Assembly: GCF_032362555.1 (NCBI RefSeq)
Contig: NC_083535.1
Location: forward strand, 7,068,001-7,132,000
DNA length: 64,000 nt
From: Amyelois transitella
Taxonomy: Eukaryota > Arthropoda > Insecta > Lepidoptera > Pyralidae
Reading direction: 5' to 3'
The first letter of the stretch is position 1. Each line of letters opens with the position of its first letter. Below, in pieces: positions 1 to 64,000 of this stretch. Below the pieces are notes generated by a model, which saw nothing but the letters and a program-made list of their open reading frames with translations, was not told where the DNA came from and did not search any database. The position numbers and the translations under genes were made by a program.

Positions 1-3000
1 AGTTGATTGAATATCTTTCCATACGAAATGGTGGTATTCTGTATGTCTTCCATATCTAGGGTGTTAAATGGTGCATCGTTCCTGGGAAATTTTGTTGCTA
101 TATAAATGTATTCCAATAAATAAGTACTGACATTAAACCCCAATCATTCAATTTACACTTAAATTACTAACCATGAGTGATACAAGTCAATCCACTCTTT
201 AGACGATTTCCATAAGGATTGTCTAAGTTTCACATCATTTATAGCTTCATCCAGTGCTTCCATTCTCGCTGGCGGTATCTACCGATATAAGTTATATTAC
301 ATAATCATAACAACACAGATTAAAATCGCAATCAATTTATTTTTTACACTAGCTGTGTCCGCGACTTCGTCCGCGTGGAATAGTTATTTGGGGCATCATT
401 GAAGCCCTCAAAGATGAAGAATTTTCCCCGTTTTTTTCACATTTTCCATTATTTCTTCGCTATTAAAAGTTGCAGCGTGATATAATATAGCCTAAAGCCT
501 TCCTCGATAAATGGTCTATTCAACACAAAAATAATTTTTCAGTTTGAACCAGTAGTTCCTGAGATTAGAGCGTTCAAACAAACAAACAAACTCTTCAGCT
601 TTATAATATTAGTATAGATTTATGAGAAAATAATAATGTAAACAGAATCGCGCATACCTAAGTCAACTTCAGCTAACAAGCAAGTTGTCTACGCTGTAAC
701 GAGGTACCTACTCGTATTGAAAATCACCTTGAATATTTTCTGCCAGTCGCGTATTTGTTTCTCGCGTGCCGAGCAAGCAGCAAGTTTCTCCGCTAAATCA
801 TTGAGGGTTTCCATCACTTTCTCCATATCAGATTTTTCATCATACAGCCACGGCGCCTGTCGAATTTTGGGGTATAGGTAGATAGTGCAGAGATTAACGT
901 AGATAGGTACACTTAACAACATAAATAAGTGGCCCGAGCCCAAAATTTGACAAGATTTAAAAATATCAATGAAATCCGATTTGGTCAAATAAGTGCTTTT
1001 CATGTTAAAATACTCTTTCCTTTGATAAAAAAAATATAAACAACAATTTGATATGAAAAAAAATCTGATTTCGGTTAAATCCAATAAGCATAATCTTTAT
1101 ATATTTGAAGTTTTTTTTTGGTTTGGTGAATACAGCCCTCAATACTTACGTACTCACTACGAATTACAAGCATATCGAAAGCTATTTTCTGACCGAGACC
1201 CCCTATTCGCACTTAGCTAAATCGACAATGCGTTTTGCATTTGTTTTTTAAACCTACTAAGTATCATCATCCACACATGCTGTGAAAATATTCCAAAAAA
1301 AGTTAATTTTCCGCTACAGGGTAGGCTAGACAGTTAACAATTGCATGACTACCAATAATTTCTTCATGGTAGTAATGGTAGTAATGCAAAGCAATCTCAC
1401 CGCGACTTCGTCCCTAAGTTTGTTGACGTCCATCATGAGATCCATGATGTCTTTGCCGATCTGACTGGCGAACAAGCCGGCTAGTTTCGACCTCGTTTCC
1501 AGGCGAGCGTCCACGTTGGTTCGTAGAGTGCCTAAAGCGACACTCAGACCTGTGTGGAAAATACATGCAGATGCAAATCAATCACATTTATAATATTTTA
1601 TTACCAACTTGCTAGCAAACAAGCCGGCTAGTTTCGACCTCGTTCCCAGGCGAGCGTCATCGTCATTTCGAGGAGTCACCAAACATTCAGACCCGTGGGG
1701 AAACCCCATTAATTACATATTTACATATAAGAGGTCCAATATTATTTAGGGCAAAATTTATAATGAACCATCACTGAGACACCCAAATCCAAGGGTTACT
1801 TCAATTAATTTACAAAACATAAAATAAAATTTTCTACGAAGCCTTTCAGCGAAATAAGAATTTAGTTCCTGAAGTGCTACTCAAGCTCTGAGCATTGGAA
1901 AATTGCATTACGTAAGAAAATCTTCTTCAAACATTTATTTGTCGGGCCGGCGCATTTTAGGTATATTTTTTACATTTTAGGTAGGTATATTTGGGGAAAG
2001 GCTATTATGGATACTTAGTAAGTCTGTAAGGTGTAGGAACGATTTACATCGTAACTACAAAATAAAAAACCGGCTAAGGGTGAGTCGGTGAGTCTTTCGT
2101 ATAAACGAAAGAGTCCGAAAGGTCCTTTGTTCATGCAAGTCATTAAACGTTAGTGTCTTTTATGTAAATTCAGTAAAGAAGCGTATTTTCTACACGATGA
2201 CATCCAAAGCAAGACAAGTCGATTACAGCGAGGCACACTCTTAAGTATTTCTTAGATCGTCACGTTCCTCTTAAGAAGTTTCAGTTCATATTTGCAATGG
2301 AAAATCTATGCATCAACACGACCAAATTCTTATTGTATTTTTTAAACCTATGTTAAAATATAGTTTTTATGCACGTTTTATTTACTATACCTATCTTTTA
2401 TTAGTTAATATAACTTGAGTATTCACTGGTGTTATTGATTTTCATTGTTTAATAAAAATTTTTGGTTTAATATGTACTTAGGTACTATTTAAGGATCGCC
2501 GTTCATTAGGTAAGGAAGACCATTTGAATAATTAAGGTACGTCAAAAACTTATACTAACTTCTATCGGATTAGTCCCAGTTGCATCCTATCTAAAAGAGG
2601 TCTCGGCGTCCATCTTTTCACCTACACACAATCTGAGAGTGGATTATTAAGGTTTCTACTCGAAACGATTTGTCTGAATACCGCGACTCTGCACCATCAC
2701 CTAAAGTATAGTTTGCAATTAAATTTATCTACCAAACAAAAAATCCTTTATTTATACTTACCCAAATATTCAGTCATATCATCAGGTGGTATGGGAATAT
2801 TGAACTCTCCCATGAGATCATAGAGTTCCCTTAGATACTCCAGTCTTTCCTCGAGGCCGACCACTCTGCCTTCGAGCCCGTCCATCATGAAGTTGAAGGC
2901 AACTAGTTCACCCGCTGTTTCTGGCTCTTTGCTGATGTCGTTCGTTATGGCATCTATACCCTCCAGGATTTCGTCTATGCAGTTGCGCGCGATGCTGTAA

Positions 3001-6000
3001 ATTTGCCACGGTTAGATATTTCAAGATATTACAACTGTACTGCCCCGAACATAGACTATTCAAAATACTGTCTAATATTAGTAGTTCCAAATAAAGAAAA
3101 CTCACTCTGGGGTAGTAGTGGATACCACATCAAACAGCCTCCTAGGCTGCGGCCTGAACAACTCTTGGAATGGACACAAGCACAAGAATATCATCCCGAG
3201 CGGCTGGTAGCTCACAACATCCTCTATCTCATTTATTTGCTTGTTAAACTTCTCGCAAAGTATCCTGAATTGCATCACATCTCTCTCTTGTTTTATAATA
3301 TCAATGTTCATCTCGTGAGCTTCTCTAAAATTGTCCATGAAGCCATTCATGCGTTTAAGGAAAAGCCACACACAGTCGTATGCGTTTTGGATTGCGAAAG
3401 GTATAAAAGCTATTTCGTCTAGCATTTTCTTGTCCTGATTCATTAGGAAGTACAAGTTTGGCGATACTCCTGCTGACCATTCCACTTGCTTGCCCATAAT
3501 TGTTGGTTGCACGAAAATCTGCAGAGATTCCTCATTGAGATAGTTGTGGAAGGTCCTCACGTATTGATCCCAGTAGCCCGTGATTCGCTCCATGTACGTC
3601 GTCACTACCTGTTGACTGGGATTCAGTTCGACCTCGCCACTAACTTGTACATAAGCATCTACTTGGAATAGAGCCCACTGCAATAAAAATGTCTCATTAT
3701 CATTCTCAATCATGTCAATATTTTCTACCAAGAGTCAATTAAATAGAGAAATTTATGAATTAGTGTTTATGTAGTTACTAACCAGTGGCATATAATATAC
3801 TTAATTAAAATACATATGATGTATATATATATGTTTGCTCGCATCATACTCATATCATGCAATGGTTAGTTTAATCCTTTACCTTGCAAGTTTCAACAGG
3901 TCTTGGTATGACTTCAAGCACTTCATCAACTTCAGTGCCCTCCAGTAAGGCATTTTCTGGCGTGAATTCCACGTGCTTTCGAAACATTTCCGCCATCATA
4001 GAATTGGACCGCTTCGTGAGACGATAGAGCATGTAGTTGGTCATGTAATCGATTTGTTTGATGAAACTGCAGATAAGACAGACAAAATCTGAGGAAAATT
4101 TTATCTTTATTCCATAGCTTTTGTTGGAACTTTGCTGTGTGCTTGTACAAACCAAAAATCAGTGCAACTAAAATTCAAGCGCTGGTCATTATTAGACGGT
4201 TGACAACAAAAAAATCTAAAATAATTTTACATCATGATGACCTGGAAAGGCAGTATGTTGCGGTCTTCGAACACAAAATCCTGCTGGAACAACACAGTAT
4301 GGACAAATATAGAATCTCTTACGCGGCCAATCGTTCGCAGTACTTCCTCTTGTTCGCCTTCTCCGTGTAAGACATGCCTCCAGTTGGCTTCCCCCGGATG
4401 ACCTGGAAGGGCGGTATGTTGCGGTCGTCAAACACAAAGCCCTGCTGGAACAACGCTGTATGGCAAGCCTGAGTCACCACGTCTAGAACCACCGCCCGGA
4501 ATTCAAATAGTTTCTCGCGAATATATTCGACGCGTTTCATCTGAAGTCGTTATAAATAAGGTATTATATTCTAATGAGGTACGTAAGTAATAGGAAGGAT
4601 ACTGACATTTTAAAACTAAGGTGTTACTGATTTTTGGCGTTTAAAAATATTTAAGCATACAACTGTAAAAATATTTTGAATGAAAAGAATGATTGTATCT
4701 AACTCTAATGTAAAAATCCCGCGTGTCCACTCGCTCGTCGCAAATCAATAATTGGAATAGAATCATTTTAATTTCGGTAAACTTAACTCAATATAAGCGA
4801 CCGCTACATGGATTTCAAATACTTAGATTTTAATTTTGGTGGTCTATCTACTTCTTGTCGCTAAATCTACTTCTAAACGTGCGTTAAATATCAGAAATGT
4901 GTCACCTGCACTTCAATGAAATAGAAGAATGCCGTATCCATATCTCTGGACAAATCGGCAAAGGTTTTCATGTACATTTCGCAGCACATGGCTTGTACAT
5001 TCAGTAAAGCCTTCGCCAACACGGGGGTCAGAATGAATAAGTTCTTGGCAAGCTTATTGCGTAATTTGCTATACTTCCGGAAAAGTATAGACTTACGCCA
5101 CACATAAAAAGCTTTCCAATATCTGTATACTTTGAAAAATTTGATCTAAAATAGAACAAGAAAATGTACATAAGTATTAGATATTTATAGAAACTAGATC
5201 GCGCCATGAATCGTAAAATCTGTATGAGAATTTTCCATGCACATACAGATTTTAAAGTTCATTTTCTGGAAATTTTATGGAAAACAATCACGAGATAAAA
5301 GTTAAAGTTAATTTATTTGTTAATAGCTGTTGCCCGCGACTTCGTCCGCGTAAATTTCGAATTTTTCCGCGTAAACTTATTTGCAGGCAAACTCATGCCT
5401 TGAGTTCATTCAAATGACGATAACTAATTTTTTAGTTAACCGATTTTGATGAAACAAACTTTAAATGCTTTCCTGAGTTAAAAAAAGCAATTGGTGAAAG
5501 TTTTAAGAAAATCGGTTTAGTACTTTCGTAGATAAGCGTAATCATACCATACAGACAGACAGACAAGAAATTAAAAAAAAATATTTTTGCTTTCTATTAT
5601 TCATTTTAAGTGTCCATCCATTTCAATTAAAAAAACTAAATGTACAGACAAAATATTTTTACTGTTTTATTATATGTATAGACTTTTTCCTTAAAATTAT
5701 TTGATTTTGATTTGATTTGATTTTGATTTGATTGAGCTAGTCTTTAGATTGAACTAAAGTAAGATATAATGATATTTGTGTGAGTTCTATACATATGTAT
5801 TAAGCTTAAGAATGCAATAGGTAGGTAAGTAAAAATCTTACGTCAGTAAGCTTGACAAATATCGTATACTCTTGTTCCCAGTCCGGCAGTTTAGTAAATA
5901 CCATTTCATTGGTGTAGTGCGTCACTCCACACGGGCTGATTGTGAGATAATTCTTCTTATCAATACCTTCGTATGGCACAACACTAGATAATAAATAAAT

Positions 6001-9000
6001 ATAAGTTGTGTAACAGTACACGACAAATAGTTGCTTTTTCTAAAGCCGAGCTAACGACATGGCACGAATAGCCTGCGTTAAACCAAAAAGTCATTAACTT
6101 CCGTTAAGAACCTACATGCTAAATATCAAGTTTCTAGACCCACCGGTTTGAGCTGTGCGTTGTGTGTCAGTCAGTCAAACAGTAATGGAAGTTTTATGTC
6201 GTCGAAAAATAGTAAACAAGAACTTTAACGAATCCCATTATTTGGCTCGGTGTTGGGGTTCGGTTAAACGGACTAGATAAATAAATTATATAGTATTTAT
6301 AAAATTCTGTGTTCAGGTGCTAGGGGCAACAAATGTATTCAAAATATAGGCGTAAGCGTTTGCCAAAACGTCTACCAAATGAAAGCTGACGAAATAGGTA
6401 CTTTCGTTGTCCTGATGTGTATGCAGCTTCATAAAGTAATTTGAATAGTAAAATAGGTAGCTATTATAATGTCATTCAAAGAATTAAGGTTTTATTTTTG
6501 TGAAAAAAAACAAAGAAGAACCTAGATTAATAGAAGCTCATACGTACTTAAGGTAATACGGGGTGAAATAAACGTTTTCGGGATGTACTGCGTATATCAT
6601 ATAGAGGAAGCCACAGGATGGATTTTTCCTCACATATTCTATTACTTCTTTTTGTGAGGCCACCTCAGGTTTGACCTTCAAAGGATCACTGGTCACATAC
6701 ATCTCAATATTTTGATCACTACTTGGTCTTCTTGGTTCAATCTTTATCTGAATTTTCTTCTTTTTCTCTTTGACTGCGGAGAAGTGAGATCCATAATTAA
6801 CATAGATATTCGCAGATTTTTTTTTATTTCTGCTAATGATATGTTTTAAACGAAAAACATGCAAGAAATATTATAAACTAGTTGACGCCCGCATCTCCGT
6901 TTTCGTGTTAATGGAAATACAAAGGTTAAGATTATTAAATTAACTCAAATTTCGGTACATATTACAAAGTAGCTGGTCCCATTGGCTTCAACATCACATG
7001 ATCCAGGTCATCCAATTTTTTTTCCCAAAGAAACTGCTCATCAGTTTGAACAAATTTTGTCAAGACGTCTTTTCCATAAATCGGATGATTTAGCTGGTCT
7101 ATAATGGTTCTGCATCGGGTGTTCCAGATCTTCGATTTTTATACGCTATCGGAAAATGCTCATCAGGTTGAACAACTTTTGTAAAGACGTCACTTCGATA
7201 TTTCCTATAGTTAAGCTGAGTTGTTATGGTTTGATATCAGCTGTACCAGATTCCAAAATAAATTATACCCAGTGCCAGTATAATATATGATGGCCAGGTA
7301 TAAGAACTATACAACAAAAAAAGTTTAATTCAAATCCGTTTAGTAGTTTCGGAGATTATCGTGTACAAACAAACATACAAACAGACAGACTTTATTTTCA
7401 AATTCATACTCGGTTACTATAAATAATTGTTTGAAAATATACTAAATGTACATACAACATTTTTTTACTGTTTTATTATATGTATTGATGATCTAGCTGT
7501 AATCCACGACATTGCCTGAGATAATGATATTATTGGTGTTGCTATAAATATATAGTGAGTGAAGGTCATACCAAGGGTGTCTAAATTGATAGGCTCCAAT
7601 TGTTTATCTTTTCTTTCTTTCCGGTAACGCTCCTGTTGGGCTGCATCAAATCCAGTCTGTGAAAGAAATGATATGGGATAGTGAAATTTTTTTAAGTGTG
7701 GCGACGTCTCTACTCCACAAGTCACGAAAACAAATCACGCGACTTATTAGTCAAAAACAGCGTAATGTCTAAATCGCGCAAGCAAAGATTTCACGGATTA
7801 GAGCATAAATACAACCTCCTCCGAAAGGTTGAACCTCTACCTTTTGGTGGCGGTCTAGCCGAATCATCCTGCTGCCACAGTATTTAATCCCAGAGGAAGG
7901 TCTTGGTTGAGCAATTTTATAAAGAGTGTTGGCGTCAAGTAGCCGGCTTGGCTTACAATTAAAATGTTAAATAGAAAATAAATGAGAAAAATTATCCAGA
8001 ATAAAGTCTTTGCGCCTGATAATAGTTTAAAAGGGCAGTGTGGAAATCCAGTAATGGTAAAGACTGTTTTTATATGTGTCAATGAAAAGTACCTGGTCGT
8101 AAATAAATTTATACAGGACAAATTACACTGATTGAGTTAGCCTTGAAGTAAGTTCGAGGCTTGTGTTACTACTATAATGCTAGATACTAACTTAACTATA
8201 CTAGATTTTATAATAAATACTTATATAGATAACATCCAAGACCCAGGCCAATCAGAAAAAGTTCTTTTCTCATCATGCCCTGGCCGGGATTCGAAACCGG
8301 GACCTCCGATGTCACAGACGTACTTGTATGTAAGTGTACTACCGCTGCGCCACAGAGGCCGTCTAAAGGTCGGTAAGAAAGCATTTACGAAAAGGCCCTA
8401 CTTGTTCCCATATTCGTCATAAATAAAATCCAATGAAAAAAGATGAAGATGGTGTACCTACCGGCAAAAGAAACCGAACAGGAAATAAAAAATTATGAAT
8501 TTAATTATTACATACTTACCAATGGCTCTGGTTGTTGTTTCACAAACTCAATTTTATCCAACAACTTTCTGTGAGGCAAATGAAATGGTATATCCCTGGA
8601 TTTTCTATAAGACAAAATAATATTATATTAATAAATAATTATTCACAAAAAAAACGCACGTGTACTTTACAAAAATGAATCACAAACAGAAAAATATTTA
8701 GGTACATCTGCGTGCATTGTAAAGTATGTATATTATTTGTATAGGTAATTAATTTAGTATCTATAAAAATGTTTAATACATACAGAATTTTCAAACAATC
8801 AAGATCAAAAATAGCTCATAGTCTGTGTGTATATAAAAACAAGCAGTTAGTTACAAATTTGGGCATCAATCAACAGAATCCTATTCTATTACGAAATATA
8901 AAGTACCTCGAATAATACGTGGGCACTTTGCGAATATTTCTTTGCAAAGTTTCTATAGCAGGCAAAGTTGTGGCTGGTGACCTACGTCGCGAATTTCCGT

Positions 9001-9007
9001 TCATCAT
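1..9007 (-). CDS. DNAH6: Axonemal dynein heavy chain, DNAH6 type (5' 14 exons, tail only; partial)
   Basis: Axonemal dynein heavy chains are ATPase motors of cilia and sperm flagella; DNAH6 belongs to the inner-arm group. I assembled 14 exons, all phase-consistent: 8907-9007, 8520-8604, 7572-7656, 6548-6773, 5842-5983, 4906-5145, 4323-4540, 3883-4066, 3106-3677, 2762-2994, 1401-1549, 728-856, 172-278 and 1-81 (runs off the left edge). They give about 850 residues, all in the tail (N-terminal stem); the AAA+ motor is outside the window. Family evidence comes from blocks I recognise from vertebrate DNAH6: GFLYMIYAVHPENV (near residue 140), ISPCGVTHY and WEQEY (180-205), YWKAFYVWRKS (220), KNLFILTPVLAKALL (248-262) and MSYTEKANKRKYCERL (350-365). 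The start is the first of two Met codons; the first exon is short and basic. The gene is divergent from the RASGEF1 gene. Exons 7 and 11 have degenerate partial copies in neighbouring introns. Assignment to DNAH6 rather than DNAH3/7/12 is from recalled family sequence, not a search. Confidence 0.85.
351..624 (+). repeat. Lepidopteran dispersed element with CCGCGACTTCGTCCGCG core
   Basis: The element starts near actagctgtgtccgcgac and ends at the tail caaacaaacaaactcttcag followed by ttagtataga. Its head and tail recur in the window: heads at about 5331-5570, 31520-31557 (inverted) and 41660-41850, and a tail at 30875-31080 (inverted). Such copies are very common in lepidopteran genomes and are variously annotated as Helitron-like (Lep1) or LINE tails; I cannot decide which. 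This copy lies in a dynein intron. Confidence 0.7.
1607..1706 (-). pseudogene. Degenerate partial copy of dynein exon 11 (exon echo)
   Basis: The stretch 1618-1658 matches 1471-1511 of the real exon (1401-1549) with one mismatch in 41 bases. Weaker similarity runs on through the exon start and splice acceptor (1690-1706 resembles 1544-1560). The copy is in direct orientation in the intron just upstream of the exon. The acceptor AG is changed to GG and the frame hits a stop (TGG TGA) soon after the former exon start, so it cannot act as a substitute exon. It looks like a decaying tandem duplication. Confidence 0.8.
4237..4303 (-). pseudogene. Degenerate partial copy of dynein exon 7 (exon echo)
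   Basis: Bases 4237-4303 align without gaps to 4397-4463 inside exon 7 (4323-4540), with about 8 mismatches in 67 by eye. The copy is in direct orientation, in the intron just downstream of the exon. It keeps the exon's reading frame (HTVLFQQDFVFEDRNILPFQ against HTALFQQGFVFDDRNIPPFQ in the exon) and then meets a TAA about three codons on. No convincing splice sites frame it. Confidence 0.85.
5331..5575 (+). repeat. Dispersed element fragment (CCCGCGACTTCGTCCGCG family)
   Basis: The head agctgttgcccgcgacttcg is followed by the characteristic body and ends near the cagacagacagaca run. It lies in the dynein intron between 4906-5145 and 5842-5983. A related, more decayed stretch with the same cagacagac-type end lies at about 6885-7395. 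Confidence 0.65.
8177..8365 (-). repeat. tRNA-derived SINE (lepidopteran type)
   Basis: Read on the minus strand, the head carries a box A-like stretch (TGGCGCAGCGGTAGT) and a box B-like stretch (GGTTTCGAATCCC), then a body that contains TTTTCTGATTGGCCTGGGTC and an AT-rich end. This is a SINE with a tRNA-like promoter head rather than a tRNA gene: the spacing between the boxes is too long and the 5' and 3' halves do not form an acceptor stem. A degenerate relative is at about 28300-28440. Confidence 0.7.
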
Positions 9008-10400
9008 ATTTTACACATTTAAATCGTTATAATGAGCAATATTGTATTATTGAGGTATTTGATTAAAATACATATACGATTATATGCTGATTGTTATATA
9101 AATAATTAATCTTAGGAGATAAATAATCAATATTTATCAACTGTTTATAAATATCCTTGGATACCTGCGTTGTTAAATCAGGCAAGTTTAAATTTTAATA
9201 GAACCCCGCGCTGTCAAACAACGCTAACATGACGCGTAAGCTTTGACGCCTTGATGAGGGAAATTAAAAAAAATATTTTGCAGTGATGCGCGTATACCTA
9301 AACGACAGCAACATACTCACCAAGATTTTCATAAATACCAATGAATTTTGTTTTAATATACATAAGTGCTAAACGTGAAACTTCGCTTCGTCTATTAAGA
9401 CGCGTGAGTCTTAACTGTGGCTTTAAGTTGGCTACTCCTACATCAGGTTTTCATAATGTACATACACATAAGTAAAATAAAGCGCCAGATTTTGTGCGAT
9501 TTGGTGCAGCCAGCGCTATGTTGGCAACACTGGCCGTCGCTCATAGGGATGTGAGTAACGAAAAGAACTTTAAAATAAAAATTATACATGTATTACTTGT
9601 TGTCGAGAGTCTCATGATTTTCTCTCAACGGCTTTATTCTCAGGCAATAAAATGTAAAATTATTGATCTGAAGTAATTATAATTTGTATATTATTAATAT
9701 GTATATTTAAAAGACAAAAGTACCCGAAACCGCCGAGCTTGCATGAAGAGAGTTATGAATGTGGATGAAGCGAAGGAAATATGCAGAGATCGTGGCAAGT
9801 GGAAAGAGGTAGTCTCTGCCTACCCCTCCGGGAAAGAGGCGTGATTTTATGTATGTATGTATGTATATTTAAACGGCCCCAGCGCCGCGTGCTCTCGACC
9901 GACTACTAGTGGTCCGACGACCTGCAAAGACCAGTCTGAGACATGAGATGATAAAAACGGCGAGACCCCATTCGCTTGTTAATCTTGTTATTAGATTTAA
10001 ACTTACTGCTTAATTGCATATTTCTGCTGCATTTTCTAACGAATAAAGTTTGAATGTTGGCCGAAAAATAGTGCATCCAAAATTAAGTTGTGCATCTAAT
10101 ACTTTATTCTGCAGATATAAGTGCGCTGCAAAAGTAAACGAAAGAATATCATAATAGTTAACGCGAATAAGCAATATAGCAAAAAGCATGTGGTTAACTG
10201 AGAGTGCGCTTAATAAGTGCGTTTCGTTGAAATACTCATCTCTACTGCTACACTCACACTCACATCACACGTCAGTAGCGGCATCTTGAGGAAATATTTA
10301 GCGGGTGGTAAGCGTGTGAAGGGTGCACGTCCAACAAAAAACATTGAATTCTGAATTCAGCTTGCTTGCTTCGTAATCTGTGGCTGGTTTGGTTCTCTGT
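9008..10400. promoter_or_regulatory. Divergent intergenic region between the dynein and RASGEF1 genes
   Basis: Both promoters should lie here, because the dynein starts at 9007 on the minus strand and the RASGEF1 5' exon lies near 10.4 kb on the plus strand. I see no clear TATA box or clustered sites. A LINE/SINE-like 3' fragment sits at 9720-9875 (gtagtctctgcctacccctc core followed by a tatg microsatellite). A short open frame at 9494-9676 has no supporting features. Confidence 0.4.
9720..9876 (+). repeat. Dispersed repeat fragment, gtagtctctgcctacccctc family
   Basis: The same sequence occurs inverted at 60528-60700, and a decayed copy lies at about 15385-15475. It ends in a gtatgtatgtat run. 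It resembles the 3' part of an RTE-type non-LTR element or a SINE derived from one. Confidence 0.6.
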
Positions 10401-10575
10401 TGCTCGCCTCTGCCTGTGCGATAGATGCCAAGCGAGCGTAGTAATTTTATTTTCAAAACGTAGTTTATTGTAAAAATTTAATATAAATTTCTGTGATCTT
10501 CTATAGAAAAAAATATTTTAATCGCAAATTGATACACGAATTAAGTGCATTGATTTTTGTTATCAGGTTGATTGG
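10330..10575 (+). other. Probable 5' UTR exon of the RASGEF1-like gene
   Basis: A consensus splice donor (GATTGG then GTAAGA, intron start 10576) follows a stretch that is less AT-rich than its surroundings. The first coding exon begins with a consensus acceptor at 12752 and has 83 nt of untranslated leader before its ATG, so at least one upstream noncoding exon is needed. The 5' limit is a guess. Confidence 0.4.
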
Positions 10576-10766
10576 GTAAGATACATTTTTTATACATTAT
10601 TCTAATAAAACAAACAACTTTCACCAACCGTACCTGTTTGCCTTTTCCAACAGGACTCTATGAGAAAAGTAAAAGTTTATTTTATAAATTTATTTACAAA
10701 TAAAACTGAATATATCCACCTAAATTTTATAGGATTAAAACGAATTTAGGCGTAATAAAATGGATA

Positions 10767-10848
10767 GATCGCAGTACCATTGCAAGCAAGTAACTTATTC
10801 ATCACTATATGTGATGAATAAGTTATCTGCATGCGATGGTTCTTGAGC
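10767..10848. repeat. Long near-perfect inverted repeat (hairpin) in RASGEF1 5' intron
   Basis: The inner arms taacttattcatcac and gtgatgaataagtta (15 bp) are perfect around a 5-nt loop. Pairing continues outward with a few mismatches to arms of about 38 nt (10767-10805 with 10811-10848). It could be a small RNA precursor, a tiny MITE or a cruciform. The loop is short for a classical pre-miRNA. Confidence 0.7.
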
Positions 10849-12544
10849 TTATAAAATTGTAAAATTCATCAAAAGGATGCATTTAAAAAAAAGGACTTAC
10901 CCCTATCGTAAATAATACAGAAATTTTCACCAGCCTTCTTCCTGTAGATGTTTATCCCGGTGAGATTCTCACTTTTTTTAATTGCCCCTTTTTACCTGTG
11001 ATAAATAATAATAAATTAGATTTGAGATCTACATATATAGAGTAAATGAAATAATGACAACAGAATATAAAGCCCTTCTGGTGAGTAGGCGAACAATACT
11101 GGAGGAAATTCTGCTGCCTGTATATCTTCTAATTCCAATGGTTGATTTGTTTGCGCGAAGTACCATTACCCTTTCAGAGAGGTTGTCCATTTTAAAGTGT
11201 GTTTTGTTCTATTCTTTGAAGTGAATCTGTGTTCATTTTGAAGAACATTCTGTTGTGTTCTTTGAAAGAGACGCAAGCCTAAGGGTGTTAAGTGCTTAGG
11301 TAGTTTGTAGCTTGTAAATTTTTGACTTACAGTAGATATAACTAATATATTTTAATTATATGTATGTGATACATATGTAACTCAAATTTAATTTATTAAA
11401 TGTAATATGATAATAACAATTTTATACATAGTAGCTATTAGTGGTTTAATTGTGTTTTAAATTACATGAAAATCCACAAAAAAGTATAAGAAGTATGTTT
11501 TTTAGTCCATGCACTTAAAAAACTATATTTTATACCACTGTCAAACAGTTCTACTCACATGTAGTAATTATCATATCCTTTGAAGTGGGAACATGATTTT
11601 GAGTGAAAATATGGGAATAATAATTAGCAGTTGCAAAAAAAAAGAATGCAAGAACAAATATTTGATAGTGTACTCATTGACAAATTATTGATTCACTGAC
11701 CTATGCATGGAATGACCACTGTATGTTGAGATTTGAAATTCGGCATTTGGGTTCCTCTCTTAGAGCACCCCTAGACCACATAAGGATGTAGTCCAGAAGT
11801 GATTGTTTGCTTTACATGGGCAATGCCATTGGTGTACTGTAATCAAACTATATAATACATGCAAAAGGTTGTAAGGATCTATGAATGTGTGAGTGTTTGT
11901 TACTCTTTCACATAAAATCATCTAAATAGTTTTTATGAAACCTTGGATTATATATATTAGCATAATAATATAAAAAAATAATTATAAATTTTAGAAATTG
12001 AAGATGAAGTCGCGGGCATCAAAAGTTTATTTAAAAAAAAGGATATCTTTTTAGTTGATCATTTAAGAAATCTTTTTTCTCTTATCTCTACATACCTACT
12101 AAGAAAATATAGAATGAGTATAAATATTCGAACAGGATGGGATCTTTTCTTAGGTGTTTGTATGAATAAATTTATCAATCAAGGGTTTTTCCTTGGCTAA
12201 GTCATATAAGATTTATATTATTATTTTTTATATATAAAATATATAAATTATTATATTTTTGCACAAGATAATGCAAGGTGTTTTATTGTGTTCATTAATA
12301 CTGCTGAAAATAAAACATTGTTATAAAGACTTATTTTTTATAAAAGCTGGCTGGCTAACTGGGTTATTAGCCAAACTAGGCAAGTTACATCTACTTTTCT
12401 CTTTGTGGTAAGCAAATAATAAAGTTCATGAATTTAAATGAAGTCTCCACTTAACCTTCCTCCAAGAAAGTGGCATATTTTATGTATTTCGGTAACCTAC
12501 ATAAAAAGCATGCTTTGACATAATCTATGAATTAATAAAAAATA

Positions 12545-12660
12545 CATACATACATCGATATCCCTTCCGTAGTAGACAGAGCCAACAGTCTTTAAAAGAC
12601 TGAAAGGCCCGTTTTCCTATGAGGCTTTATAATAGAATTGAGATTTAAATGGCAGAAAAG
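12545..12660 (-). repeat. SINE fragment (gtgtggttcccgg-headed family)
   Basis: Reverse-strand match to the longer copies at 17577-17825 and 46437-46675, sharing the actgttggctctgtctac block and the following tail. Another reverse-strand copy lies at about 14415-14545, also in a RASGEF1 intron. Confidence 0.65.
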
Positions 12661-12834
12661 GTTGTTAAAAAAGGAAAAAATAATTTTATTTAATAACCAG
12701 TTCTCCATTTAATGTTATCATAATTTAAAAATAAGATTGATATTGTTTCAGTATATCCGATGGGTTCCTTGACATAAATGTTCCAGTGAAGCTTCATAGG
12801 AAGCTATTAGGGTTAATTGCCATCAAGGAATTGA

Positions 12835-15800
12835 ATGGCTATGTATTATTACGCAAGTAAATTGAATGAAGCCTCATGTAGCGGTTGCAGTATGAAGGTG
12901 CCCCCGGCACCGTCCGAGCCAGCGCCCGCGCCCCCGCCGCCCACAGACCACGCTCCACTTCCTCCCGACTCTGCAATCTTACATGGAACTGGATTATCTT
13001 ATTATGATGTAAGTTTATTTTCACAAAATTAAAAGGATGGATATGGTTGTGTGGATAATATACTTAACTGTATGTTATTTAAAGTTAATTATAATCTATA
13101 TAGTACAACAAAATAAATCGAAATTTAAAAATAAACTCATTTTCGTTTCGTCAATCTCCAGACATGCTCTGCATATTATGATAAGATTCAAATGTATGTG
13201 CTAAGATATGAATATAATGTTATTAAAATATTTCTTAATAATTTTTAGAATGACGATTACTACTCAATGGTTCGAGGCAATAAGTTCATAACAGAAACAT
13301 CATGTAAACACATTGTTGTGAATGGCGGCATCAATTTTATGTCAACTCAAAAAGTAGAAACACCACAGGTAATTTTATTGACTTAAATAAATTACTACTA
13401 TTTAGTGAAATCTATATGTTCTACTTATTTCGTATGATTTTGCAGCTGTCCACTATGTTGGCACCTGGTAATAAAGCAGTGGTTGGGCTCAACTATGCTC
13501 ATTGTCCCTCAGAAAAGGACATTGAGTATAAAGATGGTCAAATAATCAGCGCTACACTTGAAACTTTAGTGGATATGCTCCGTCCGGGAGCAAGCAAGTC
13601 GTTTACATTTACTTTTTTACTGTGCTCGCGGCTCTTTGTCAAGCCTCACGAATTGCTCAATAAATTGTGCAAAAGATACTTTAAAACTTATGACAAAATA
13701 GTGAGTATACTTTTTGTTTAGATGCTATTTATTACTCAACATTTGTGAATTATTTTAGTTCTGATAGCTATATATGAATTATATCTTAGGAAGTGTTCTA
13801 GATTAGATTATTAGATTTGCTAATTTTGAATACGTAATAATGTGTATAAAATTAATATAATTTTCAGGGAAAAGTTGAAGTAAAGGATATGATTGAAAAG
13901 GAGCTAAATGATATGGTGTGCTTGGTGCGTGTGCTTAACCAGTGGACCAGTATGTTCCCTTATGATTTTCGCGATGATAGAGTAATGGCGCTTGTAAGGA
14001 GCATAACTCAAAGGTAAGCAGGGCTATATAAAACATTTTATATTACTAGAGAACTACCACAACCAGTTCATATAAACTTCTACTGGCCGACACACAGTCT
14101 ATTCTTTTTGTATTTTATTTTATTCAGTCACTCGCATGATGGCCGCGCGTTGGCACTAACCAAGTAAGTTTTTTATTGGCACCATTGTCGAAAACCGTAA
14201 TCATTCTTAGATCTTTGTTTAAACGCCGGTAATGATTTTCTAATTGCAATATTTACGCAGTGCCTTAAGCTTTCCATAAGTCATGCTTCTGTGACTATGA
14301 CACTTTCTATTCTCCTCTTATTTTAATCGCGAGTTACTGGTGCAACAAAAGTTACGAAAGGCATTATTACAGTTTGAATCATGAGAAATATCAAAGAGCC
14401 TTCTTATACATTCATATAATCACGTATGTAATCCCTTGCGGGGTAGATAGAGCCTGCAGTCGTGAAAAGATTTAAAGGCCTCATTACTGTACGGCTTAAT
14501 GATAGAAGTGACGGGTTGCTAGCCCATCGTCTACAAGAAGAATCCCAAGTTTATTAGATTTGCCTTTAATCGCATTTACGCCATCCAGGGCAAACCAGTG
14601 GTAGGTCCACACTTTTAAATGTCTTACAGAGTCAAAGTGTTACATTTGAGGTACCATCATGATACATTTTGCCTATTTTAAAACAACAGATGTGCAGCAG
14701 AACATATGGGTTCAGTACGCGTGGAAGTATCGACGATGTTAGAGAAACTCTTGGATAAGTTGACTGCTTTGGAACAGTACGAGGAGTCGCTGGTAGATTT
14801 ACCACAAGTTACCTCGGTAGATTCTTTACCACAGGTACATATGCAATTACATTTTAGAAGGTGTACATATGTATGAATACTTTTAATCACCTCAGCCTAC
14901 TTTCACCGCCAAGGGAAACCTTGGCCATCTTTTCTTTGGTCCCAATAAAATATGATATGATTGATTTCGTAGTCGTTTCGTGGCTAAAATATGAGTCAAT
15001 TTTATCCGTGGCTTCGATACCTTTCCAGAAATAAAGGTCTTCTTATCTATTTGTAATTTAATTGAGTTAATGTAGATAAAACCCAACGCACACAATTTTC
15101 AGGGCGACATATTAACGCTGGGTCTGACGCCAGTGGAGTTAGCCAACCAACTGACCTCAGTTGAACTCCGGCGACTCTCATTCGTGGGCCCCGAAGAATT
15201 TGTGCAGACCTTTGCACCCGCCCAGCCTCCGCAGTCCACCTCCTGCGGGAAGTCTGCCATCAACCTGCATCATGTGGAAACTAAGTCCACGAGGAATCTG
15301 GAGGCTTATGCGGACTGGTTCAACAGACTTAGCTATTTAGTGGCTACTGATATTTTGAAGGTAAGATATACATAAAAATTGTGCCCCTGTCCCAGAGGGG
15401 ATCTATCTATATCTACATACAACATCTTTCCACTTTCCACGATCCCTGCATACTGCTTTCGCGAACAAGGTAACAACTAAAAACTATTCTTAATAATAAG
15501 TCACACGTCTTATATACGTGAGTCACCCTCCCTGACTCAGATTAATGAATACTCTATTCAGTTTTTAGGCAAGGAATTCTGAAAAAGGAATGCATTTTTA
15601 AGACACACCATGTTAGATTTTACTAATTGTTTATAGCACCTAACAATGACGTCAAACGCATTGCGTGTCGTTACACTCTTAATAAAACTCAAATCAGTGC
15701 ATAATTTGATGCGACACTAATTTGATGCGCACATTTAAATTTCATAATATTAACCTTTAACATAAGTACTCGTAATATCTTACATGTTCATCTATTATTT

Positions 15801-18216
15801 AGCTTACATTAAGCGGACGTGCTCTTATATTTCTATCTTTCTAAATCAACTCGTTATCCTTCGAGGAGCCCCATATGATAATTACTTTTGGAGTGAAACC
15901 AATGCATAGTATTTATTCATTATACTGTCCTGTTTGCGTCTTCACCTCTCTGAAGAAGACCCCGGGGTGCACCTATTACCACGATCCTAGATGGGTAAGT
16001 CCGGATCTTACCCATATTGGATCATGATAACAAATTTAGATGTATGAGTGAGTGTATAACCGTAAAAGCATCAATTAGCTATACATATAACTAATGTATC
16101 AGAAACGAGTAATAAGTATCTACATCACGCATTGAATTTGATCATATTCATCGCGCTTTTCTATTCTGACATTTAAACCGTTCAACTATCGATGCTCACT
16201 ATTTACATTTATTTACATTTTGATTTTATTTATATTTATTTAAATGATATATACATTTGGAATGTTAAGTATAAAAAATGCGAAGAGTTAGCCAGTATAT
16301 TTATTTTTAACAGTCCGCAAAGAGCAAATACCGAGCGCGCGTGATCGAGCAGTGGGTGATGACGGCGCGCGAATGCTTCAACCTGGGCAACTTCAACTCG
16401 CTGATGGCGATCATTAGCGCGCTCAACATGGCCGCCGTCACCAGGCTGAAGAAAACGGTAACTTTTATAAAGGCATTTATCAAAAAACTAGTTTTTGAGT
16501 TTCGTTACAAAGAAGAAAAAATATTTAAAATATTTTCTCTTTATATTAATTAACCTTTTTTTTTTTTAAATCTTGTCAAAATTTTGTCTGTGCCTTAACA
16601 CGAACCATAAGCCACAGACGTTCCTATGTTCCATTACAGATCGTTTGAATACTTTTCACTAGGAAATAACATGTAAATCAACTACAACGCTTTTTTTATA
16701 ATGTCTAAAGGGAAAAGTTTTAGTCCATAATGAAGTATTATTATATCGCAGTGGAGTCGCACGTCTGCCGTTTGTGGGCAGCAGCTGAGGCAGCTGGAGT
16801 TGTGTGTGGAGCCCAGTGGGAACCATGCAAGGTGAGTATATAAATAGTTCATGAGATTCACAATTTATTATAGTATACACTAAACCGACTGCCAATTAGG
16901 GAAATCTAAATCATGATGGTTACGCGAAACCGCGTATATATTAGTCGCTTTCACGACATTTTAATTTCTGATGTACTAGGAATTTCTTTTCTCACAAACG
17001 TTTTCTTCATTTAAATCCTCTTGTGGGTAAGTATGTTGGACAATTAGCACCAATTATTTCTGTGTCAGGTATCGCGCAGCGTTGGCCGCGGCGCCGACGG
17101 AGACCGCAGTTCCACTGTTGTCGGTCACGTGCCGGGATTTACATTTCGCCAACCAGGGATCCCCCTCCAAGTAATAATTGTTAATTTATTATAATATTAT
17201 CACCAACTTTTATAGTTCTTAAGGTATGGTTACCAATACACGTTACACGTAAGTTAAGCATACCAGAACAATTTCAATTGGTGTAATTCATAAATACTAG
17301 CTGTTGCACGTCAATTAGTTCGCCGTAAAAGATCACAAAAAAGCGGAGTTAAGGGGAGGGAGTGAGAAATGGTAGTAGAACAGTCTTCATACAAAAATCA
17401 TTCTTTTTAATTTTCTGGAAAGAGAGAGTAAGTAACACAACTCCTTTTCTGTACACACTGTTTGCAAAATGTCATGAAGATTGTTTAAATGTGAAAGAAA
17501 CTTTTATAGATATAAAATTAGTATGTAGGTATGTATACTATATAAGAGTAACATTCATAGTACGGATCTATTATTGCAGTGCCGTGTGGTTCCCGGTACC
17601 AATCCAAAAACGATAGGACCACTCCATCTCTTTCCCATGGATGTCGTATAAGGCGACTGAAGGATAGGCATATTTGGGATTCTTTTTAGGCGATGAGCTA
17701 GCAACCTGTCACTATTTGAATCTCAATTCTTTCTTAAAGCCAAATAGCTGAACGTGGCCTATCAGTATTCACAAGACTGTTGGCTCTGTCTACCCCGCAA
17801 GGGATATAGACGTGATTATATGTTTCTATTATTGCAGACTGGCCGGCAACCGCGTGAACTTCGAGAAGTGTTCGCTGCTAGCCCGCCATGTGAGCTCTCA
17901 GCTAGCGTCGCGGCGGCTGACATCAGACGACGCTCCCGCGAGCCCCCCGCCGCCCCCCCTCGCACCCGTCTGGAGGTTCCTCAACGACCGACCGGCCCTC
18001 ACTGACACTGGTGAGTCACTTGGTTGTATGAGAAGTGTACCGTTACTAGTTCGCCATATAAGCTCTCGGCTAGCTAGCTATCTAGGTATCTTGTTTACGA
18101 TTTATATTTATTAAATATTGAATGTTTCAGCATTGGAACTCACGTCGTTCGAGCGCGAGCCCCCTGTTGACCATTTGGAGAAAGAAAGATTGAAACGTCT
18201 ACGCGGAGCTACTTAA
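12835..18216 (+). CDS. RASGEF1: RasGEF domain-containing family member 1 (RASGEF1A/B/C-like)
   Basis: A guanine-nucleotide exchange factor for Ras-family GTPases (vertebrate RASGEF1 proteins act on Rap2). Twelve coding exons, phase-consistent: 12835-13008, 13249-13368, 13446-13700, 13868-14013, 14128-14163, 14690-14834, 15103-15360, 16314-16457, 16752-16831, 17069-17170, 17838-18010 and 18131-18216, giving 572 residues. Residues 115-290 form the N-terminal RasGEF/REM region (FTFTFLLCSRLFVKPHELL; WTSMFPYDFRDDR; ALEQYEESL). The CDC25-type catalytic region follows at about 300-530 (RNLEAYADWFNRLSYLVATDI; ARECFNLGNFNSLMAIISALNM; RLKKT; NRVNFEK). The C-terminal half of the catalytic region (16752-18010) is GC-rich and more divergent, with a run of prolines (SPPPPPLAP). 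The start is the first ATG of the exon's open frame; its residues 20-45 are Pro/Ala-rich and disordered. Confidence 0.88.
14128..14163 (+). other. 36-nt in-frame microexon of the RASGEF1-like gene
   Basis: A pyrimidine-rich tract and CAG precede it and a consensus GTAAGT follows. Its 36 nt keep phase 2 on both sides and encode a 12-residue insert (SHSHDGRALALT before a Lys made across the junction). Skipping also keeps the frame, so it fits a cassette exon within the N-terminal RasGEF region. Confidence 0.65.
17577..17825 (+). repeat. SINE, gtgtggttcccgg-headed family (long copy)
   Basis: It runs from ccgtgtggttcccggtacca through taggaccactccatctcttt, a middle ggcgatgagctagcaacctg block, to aagggatatagacgtgatta. 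It ends within 15 nt of the splice acceptor of the penultimate RASGEF1 exon. The longest other copy is at 46437-46675. Confidence 0.75.
18032..18075 (+). pseudogene. Degenerate partial copy of RASGEF1 exon 11 (exon echo)
   Basis: Bases 18032-18075 match 17865-17907 in the exon 17838-18010 (shared blocks gaagtgt, ctag, cgccat, agctctc, ggctag or agctag), with one single-base indel and roughly 80% identity by eye. It is in direct orientation and starts about 20 nt after the exon's donor. Confidence 0.65.
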
Positions 18217-21200
18217 AAGGTGAACCAGATTTATGATTTTAACATTTTACATACCAGTTTTCTTTTGGAAATAAGAAATTGAAATTGTATTTTATGTTTG
18301 CGACTTGATTGTTGTTAAAACAGCAATCAAGATTATAGTATAGTTTGATGTTTGTAACAACAAATGAACAATCTGAATTATTTAAATCCTGAACAAGTAT
18401 AAGTCAATAGATTCATTGATAGAATGTCAAATTGACGCTAACTTGGCGTTTCAATATTTAATAATATTATATTAAATAATACCGTCGTTGCAGCTGTTTG
18501 ATTATAAAAGTACATTATTTACTTTCGACTACTTATTTTCAAATGCCCATAGATAAAATATGAGCACAAATGAATTATAACTAAATTAAAACATGTCGTT
18601 TAAAATACTTGATGTTTGTTCAATCTATGGAATTTGCTATTGAGGTTAAGTATTTGACATATAAATTTAAAGTTTTATCAAAAAGATTTATAGTGGACGT
18701 AATTAGAGCCCTTCAAAATCTTAGTTCCTTAATCTTCAGTATTTTTAAACAGTGTTTTACTAGCCATTTTAATGAATCTCGTACTTAATCGTTCTGATGT
18801 TTGATCTCATTTAAAATTGATGTTATATTTCGGATATTTTATATATTGTGTTCGTGTGTGGTCTGGGTGTAAATGCGAGGAACAGATATATGTAAATAAA
18901 TCTAAACTCTCTCATATAACTAATTGGAATCCTTCGTGTGTGTTATTGGAACTACTTGGTTTAGTGTCTCTTGTTAATAAGAATTTAAATATTTTTGCCA
19001 TAATTTTTCAAAGGATAATCTATATAATTTAGGAATAACTATTAAAAATAGTTAAATAAACAATATAATGTTATGTTTAAGTAAGGAACGGGGAGACTCC
19101 CATTTTAAGCAACTTTCGTCGTATATTTACTATCGTGCCATGCTCCTTGTGTTCGGTCAGTTTCTTATGTTAAGAACTACTGATACAATAGAAATGGGAT
19201 CGCTTTATTTTTATTTTATAGAATAATTCAAAATCAGTGCTAGTCTATTATGGAATTCTGTCTATCTTCAGTTCAGATCGTATGCAATATGCGTATTATC
19301 GTAATAATAATAGTTCCTCAAAAAGCACCCAGTGATGGATGTGTACAGTTTTTGTATAAATTCACATCCCATATGACTGCCCAGCCCACAAAAGCAATCT
19401 GTACTTATCTAGCATAGCTATAATAGTAATACAAAAAATCCTTATGCGATAAATGCAGCGTTTTAAATGGAATAATGTATTTCCCTTGACAAGAGGCTAC
19501 ATATTTTTCATCGTTTTTACTTTAAGTCGTAAAAATAGTATTAAATTAATTGGTAATTATTAAATAAGATTTTATTTTAAGTGACCACTCATAAAGCAGC
19601 ATCTGTCATTTATATCAGATACTTCACTGTGTATTTATATCGTAGATTAGAATTATTATTGAAATAATTGTATTTTAAATTAAAATATATTTTTTGGTAG
19701 TATAAAAATTAAAAATGATACCCATGATAGCTGTGTACAAACCTTCGTTGCCATGTTTAGGTTTATTATTTCGAAATATGTTAGCAATCGTTTATTTATG
19801 TTAAATTGTTATTATTTTTAAATATTTCGTGTTATTTTGTGCTAGATGTATCTACTTAATTTAGCCCTAATTTATATTGAAGGGATTTGCAAGTGCAATT
19901 CTCAGTTCGATAGGTTCATTGACTCTTGGTGTAACGATTTTAAGCATGGATCAATCTCTATCCGATTAGCCCCATAAAAAAAAGAATAAAGCATAGCAAC
20001 CTCGCTATAATAACCTAAAATATATTGGTACCACTAATTTAAATTTTCATTTTATATATGAACAATAATGAAAGATACTGCTATTAAATGATGGAAGGCA
20101 TTGGACCATTGAAATCGGGTAAAATTCTCATTCCGAATTCTATGTGTAGGATCTATATGAAGCGTATATAGACTAAACATATTGCCAAGGGCGCTTTAGC
20201 AATTATAGCGAATTTTAGATTTATTTTTAAACTTATTTGATTAAGCGAACTGATTCTCTAAAAGCTGAAGGCTAATGCAACACCTACCAATTTCCTCCTC
20301 GCTAACTGCGTAACAAGCGCTCATATAAAAACAACCGACACATTCAGAAACTTGTGTTTGATTTACAATTAAATCGTAAATTGGCAATTATCAATGCTGC
20401 TTGTATAACAAGTGACAAACACCATCACATCATGAGTTATGAGATAATTTGGGACCTGTGGGACACCTAGATGAACCACCTAGGTGTTCCACGCTTAGCT
20501 TTTAGTACACCTGGTCGTCGAAACTTAAAAAACCTTTTTAAAATTATTTTCTTAAGAAAATAGAAATGCCAAAGTGAGGGGCAGCCGTGCTTTTTTATAG
20601 TGGCATTTTTATCACTTGCTCGCCTTTAACATCATTCATAGATGATACATGCTTTATTCTTATTTGCAAGGTATTTGAAAAAAAAACGTAGATTCAGACA
20701 CCATAGATCTGGGACTCTTAACGAAAGTTCTAATTGAGCTATTGTTCATTTCCGATTTGATAAAATCATTCTTCATCGTTCACATTTGATCCGACGTCAT
20801 GCAGCTGAACGCTTGTTACTATTGGCACTGGTAATCGTTACGGATACATTATGATTTAATGTAATTGAACTAGAATTTAAACCAAACATAGTGTCGGGTT
20901 TCTATGTTTTATTAATTGTAATGAGCGCTGCCCTCTACCCAAATCAACATTAGAGAATAGTTTTCCTGGACCTTTTAGGTTGCCTGGACTTTTGGCTTAA
21001 ATATTATTTTAACAGTCTTTAATTTGTTAATATGAATAAATATCAACTGTACCTTATTACCCAATACATTCCTTTCAAATCAGACTGAAGTTTTTAATAT
21101 TAGCTTGGAATATATAAATATAAGTAATATAGTAATGTTATGACGTGTTGGAAATATCAATCAGTATTAAATTATGTATACCTAATATTCGATAATACTC

Positions 21201-23149
21201 AAATATTACTGAATCCGAATACCTGTAATTCAACGATAGGTATAGTGTTTATTTATGTTGATATTATGTGTATTGTAATAATTATAAAATTCAGATACTT
21301 AAAATATTGAAACCTGTGATTTTTGTCTTAGTGTCCCAAACATTCCAATTGTTTACTTACTTTTATTGTCGTAATATTGTTACTTTTTCAAACATATGAC
21401 TGAATTTACTATAAATAAAATACTCAAAGTTGACAAAAACCAACAAAATTTTATGTATTATAATTTATATTAAAATAGATTGTAAATGGTATACAAAAGT
21501 TTCAAGTTAATAGAATATTTACTTGTTACTGTCATGAAATCATATATACGTCGTCCTATCTAAGGAACCTAATTGTAAGACCAGATGAACCGTCATATTT
21601 TATAATAACTGTTTTAATTTATCAAAGTTCATTTATGTCTTTCAGTCACCTTATTCCCACCGATTCCGTTTTTCGGTGACTTTGAATAAACTAGGTTTTG
21701 TATTTATGTTATATAAAATATTAATATATTTTAATTCAAACACGTTTCAACAGTAACATACGTAAAATTTCTTACATGTCACCTTGCTTATTCGGACAAT
21801 GCATAAAGAATGCACAATGAATAAAATTTTTTAATGTAGTAAGAGATTGATTTTGATTTGTTGGAGAAGAAATTTGGTTTTAGTCACCAGTGCTAATTTA
21901 ATATTATCTATATGAAATGCAAATAAAAATCGTTGTGGGACAAATCGATTTTAAATCATTTAATCTAGGCACTATAAATAATTATTTAGAGGTTATATTT
22001 TAAGAGCTCAAATATTTTAAATAAATCTGCGCAGATATTACCAATATTTTTTTTTATTTCAGTATCATCTTTTGCACATTTTAAAATAATATGCTAGTAT
22101 TAGAAAAAAATCAAACCATTATTAGGTATGAGAGCCATAATATTGTTTTTCATGCATTGTACTTTTTATATCGCCTTCTGGTAAAATAAGCGTTTCAGTA
22201 GAACTCAAGTCCTTAATTGCATGATTTTCAATCGTTGCCGATGTGGTTTTATTTGTTCGTCACTAAATGCAGTTACAAAGGTACTAAAAGGACCATCTAA
22301 ACGAAGTACTCTGGTTATTAAATCCTATTTGATAGCATTTTTGATTAGGTATTTCTGTGTAAGCAAAACATTTACCATAAATTATACTTAACTCGCTTCC
22401 ATCCTTAATATTCAGTTTAATTACTTCGTTGGACATATATAATTTACAACTGAATGGATGATTTAAGCAGGTGGTGACATTAACAAATGTGTGCGTTACT
22501 AGTAAAAGTTTAAATATTTATTAAGAGTGTGGTATATTGTGAATTGTTCATAATATACAAGTGTTCATTTAATTATTCTAAGAATATGTGTACTTTCAAT
22601 AAATTTATTTGATGTTCTTTACTGTCGATATGATGTTTTTATTGTATATCTAAACAATATATATATACCTAATCAAATCCAATAAAATGTATGAATCATC
22701 TTATTGTATTTTTATTTGACTGAAACGACATTAAGACCTAGGGTAATAGTTATGAGCCGCAATATTGATATAATTGCTTTTGGTTGCAGCAAGATAAGGG
22801 CTTTTGCCCGCATTGCCATAGGAAATTTCAGAATTTGTGACATAAATTTTTGCATCAATTATATAGGTACATCTCTTTTATTCTCATCAAGTCTTTTGTG
22901 GATATTACTGGTGAGTTGAATAAAAATTTCAATAGGGTATTTATTTACTTATAATTTGTAAATCATATTTCTCATTACATATACATAATTATCAGTAGCT
23001 TAACTATAACTTATTTTATAATTACTGAACACGTTATAACTTGGTTTAACATAAAACTGAGTCAGCGCTCTTAACGTTTCCTTTTTATTCCATTCTTTTC
23101 TTTAAAATTATATCAATACTAAACTAGGTTAAATTAATTAAAATAACTA
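18217..23149. other. Gene-free interval: 3' flank of RASGEF1 and intergenic sequence
   Basis: AT-rich. The 3' UTR of the RASGEF1 gene must begin here, and several AATAAA-type signals occur (for example near 19058, 20090 and 21410). No exon with convincing family features was found. Open frames at 18817-19032 and 22704-22919 look like chance. A short strong hairpin lies at 20458-20492. Confidence 0.5.
20458..20492. repeat. Short inverted repeat (hairpin) in intergenic DNA
   Basis: The arms gtgggacacctag (20458-20470) and ctaggtgttccac (20480-20492) pair at 12 of 13 positions around a 9-nt loop. Confidence 0.6.
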
Positions 23150-26100
23150 TTAGCACCTCATTGGTGTTCCATCTGGGTTAGTTGGAATCTTTGGTCTACA
23201 TATTTTTTTCTTTCCTTCTGCGCTACTTACCATGGTGCATGTAAAAGTAAAATATCCACAGGAAGAAGATTTAGTATAATAAGTATGAGAGTACTGTTTC
23301 CTAATATTGTTTTCGCTGTCTAGATCACGTGCTACTGATTTAGAAACGGAAACATAGCGATTATCATCCGCCCGTGGGTTGTAAAGAGACCTCAAGTCCT
23401 TTGGGTGGATATTATTTCTTCCGTAGCGTTCCGGATAAGCATATTTCACTTTTCCCGTTCCTGGTGTTAATGTCACGGTCTGTGCTTGCGATGGGGAGTG
23501 TTTTGTTCCAACTACGTAAGTCTTTTCTTTAGAAGACACTGACTTAACACTTCCTGTAAAACCCAGTGGTATAATATAACCGCCCATACCGGGCACGCGT
23601 TCACCAGGCTGGTAAACTCTACTTTCGTCAGGGCGTTCAGATTTTATTTGAGTAATTTTGGCATCTTGATTTTTCAATGATCCGATTAAAATATGTTGTG
23701 TGCTACCACCAGTAGTTTGCCTAACTTCTAAACCTTTTCTTGATGAACTAAGCTGTCTCTGTGACTGGTGTGTACTTTCAGTCTCTCTACCGTAATTATC
23801 GTAATTTGTATATTCGTTTTGAATGTTGTCTGCTCCTTCGGCAACTTCTTCTACATCATATTCGTCTGTTGGAGTGTCATCTACATTGTAATCGTAATCG
23901 CCACCATTATTATTATTACTATAGGATGGTGAGAATGCGCGTCTGTTACTGGGTAACGGGAGTACATTGGTCATATTAATTTCTTCAGTAGGCCTATGAT
24001 GATCATAGTGAGTGTGATCATTGTAATTTACATTTGTATCTTGAACCGAATTTTCCTCATTTTTATCTAATTCTTCAATTACTGTAGATGTTTCAAGTGG
24101 GAAATCTGTACTAGGTGAGTCTTCATTCTCTAAATTGATGTTGATATTTGTATTATTTTGATCAAATACATCAATCTTGTCAAATGTGGTAAAATTTGAA
24201 AAAACCGCGTCTTTATCGAGACTTGAACCAGCTTGTGCCGCGCCGTTATATGTTATTCCATACTTGAACGTTCCACGTAGTTGTGACTGAGATGTACCCA
24301 TACGACCACTAGACTGCGCTGACGCCGTGCCTCCTCCTTCGAATGGAGCTTTCATTATTTCGTGCGCTTTATCTCCCTCCTTATAAGGAGTAAATCCGAT
24401 CTGAGCTTGAGATGAAGTACTTCCTGGTCCACGAGCCTGAGCGTCGGCTACACCACCTTTGACACTTCCTTGCACTTGTGTGTTAGATGAATGCATAATT
24501 CCACCACTTTGTGATTCAGTCTGAATAGAGCCAGTTTCTGATCCCAATTTTACAGCTGCTTGGGACTTATTTTTTCTTCCCCTACCTTCAGCATTACTGG
24601 AAGCTCCTTTTTTACTTCCCGAGACTTGACTCTCTGCACCTTTATTGTCATCACTAATTGATGCTTGTGCGTTAAATGACCCACTATCTGTATATGTACC
24701 TTGAACATTCGTTTGTGCATGACCTTTTTCGTTTCCACCTTGAGATGAAGCTGACGCCGTAGTTCCATTGGAACCTTGATAAACTGATGCTAAAGCTTGG
24801 GAATCGTCGTTCTCTTCTATTATAGAATTTGGATCCATGACATTTTGTGGTTCACCTAAAATTAAAAATTATAGAACTCGTCAATTTTACATTTTGTACT
24901 GAATTGCGGAAAAAGGTGTAAAATGTCGCATAAAATATTCAACCTTCGAATACTATTATTACCTCTCTACAGATTTTCTAATTTAAGACAAAAAATGTTT
25001 ATAATTAAATGTCCTAATTAAATCAGTCATCTACATTTAATGAGTTGTTTTTATGCAAATAAATATGGCATTACTTACCTATATAACCTGGTCTTTGTTC
25101 AGTACCCTGTAACAACAGAAATATTATCAAAATTGACATTATTATGACTAAATCATTTCCATTTTGAACACTTGCAACATTTTATGTAAAAAGGGTAATC
25201 TGTTAAAAATAATAATAAGCTAATATCATCAATCAGTAATAACACATCTGAAAATATTTACCGGCGGACTTATATATCCATTGATTTGTTGGCCTTGCCC
25301 AGTTCCACTTTGATCCAACGTATACCCAGGACCCTGCTGATTATTTCCACCGCCACTTTGATAAGAATTTTGTGAAGCGGTATTAAGAGGAGGATGAAGC
25401 CCATCTTCAGTTTGTCCATAAGTATTACTAGGTCCACTGGAGCCATACGTAGAAACTGGACCTTTTTGGCCGTTCATACCATGACCATATGTTTGAGGTC
25501 CTTCGGACCCATATGTTCCTCCGGGACTTTGTTTACCAGAATCAACCATACCATAAGAGTAATCTGGACCATGTTGACCATATCCATTCTGTCCATAAGC
25601 ATGTTTTTGTCCTTGTGCTGCTGCACCTTGTGGGCCATTCCCTTGACTATAAATATCACCCGGACTAGGCTGCCCTGTACCACCCAGAGTGTAATTAGGA
25701 GTTTGACCATTTGGCAGTTGCGACCCTGACCCTGTGTAAGGTTGAGAATCACCGCCTGTTTGCCCATAGATTCCCATTTGATTTGGGCTACGTGGTGGTT
25801 CGTAATTATAGTCTGTATGTGGTGGGCCATTACTACCGCCTCTGTTTATTGTTTGTTGTCCACCATTGGGCTGCCCGTATGTTCCATCTGGACCAACTCC
25901 ACCAGATTGATATGGAGTTTGTGAAGTATCTGTTTGTCCATATTCACGAGGTGTTTGTTGCTGATCTCTTCCACCAGTGCCATAAGTATAATTAGGAACA
26001 TGTTGACTTCCTTGGCCATATGTATGGCTAGTTTGTTGTCCAGTACTGCTAGGAGATTGCGGGCCAGATTGTCCATATATTCCATCAGCGTTCGATTGGC

Positions 26101-29100
26101 TGTTTCCTCCAGGTCCGTAATTGTAATTACTTTGTTGATCATAAGGACCACCTGATTGCGCGTTTGAATTTGGGTGGTTGTTTCCCCCAGAACCATAATT
26201 GTACGGATGTTCAGTACCGCCAGAAGACGGCCGCCCTCTTTCCTGCCCATACCAATTTGGATGGGGAGTACCGCCAGTACCGTAATTGTAAAGAGGACCT
26301 TGTTGGCCTGGGCTTTGTGGATTTACTCCCTGCAAATACGTTCCACCAGAACTTGGTGGCGTAGTAACACCACTACCATAATTATAACCAGGATGACTAC
26401 CACTTCCAGTACCATACCTAGGTGGCTGACCAGTGCCTCCAGCTAGCTGCGGAATGCCACCTGTCTGGCCGTAACTACCGTCAAGAGTCTGTTTGTTGTC
26501 ACCCAAATTTGATCCGAAGGACCCTTGATTTGGGTTTACAACACAACAATAATAAAGTAGTCCATCCGCCCCTCTTATGGGCCCATTTCCACTTGGAACC
26601 AGCGAAGTGTCGTACGGAGGTAAACCTGCAATTCCATTCTGACCTACTGGAACCTGACCATGTCCAGTTTGACTTGGTATCACCATACTCCCGACTCCAA
26701 CTTGATTTGGAATGCCATTACCGCCAATTACTCCTTGGTTTGGTATACTTTGACTACCAATTCCGCCGTGTCCCGGTATTCTCTGGCCCCCATTGCCTTG
26801 AGCAGGTATTCCTTGGCTTCCAATTGCGCCTTGGTTTGGTATACTTTGACTACCGATTCCTCCATGGACTGGAATGCCCTGGCTCCCCATGCCACCTTGT
26901 CCCGGTATTCTCTGGCCCCCATTAACCCCTTGATTAGGTATTCCACGACCTCCAGTACTATCCTGTCCAGGAATTCCTATACCCCCAATTCCGCCTTGGT
27001 TTGGTATGCCCTGGCTACCAATCCCTCCTTGCCCTGGTATAACTTGCCCAACAATCGGGCCCTGTCCCGGTGTGCCTTGCCCACCAATCCCGCCTTGTCC
27101 TGGTATATCGTGTCCACCCATTCCGCCATGTCCTGGTATTCCTTGCCCAACAATTCCGCCTTGACCTGGTCGGAGGATTATTCCGCCTTGCCCGGGTATC
27201 CCTTGTCCGTTTATTCCGCCTTGCCCTGGTAAACCTTGACCGTTAATTCCGCCTTGCCCTGGTAAACCTTGACCGTTAATTCCCCCTTGCCCTGGTAAAC
27301 CTTGACCGTTTATTCCCCCTTGCACTGGTAAACCTTGGCCGTTAATTCTCTCTTGCCCTGGTAAACCTTGACCGTTTATTCCCCCTTGCACTGGTAAACC
27401 TTGCCCGTTAATCCCCCCTTGCCGTGGTAAACCTTGATTGTTAATTCCCCCTTGCCCTGGTAAACCTTGACTGTTAATTCCCCCTTGCCGTGGTAAACCT
27501 TGGCCGTTAATTCCCCCTTGCCCTGGTAAACCTTGGCCGTTAATTCCTCCTCGCCCTGGTAAACCTTGGCCGTTAATTTCCCCTTGCCCTGGTAAACCTT
27601 GACCGTAAATTCCCCCTTGCCCTGGTAAACCTTGGCCGTGAATTCTCCCATGCCCTGGTATACCTTGACCGTTAAGTCCACCTTGCCCTGGTAAACCTTG
27701 GCCGTGGATTCTCCCTTGCCCAGGTAAACCTTGACCGTCAATTCCCCCTGGCCCTGGTAAACCTTGGCCGTAAATTCCCCCTTGCCCTGGTGAACCTTGA
27801 CCGTTAAGTCCACCTTGCCCTGGTATACCTTGGCCGTTAATTACGCCTTGTCCTGGTATGCCCTGGCTACCAATACCACTTTGCCCTGGTATTCTGTTAC
27901 CATCAAACCCGCCATTTTGTGGTATTCCATGATTTTCTCCGTATCCTGGTACTTTTGGGGCATTAATGCCGTTTTGGCCAAATGTTTCTTGTAGAGCCAC
28001 CCCTCCCTGACTGGGTATTCGTGGGCCTCCATTTCTTCCCCCTAGAATTCCATTACCGTCGTGGCTTTGCTCTGGACGTCGTAAATTTGAAGCTTCCATA
28101 TCGCTACGACCACCATAACACTCATCACAGCTTGGGTCATATATCGTTTGACTTTGTGCTTGGCCCATCCCACTATTCCCACCTTAAACAATAAATATAA
28201 ATTAATATGTATGTACGAGACGAATCACAAAGTAAGTTTGAGCGAGACTTGCATTAACTAACTCTACGATACAAAATTTTATAATCACTACATAAATAGA
28301 TATACATTGAAGACACAGGCCAATAAGCAAAATATTTATCAATCATGATCTGACTGGGGATCGAACGATGCATAATATCAATTAAATTCGTAGGTAATTT
28401 CTATCACTAATACTAACTATATTAACATCGCTCACAAGTTTATAATATATACTTATCTATCTTATATAGTATAAGTGATACGCCCCGGCTTAGCAGTATG
28501 GTTTGCATTCATAAATATAAACTTTCCTCGGAAAACCCTCTTTCCAACATTTCAAACAGGAAAATATACTATTTACAACTTTTCTAATTGCCGCATACAC
28601 ACAGACAGAAAAAAAGGAGGATTTACTTTAAAATATGTAGTAAAGTTATTATTATGTAATGCTGAAGTAATATCTACCTTTTTTGAATTGAAAAAAGCCA
28701 TCTTAGGAAAATTATTATGTATGTATAAATTCTAAGAACCACTTACTGACGCTGGCCCTAGAAGAATCGGCTGCGGAGTGTGCCTCAGCTTTGCCTTCAT
28801 CTTTCCCGTTTCCTCCGTCTATTGCTAAATATTGTGACTGTGTCTGGCCCCTGTATCGACCTCTATAGTTGTATCCTGTTTGTCTCCTTTCTCGGTACAA
28901 ACTTGAGAAAGATCCAGTGTATCGGGCTAGACGAGTAGGGTCATCCGTTAACACGTTCACGTTTTTGCAGTATACCTTTGAGATTTCACTAATCCCAAAC
29001 GGTGTAAGCTGTTGGAAAACAATCATAAGATTATTTTTCTATAATATAATGAGCAAATAGGTATCTATTTCTTTTTTTTTTTTTTTTTTTAATCTTTATT

Positions 29101-32100
29101 TAAATTAAGGACTTTTGTCTTAAAGACATGTCAGTCCCATTGTAACAAATCTTAAATTTAACACAAGGTGCTAATAGAATCGTAAATTACATTACATACC
29201 TACAGGTTTGATACTTGTGTGGATTATTATCAAAAGTCCAATAACCCACACAAGCACAAGGAAGCATCAGAAGCAGGTTTGCTCAGAATACATTGTATGC
29301 TACCTACATCAAGCCTATTAATCTTAAATTTATCTATAAAAAGATTTTTGTATGACATTTTGTCAACTCAATAATATTTACCTGTGCTAAAAACTAACAG
29401 TTTTATCTGAATGGTACATAGGGTGTGGTGTATATAGAGCTGTGATTTAACACAGAGATAAGTAAGTCAGGAGCAGTCAGGCATTCGAGAGCTTCGATGG
29501 TCGAATCAGTAAGGTGCCCACTTATAATGCGTGATGCGCAGAAAGGCACAGGTACGAATTCCACCATGGCTATGTACCAATGACGATTTTTGAAAATTAT
29601 GCACATTAGTTTGAATACTAACCGATGCTCTTACGGTGAGGGAAAACTTCTAGAAGGAACGTGCACAATAAGGAAACTGGATGTGTGACCATGATTGATC
29701 CTATACGGGTTAGGTTTATCTACAAATGTAAATACCTGACTTACCCATTTCAGGGTCCATAGTCAAAGGCATACCCAGGGCATCTCTCCAGAGTGGTGAG
29801 GATGCAACCGGGACGAAAAGCCAGGAAGAAGAATAATGAGTGAGTCAGGTTTTTACATGAAGCGAGTCCTGTCTAATCTCCACAACATCTGTAAGATGAC
29901 TTTATCAATATTGGATGCCAGAGTGTGCTGGTTTCACGATGATTATCTTCGAGTAATTAGAAATCAAACTAATAGTCAGATAGGGAGACAGTATTTTGGA
30001 GTAGCATTTGCGGATTATTATGTTTATATACTGCTCGTGTGGCGGTCATTGAGTCGCCATGGCAAAAGTATATAATTAACCCAGTGGAGATATGGTACAT
30101 TTATTAAATAATTAATTAAGAAGCGTTATTTTTATCAGTTAATTTTAATATTATCTTTGTTAACCTACGCCTTTTTTGAGATCATAAATGTAACTAATGT
30201 TGGACAAATTTAATACCTTAACCCAATTAAATCTATTGTTTATTCTATTAACGATAAAGTATTGTGCAATAAAATAGGCCAAGGAAATATGCTCGCTCAA
30301 CCTTGACAGAAGAAGTTATCACCTAAATTACTACGATAAGTAAAAAAATCTGGCTGCAGCTTTAGATGTGTGCCAAAGGTTAATAGCAATCAGTGTTTAT
30401 TATAAGGAAGATGAATGATTTATATCAGCTGTCCGTTAGTCTTAAATTTAAAACGGTTTTTATCTTTGTAACTGAAGTAACGGAATTAATCTTTATTTTG
30501 AAATTTTCATCGCCACGCTCACGCGACACACTACAATTAGTCTGACCGTAGTCTTATGTCTCATAAAATTAATGAGAAGACTGGAAATGTTCCTATTTTG
30601 CTGTTATCACTGCTTGTTCTACATATTTAACCCTAAGTTATAATTCAAAATTGTAACGGATCAATAAATCTTCTCCTTATTGGTCTGAACAAATTAAATA
30701 GTATGTAGTAGAATCTTTAAGAAAGACATGTTTTTGGGACCATTTCAAATGATAGAAATTCGTGTTTTGACATGGGCAGACATTACACTACAGAATTGCT
30801 CTATTTCGAAATTTCTATATCGTATTTTAAAAAAATACATTATTTAGTAGTAAAGAAATGGATGGTATATATATACTAATATTATAAAGCTGAAGAGTTT
30901 GTTTTGTTTGTTTGTTTAAACGCGCTAATCTCAGAAACTACTGGACCGATTTGAATAATTCTTTCACTGTTAGATAGTCTATTTATCGAGGAAGGCTATA
31001 GGCTACATTTTATCCCGGATTTCCTACGGGAAACATCAACAATGCAGGTGAAAGTTGAATGAGTCGGCCATCTGCGAGCTTTCCACGCGAACGCTGCGCA
31101 AACCAGCAAAGATATAGTAAAACAATGTACTAAAGATGTGAAGTACTCATTTTTTGCCACAAAAAAGTCCGCGAGAGCATATATCTATCTCTTAAGGTTT
31201 ACTTACAATAACCACTTTTATGTTCATTTTATAAGATTATTTTTTCATTATAAACATAAGTTATTTTGAAACCAATTTTCTTTAATTCAGTATTAATCCT
31301 TATCCGAATAAATATGTTTATTACTTTCGACTTTTCATGTAGACTAAAATTGCCATTTACAGTATATAAATCAGACGAATAGGTTTTGAGATACGAGTAT
31401 AGTCGTTATAAGCAATTTCGGTCGCGGGTAATGATATGGGCCAAGTCGTCGCCAAGTCGCATAACAATTAGCAGCTATAATTGAAAGAGGATGTTTGCAA
31501 AAATAAATATGATGCCCAAAATAACTATTCCACGCGGACGAAGTCGCGGGCACAGCTAGTTATTCATAATTCCCAATAAGCGTTATGAAATGTTCATTTA
31601 ATCTGCAAAAATCTTAATAAGTAATTAATTTACACTTTTAATAAGAGGCCACAGGGTAACTGATTTTGGCTTATTTTTGACACGAAGGTTGCGGGTGTGT
31701 ATGTCTACATTCTTAGCATTTTATGAAATTGATTTACGGAGTTAATTAATTTATATCCAATTTCTCCTCCACTCAAAATTAATTTAACATTTAGTTTTTA
31801 TGGAATTAGATCAAAATTTGTCCACAACAGATCAAAGATAGCCCTAATAGAGCCCTATTGGTAAAGATTTAATACTATCGCTAATAACTTCGCATAGCAA
31901 CACAAGGTAGAGGTGAAGACATTATTATATTCGCACAGCTGAAATTTTAATAAAAAAATATCTACATTTCTCCGTTAAAATAACCCATGGTTATTATTTC
32001 TACTCCTCTTTTTTATTCAGTTCCCGACGATTTCAACGAATAATTTAAATTTTACACCGAATTTTTGTAAAAATAATAATTTGTAAAATTATTATTAATA

Positions 32101-32644
32101 CGTATATGATAAAATAGGTAAAATTAACCATTGTGGAGCTCTATTTTAAAATTAATAGTCATTTAAAAATAAAACGTGACACTTACTGATATAACTTTTC
32201 GGTGTGGGGCAATTGGTTTCAAATCACTCAAACCGCAGACTTGAGATGGTCGACTTAGTGGCTTTAACTCATTAGTTAATTGTCTATCGCTTTCCACGTC
32301 CAATAACCATGTTACGCATGTATTGGACTGCAGATTTTTACAGACGACGTAAAGCTGAAAAATTATGTTCATATTGTATCTTATTGTATCTATAAACCAT
32401 GCAAACTTTTTCTCTTCCTCTATACAAATAGGAACGCATTCACACAGAACACAACTGGTAAAAAAATTACTTAAGTTGGGCATGTGTAAGTGTTTATTGT
32501 TACCTGATCGGTCGGACCGGGTGGCAAGTTATTCGGTGAGGAATGTGCACGGTGCACGAGAGCAAACAATATGTAGAGAAGCGGAAGCCGGGCTCGGCGC
32601 TGGTGGCCGGAGCCGGTCGCGGGAAGCGATGTGTCGCGACGCAT
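23150..32644 (-). CDS. Large secreted Gly/Gln/Pro-rich repeat protein (elastomer- or cuticle-like, family unassigned)
   Basis: Six phase-consistent exons: 32504-32644, 32187-32354, 28747-29008, 25262-28182, 25079-25106 (only 28 nt) and 23150-24855, giving 1741 residues. Residues 1-37 look like a signal peptide with a long basic n-region and a hydrophobic core LPLLYILFALV, then AHS. Residues 48-190 form a less repetitive head with about four cysteines. Residues about 230-540 are an array of roughly 11-residue units of the type GQGLPGQGGIN. Residues 600-1160 are a Tyr/Gly/Gln/Pro-rich region (YGTGG, YGQ, NYGSGG). The C-terminal exon is Ser/Ala/Gln-rich (SQAQ, TASAQSS), then acidic, then ends in a Cys-containing tail (CGYFTFTC, KICRPK, PMRC). 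The 11-residue period rules out a collagen triplet; the composition resembles elastomeric or silk-like proteins and insect matrix proteins. I do not recognise the family. An extracellular structural role (cuticle, tracheal lining, eggshell or silk) is inference. An earlier in-frame Met exists upstream of the chosen start. Confidence 0.75.
27180..27860 (-). repeat. Coding minisatellite, 33-bp unit, about 20 copies
   Basis: Head-to-tail 33-bp units, plus-strand core ccttgccctggtaaaccttg followed by ccgttaattccc or a variant. Each encodes one 11-residue unit of the secreted repeat protein. Units in the middle are nearly identical, suggesting recent homogenisation. More diverged units continue to about 26640. 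All of it stays in frame. Confidence 0.85.
29062..29350 (-). repeat. Probable retroelement 3' end marked by a long poly(T) run
   Basis: A run of about 20 T at 29071-29090 followed by aatctttatttaaattaagg looks like the poly(A) end of a non-LTR element inserted in minus orientation, inside the large intron (29009-32186) of the secreted repeat-protein gene. I could not place its family or its 5' end. Confidence 0.4.
29485..29850 (+). repeat. SINE-like repeat with tRNA-like head
   Basis: The start carries a box A-like tggtcgaatcagtaaggtgc and, about 45 nt on, a box B-like ggtacgaattcc. The tail includes tgattgatcctatacgggtt and gggcatctctccagagtggt. It lies in the same intron of the secreted repeat-protein gene. 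The limits are approximate. Confidence 0.45.
30875..31557 (-). repeat. Inverted fragments of the CCCGCGACTTCGTCCGCG element
   Basis: The tail end is at 30875-31080 (ctgaagagtttgttttgttt) and the head end at 31520-31557 (ccacgcggacgaagtcgcgg), both in minus orientation. They may be the two ends of one longer copy with extra sequence between, or two copies. Confidence 0.6.
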
Positions 32645-33947
32645 GCCGACGGGGTGGTGCGCGGCGGCACTCTGCCACGCAGCCGATGTCGCAAGCGCAC
32701 TGCCCGCCATCTGACCCGCGCTCGCCACTCGCAACCCAAGATGAACCCGCATTAGATATAAGTTCACCCACCCAATTTCGGCGATAGCAAACAAATTCGC
32801 TAGTTTCAAATCGACCACGAGGAAGTGGGTTCCTTAGGTGATTTAAGGCTTATGTAGACGCGATTTGAATTTGAGTTTTCTTAAACAACTTTATCCTGTG
32901 AATATATATACTATTTTTAACCCCGTATAAAAAATCGCTGCTGTGAAATTTGCAATCCTTGCTGTGAAATTCGCAATACTCAAGAGGCGCAAGTCCGCAC
33001 CGAAACTAGGTCAGTTCATTGATTATAATTTACGTACCGTCTTAGATAATTATTTTATTCTTATTTAAAATAGGTTGAATTTTTAATAATAAAGAATGAT
33101 AATAAAGGTTTGTTTGTATATAGTAAAAACTCATAAAAAATTGAGTATTACAGTTTATTTTGATGATCATTTCGATTTCAGAATCTTCAGCTGTTTCTTG
33201 GGTGCACTAAACTGTAAATTATACTGCCTGCGAAAGTTGGCAAAGTTTGTGGTGAGCTGCCTACCTGATAACAACCCTCCCTCAGTGGTTAACTAAAGCT
33301 TACATTTCGCTGTCAGTTGGAATTTTATTTTTTGTTGCATTTAAGGTCCAAGGTCGTCGTCAAAGTATCGTGAATTAAATAAAATTACAAATTGAACTTT
33401 AATTTATTATTAAATTTTGTTATTAAACTATAAGTCAACAAGTATAAAGCGGTTAAAATCTTATTATGATAAAATACAAAATATGATGTAAGTACGTTGT
33501 TTTTATAGTAGGTACAGTATTCGACAACTCTAGGGGCTCACATGTCATGCTGCGAAAAGCTAGATCAAAAGTCGAAACTATGCAAAGCGTCTACTTTTTA
33601 TTTGTTCATATTTAACTTTCTTTAATACCATAAAATTGTTTTACTGCAGGATACACGTACTCGTATGTTTTAGGTAGGTATATTAAATACTGAATATGAT
33701 GGTCTTTCGGGCTTCTAAAAGCTTGCATAATAGGACGAACAATTTCAACCATCACAATTGAATAGTAAAACAATATTTTTACATTGCATGAGTGAGTCGT
33801 CCACCTAGACTTCTAGTGTTGTCGCAAGGATAATGTATCACAAGCAATTACATATCTATTATTAAAAAATTGCAACTTGGCAATAATACTAGGCCATATT
33901 TTGAGCATGAAAACAAATATTATACATACAGTGAAAATTTAATCTAA
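32645..33947. other. Intergenic region upstream of the secreted repeat-protein gene and 3' of the PDZ gene
   Basis: It should contain the promoter of the secreted repeat-protein gene and the 3' UTR of the Tamalin-like gene. A 16-17 bp direct repeat (gctgtgaaatttgcaat, then with ttc in place of ttt) occurs at 32939-32975. No further gene was supported. Confidence 0.4.
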
Positions 33948-36419
33948 TTATAGCCTTGTAATTTCTGAGCTCACGTTAGCTTCTTTCTTCTTATATGAAT
34001 GTGCAGGATACATGAAATGTTGATAGTAGGCATTAGAATGTGAATCCCCTGGACTCTTCGTGATGCTAATACGTCGATAATATTCTATTGACTCAGCACA
34101 TTCACAAGCGAGACGTGTTTCGGACCCACTGCTTTCTAATTGGTATTTAGGTACCACAATGAGGCTTTCGGTGGACTTTGTAGGAGCACAGCGACTGTGG
34201 TTCCTAGTGTAAACCGAGTAATGGTGAGGCGTTGCGCTCTGTCGATGAGAATGTTTTTCTTGACCATGATGTTGGTACTCGTGATGGCTCTGCGTACTCC
34301 GGCCGCTGTGGCTTCGTCCGTGACTTTTTGATCGGTTTGAGTGTTTATTGCTCGTGTCCAAGTACCCATATCCAAAGCCGTAACCTCCGAATGCTTTAGT
34401 GGTTAAATTATCCCATGATTTGGGCTTGACGTGTTGATGAGAACTTTGATATTGTACTTTCGGCGAAGATTTAGCCTCGGATCGGTCATTATCCCAAAAT
34501 AAGGTGTCGCTACTTAAAGATGTACTGTAGCTAGAAGCAGAATTGTCACATTGCACAGTAGCATTACTGGTAGCGTAAGATTGTAGACTACATTGACTAG
34601 TTTGGGTAGATTCAGTCGCCAAATAACGGTACCGGCTTGAACAATGACCAGATGAGCAGACTTTCTTGGTACGAGTGTGAGAACAGCCATCGGGTTTCTG
34701 GGTCGACTTATCGACTTGCTGACATTTTTCTTTTCTTTTGTGCTCTTTAGAGCATTCTTTCTTCCGTCGTGTCTTCTTCCTAGCGTTGGGCACGCAGTGT
34801 GGATCACAACAGGGACTTGCGAGATCATATGCTTCCAAACTATTCGCATCTTGATTACTATAATTAGGCATACATGGAGTACAACTGTGACTGTGGCTGT
34901 TTCTGTGCACCTTGGGGTGTTTGCTGTTAACAGAACTCTTATTATACCCGTCGGGCACTACTCGGTGACACTCTCCTGGAGCTTTTACCACATAATGCTG
35001 ACAGTCACGGCGGTTTCGCGGAGAGCCGACGGTTATCACGAAACTACCTGAATGTATACTTGGCTGTATTAGACAGGCCCCGTACCTCGGATCTAAATAT
35101 TGATACATAAAAACATTGGGTTGCGGAGGTTTGGCTGCAGTAACATTCTCACTCGACAGCGTGGGTCTACAATAAGTTCCATTGATGTTGTCACCTGCGT
35201 TGTTTTCTTCGCCATCGGATATGACATCTGAAGGTGAGTTTTTCTTTTTTTGGGAGGGAAGACTATGAGTTTTCCAGTTGGTATCGAATAGTTGTCTTTC
35301 GCGCAATGTTAATTGTTCAAGTTCTCTCATTTTGGATTGTATCGCTCTTTGAAGGTTGATGTATTTGAGATGGAGTTCTACTTTGCGCACACAGTCTTCG
35401 AATATGACGACCATGCGCATGCGTGAGTCGCAGGCGCTGATGGCGTCTACGATGGCGGCGTGGTCGGCACGCTCGACGTCGCCACCATTGATGGAGAGGA
35501 TGACGTCGCCCTCGCGCATGCCGGCCAGCGCTGCGGGTCCGTCCGGCTCCACGTGGTCCACGTAAGTTATCACCTCTATCTCTTGTTCCTTACAACAAAA
35601 TAAAAAGTTGTTAAAGATAGTCATAATATTATTATAGAGCGAAACATCTGCATTAATAATAATGCAATAACCAGAACATATATAATAGATAATTTGTTTT
35701 TTTTTAATTGTTAACTTTTTTACTCTTGTAGTCCTACGTAATAAAATACTAAGTAAGGACCTACATATTTGCTCTTATAAGTCAAGAAATAGCCATTATT
35801 TTTACCTAATAATTTTTCGCACCGCATGCTAGATTTAATAATTTGTAGGTACCTATCAGGTTTCAGAATTATTCCTTGGTATTATAACTTTCTGGTTTGT
35901 TTTCTTAATTTCTGTATACATATATAGCTGTAGCAACGATTTAATTGCGTTAAAAATTAGAATGTAGTTATAGAATACAGATTTCGCATAGCGATCACAT
36001 TGTGTTAAAGATCTCGCTATTTAAATATAAATTGCGGTCATAACTTATAGCTACCTATAGCGTAAAAATTAGAGAGTTCGAAAATTTATTTTGATTGCTT
36101 ACCTTTTTGTAATGTATCCCGTAACTTTGCAACGTAAACCCATAACTTCCATTTTTCTTTTCAACAATAATTGTGCGCCTCCTCCAATCTTCTTCACCCT
36201 TTCCTGGTCTTTCCGATTTAACCGATTCTCGTATCTAAAAAATAGTACACACAAACCATCAGTCATATTAGTCGATTCTAATTCTCAATCATTTATATAA
36301 AAATATTTCAAAATACTTACAGAATTATCCAAGGAATCTTCCTTACAGTCATTGCTAAGCAGTTTTTTCCCATTACTCATGCTACTTGGACATCTTTCAT
36401 TTAACTTGGGTGAGCTCAT
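33948..36419 (-). CDS. TAMALIN: PDZ scaffold of the Tamalin/GRASP-CYTIP family
   Basis: Tamalin-type scaffolds link membrane receptors to cytohesin ARF exchange factors in trafficking. Three exons, phase 0 throughout: 36321-36419, 36103-36234 and 33948-35588, giving 623 residues. Residues 54-140 form one PDZ domain: [20 protein letters not shown] (YGFTL is the carboxylate-binding loop), then [22 protein letters not shown]. Residues 144-180 are a Leu/Arg-rich helix ([15 protein letters not shown]) in the place of the family's leucine zipper. The rest is long, His/Ser/Cys-rich and probably disordered. The C-terminus EITRL fits a class I PDZ ligand (T-x-Leu), as vertebrate Tamalin also ends in such a motif. 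The family tail is usually shorter, so this is an expanded insect form. The start is the first Met of the first exon, 33 codons before the junction. Confidence 0.8.
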
Positions 36420-36593
36420 CTCGCCTATCTGTCTATTAGTGCCTTGTTTAGATATACACAAATTTTGCTATTCACTTATTTAAATACACTGTTATATTGT
36501 TATAAATCCACGTTTTATTGCACGGTTATACATGGTTGGGGCTTCGCCACCTGCCGCCGGCTCAGATAGGGCGCGTCTAATCATTACGATACG

Positions 36594-36619
36594 TTCACGC
36601 ATGCGTGAATCTGCGTGAA
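36594..36619. promoter_or_regulatory. Palindromic GCGTG cluster upstream of the Tamalin-like gene
   Basis: TTCACGCATGCGTGAA is a perfect 16-bp palindrome, followed six bases later by another GCGTGAA. GCGTG/CACGC is the core half-site of bHLH-PAS dimers (ARNT/Tango with AhR/Spineless-type partners). It lies about 175 bp upstream of the predicted start codon, in an otherwise AT-rich region. Function is inferred. Confidence 0.4.
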
Positions 36620-36999
36620 CACATACAAGACTACAATAATGAAAACTATCTATAACATTACTAATTGATATTGGTTTATCTCATGAAACTAGGCTTTTAC
36701 ACTTTGATTATCAATAATAAATAAACTATTATGTGCCCCTTAGGCATAACTGTTTACTGAAAACTTTGCACATGCGCGCTGCATGTCACCTATTCCCGCT
36801 GGTGTATCAAACAAAGCATGAATTACATTTATATTTAACCGTAATTGTTTAAGAATTAACTTATTGTTCGTCATGAAGAAACGAAAAGACAAAATAAAAA
36901 TTATCTATGAATGTATCTACATGATAGAATGAATTCAAAAACTTATAAAACTACGTTTTGCGTTACGGCTAAACTTATTTTTACGGCTCAAGTATAGTT

Positions 37000-39837
37000 T
37001 TATGGCGAGCGCACTAACGTATTTATTTTAGCATAATGTACCACCGAAGTATTCGGTATTGGTATTGGAATATCGGAAAAATTGTTGTTTAATGTCAGAA
37101 GGGGGGGAAACGCGATGGACTGTACTCCAGCTTCCTCAGGGATCGCTGCCATCCCTCTTACAATTTTCACTGTATCATTTCCGATTAAATCTCGTTTAAA
37201 CAGTGATTTCAAATTATCACCCGAAGATTTCTTGAGTTTTGCAGTTAAATCATCAGAGTTTCCATCGTTATAAGTTTTATCATTTTCGGATACAGTCCAT
37301 TGACCAGCATCTGAAATTTAATTATTATAATTAAACTGTAGTGTAGAAGTGTAGAAGAGTATAAGGTTTATTTATTTATTTATTTATTTATTCTTTATTG
37401 TAACAATTACAATTTGTAAAGTACAATAGGCGGACTTAATGCTAATAGCATTATCTAACAGTCTACCATTGGGTAAAGCGGAGAACCTTTGTGTGGGTGA
37501 TAATAATAATGTATAACAAACATACTTACTATACGATATATACTAAAAACCTATACATAATATATACCTATATACTACACTAAACATACACATATACATA
37601 TATATATATACATATACATATATTTGCAGCAGATTACATACAGAGATTATTTACTCTCTCATGACTGGGTCAGGAACAACTGGACCACGTGCGACTTAAA
37701 ACTGGCGCGGCTCGGAGAAGCTTGAACGGAATCGGGAAGTGCATTCCAAAGTCTAACAGCTGTAGCAGCGAAAGAATTCGAATAAAAACCTGTACGGTGA
37801 AAAGGTGTTGCAAGGGTCAACCTGTTAGAGGAACGTAGGATTTTTTCATGAGTGGAACTTAAAAGTTGAAATTCAGATCTAAGATAACCTGGAGCTAGGG
37901 GATTATTAAGAATATTATAAAGTTGGCAAAGAATATGAAGATTCCTACGTTGTCGGATGGGCAGCCACTTAAGCTGAGAACGGAATTCAGAGACATGGTC
38001 ATACTTACGAAGACAGAAAATAAATCTGATACAATTATTGAGAAGACGTTCAAGCTTATTCAGTTGTTCTTCAGTTAGATCCAGACAACACACATCAGCA
38101 TAATCAATAATGGGTATAACAAGTGCTTGAGCTAGCATTACTTTAGTTTTGATGGGAAGAAAATGTTTCAGACGTTGCAGGTAATGTAGAGATCCGTAGA
38201 CCTTTCGACTGAGCTCAACGACATATGGGTTCCAACAAAGGTTTGAATCGATGAGAAGACCGAGGTCTTTGACAGTAGGACTAAAAGGTATCGGAGTCCC
38301 GTCGAACATCAGAGGCAGCGTACTATTGAGGTCTAAATAATTAATTTGATAGGTACTTCCAACTACAACCGCCTGACACTTTTTAACATTAACCTGGATC
38401 CCAAAGTTTTTAGACCACCCCAGTATAATATTTAAATTGTTATTTATTACGGATATTGACTTATCTATGTCGTCTATATTAGTATGTGTATAAAGCTGCA
38501 AGTCGTCTGCATAAAAGTGATAAGAGCATGTAATCTGAGACGATAGAAGATTAATAAAAATAGAAAAAAGGATAGGAGATAAAATGCCGCCTTGCGGTAC
38601 GCCGGCTTTCAGATCACACCAGTCGGATGACTCCGCGCCGTTGCGAACCCGCTGCCGACGACCGCGAAGATAACTCGAGAACCAATCAATCACCGATTTA
38701 TTTTTCTTTCTAATATTTTTTTTGTACCCTGTGGTTCCTGGCAGAAATATAAAAAAAAATAGGACCACTATTTCCCATGGATGTCTTAAAAGGCGACTAA
38801 GGGATAGGCTTATCAACTTGGGATTATTCATTTAGGTGAAAGGCTATTTGAATTTAAATTTTTCCTAATCCTTTCAGTTTTTCTGTTGGCTCTATCTACC
38901 CCACAAGGGATATAGAAGTGAATTAATGAATATGAATATGACAATGTTTTGCAAAATATTCAGAAGAATCTCAATGAATATCGGTTTTTAATTGGTACAC
39001 TTCATTGTTGTAAACTAATGTCTTAAAATAAAGATGATACAATTTTTACCTATTTAAATTTGCCACTTAGTTTTTCTTTTCATTTTGTCATTGACTAAAA
39101 TCATTTGTGATAGGTAATAGTTAATAACCATAATAACCATTCTCACAAATAAAAATAACAACGATCCTAATTAACTCACCTGAAGATCCATTGTGATTCG
39201 GATTAGACAGGGCGTTTAAGTCCGACCAAAGTAACTGACGCGATTGCATATCATCAGCCTTAGGAGCAACTCCTATTAGACTTTGAGCAGTTATATTGGT
39301 CAGTAGAGGCGAAGTTATTTGACTCAAATCTATATTTGAACCATTTGTGTGGTAAAATGTAATGGCTTCTTGATTTCCCCTAAAAATAACTTGAATATAA
39401 GAATTACATGACAAGGGTACCTACTCGTAAATAGAAGGTTTTTCAGTATCTGCCTAGAATAGACCATGAAACTGCTAAATTAAACAATATTTTAACAATA
39501 CTTGCGTAGTAGCATTCAAAGCATCATCGTCGGTTTTGTTGGTTATTATACCAACTTGGTATACCGTAGCATGTATGACATACCTGAAAATATTATTTAG
39601 CTATATATCATGCCTAAGATTAGGGGGACTCGTGAGCTTTATATAAAGGGAGTTGTTTATACATTATCAAATATTAACTATAACTATATTAAAAAAAAAT
39701 CAAGCATTACTTACTACAACAACAATATTATTACGTGCATTCACTTACATGTCTTTATTTGGGTCGGTAAAATTACTCGTGACTTCCCCATTTTCTTGGC
39801 AAAGTCCTGGTGTTATAGATAAAATAAGTGGCATCAT
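37000..39837 (-). CDS. Small secreted N-glycosylated protein (family unassigned)
   Basis: Four phase-consistent exons: 39749-39837 (from the chosen Met), 39502-39583, 39180-39420 and 37000-37310, giving 240 residues. The N-terminus MMPLILSITPGLCQ is a short signal peptide. The mature part has about nine N-glycosylation sequons (for example NFT, NKT, NAT, NIT, NDT and NTS) and a YVIHATVYQVGIIT segment that resembles a conserved stretch I associate with uncharacterised insect secreted proteins. The first exon may be spliced to 40171-40240, which would add an in-frame 24-residue leader before the signal core, so the start is uncertain. The 39502 donor (GTATTG) and the 39420 acceptor are weak but are the only phase-compatible pair. 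The last intron holds a LINE and a SINE. Confidence 0.6.
37365..38720 (-). mobile_element. 5'-truncated non-LTR retrotransposon (LINE) with reverse transcriptase fragment
   Basis: The minus-strand open frame 37659-38720 encodes the second half of a reverse transcriptase: GVPQGGILSPILFSIF, the catalytic YADD box, then the thumb/tail region with QLKWLPIRQRRNLHILCQLY. This is typical of jockey/CR1-group LINEs. No endonuclease or N-terminal part is present. The 3' end has a TTTA-repeat tail (tttatttatttatttattta at 37370-37390). The frame is open to its stop, so the insertion is fairly young. It is nested in an intron of the small secreted-protein gene. Confidence 0.85.
38721..38930 (+). repeat. 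SINE copy, gtgtggttcccgg-headed family, adjoining the LINE
   Basis: It carries tggttcctggcag, taggaccact, atttcccatggatg, the aaggcgactaagggatagg block and the ccacaagggatatagaagtg end. It abuts the truncated 5' end of the LINE on the other strand, suggesting insertion of one next to or into the other. Confidence 0.7.
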
Positions 39838-41030
39838 CCATACCTGAAAGCATAACTTAAAATTTTTGTGTTTGCTAAGTTCACTGTTTACAAATTATGT
39901 AATCGACAATATATTACGTAATGTTATATACCGTACATATATAATTTTATATAAATTGACCATTTGTTTATGCATTAATTGTAATGGCGTGAGGCTATGT
40001 ATGTTCTGATTTTATTAGGTGAAAACATATTTTCTTCCTAAAGTCAGTGAGAACATCCTCAATACTTGTAATATTCAAATATGAAAACTTATTAACATAA
40101 ATTAATATTTTTTTATTATTGGTATTTGTAGAATTCCGTTTTAAATAGTAAATTGATAAATAAAATCTTACTGACAAGGATCTCCATGACTGTGCTGTTG
40201 ATAGGTATTCCGCAGGTTTATCTATCTGACTCCGTTGCAAATTAACTTATATGTTGCTGTTATTTAGCGGAGGCATGAGATTGTGTGAGAATTTACATTA
40301 TTGCTAATTATTCGTATCTCCGTGATGAATGGTTAGTGCCGCGAACTCTATTTATAATTGTTGCCTGTTTATATTGTCTTGCATTCGTATAAGTTTGTGT
40401 CGTCATTACCTATTTAGTTATCACTGTGGAAAGTTATCTAGGACCGTGTCGGGTCTAGACACGAATTCCTGTAAATAACTTTGATATAATTAATAATTAT
40501 ATTATTTATAGAACCAAGAAAACATAGTATGAATAAAATATTGTAACATTCATCATGCGGTGGCTTTATAATGAAAAACAGTGCTAGTCGGTTAGCGCAA
40601 GAAGAGTTTTTAACCATTATGTATAAAAAATTGCGTTTTTTGTATAGGAGCCTTTATTTTATTTTGAAAGTTAACGTACATACAAAAAGTACAAAAAATC
40701 ACGTTTTGAAACACGAATTGTATGGAGACCCCTTGATATTTTCATTTTTTTTCCAACGGAAATATGAAAATGTGATTGTTCATTTTCTAGCTCTCACGGT
40801 TTATGAGATTTATGGTGAGTTGTGACGAACGATCGGCCAGACAGACAGCGGAGGCTTAGTAATATGGTATTTATTTTAATTAGCACGTATTTTTTACTTA
40901 AGGGCTAGTTTTTTATTGGTGTTACTGTAACGCGCATATTCGATAACATCCATAAAAAAACTAAGTATTATTATTACATTTGGTACATATTACATTAGAG
41001 CATGATGGAAATACAAAATTCAATACCGAC

Positions 41031-41321
41031 TCAAATATCATTGATCTTATCATTTATCTGGATATCTTGATTCGATCGGTGAGATTCAGTATGACGGTCT
41101 CTCGTTAGCGAATACGACTGGGAGTGACGTGCCAAGTTATTCCGAGTACTCGCTTCCCCTAGCCCTAGTGTTGATCCGAATAGCACCAATATGATCAGAA
41201 ACAAAATTATGGTCACAGCAGGAGTCGTCACACTGGTAAGCTTTGTTAAGATTTTTCCTGTTTTGGCCTGGCGAATGTTAAAGATTGTTCTTGTAAATAT
41301 AGTCTTTGTACAGAAATACAA
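41031..41321 (-). CDS. Candidate small single-pass membrane protein (unsupported hypothetical)
   Basis: A 96-residue frame with one strong hydrophobic segment (VTIILFLIILVLFGSTLGLG, about residues 36-55), a basic N-side and a polar tail rich in Ser/Arg/Asn. Codon use in the second half looks more even than in random AT-rich frames nearby. No homologue is recognised, and there is no clear splice or polyadenylation evidence. It could be a chance frame or one exon of a larger gene. Confidence 0.25.
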   Translation of the reverse strand: MYFCTKTIFTRTIFNIRQAKTGKILTKLTSVTTPAVTIILFLIILVLFGSTLGLGEASTRNNLARHSQSYSLTRDRHTESHRSNQDIQINDKINDI

Positions 41322-42964
41322 TTTATTCCATGTTTCCGAAAAATGGCATTTGGTATAAAGTGACTACCCTAAGTTTGTTACCTATACTTTTTTCCTTTGT
41401 TTATTTAAAACTAAGACTGTCAATATTCTATTTTGCTATTTTAACTTATTTCGCCATGGGGTGTACAACCCACCGTATCGTTAATTTTGATTAGCGTAAA
41501 TAAATAAATAAATTATTCATCACTATTTATCTATAACTAGTTACCTACCTGTCTAGTTTTGCGATGCGATGTTTTTATATTTTTGCTTCTATAAATTATA
41601 GATTTAATCTTCCTTTAATGTGTATTAATTATATCTCTATCCTTGATTTAATATTATCTACTAGCTGTCACCCGCGACTTCATTCGCCGACAATCTAAAT
41701 ACATAAATAAAAGCTGACCCCCTGTGTCGGCCTCTCAGAAGGTTGGGGGGATATTTTTATACCCAAAGTATTATATCTTATATTATATTATTTATATCTT
41801 ATACATCTGTGAAAACCGCATTCAAATCGGAGCAATAGATTTCGCGTGATGTGAGTCCAAACATACAGTAATACAAGAAAAAACATTTTTGTCTTCCTTT
41901 GGTCTTATATAGATCCCCCATATACGAGTATATAGTTGTTTATACAATATTTTTTAAGTCGGTACAGTCATCGGTTAATTTTTTTACATTACGGTTTCGG
42001 TTAAAATTTCAGAATAAGTTTGTAATAATAGTTCCTAATTAAACAGAATTTATGAAAATAAATAAAAAAGTTATCATTTTGTAGGGCAAAGAACATTAAA
42101 TAAACTGAAGCAAAAATTAAAAAAATGCCATCCAGTACGGTACGACGTCATGATAACAGAGATATACAGTGAGCCACATAAAACGATAACTCCTGCAAAA
42201 CGTAGACGAAAAGACGGTGGAATATATTTTAACTCGCTGCGGTACATGAAATTGTTACTCCTAATAAAGAAAGTTCTCATGGTATCGTAACCGGGACAAG
42301 TGTAACGATAATGCCGTCAATAGTTAAGAATATCTGATATTTACCACTTGAGAATCTATCACTGATAAAAAAAGGATCGCCTGAGGTGTTGTTGATCACG
42401 TTTTCACCATGGGCAGGTTAAAAAAAATCCGGATACAATACTAAAATTTGTGTACAAAATTGGTACAAAAGAGTTATCCATATTAAATACTACACATTAA
42501 TAGAAACCGGAACAATATATTGATTGTAACTATTCTTTTTTTGTTTGTAATGGAAACCTAACGATATTTGACAGAAAGAAAAAAAAACCTTTACATTTAA
42601 CCTGGTAGCCTCTGAAAAAGCTAGTTACAATGTTATATAAGATATTTTTGTAATATATAAGTACAAGTTTTTGTTCTAAATAACCTATTTACACTACTAA
42701 TTATAGGAACTTATGAAAAATTGGGAATTGTGTCATAGACATCATTGTTAACCATAATGATAATGTTGATTTATGTTTATCAAACTTAGATACTAACTTC
42801 CTTAGAAATAGGTCATGAAGCACGCGTATGACGAATACGAATGAACGATATTTCTTATCCTAAACTGAGTTGTTCTAAATTTATCTAATGAAACCTTATA
42901 AATAAACAACACAACATTTATTACTATCACTAGTAAGTACTAACTACTGAAATGAAACATAACA

Positions 42965-43262
42965 CTGAAATGTAATGAATTATCACATTTTATCAGCATA
43001 CACTATTCGTCGTATTAGGCATTTGACGGTTATGGCAACTGCTAAGCTAGTAAATTTTAGTTATTTTCATAGTTTAATGTCGTATGGTCTACTGCTTCGG
43101 GGAGCAACAGCAGACATACAAACTATCTTCATTCTACAGAAAAGGGCAATTCGAGGTATCTACGGTCTAAAACAAAAAGATTCGTTTAGAGAATTTTTCA
43201 ATAGGTACATATTCGATAACATTATGCATGTTAGGAAAAACTTAGACTCTTTCAAAAAGTAA
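42965..43262 (+). mobile_element. LINE reverse transcriptase C-terminal fragment (decayed)
   Basis: The frame carries AYTIRRIRHLTVMATAKLVN, then FSYFHSLMSYGLLLRGATAD, IQTIFILQKRAIRGIYGL and YIFDNIMHVRKN. These are familiar from the region after the polymerase domain of jockey/R1-type LINEs in insects. Both ends are lost. Confidence 0.7.
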
Positions 43263-43741
43263 GTGAATTAACTAGTAAGTCACAGTTGTTGACCTCAGCG
43301 CATCGGCTAGCTAAGGTAGGAAAATCATTTCTGATTAATTGTATAAGATTTTGTACAGTGTGTACATATCTTGTTTTATCTTTATTTATTTGACGAAATA
43401 CTCGTATTGAAATAATTCGTTTTATATTCATTCACGTTTTTTAATGTAGACAATGTGCATTCGTCCACTTTTTATATTTAAGAGATCTATATTGGTAAAT
43501 TGACGTCCGGTAAAATGCTGCAGTGTAGTTTGTTCCGCCACTTCTTCTACACATGTGTGCTTTGGAAGCGGTAGTAGTAATAATTAGATTTAAGTGATGT
43601 GACGTCAATAAGTGATACCTTGTACCCAATTTTGAAAAAAAAAAACTATTCTATCCTATTCTAATATGAATCGAGGTAAAGAAGATGATTACAGTAGGAA
43701 GAATACTTAACCAACCTGTAAGGCGTACAGATGTGATAATA

Positions 43742-45066
43742 TACATTCAGTCAGAAAAGTATCGGGAATGGATTATTTATTTATGGTTCCAAATTCAAAT
43801 TTTTGTTTTTTTTGTTGTTGTTAGATTGGCACAACTGTTTTCCATTTTGGCGCGGAGTTTGAGTTGCATCTGTTGTTTACATTAAATACAGTGCTATTTT
43901 TAGTTATATCATATCTAGTGTGTATTGCTAATTTCATAATGGATAAAAACATCGAACAAAGAGTTTGTCTTAAATTTTGCATTGCCAATGGAATATCGTG
44001 TTCGGAGTCACTGAAAATGTTACAGAAGGCTTACGGTGAATCGACTTTATCAAAAACTCGTGCTTATGAGTGGTACAAAGCGTTCAAAAGCGGTCGAGAT
44101 GTGATGGAAGATTTGCCTCGCTCTGGTAGGCCATCAACGTCTGCAACTGAAGTTAACATCGCAAAAGTGAAGGAAATTGTGACTGAAAATCCTCATTCAA
44201 CTTTGAGAGAGATAGCCACCGAACTTTCTGTATCTCACGAGTCGATCCGTACCATTTTAACTAATAATTTGGGTATGAAACATGTTGCCGCTCGGCTAGT
44301 CCCAAAAGACCTGAATTTTTTTCAAAAACTCAATCGCATGAGAGTCGCTGAGGACATGCTAGACCGAGTCAATTCCGACCCAACATTCATGAAACGCATT
44401 GTTACTGGTGACGAGACGTGGGTTTACGAGTTTGACATGCAAACTAGTCAACAAGCTTCGGAGTGGCGCCTTCCAACTGAACCGAAACCGAAAAAACCAC
44501 GCCAAAGTCGTTCAAAAGTCAAAGTCATGTTGACTGTTTTCTTTGACTATCGCGGTGTTGTGCACTCGGAATTCTTGCCGGAAGGTCAAACGGTAAATAA
44601 GGAATATTATTTGAGGGTTATGCGGCGTTTAAGAGAGCAAATCCGACGAAAAAGGCCAGATTTGTGGAAAGAAAATTCTTGGATTTTGCACCATGATAAT
44701 GCACCTTCGCACAAGGCCATCATTGTGAACGAATTTTTAACCAAACACTCAACAAATACCATCGAGCAACCACCATATTCACCAGATATGGCTCCAGCCG
44801 ACTTTTTTCTTTTTCCTAAACTCAAATTACCACTTCGTGGCACCCGTTTTCAATCGGTAGAAGACATAAAAGAGAATTCGCGGCGAGAACTGACCTCAAT
44901 TCCGGAAACAGCGTTTAAAAAATGTTTTGATGATTGGATTATTCGTTGGCGTAAGTGTATCGTTTCTAAAGGAGCATATTTTGAAGGTGATAAAATAAAT
45001 TTGGATGAATAACAAACAGTTTGTGTATTATTGATCTTTTCCCGCTACTTTCTTGACAGAGTAGTA
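43742..45066 (+). mobile_element. Mariner-type DNA transposon, apparently full length
   Basis: It is bounded by TA dinucleotides (43740-43741 and 45067-45068) and by imperfect inverted repeats of about 28 bp (left TACATTCAGTCAGAAAAGTA; right end, reverse-complemented, TACTACTCTGTCAAGAAAGT, both followed by nCGGGAA). Length is 1325 bp. It carries one uninterrupted transposase gene. Confidence 0.88.
43939..45012 (+). CDS. Mariner transposase (D,D34D), intact frame
   Basis: 357 residues, the usual length for the family. The N-terminal half is the paired helix-turn-helix DNA-binding region with the GRP linker (RSGRPSTSA, residues 61-69). The catalytic triad is complete: Asp158 in VTGDETWVYEF, Asp253 in HHDNAPSH and Asp288 in YSPDMAPADFFLFPKL, with 34 residues between the last two, the mariner spacing. 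The WVPHEL-like motif is changed to RLVPKDL. The protein cuts and pastes the element at TA sites. The frame continues 25 codons upstream of the chosen Met, but MDKNIEQR is the family-like start. No stop or frameshift was seen, so the copy may be recent or active. Confidence 0.92.
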   Translation: MDKNIEQRVCLKFCIANGISCSESLKMLQKAYGESTLSKTRAYEWYKAFKSGRDVMEDLPRSGRPSTSATEVNIAKVKEIVTENPHSTLREIATELSVSHESIRTILTNNLGMKHVAARLVPKDLNFFQKLNRMRVAEDMLDRVNSDPTFMKRIVTGDETWVYEFDMQTSQQASEWRLPTEPKPKKPRQSRSKVKVMLTVFFDYRGVVHSEFLPEGQTVNKEYYLRVMRRLREQIRRKRPDLWKENSWILHHDNAPSHKAIIVNEFLTKHSTNTIEQPPYSPDMAPADFFLFPKLKLPLRGTRFQSVEDIKENSRRELTSIPETAFKKCFDDWIIRWRKCIVSKGAYFEGDKINLDE

Positions 45067-45189
45067 TATCTCAAAAATCAATCCCGTCTATCATTTGCTC
45101 GTGATTTGCAATCGCTTTACCTTATATCTTTCTTATGTTATAAATACGAATTTCGAGGATCTGGTAAATAAAACAGACTTTAGGTACCT

Positions 45190-45640
45190 ACCTTAAATGC
45201 AACTAAAATGCGAATCGTAAGAACTCTCGCTTTCTCCATTTTTCTTTACGGCTCCGAATCATGGTTAATTCGCACAGTTGTGGATGTGCTGGAGAAGAAT
45301 GTTGCATACCTCAGTATAAAAACTAAACTCTCTACAACATGTTATTAACGAGTCCTAAGTTATTTCGGTCATATAGCTCGTAGACAGCGCGAAAATCTTG
45401 ACAAACTAGTTGTGGTTGGGAAAGAAGATGATAAAAGACCATGGGGCAGATCTCTTCCCGCTGGTCTGACAGAGTGAAACTAATAACAAGACAAACTACT
45501 TATAGCAGCACTACCCTGAGAAAAGCCGAAGACAGAAACATTATGGAAACAGCTTGTCAACGAATTCGTCAAAGCGTGTCAGTACGGACACGACCTTCAG
45601 TAATGAAGAACACGATCAGGAACAGTTAACGAAAGTTCGT
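45190..45640 (+). mobile_element. Decayed RTE/craft-like LINE fragment
   Basis: Broken frames give RTLAFSIFLYGSESWLIRT (the YGSE-W motif after the polymerase domain), then a GHIARRQRENLDKLVVVGK stretch and LRKAEDRNIMETACQRIR. These are C-terminal landmarks of RTE-clade elements. Frameshifts and stops separate them. It starts 124 bp after the mariner. Confidence 0.65.
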
Positions 45641-46173
45641 TAAGATGTGTATGAGTTCGTTACGTCGCGGAACGTAGTTAGTGAACTTGTAATGTAAAAC
45701 ATAGAGTCACCAATCGTTTAATTTTATCGAGATTCCGTCGCGCGCGTTCATGCCTGCATATTTCAATGGATGTAGGAATTCGTATTAGATCTAATCTTAT
45801 CTTATCATATTGTAGTCAGAACCATCAGGAGAAACTTGTGAGACTCCACGGCAATGTTCTTATCCATTATTACGACACTAGAATGCGATAAACTTGTTAA
45901 GCCCACGATTTAAAACTAATAGCTACACATACAAATCATATTTTTAATTTATTGTTATTTCATTAATGAAAAATACGGTTAGGTACTACATACATATCAT
46001 TCACCCAGTCTGGAAATAGGATTTTAAGAATGGTTCCTAGGGACCATAACGACGAAGTGACTGCTGTGTTTGAGCACAAAATTTTAATTAAATTGGGCAC
46101 GTATTTTGAAATTTGATTTTTCATACTTCATGTGGCAAATTATATTTTCTTTAATAATATACTTCTGTCACAG

Positions 46174-49100
46174 TTGCAAGCACTGGGGCAACTATTCTTC
46201 TCTTCATTATGTCTGGCGCAGTATTTCTGCATTATCGACTTTCTGAGAGGACTGCCGCTTCTTCTCTACGTTAGAATACTCTACTTTCACAGTGAGTACA
46301 CTATCAATATACAAAATATAACGTTTAAAAAACTAAAAATAAACCGTAGTTAACAGATTTAAATCCTTACATTATTCTGTTAACTACGGTTTATTTTCAT
46401 TCAGTCATCTAACATGTATTTCTACTATTATTCTATTCGTGCTGCGTGGTTCTCGGCATTAGTATGAAAAAGAATAGGACCACTCCATCTCTTTCCCATG
46501 GATGTCGTAAAAGGTGGCTAAGGGATAGGCTTATAAACTTGGGTTTCTTCTTTTAGGCGATGGGCTAGCAACCTGACACTATTTGAATCTTAATTCTATA
46601 ATTCAGCCGAACGTGGAGCCTTTCAAGACTGTTGGCTCTGTCTACCCTGCCAGGGATATAGACGATATGAATAAATCTCTACTTTCAACTTTCAGATCCG
46701 GGACCTTGCGGTGTTAGAGTAAACATCGGCGAAGTTATAGACGGCATTGCTAACCAAGCATTCGTCTTGATAACTCAAGAATCAATGCCAGTATTTCGGA
46801 CATTTCTCATAAACTGCATCAGCTTAGGGCTCAGTGTGCCATGGGTCCTTTCAAGCATATTTATCATCAGTGAGTTTTAATACTTATCATATTCGTGTTC
46901 ATTCCTTTAAAGGACACTCTGGCAGCTATAGAACTTAAGTTTCGCAATTTTGCAGTGGGAGGGGCGCGGAACGACAAATCAAAGGGAGTGCGATTTCCTT
47001 GGATCATGACGACGCTAACGGTTTGCGCCCTAGACTTAGTGGCTACTGTCATTTACGCGAATGATTCTTTCCATACTAGGGTAAGTATTAACATCAAGAT
47101 CTTGAATTATAATCACATCAAAAAGAATCACAATTAGATCGTTCACGAAAGGTCAGGTCTGGTTCGGCGTGATATTAATTTAGTCTATAGTCTCATGTCA
47201 AGATATAATGGAAATATTTTTTTATTTAAAAGATCAGCTTTCACTTCACATCAAATCACACAGTGCTTATCAATGAGGTCAATTTCGTCCCCGATTTTCA
47301 GACATTGTCCGACATAATGGAGTTCGTGAACGGCGTGGCCAGCGGACTGGGTGGTGCCAACCTTGACACGAGCTGGGCAGCTTGGATCATGGTGTTGGTG
47401 TACTCCCGCCTGGTGGTGCTGTTCGTGTTCAACCTGCTCCTGCTTGTCTTCGTCATCGTGGACTGCAATGCGGACCGGCGGGTGGAGGTCGACACTGGTG
47501 TCGTGAGTGACGTTTACAAAGTTAATCCATACTGACATTATAAATGCCAGAGTAACAGTCTGTGATACAATTTTATGCCATAACTACAGAACCAATTTGG
47601 ATGTACTTGATATTGATGGTTTGATATAGATAGCTCGAGGGCCTGGGAAAGGCTACTTTTTACCACGAGAAAACAAGGCAATAAATATGACATCTGATAT
47701 TTGAGATTCTTCATCTTTTCGTGATTATGCATTGACTCTGTGTAGGGTACCTACACACGTGAGATTTTAAAACAATCTCAAGTTTTATTTTTTATTTACG
47801 TTTTATTATCTGCTCAAAATAAATATTTTGTAGCACAAACAAGTCAAACCTTGGATCAAACAATCTTTACTAGCCATTAAATGTGAAAGTCAACTATTGC
47901 CAGCATGAAAATATTTTATTCCAGCAAGTAGAAGCCCCTACAATATCCACACAGACAACCAGCGACAAGGACTTGGACACGGACAGTCTCACAAGCGAGC
48001 CCCCGAGGATCCCGCGGCCTTTTCTGAGCCGCTCCTTCAGGAGAATGAAAGAGTTTTTGTTTAAGAAACCTTCTCCGCCCCCACAAAGGACTACGTCTGT
48101 CCCGGAGTCGATAAACGAATCGCCACACAGGTAGTTACTGCCAAGTCAAAGTATATTTCGTCTTTTTCATTTTCAAATAGGTATTCTCTATCTTCTTTTA
48201 TAAAATCACGCCTCCTTCTCTTTTCTTCTCTCCATCTGAATCTCAATTCCACTATTGAACCATACCTACAGCTGAACGTGGCCTTTCAGACTGTTGTATA
48301 TTTAATTTTCAAGATATCTTTGAATTTCATTAAAAAAGATTTCTTTGCATAATTAAGTATACACTTTTCTGTGTTCGAATTGATCTTGTTTTTATTTTGG
48401 CGTGAAGAAAATTCTGCATTTTAATTTGTGGCTCCCAGCATATCACATAAGTTTAAACCTTTATTGCGCTTATGTTGGAGTTAAATTTAAAATTACTGTG
48501 GGTATGTTTTTGTTGCTAAACCCTGCCTAGTGAAGTACAATTTTATTTACTTCTTGATCAGGTCACTACATGCGCAACATGTCAACATCGACAAGAAGAC
48601 CGTGAATTTCCCCGAAAATTTACTGTCACTGCCTCAAAGGCTCGAAAACATGATCGCAGAACAACAAGTAAGAATTATAATTTATTTAACCACGTTAATG
48701 TTTCCTACATTTACTGAAATAAGTGTGAAATAACTTTGATTACTTACTACTTTTATCAGTTGGTTGATTTTAAGAGTATAAAATTTTCTTTAAAGAGCTG
48801 CGCCATGTAATTACAGCACTTTGTATCCAACTGTGATTGTGAATTTATACTCTTATTAGTCACCTCTCTGGAAAGAAGTCCGGGGGTGCGCTAGTAAGTA
48901 ATAAATTATATTTTCGGTGCGTACATATATTTCTGATTTTAGCGGAGACTAGACAACGCAGTGATCGACACGTCTGGGCGGCGCAGCCCACCACGAACAT
49001 CGCAGTCTATGCCGCATCTCAACCTTGCCTCCGCTCAGGATAACCACGGGTAACTTTAATACAATACCTACTTCAAAAGTAAACTTACTCAATATATATT

Positions 49101-49984
49101 TTTAATATTTTATTATTATTCTTTTATATCTGAAGAAATGTCATTAGATTACGTTATAGCCATGACCAAGCAAAAATTTTTTGCGTTATTAAGATTTTAT
49201 TTGGGAAACTATCATAGAACATGAATTGTGTCCTTTTATTTAATTGCCCATGTGTAATAGAAAAAAAAGCTTTTATAATAATTCTGATTAGCTGTACATG
49301 TATAAATAGAAATACAGACGGGATGTTTATTCCCCTCAGAATATATTATTCCTATTCATATAACCTGCCTACTGCTATTCCTTAGTTGCCTCTGTTTTTT
49401 TTAATATTTCTCATCGCGCAGTCGTCGCGGTACTGCAGCAGAACTGCAAGGTCAGTTGCCGTGGGCCTACATTCCGGCGCCTGCGCATCGCATGCGGGAC
49501 CAGCTGCCTCCCGACGAGGACCTGCCGCCCGTCCCGCTGCCGGACTACACCGCCATACAGCCCTTTAGGAAAGCCTGTGAGTTGTTGAGTTAAAAAAGGA
49601 CGACTTCATTTCTTTCTGTAATTATCGTAGAAAGCGCCGCCAAATGAAAATAAATTGTCCATCTTCTATTTCTGTCTTCTGTCAGTAACATTTATTATTT
49701 TTTGTCATACAGCGGTCCACCGCGCAGCCTCCAGTCTCAGTTCCCTCATACAGAAACGAGAAGCCCTAGGCCAATCACGACGTAAGTTATTGCATCATTC
49801 TTAATTCATTTTGATTATAATTAATACGAAACCCTTTCATCACATTTTCTCATTCTCCAAAAGTGTACTTTAACGCTAGCAAGCTAGCATTATTTCAAAA
49901 TGCTATTCAAGTTTATATAAGTGTAAGACATCATTAGTATTTTTTGTTGCAGCCACACTAAATCAATCGGATGTTTTGTACTAA
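46174..49984 (+). CDS. Four-pass membrane protein with proline-rich cytoplasmic tail, gene A (5' end not found)
   Basis: Exons: 46174-46291, 46696-46869, 46913-47080, 47302-47502, 47925-48130, 48562-48667, 48943-49049, 49422-49576, 49713-49781 and 49953-49984, about 445 residues as far as traced. Four hydrophobic segments can be seen: LFFSSLCLAQYFCIIDFL, FLINCISLGLSVPWVLSSIF, WIMTTLTVCALDLVATVIYA and RLVVLFVFNLLLLVFVIV. A long tail follows (PRIPRPFLSRSF, KKPSPPPQRTT, PPVPLPDYTAIQPF) ending in DVLY. I do not recognise the family; the layout recalls small insect four-pass proteins such as the pasiflora group, but that is a guess. The same plan is seen in gene B next door. One junction (46869/46913) is out of phase across an unusually short 43-nt gap. 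The first exon, with the start codon, was not identified; an ATG at 46030 is one possibility. Confidence 0.6.
46336..46397. repeat. Perfect 21-bp inverted repeat in an intron of gene A
   Basis: The left arm 46336-46356 (aaaataaaccgtagttaaca plus g) pairs perfectly with the right arm 46377-46397 around a 20-nt loop. It starts 45 nt after the 46291 donor. It could form an RNA hairpin of pre-miRNA-like size or be a small MITE remnant. Confidence 0.75.
46437..46675 (+). repeat. SINE, gtgtggttcccgg-headed family (long copy)
   Basis: It runs from gtgctgcgtggttctcggca through aggaccactccatctctttc and aaggtggctaagggatagg to agggatatagacgatatgaa. It ends about 20 nt before the splice acceptor at 46696, like the copy in RASGEF1 that ends close to an acceptor. 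A short fragment also lies at about 48232-48300. Confidence 0.75.
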
Positions 49985-51835
49985 GCAACGGTAAATGAAG
50001 ATTACTTGTTTGTAAAATGAAATGAATACCTATAAGGTTATGAATGAGCGAAATGTATTCTTGAATGTGTGCTTCAGTGGAACAATGTTTTAAATAATAA
50101 GGTGATTGTGTAAAATTTTAAAAACGGGGCTCCTTTTCCGTCTGCGATATAAACCAACAAGTTTTTTTTCAAAATTAACAGTGATGTGCTTGTAACTTAG
50201 ATTAAGAATATTTTTTGATCGTTCGTTCTTTTGTTCGTTACTTTCAATTGTTTACCTACCAATTGTTATGTTAGCGAATGTAGGAAATTTTAAATCAGAG
50301 ACTTTTAAAACAGTGAAATATCTAATAAATTATAAGTGTCCTCTATCTGGGACCGACCTTTTCTCAATAATAAAGAAACGGTCAAGTTTATCTCCATTCG
50401 TCACTTTTTGTTTCCTCACTTTACTTTGACATCAAAGTTTAGAAATTAAATTGTAGACAATTTAAGCGAAGACTTTTTTCGAACACTTATATATCATGTT
50501 TGCACCTATGGAATACATTGTTACTTTCCTTTCTATTGTTTAATAGATAGCGTAAAGCATTTCCACAACTGCCCTAAAAATAATTTCACTAAGGGAGAAA
50601 CTACAGCGCACATTTACGCGTACTATGGCAACGCCCTTTCTTCAGATTAAAAATTTACATAAGATCGTGACATTCTGTCAGCTTTTAAAAACCTAGGGTA
50701 AACTGAGTAATATCCCGATACTCAACTTTTTATTTAAATTTATGTCGTGATGTGTATAACATATAGACAGCCTATATTAACAACCCTGGTTTAAATTACT
50801 CATACATGTTAAATACGACCAGTCTACAATGACTTTGACTACTCTGTAAAAGTGCCTTCAAGTCAGTGCATTTAATATTATGATGTTGATTGTATGTAAG
50901 CATATCTAGTTATTAATTGTTATTATCTTGCAATGACAATACTAAGATGATTTTATTATTTTAGCTTTTAATGTAACAGGTTAAGTTTGTACAAATTAAA
51001 TATTTTTTATGCTAATCTTTTAAGTTTATTACCTTGTATACCCAAAGTTATCATAATTCTTACACTGGATAATCCCAAAAACATTTTACATTCATAATGA
51101 ATTACTCACATTATATCTATGTAGATAATAGTCGGTCATCATTTTGTATTGTTTGATTTGAGTCATATCAATTTCCGTTATTTGTCAAAAGCAATCTTGA
51201 ATATCACATTGTCCATAAACATTCCTACGTATAAATCTTCCCAAATAGGTTCTCCCCATTATACTAGCAATAGTTTATTGCACGATATTTATATTCATAT
51301 AATTTTAGCAAACACCACGGAAAAAATTGCTTTTACCGGAATGAAAGGTACCCTTTGTCCTTCACTACTCTATACTACTCTTAATTATAGGTATACTTGA
51401 AATTTTAAAGAAGATTGGCACAGAATAGGTATAATGCGTGAAGAGAACAAACAAACAAACTTCCTTTGCATTTATAATAAGTATCCATAGGGATACTTAG
51501 GCACCTAAGATTTATGATAAGTACTTCTAATTAACAGCATTGGGAAGCCTTTATTTTCTTAAAAACAACTACTACAGTTGAGCTACAGAAAAATGTATAG
51601 GTGTTTATACCATAGGTTTGCGGACCACTCAATCAACAGTAAATGTCAATACCAACAACACCTGCCGAGTAAAAATTCATAAGGTACTTTCAGAGATAGT
51701 ACGCGAATTAATACTCATATTCAGCGATAACAATTATCACGACGCGATTAACACATCGATTCGTAGTCCCTTCAGAAACGCACACTTTTTGGACATGACG
51801 TGTTTTCATGTGAGCAGGAAAAAGTAGGAAAGAAA
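49985..51835. other. Intergenic region between the two four-pass genes
   Basis: It contains the 3' UTR of gene A and the promoter of gene B. The AT-rich sequence has no supported exon. The open frames 51149-51400 and 51618-51827 look like chance. Confidence 0.4.
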
Positions 51836-54800
51836 ATGAACAAAAACGAGAAGGGAGGCAGCGTAGGACCTTCACCGGGGCTTACCCTGATCGGGGTGCT
51901 GTCTGGAGGCTTGACAATCGTAAGTAAAAACTTTCTACGTTACCTGTGTTGCTAAAGGCAGTTTATTTGTGGCGACAGCGATCGATATTGATTGGTAACA
52001 AAGCAACTAGCTGCTGTTTAGTTAGTCATTCTGATATATTTTTATCAACTTTTGTTTTGCTTAATTGGATTTTTGCAAATTCAGTTGCTGGTTTCTGCGA
52101 ATTTTAGTTAGAAAATACGTTTTATAGCTTGAGAACTATATGTACACAAAAGGTCGACAACGACGATTAAAAAAAATTACTGGTAGGTATGTTTTACCTA
52201 ATGCATTTTGCGTCTTAAGTTTTGAACGAGAGGAAAGCGCCACGATGAGAGAGAAATATACATTGGCACTCAGAAAAAGGGCTTCTATTATTTTTTTATA
52301 GCAGTTACCTTTTACCCCCATATCCACGTGTATATTACTAGTACTCTTATATCTGTACATGAAATAACTTTCCGCCTTTTGAAAAGCTATCTCCTGCTGG
52401 TAAATCCCCCTTAGAATATGAATGTCCTTAAAAAGGCTGCTAGCTGCTTTGTTAGGGAACCAAACAAGGTGATTCTCCTGCAACATCAACATGTGATGAT
52501 GATTTACTGGTTTTTTCTGTTCAAAATTCCTTGCTCACTATGTTAATAGAGCGATCGTCGTATTTTGTCATAGCATTTCATGTTATTTACCGGCAGTTGG
52601 AAATTGTGGTTGCCTTCGTTGCAATGATATGTGCCCGGGTTGCAGTCTGAAAAGAAACCCAGGTTCTCCTATGACCACGATTGACGAATGGTTAAGTCAG
52701 TTAATTGAAGTGAATCTCGTCTGACCTACGTGATCCTGTTTCATATTACTATTAATGACGCTAGCTGGATAAGGTTCCTTTACTCAGGTAGATTCATGCT
52801 TGTCGTGATTATGGGAACTGAGTGGTGCTATTCTAAATATGCTGAGAACCACACGGCAATTTGACTAATCCTCAATCCTTACATACATTTCCAGGTCCTC
52901 AGCGTGGTATACATCACACTATATTCGCTTGCCGTTCACGTCCGCAACAATTGCGATGCTGGCATAACATCACAGTCCGGGCCAGGCAGTACATTCTTTA
53001 TAAACATACTTCTACAATTATATTTTAAACGTATGTATCTTCTATAAGTACTTACTATATTAATGTTTACTTGATTTATCAATTTTGCCCAAAGAGATAA
53101 ACTGTACCTACGCTCTTGTTTAACAAACAAAAGAAGAAATGGCACCTTATGTACGTTTGGTACTAGGTTCTCGGTTTAGCTTATACATTTCCTTAAGTCT
53201 TACGACGTCCTCGGATACTTTTGGGAAGCGTTGCTACATTGCCGGAAACACGCTGCTCAATTTTGCTAAGGTACCTTCATATACCTAACGTACCTAAAAA
53301 TTTCAGAATTAACAGCCGTGTAGATGAAGTTAACAAGAACGTACCTACACCTAGGCCTATCGCCAGGTGACCTACGTTTTCCTTCAATACGTGAATTTAA
53401 AATTTCAGAGGATGATTGCCCGCACGCCCTGTTATTAAATCTGGATATCACACAAGAACATACAGTGTTCGTAATGGCGTGCCTCTCGCTTACAGTTTCG
53501 ATCCTTTGTTTACTGTTGGCGATCGGTTTCATTGCAGGTAACAGAAGAGTCCTAATTCATATGTAGTGTCTTAGTTATCTAACCAAAGGTATTTAGATTT
53601 CTGTGCTTTCTTAGTACATTTAGATAAATAAAGCATTCGATAATTTATTTTGGTGAGATTTTTTATCTGCGTCGTAACTTAATTAACTGAATGTTTACAA
53701 TATATTTAGTACCTGTACTTAAATCATGTCTCATGCTGAAAGTTAAAACAGAACATATTTGTAAAAATGTACCTAATAAAGTTACTTTTAAAGTTAAAGT
53801 TTTAATCTGAAACACCCCAACATCATAAAGGATAAACCCTTGGTTTTTGATGTTGCGCTTGCGGCTGTTTCAAACCATTTTTTTATTACAGCTTTGAAAA
53901 CTGAAAGCGCCTTGAAATATATAGAACCCTTGGGGTACTGCTACATTGTATCGATAATCTTGTCCATAGCCATTGACCTAGCAGCGACGATTCACTTTGG
54001 AATGGATTACAATACATTTACTGAAAACATGGTAAGATAATTTACTCTGATATTATATGTAAAAGGTAGTCAACGGCTTGCAGACACTGAGTTTGTATCG
54101 TAGGTATGACGTGTGAACGAAACAGAATAAAATAAACAAAATATTTGCCTGGCTGGGAATCCAACCTAGGACATGTTAACGAACGCCTAATTTGTCTTAT
54201 TTCCCTTTTTAAATCTATTATCTGATGAACTCTGATACTACTTCTATAACTATCTATTTAAATACATTCCAGAATAATTCATCGCCAGGAGTGAGTATAA
54301 ACTACGTTCGAGATATGTACAGACTGGGAGCTCTGTTATTAATGCTTGTCTCAGCGAAGGGATTCTTAGCTCCTGTTTTTAACATTATTTTTATATCACT
54401 GTTAATCTTTTACCTAGTGGAATTCAGACAGAAAATTCAAAGCGAAGAGGTAAGTACTTAGCAAGTTGCTTGCATAATATTGTGTTATACCGTACAAAAT
54501 GCTTTTCAGCATTTATTCATCAACATCACATAAGCCGCAAGAAGTCACTGCTGGCTGACCCTAAGCTTTCTCCAAAAATTTGTATTCCAAAAGTTGATTC
54601 CCCGATTTCCTTATGGTACCGTTTCTACCTCATTGTCCGTTTTCGTGTGTGCTTGGCTCACTAGCACAATTTTTTTTATTTTTCCCTTAACACACAGAGA
54701 ACAGCTTAACAAATTTGTAAATTTTTTCTTTCAGCATTCCATACATAAAGTGGGAGCTTTAAGAGCATACGAGTAAGCAAAACACCTTATTTTGTTTCTT

Positions 54801-56584
54801 AATGATATTTACTTCCGAATTCAATCAAACTTGTACCTATCTCAATGAAAAATTCAAGAACCAAAGAATACCAATGTTTGCTTTTATATGACTATGTGTA
54901 ATTTTCCAAAAATTAAACCTTATGTGTCTGTGTTCATCACAGTGTGCACATATTTTATCCTTGCTTTTTATATTTATTACGTTAAATCTGTTTCCTTCTT
55001 ATAAATATAGATATATATGGACATTTTATTAAATTTTACGCCCTTACTTTTCAGTCAACCAAGAAGAATTGACGAGCAATCAGAAAATTCGTTTCAACAA
55101 TTCAGAGCGTCAGTAGCTTTTTTTATTAGTTATCAAATCTGTTTAAGTAACTATTTTAATCTTCAGAAATCCTGGTAGTTATATCTTCTACTCTTTAATC
55201 TTTTTGCATGTTCTATAGAAATAAAAAACTGAGTTTTACTCATTGTGTATGTAGCCAATTATTTTATTTATTTTTTTGTTGCAGACAGCCGAAAAGAAAT
55301 GATGATCCATGGCAAAACGGATCAGAGAGCACCTACGCGCCGTATAGAGGGCGAGTATAATGCAAACATTTAAGATTATACCTACATACATATTAACAGG
55401 CTGTATGGTAAATTGCGTTTCATATTTAAAGACGTAGACATGAACATGATTAACTTTATGAAATATAAAACCAACAAAATACAGTGCGTATTTTGTTATT
55501 TTAAAAGATAAATAAAGTCAAAATAGTGCATAGTCTCAGAATGTTTGGACACTTCCAGCGAGGCGGCTTGCTATCGGCCCCGCCCGCGCTTTCAACTTGT
55601 CTGATTTCCACACTTCTTTTAGTTGGTTGATTAGGTAAAATTTTCAGCCCCTATTTTTTTTCTAATTATTTGGAACGAATCAAAAACTGAATATGCAAAG
55701 CAATTTAACAGACATCCTTTATATAACAAATTTATAATATGAATAGAAATAATCAAGATTGTTACTAGATTGACCCAGAATCTAAAAATGAGGTTATTGC
55801 CTTGTTTAAGCATCATGAAAAAATTTGAGATTCGATAACGATGCATCTTCGTAATTGAAAGTTTAACGTAGCAACTGTTTCCGCAGGCCCCAGGTGAACC
55901 CTATGTTTGTGAACGATGAAGACCACTCCCGCATGCCAAGCCGTGAGCCGCCACGTTCAGAATATACAAAGTATGTGTACATTCACTGTCTATACTTGAC
56001 AAATATCCATATTAAATCTGCGCATTACTGATTAACTCTGGATTCTATGCGGCGATGGGCTGCAACGTAAATCTGAATTTCATCACTTAGACATACAGCC
56101 TTGGCCAAAAGTCTTAGGCACCCCCAACTTTTATTAAAATAATGAAGTTAAACTACTTTTATAACCCTGGCAATACATTAGAAATAAGTATTTATTCATC
56201 GTTTCAATAGTAAACATGCATTGTGTATTTTTATGGGGTGCCTAAGACTTTTGGCCAAGGCTGTACTTCTGAACGCGGCCTTTCTGTCTTTGTTCTGTCT
56301 ATCCCATAGAGGATAAAGACGTGATTATATTTATAATGTGTTACAGCCCATCATACGAACGCTACCCTTCGCACCACAACCACCAACCGTCGCTCGCATC
56401 GCGGCCTTTCTCCTACCTAGAAGACATCAAGCGGCAGCCGGCACTCAAATCCCCCAGTCCGACCAGGGAGCCCCAATGGCCGCGTGACCCCTGGGACGCG
56501 CAGGCGCCCCCCGTGCCAGCGCCAGATTATAGCCCGGAAACACCGAGACGGCTAAAGTCTGCGCTTAAATCTTCATTCATGTAG
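51836..56584 (+). CDS. Four-pass membrane protein with proline-rich tail, gene B
   Basis: Ten phase-consistent exons: 51836-51919, 52895-53030, 53409-53537, 53892-54031, 54273-54449, 54735-54772, 55055-55108, 55285-55354, 55894-55970 and 56347-56584, giving 380 residues. Membrane segments: GLTIVLSVVYITLYSLAV (with the end of exon 1), FVMACLSLTVSILCLLLAIG, YCYIVSIILSIAIDLAATI and FNIIFISLLIFYLVEF. The first extracellular loop has two Cys (NNCDAG and QDDCPH). The tail is Gln/Arg/Pro-rich (LEDIKRQP, APPVPAPDYSPETPRR) and ends SSFM. Several tail exons are very small (38-77 nt), and one donor is GTCAGT, so alternative splicing of the tail is plausible. Architecture and the intron after the second membrane segment match gene A, suggesting an old tandem duplication. 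Family not recognised. Confidence 0.7.
56050..56330 (+). repeat. Decayed SINE interrupted by a MITE
   Basis: SINE-type sequence flanks the MITE: gcggcgatgggctgcaac before it, and gaacgcggcctttctgtc plus ggataaagacgtgattatat after it. These match consecutive parts of the SINE copies at 17.6 and 46.4 kb, so the MITE inserted into an existing SINE. Confidence 0.65.
56096..56263. mobile_element. 168-bp MITE of Tc1/mariner type
   Basis: Long inverted repeats (left end cagccttggccaaaagtctt followed by aggcaccccc; right end its complement, ggggtgcctaagacttttgg followed by ccaaggctg) surround a short AT-rich core with no coding capacity. TA flanks both ends (56094-56095 and 56264-56265), the Tc1/mariner target. 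The arms are almost perfect, indicating a recent insertion. Confidence 0.88.
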
Positions 56585-56628
56585 AATTGATAAATAAATG
56601 ACTAAGTGGAAAGTAATTCTTGTACATT

Positions 56629-56800
56629 TGGGATGCGCAAGCACACCCCGCGCCAGCTGATTATTGCCCCGAAACATCAAGGCGGACCGTCTACACTGAA
56701 CTCTTCCTTTTTATAATATCTACAATTAAATTCCTAAATAAAATGGGCATTCTAACGTTTTGGAACGCGTAGGCTTTATAACCCAGAAATACCGGGGGAT
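56629..56800 (+). pseudogene. Two degenerate copies of the gene B terminal coding segment (exon echoes)
   Basis: Bases 56629-56686 resemble 56492-56551 in the last coding exon (tggga-gcgca-gc, cgccag, gattat or tgattat, cccgaaaca, cggcgg-like blocks) with small indels. A weaker third copy at about 56759-56800 keeps tgga-cgcg-aggc, ataacccagaaataccg. Each is followed by an aaataaa-like stretch, as is the real gene end. They lie after the stop codon, in direct orientation. Confidence 0.65.
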
Positions 56801-57410
56801 CAAAAATAAAAGTGTAAACTCTATAACATGAATGACGAATTACCTGCATTATATCGGAACAATAAATCAAAAGTATCGCTACTAATCAAGAACTCCTATT
56901 TTTAAGAAGTTGAAAATGCAAGAAAAGAAAAAAATGTTTTGTTATCATTTATTTATGATCATGTAACTAAAAGTATGAAATATAAATAGTAAGATTTTAT
57001 CGTTAAAACAGCCTTTATCTAATTTAGTCTCTGAATAGTACATGTATTGCTCATATCTTCCGACCATGGAAGGTGCGTTACAATTAATGTTTAGATGGAA
57101 AATTATTATTGCAACAGAATTGCTACATCGAAACTGAACACGTTGTTTTTGCCTTAGCCTACTTATATAACTCAATCGAATTTACCAAAATAAAGTATGA
57201 ACTAATAATTTACAAAATAGTTCATGTGCCATGATAATAATGAGCCTGATAAAAAATACTAAAAATATAAATTTAAATAATTGAACCAAATGCTAGACTT
57301 TGAAAAGGCACAAATATTCACCAGGTTCACTTATAGATATACATTATGTACACTATACACATACATTCAAAAAAATGTTATGTACAATTAACAATAAACT
57401 AAAACAAATC

Positions 57411-60400
57411 TCATGGTTTGTTGGCGGGCGGCTCCGTCGTCCTCGGATGCCTCTCTTTTTGTTCACTTTTCATTGTTGAACACATGCTTGGTGGTCCTTC
57501 TACTCTGCGTTCGTCGCTAACGAACTTTTCTTTAGATATGTTTAAACCTTCAAGTGGTTCCTGGCAGGATTTCTGCCCACTCGGCTCCTCGTTGGATAGA
57601 GATAACTCGAACTGCGTCACAAGTTGACTAAGTACATGTTTTAAATGATCAATCGATTCCTTATCAATCGTTTCGGGTTGAGTAGTAAGTACGGTATCAC
57701 AGTCCCCATCGTCACAGAGGTTCTCGTATTTTTTCTGTAACGACTTGAGCTCTCCGACGATGAGAACGAGGTCGGGGTTAACTTTTAGAGCATCAATGAG
57801 AAACTTGGCTTCCTGCGAGAAGAGAAACACCGCGGGGATTTTGATGTCGTCCTTCCCGTCGCCGGACATTGCGAAAAGGGCGGTGGTCTCGTGAGTCGAG
57901 TCGGGGATGTTGTCGTAGATGATGGCCAGCCTGGCGCCGGCGGCTTGGATGTTGCGCACTTTCTGTGCGAAAGTGCAGAGGCCTCTTTGGGCGATGGCGA
58001 ATTTGTTTTCAACGTGGTTTTTGTTGCTGATAGGATGGCAGGCGTCGGGCGGGTCGGCAAAGGCGGCGGTGCCGTGGAGGTGGGCGGCGTCGAGCTCCTT
58101 GCCGAAGTGTCCGGGCCCGGCCGGGAACACGCGGTCCAGAACCCGCACGCCGGCTGGAATCACGCCGTTCTCGATATCGCTCAGCGAGTTCCACTTCGAC
58201 ATCTCGCGCATAAATGTCAACCCTTCAGCTGCGTCTTTCGCTGATTTTGCCTAGAAACATACAATTTTTTATAAAATTTCTGTTTTACACAATCATAAGT
58301 AAGGACGCCTACTTTCATTGATTGTAAGATGCTTAGTTTATTTTTAACATCAAACATGATCAATCGGCGAAGAGTTTAAAGGTCGTCGGAAGGCGCTTAC
58401 TGTCAAATATACTACTATAAAAATATAACACACCGTTGACGTCGTATACAGCAGTTGTACTCTGCCATCTGGAAGCGTTATGACTGATATGCCCATGTCA
58501 GCGAGGGCGAGTATCTGCCGCGGGTCGTTGAGCGGCCGCAGCCGCGCGGGCGGCCTCGCCGCAGTGGATCCGAGGAGCTGACGCATTGGCTGCCGAACCT
58601 TCTCAGCGATTAAGGAGGCGGTGTTCGGACATGTCCTGCAATAAAAGATAATTCACTTATGAACTACTAGTTGTTTTCGCTTCAGTAAGTACCTACTTCT
58701 TTTTACAATCAACGTATTTCATTTAGGGTCTGTAATGTACTTTCTCCGAGCGCCGTTTGTACACCTGGCGATCTATCTTTTGTTCGTTAGCTGTTCTGAA
58801 TAATTGTGTTTTTGACTGTTATATTGGACAGCTTCCTTCGATCATATATTCAAATATATGATAATTCCTTATACAATACATATAGTAGAACGCTTAAATT
58901 TTTTTAATTAATAATTAAGAGTAGATTTTGGTCAGTCTAGTTTTAGAAAAAATAATCAGCAACATGCCTTGTTGATTACAGTAGGTACTCAGTTGTATAA
59001 CGAACCTACGTAATGGCCGTCACCTTACGTCACGATGATTTTAATAACTTGGATTGAAGCTTTTTCAGCCGTCACATAAGCGATTCAATTATCGATATGC
59101 ATATTGTTATAGAATTTATAAAAACCGAGACAAATTAATATAGGATTTATAATTTGCCTTTCTTACTTTTTATTATATAAATTGAGTTACAAAGATCGTC
59201 TTCAAAATTTAAAAATAACTAATAGACAAGGAAAGTTGACTGTGATTTCGAAATTATTTCATTGTCTTGGTTATTTAGCTTAGTTAATTTTAATCAGCCT
59301 TACAATATTTATTTAATTTGCGAAAGTTAATTAAACAATGGGCCAAAGCAATATCGATACAAATTTATTAAACGGGAAACTATGTTTATTAGTTACGGTT
59401 AATCATTATTATTCTTATAAAGCATGAAGACCTTTAAATCAAATTTAAAAGGTTATAAATAGAACGAAGGCTTAATTAACCTTACAAAATTACAGATAGT
59501 CGAAAAAAAATTATAACTATTAATTTTTATTTTTTGCAACGCCGAGCCACGCCGCCACCTACAAACACACACACATGTCAAACTTATAACACTCCGTCTT
59601 TTTTTCGTCGGAGGATAAATATACATTTAATAACAAAACTTAAATGTAGACTAGGAACACCTGAAGTACAAAACTTACTTTCTATATTTATCTTCGTCGT
59701 CGTCGTCTATCTTCAATGAGAAGTAGGATGTGTTCTTCCCGGCGTTGGCCAATGAAAGTGGCAGGAAATGAGCCTCTGTAGTGAGTAGATAGTCTTCCAA
59801 CTTGACCGGCAAGTCTCTGTCTTCTCCAAACAACATGTAGAGGTACTTGAACGTTTCCGCTAGCACGAACGAGTCCATTCTGTCTTCATGTAACCTTCAA
59901 AATTTAATTTGAAAATGTTATATGTTTGAATCTTCTCTGTCGTCAATAGGATTCCACTTGACCATTTAATACTTCATCCGTATCGCTCATAAATTCATTT
60001 AAAATTATTATACTAGGCAATTGTTTAACTCTCAATGGAACAAAGAAAAAATACAAAATCCAAATTTCGGTTCACGGCCTAAACACTGAGGCAATTTGTA
60101 TCACTGATAAAATTTTGTTTGAATAAAGTCAATTACCCAGGTCTAACCAACGTTACTGTTTTGTGACAATTCCCACAGGGACGGGGAATACTAGAATTGG
60201 GAGTAAAACGCGGACGAAATTAAGGGTAATATAAGCTTTTAATAAATGAATTAATGACTTATTTTTTATCAAAAGAACTTAGTAACAGAAACAATTATTA
60301 CATGAATTTAAATTAACGAACAGTACCTAGTCCTAACATCGTTGACGGCGGCATACCCGCACGGCACCCTGGCGTGCTGCTGCAAGGCTTTGAGAACCGC

Positions 60401-63400
60401 CTTGCCGACGTGGAGGTAATGCGCGTCGCCGGTCGCGCGGTGCAGGAAGTACGTGGACTCGAGGAATTCCGGCCGGAGGGGGTGGTGTCCCCAGTGGACC
60501 TTTGGCATATTTATAATTATGCATACATACATAAAATCACGCCTCTTTCCCGGAGGGGTAGGCAGAGACTACCTCTTTCCACTTGCCACGATCTCTGCAT
60601 ACTTCCTTCGCTTCATCCACATTCATAACTCTCTTCATACAAGCTCGGCGGTTTCGGGTACTTTTGACCTGACCCTTTACCAGGACGTCCTAATATCTTA
60701 ATTATTATTCCTATAATTATGCATCTTTCATCAAAACTTAAAATATTTTTTTATAAATTTTTTTCAGTACCCTCAAAATATAGATAACATTATTCAGATC
60801 AGTGACCTCTGTTTTAAAAAGAAAAGTGTAATCACCTGGAAGTCTGTGGTGAAGGCTTCTGGTATGAAGGTGTGTCGCTGCATGACTTGGTAGAGCATCT
60901 CGTGCGTCTCCACAGCGGGCCGAACGTCGCCCAGTAACACCTGGAGACCAGGCCAGAACGCCTGCAACGCGTCCATGAAGTTCCGCGACTGAAGGTGCGG
61001 CCTGAAAGGAAAACTAGGTAAGAAAAACAATACTAAATTGGTAAAGCATCAATGTAGTTACGGGTCGTAAAAGTGGCATGGATAGAAAAAATTGGGACAA
61101 AACATAGAAACACAACCCTCTAAACCACGCGTACACATAGGACCTGTTGGGGTGATTTGATTAGCCGTCGTTGGTACCTTTTTGAAATAAAATTCAAATT
61201 CAAAATTTTATTCGTTTTTATATACACTCCATTTCACTTAATAATTGTCATGTCTTTTGTTTTGCTTTCACAACAATGGTTGATTTCAAATAAATTACTT
61301 AATACTAAGTTTACTGCCGCTTTCAAAGCGTCAGTGCAGAAGAAGCGGTAACAAACTGCACTGCAGCATTGCACTAAAACAATTCATATAAGAAAACCTC
61401 TCAACTGCGAGTATGACAGGCTGCTGATGTACTTCTTGACCCTATTGTAATGACGGTTGAACTTCACGAGGTATTTCTCGTCTCCTAACAGAACGCCTTG
61501 AATATGTTTTCCTAGTAATATCGGGAAAGCAACTAATGTTAAAGCATTCTTAGACAACTAAAATACCTGTGCATATGAACGGCGAGCATGACAGGACCCC
61601 TGCTGATGTACTTCATGACCGCGTTGTAGTGACGGTTGAACCGCGCCAGATACTTCTCGTCCCCTAACAGAATGTACGCCTTGAGGCAGTACTCGTAGTA
61701 GGAATCGATGCCCGCGCCTACGCCAGAGTCTTTGCGGACCCAGTCCCCAGAGTGGATGTTGATCACTGTGCCCATTAAATCCGATGTCCTGATAGAGAAA
61801 CAATATAAATGTAATGCGTAAACATTCGATCAACTAATATATCTGAATAAGTCACACAGATGCTTGGGTCATGCAGTAGTAATTAAATGATACCGTAGTA
61901 AAGAAGACAAAACTTTTAAAACGAAAGCTATTAGGCGGTCTTTTCACTAATGTGAAAAGGCGTATATGTCTCCTCTTTCATTTGATCTCTATGGTTAATC
62001 TAAGGCCCCGAGATAACGTTGGTTCAAAATGTTTATCGATACTGTTGGCTCTGTCTACCCCGTAAGGGACAAACCTGTATGTTTGGTACAAATAAGAGCA
62101 AGAGAAGATAAATCCGTTTATAATTAATTACCTATGTCTAATCTTCCACAGTCTGTCCATGGCTTTGTGTGCTTTCTGCTCGTAGATAGGGTTGCCAGTG
62201 AGCCGCGACAATGCCGCCATCTCCAGGATCATGGTTCCCGCGCAAGCGGTACACGTTTCGCGGGATTCCGACATCCCTCGGATGCCGTGTCTTAGGTTTA
62301 CCTGAGTAAAAAATTAATTTACCACTTTGATCAACTATGTACTACGTCCACCGATGTGAATCACACACACAATCCTACAAAACATGTTTAGATCCAGTTT
62401 TGAACAGATGGACATATTTGTTTGTTTCGTGCAAATTTTCAGCAGGATTGAGTCTATAAATTGTTGTAGTGTATGATTTACCATGTCGGAGAGAATGCAT
62501 GACATTTCAATACAAACAGTATTTTTAAAGACATGCATGTTTTGAAATTATAATTAGAGTAATGTTAATGATTATACCATTACCATTGTCACCGTCACTT
62601 TTACTTTATTTATTATTTCCGGTAATTATAATTGCATAATATGTAATTAATATATTTGCAAAATCCCCTAATGACACTGCATTATTCCCTTTTGTGTTAT
62701 TATCTATATCTACCTACACGTCCTTTTAGCTAGATGTTTATTGTGCTGGATGAAGGTTTTATATGCTGGTTTTATGTGTGCTCGATATATAAATCACTAC
62801 ATTAGACTAGGGAAAAGGAAAACTATTCCCAAGTAGCGACGTTCCAAAAACTTGTATTGTATACCTAACTTTTGTGTTATATGTATTGTAGTGATACAAA
62901 TTAATGAAAATTACGTTTTCTTATTCACAGTCTATCTTCTAATCAAAATGCCACCTATGAATGTGACAGCTGTAACTTTAATGATCCTAAAATTTAAGGA
63001 GCATAGGAGTAACTGTACTTACATTAGCATGAGGTATTCCAGTAGAAGTGTTGAAGGCGGGCAGCAGCCTCTTGCCCAGATCCTCGGCCATGGCCAGCAG
63101 CTCCCCGGCGTACCACTGCAGCACCGGAACTTCCGGCTGCAGGGACGTCGCTATCACGTGAGCTGACAGCAAACCCCTGGAAACATGAGCTTTCGTACGC
63201 CTGACTTTGGAACTGACGTTATCTTTAACTTCGACTCCTGTCGTACCTAAATCCCGATAACATCGAAAAAAGCCCAGGGCGTGACTTCTTACTATGATCC
63301 TGAATTAGGGTAAGTCATGTTTTGACACGAAGCAACTCCGGTGTGTCTTACGCAATCTTTTCAGAGGAACCTTACCTATGTTTGACAATGCGGTTGGTGA

Positions 63401-64000
63401 CAATATCCGTAACTTGAAAGTTGAAACCCGAATTGGGATCTTCTTACAAGGGGACATGAACCAAGTACAAATAATAGTCTCTATGAAATGATAAAAAAAG
63501 GGGAAGGAATTTAAAAGAAAGAAAGAAAGTAAGTGGAAATCAACAGTTTTTGCTTTCCCTATGAAAAAAAGAAATGATAGTGTGTAGGTATGTATGTAGA
63601 AAACCATGAATGTCGCAAAATTTTGGTGCTATTAAAAATAATAAAATAAAAATTAGTAAATAAAATAAACTATGTAAATAGAAAAAGTGACGGTACTAAT
63701 ATAAAATCAAAACGAACTTGGTTTTAACTTACACACTGGTCTAAGATATGGTAATTTCTCATCCATAGATCAATTAAATACCTGGCATGTATTCCTCAGG
63801 CTTAAAAAAAAATATTCTTTTGGCTAAACGATGAAAGTCAGTACTTCAAAAAGTGATGTACGGCATGTAATGGACCTATCAAACTTACCCAATAACTCGT
63901 ATATTAGTCTCAAAGACAGATACGACAATGTCGTGGTCGAAGGTTACATCCTTGATGACCAGCTGCATCGCCCGGCTGAATTCTGAGAAGTCGCCCATCA
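57411..64000 (-). CDS. EDEM3: EDEM3-type ER degradation-enhancing alpha-mannosidase-like protein (N-terminus missing)
   Basis: EDEM proteins act in the ER lumen, trimming mannose from misfolded glycoproteins so that they enter ER-associated degradation. Nine phase-consistent exons: 63889-64000 (runs off the right edge), 63023-63176, 62132-62301, 61567-61788, 60836-61001, 60327-60499, 59679-59894, 58434-58635 and 57411-58250, about 750 residues. The GH47 domain shows [100 protein letters not shown] and the calcium-site TEAH (TTEAHFLPL). The last exon has the PA domain that marks EDEM3 ([25 protein letters not shown]). The C-terminus TEPPANKP lacks the KDEL-type retention signal of vertebrate EDEM3. 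The gene is tail-to-tail with gene B. Confidence 0.92.
60528..60700 (-). repeat. Dispersed repeat, inverted copy of the 9720-9876 family
   Basis: It reads gaggggtaggcagagactac, then cacttgccacgatctctgca and ttcatacaagctcggcggtt, the reverse complement of 9720-9876 and well conserved. It begins about 30 nt upstream of an EDEM3 exon. Confidence 0.7.
61407..61500 (-). pseudogene. Partial copy of EDEM3 exon 61567-61788 (exon echo, frame still open)
   Basis: Bases 61407-61500 match 61582-61683 (identical blocks include tgctgatgtacttc, tgacggttgaac and cctaacaga) with a 5-base and a 3-4-base deletion and scattered changes. On the coding strand it reads [17 protein letters not shown], close to [17 protein letters not shown] of the exon, and stays open to a GT that corresponds in position to the real donor. 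It lies in the next intron downstream in direct orientation. It is most likely a decaying tandem duplication, but an alternative exon cannot be excluded. Confidence 0.75.

Follow-up and report, generated by a model that had tools for sequence, protein, structure and literature searches.

Short same-strand copies of exon pieces in a 64-kb window of the Amyelois transitella genome

Does a local copying process favour exons in this genome, or do preserved exons simply make short duplications easier to see? The question is raised by a stretch of 64,000 nucleotides (hereafter the window) from the 327-Mb, 33-contig genome of Amyelois transitella, in which pieces of five exons in four genes recur beside their source as degenerate copies, which we call exon echoes.

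Exon echoes in the window

All five echoes are in direct orientation, derive from pieces of 44-123 bp and lie 23-123 bp from their source, with 75-89% identity at aligned sites, and these sources are 82-100% coding on our hand exon map, which is approximate. Two belong to DNAH6 (minus strand). The source at 1453-1560 comprises 11 bp from the acceptor region and the first part of an exon that spans about 1401-1549, and its echo (1601-1703) lies 40 bp away in the upstream intron of that exon; the source at 4397-4466 lies inside exon 4323-4540, and its echo (4236-4306) is found 90 bp away in the downstream intron, where the similarity stops abruptly at both ends. In the RASGEF1-like region (plus strand), whose upstream exons contain a RasGEF domain, a piece from inside exon 17838-18010 (17863-17906) is echoed 123 bp away in the downstream intron (18030-18074); this is the weakest of the five. 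The source in gene B (plus strand, 56492-56605) is the end of the last exon and extends beyond the stop codon into 3' flanking sequence, and its echo (56629-56737), 3' of the gene and 23 bp from the source, is almost a full tandem copy. Finally, part of exon 61567-61788 of the EDEM-like gene (minus strand, 61578-61700) is echoed 60 bp away in the downstream intron (61403-61517). The junctions of the echoes are too decayed for breakpoint marks (microhomology, filler or deletion) to be read.

A nearby direct copy was thus found for each of the five exons singled out by an earlier sequence-only reading, but its claim that gene B had been copied twice did not hold: the proposed second echo (56776-56841, plus strand, local score 27.5) is not established; of nine flank tests, the comparison with the source gave P 0.018 and that with the first copy P 0.065. 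In a blind self-comparison of the window, four echoes scored far above chance (118, 110, 103 and 86). The RASGEF1 echo scored 51, and since five of 6348 far-pair controls scored at least as high, it is unremarkable by the sweep alone; the two highest of these controls (141 and 94) are probably dispersed repeats. Exon by exon, however, it again scored 51 while none of 82 reversed or inverted flanks reached 40, and at the protein level it scored 45 against at most 40 in control flanks. Altogether, a direct copy scoring at least 46 accompanies 5 of the 41 hand-mapped exons, some of which are tentative. A protein-level search of 88 automatically predicted coding segments and their 172 flanks revealed no clear new echo: scores of at least 38 were reached eight times on the same strand (the seven known echoes, including two described below, and one match at 38 adjoining a PDZ exon), once on the opposite strand and once in reversed controls. 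The weak PDZ pair 34002-34082/33645-33732 (score 39) was left out of the counts. No relatives of the EDEM exon were confirmed among genome contigs, nor of the EDEM and DNAH6 exons among viral contigs.

Copies and sources differ at 11-25% of aligned sites. Divergence is unequal between copies, and the echoes therefore probably differ in age, as the earlier reading had proposed. Pooled over the five echoes, differences fall at 15/136, 19/137 and 43/136 sites of the three codon positions, the direction to be expected if copies are unconstrained while their sources change mainly at silent sites. The third-position excess (43/136 vs 34/273) is somewhat above a rough neutral expectation, so that some copies may have had a short coding life.

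Non-coding pairs and the question of exon bias

The sequence-only reading had noticed no copies of plain intron. This is contradicted by a tandem pair of about 122 bp at 6992-7231 (7030-7129/7152-7251 in register; halves 6992-7109 and 7113-7231 in the sweep), which carries no sign of coding: it matches no Pfam family, its best PDB match has an E value of 1.1, and its differences are spread 9/8/9 over the codon positions. A weak third copy of the unit is possibly present at 6940-7029. Homology nearly fills the whole unit in this pair (118/121) and in gene B (114/137). In the other four cases no duplicated flank was detected (RASGEF1, P 0.84; DNAH6 4236, P 0.72; DNAH6 1601, P 0.22-0.36; EDEM, P 0.09), a picture that later deletion would also give; in simulations, the power to detect an intron flank of 41 bp was 0.79-0.97 at K 0.13. 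Under blind duplication an intron flank would be expected more often than in sources that are nearly all coding, with a flank copy undetected in four. Apart from pair 6992-7231, the 1252 purely non-coding queries of the window gave no more direct than reversed matches at scores of at least 28, and the contrast between exonic and non-coding sequence within the window is therefore real.

We then surveyed twenty 10-kb blocks, all from contigs C1-C4, which together with the window make 264 kb. Coding sequence in the sample, as in the protein search, was predicted by an automatic codon model trained on the window. Before counting we removed a Gly-rich exon region (22500-29100), low-complexity queries, two transposon-like open reading frames (43825-45012 and 37659-38831) and, as dispersed, 14 of 30 direct and 15 of 19 inverted families of the sample. 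Pairs counted as not dispersed have no other match within the 264 kb, so low-copy mobile elements may persist among the non-coding pairs, where they would mask an exon bias. The six window pairs have no further places in the 264 kb, where their sequence is single-copy, and are duplicated within 5 kb; a genome search with a single query, window 1500-1800, gave one match.

Similar pairs, coding and non-coding, are present elsewhere in the genome. The sample holds 15 non-coding local direct pairs (in 187 kb), each without another match in the 264 kb, for example L002 7208/7326 (90% identity), L005 2563/2641 (76%), L009 3451/3635 (100%), L014 7015/7112 (95%) and L017 4306/4453 (75%). Seven of the 15 have weak scores (46-48), and since two reversed-control windows also reach 46, some of these seven are due to chance. 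Two more exon echoes, in two different genes, occur in a single 10-kb block (L003), and 92 of the 12,858 predicted coding bases of the sample (0.7%) are echoed. Among sweep pairs without a repeat elsewhere in the 264 kb, 22/27 are direct, not including the DLIC pair, which lies at a block edge beyond the sweep and was added to the counts separately.

In simulations, copies of exon sources stay recognisable 1.4-2.0 times longer than copies of intron sources (detection windows 1.39-1.65 times as long, and 1.5-2.0 times for older events). With this correction, an equal-rate check against non-exonic segments shows no bias in the sample, where 2 of 17 pairs are coding-sourced against 1.5-2.1 expected (weights 1.4-2.0); at scores of at least 60 the figures are 2/10 against 0.9-1.2 (P 0.22-0.34). 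In the window, which was chosen as striking, 5 of 6 pairs are coding-sourced (P 0.0007-0.003 after correction on the automatic coding map; P 0.001-0.005 on the hand map with weight 1.6). A divergence-matched class (score at least 60, 70-90% identity), defined after the rows had been seen, also leans to exons when pooled (6/11, P 0.0008-0.002), but shows no such excess in the sample alone (2/6, P 0.11-0.16). The biased local process suggested by the earlier reading therefore agrees with the window and the pooled matched class but not with the exon share of the sample, and an exon bias of local copying is unproven. Blind duplication, for its part, has against it these two coding-rich counts together with the lack of a direct excess among non-coding queries.

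Origin of the copies

We consider it likely, at roughly two chances in three, that the echoes are short proximal duplications on the same strand, decaying neutrally and seen through preserved exons. Replication slippage, or break repair using adjacent DNA as template, would have placed a second copy of some 40-125 bp no more than a few hundred bases from the first, with no preference for exons. Copies landing in introns or beyond the end of a gene would be harmless and decay neutrally. As selection would keep an exonic source intact, only the copy would decay and the pair would stay visible, whereas both sides of an intron-derived pair would decay and fall below detection earlier; exon-derived copies would thus stand out because selection preserves their source.

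Less probable, though the foremost competitor, is local copying biased towards exons, for example break repair that takes a neighbouring transcript, or exonic DNA in an open state, as its template and gives sense-strand and mostly downstream copies. Such a process, which we regard as doubtful, would place exon pieces in introns several times as often as blind duplication does, perhaps via nascent transcripts or exonic chromatin. RNA-templated break repair has been described in human cells (PMC12065846), and the window and pooled counts given above, sources almost confined to exons, the pair of echoes in one block, and the orientation and position of the echoes (7/7 direct, five in the window and two in L003; 6/7 downstream of the source) all point this way. 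Against it stand the sample counts, both overall and in the matched class, a downstream preference that alone reaches only P 0.125, and the acceptor-side intron bases in the DNAH6 1601-1703 copy, from which it follows that the template was not spliced mRNA. Decaying tandem exon duplications, once or still alternative exons, are improbable: tandem exon duplication is widespread in animals (PMC9013439), parts of the copies translate into peptides resembling the source, and the third-position excess would fit, but all five copies are partial, none (by eye) spanning a complete exon together with its two splice sites, two sources are internal exon pieces of 44 and 70 bp, and 4-base gaps break the reading frame in the DNAH6 1601-1703 and EDEM copies. 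Tandem or mutually exclusive exons, which need a whole exon with usable splice sites, were accordingly set aside as candidates.

An origin in assembly, through uncollapsed haplotypes or misjoined reads, was also put forward by the earlier reading and is very unlikely. It has no support among the five echoes, although the near-identical sample pairs L002 7710, L009 3451 and L014 7015 could include some such cases; the 11-25% divergence of the echoes and the lean of their differences towards A/T (47 G/C-to-A/T against 16 A/T-to-G/C) argue against it. Intron gain through internal tandem duplication of coding sequence places an exon-edge echo at the new intron's other splice site. On the hand map no intronic copy adjoins the far splice site, and roughly 1 kb separates the DNAH6 1601-1703 copy from the exon upstream of it; we therefore rejected this explanation, reported in Drosophila (PMC2891723), as equally remote.

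If the echoes are indeed neutrally decaying local duplications, exons would act as slow clocks in which old duplications remain visible longer than intron-derived ones, and exon-sourced copies could serve to measure a genome's rate of short duplication; reading an exon bias directly off a self-comparison would then be a trap. If instead the pooled matched-class excess is true, repair would prefer exonic templates, and exon-preferring copying would supply pieces from which alternative exons and novel splice sites could arise.

Comparison with known systems

Doublets are reportedly exact matches of 25-100 bp with a same-strand preference, unlike the degenerate echoes described here. Like the doublets of Thomas et al. 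2004 (as cited in PMC2671141), our pairs are short local copies. They also resemble the repair-mediated duplications of Pace et al. 2009 (PMC2671141), short copies close to their donor, with a mean of 162 bp for the proximal class. Those were found via interrupted transposons in vertebrates, with donors in introns, UTRs and some exons (Table 2 assigns 8 of the 824 to exon classes and 16 to UTR classes), and the divergence of most fits neutral evolution. They lie on average 1.2 kb apart, possibly owing to the method according to the authors, and one complete exon copy among them is inverted, whereas gaps here are 23-297 bp and exon echoes are direct.

Exon-like sequence inside introns of the same gene, as here, was found by Exonize (PMC12343006) and by Ivanov and Pervouchine (PMC9013439), two studies that focus on whole exons, while our copies are partial; the parts of both papers available to us contain no comparison of exon with intron sources. 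In flies, 0.08% of exonic bases have homologs beyond annotated exons, at 80% identity (PMC9013439), against 0.7% here, a difference that, as methods differ, is only a hint. Among 20 eukaryotes, Exonize reports full-exon duplications in 4-7% of vertebrate genes, and partial, inter-boundary and intronic events in significantly more genes than full-exon ones (PMC12343006). Partial exon copies in introns are therefore of a known and common kind.

Partial exon copies beside their sources

We compared 120-bp queries along the window each with the next 420 bp. This sweep returned five decayed partial copies of exon pieces close to their source exons (exon echoes) and one further pair at 6992-7231. 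It also picked up, at about 25.5-27.9 kb, the internal repeats of a Gly-rich coding exon. The exon copies claimed by a sequence-only reading were recovered in place by self-comparison of the window: 1601-1703 and 4236-4306 in DNAH6 (103 and 71 bp), 18030-18074 in the RASGEF1-like gene (45 bp), 56629-56737 in gene B (109 bp) and 61403-61517 in the EDEM-like gene (115 bp). All five are direct and lie 23-123 bp from their sources. The score of the weakest, RASGEF1, was reached by 5 of 6348 far-pair controls, and two controls, likely dispersed repeats, exceeded that of gene B. On a hand exon map of the window, 5 of 41 exons had a direct copy scoring at least 46, while none of the 82 exon flanks held an inverted or reversed copy at that score. 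A second gene B copy proposed at 56776-56841 was left unproven by flank tests.

Pooled over the five echoes, differences at codon positions 1, 2 and 3 number 15/136, 19/137 and 43/136, a direction that is expected of a freely decaying copy and a source altered mainly at silent sites; the copies could still have had a short coding life. Changes towards A/T outnumber those away from it by 47 to 16, and divergence of the copies, estimated from codon positions 1 and 2, is near K 0.13. Source-like peptide is still readable in parts of the copies by a method aligning within one frame only, and two copies carry 4-base gaps.

The best match of the left gene is axonemal dynein heavy chain 6. The right gene matches alpha-mannosidases including EDEM1 and has glycosyl hydrolase 47 and PA domains; its putative name, EDEM3, is adopted from the sequence-only reading. 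RasGEF domain exons lie at 15.1-16.5 kb, and the single gene B exon scanned (47233-47520) matched no Pfam family. Among the pairs that the sweep found in the window, a single one is inverted: a 36-bp repeat (56089-56124 / 56235-56270, 94% matched) lying upstream of gene B's last exon. A long array of 33-bp units with a Gly/Gln-rich reading frame and higher-order periods of 66 and 99 bp spans 26668-27909, and long ORFs at 43825-45012 and 37659-38831 presumably resemble a mariner-type transposase and a retrotransposon reverse transcriptase, respectively. In another dynein heavy chain gene of this genome (C13:10091834-10092781), Pfam Dynein_heavy is matched three times within 950 bp, with overlapping profile ranges (43-115, 83-115, 68-115) and no internal stops, possibly reflecting further exon duplications or echoes.

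Possible exon bias inside and outside the window

That such copies fall on exons and never on plain intron held for the five echoes but not for 6992-7231, a 122-bp tandem pair without coding sign, probably within a DNAH6 intron. Its frame looks faintly protein-like, yet it matched no Pfam family, and no PDB entry significantly; the pair is possibly an old mobile-element piece. Coding-sourced pairs, those with the source copy in coding sequence, make up 5/6 in the window, and, 6992-7231 apart, its 1252 purely non-coding queries showed no excess of direct similarity. Exon bias is therefore present inside the window. It is weakened because the window was chosen for its pattern and because exon-sourced copies stay detectable longer (in simulations 1.39-1.65x overall and 1.5-2.0x for older events); after this detection correction the window alone gives P 0.0007-0.003.

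We sampled twenty 10-kb blocks on C1-C4 of the same genome (327 Mb, 33 contigs), making 264 kb of one genome in all. No further copy in the 264 kb was found for 16 of the 30 direct families of the sample; the codon model, which was trained on the window and missed or invented some exons, called 15 of these non-coding and one coding-sourced. The latter is a CC2D1-like exon. Its own match to DM14 falls short of the cut-off; two exons next to it have DM14 matches that exceed it. An exon-centred scan of 59 segments added one echo in a dynein light intermediate chain gene, the exon concerned lying at the edge of a block. Separately, one block (L009) contains an identical 120-bp direct repeat (3451-3570 / 3635-3754); its two units are 184 bp apart and show no coding sign, and it is either a very recent duplication or an assembly error.

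The sample therefore has 2/17 coding-sourced pairs against 1.5-2.1 expected from detection alone, which fits local duplication blind to exons. At score >= 60 the sample gives 2/10 against 0.9-1.2 expected (P 0.22-0.34), and exons with an echo number 5/41 in the window versus 2/59 in the sample (Fisher P 0.12). Against blind duplication stand the window itself and the pooled sets, which take in the window that raised the question and are still exon-enriched: 7/23 coding-sourced for all pairs (P 0.008-0.04) and 6/15 at score >= 60 (P 0.003-0.014). When pairs are matched by strength and divergence (score >= 60, 70-90% identity), a class chosen afterwards, the pooled count is 6/11 (P 0.0008-0.002) and that of the sample only 2/6 (P 0.11-0.16). 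On balance, we regard exon bias as possible but less likely than not.

Mechanism and known systems

Of the 27 sweep pairs from window and sample together, 22 are same-strand (P 0.0015), a preference which argues for copying by proximal repair or by a slippage-like process. The pairs at gene B and 6992-7231 resemble tandem units that are almost complete. For the four intronic exon echoes, the flank expected of a complete tandem unit was not detected despite a simulated power of 0.79-0.97 for a 41-bp flank; these would therefore be better explained by repair that copies and inserts, or by a tandem duplication that later underwent deletion. Spliced RNA is ruled out as the template of one copy, because that copy includes acceptor-side intron bases.

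Exon copies within introns are an already known class (PMC12343006; PMC9013439). According to Exonize, genes with partial, inter-boundary and intronic events significantly outnumber those with full-exon events (PMC12343006). No moth or butterfly study of partial exon copies was among the literature matches listed, which is not proof of absence. The proximal repair-mediated duplications of vertebrates (PMC2671141) share the size, closeness and neutral decay of the echoes described here; unlike these, they rarely involve exons.
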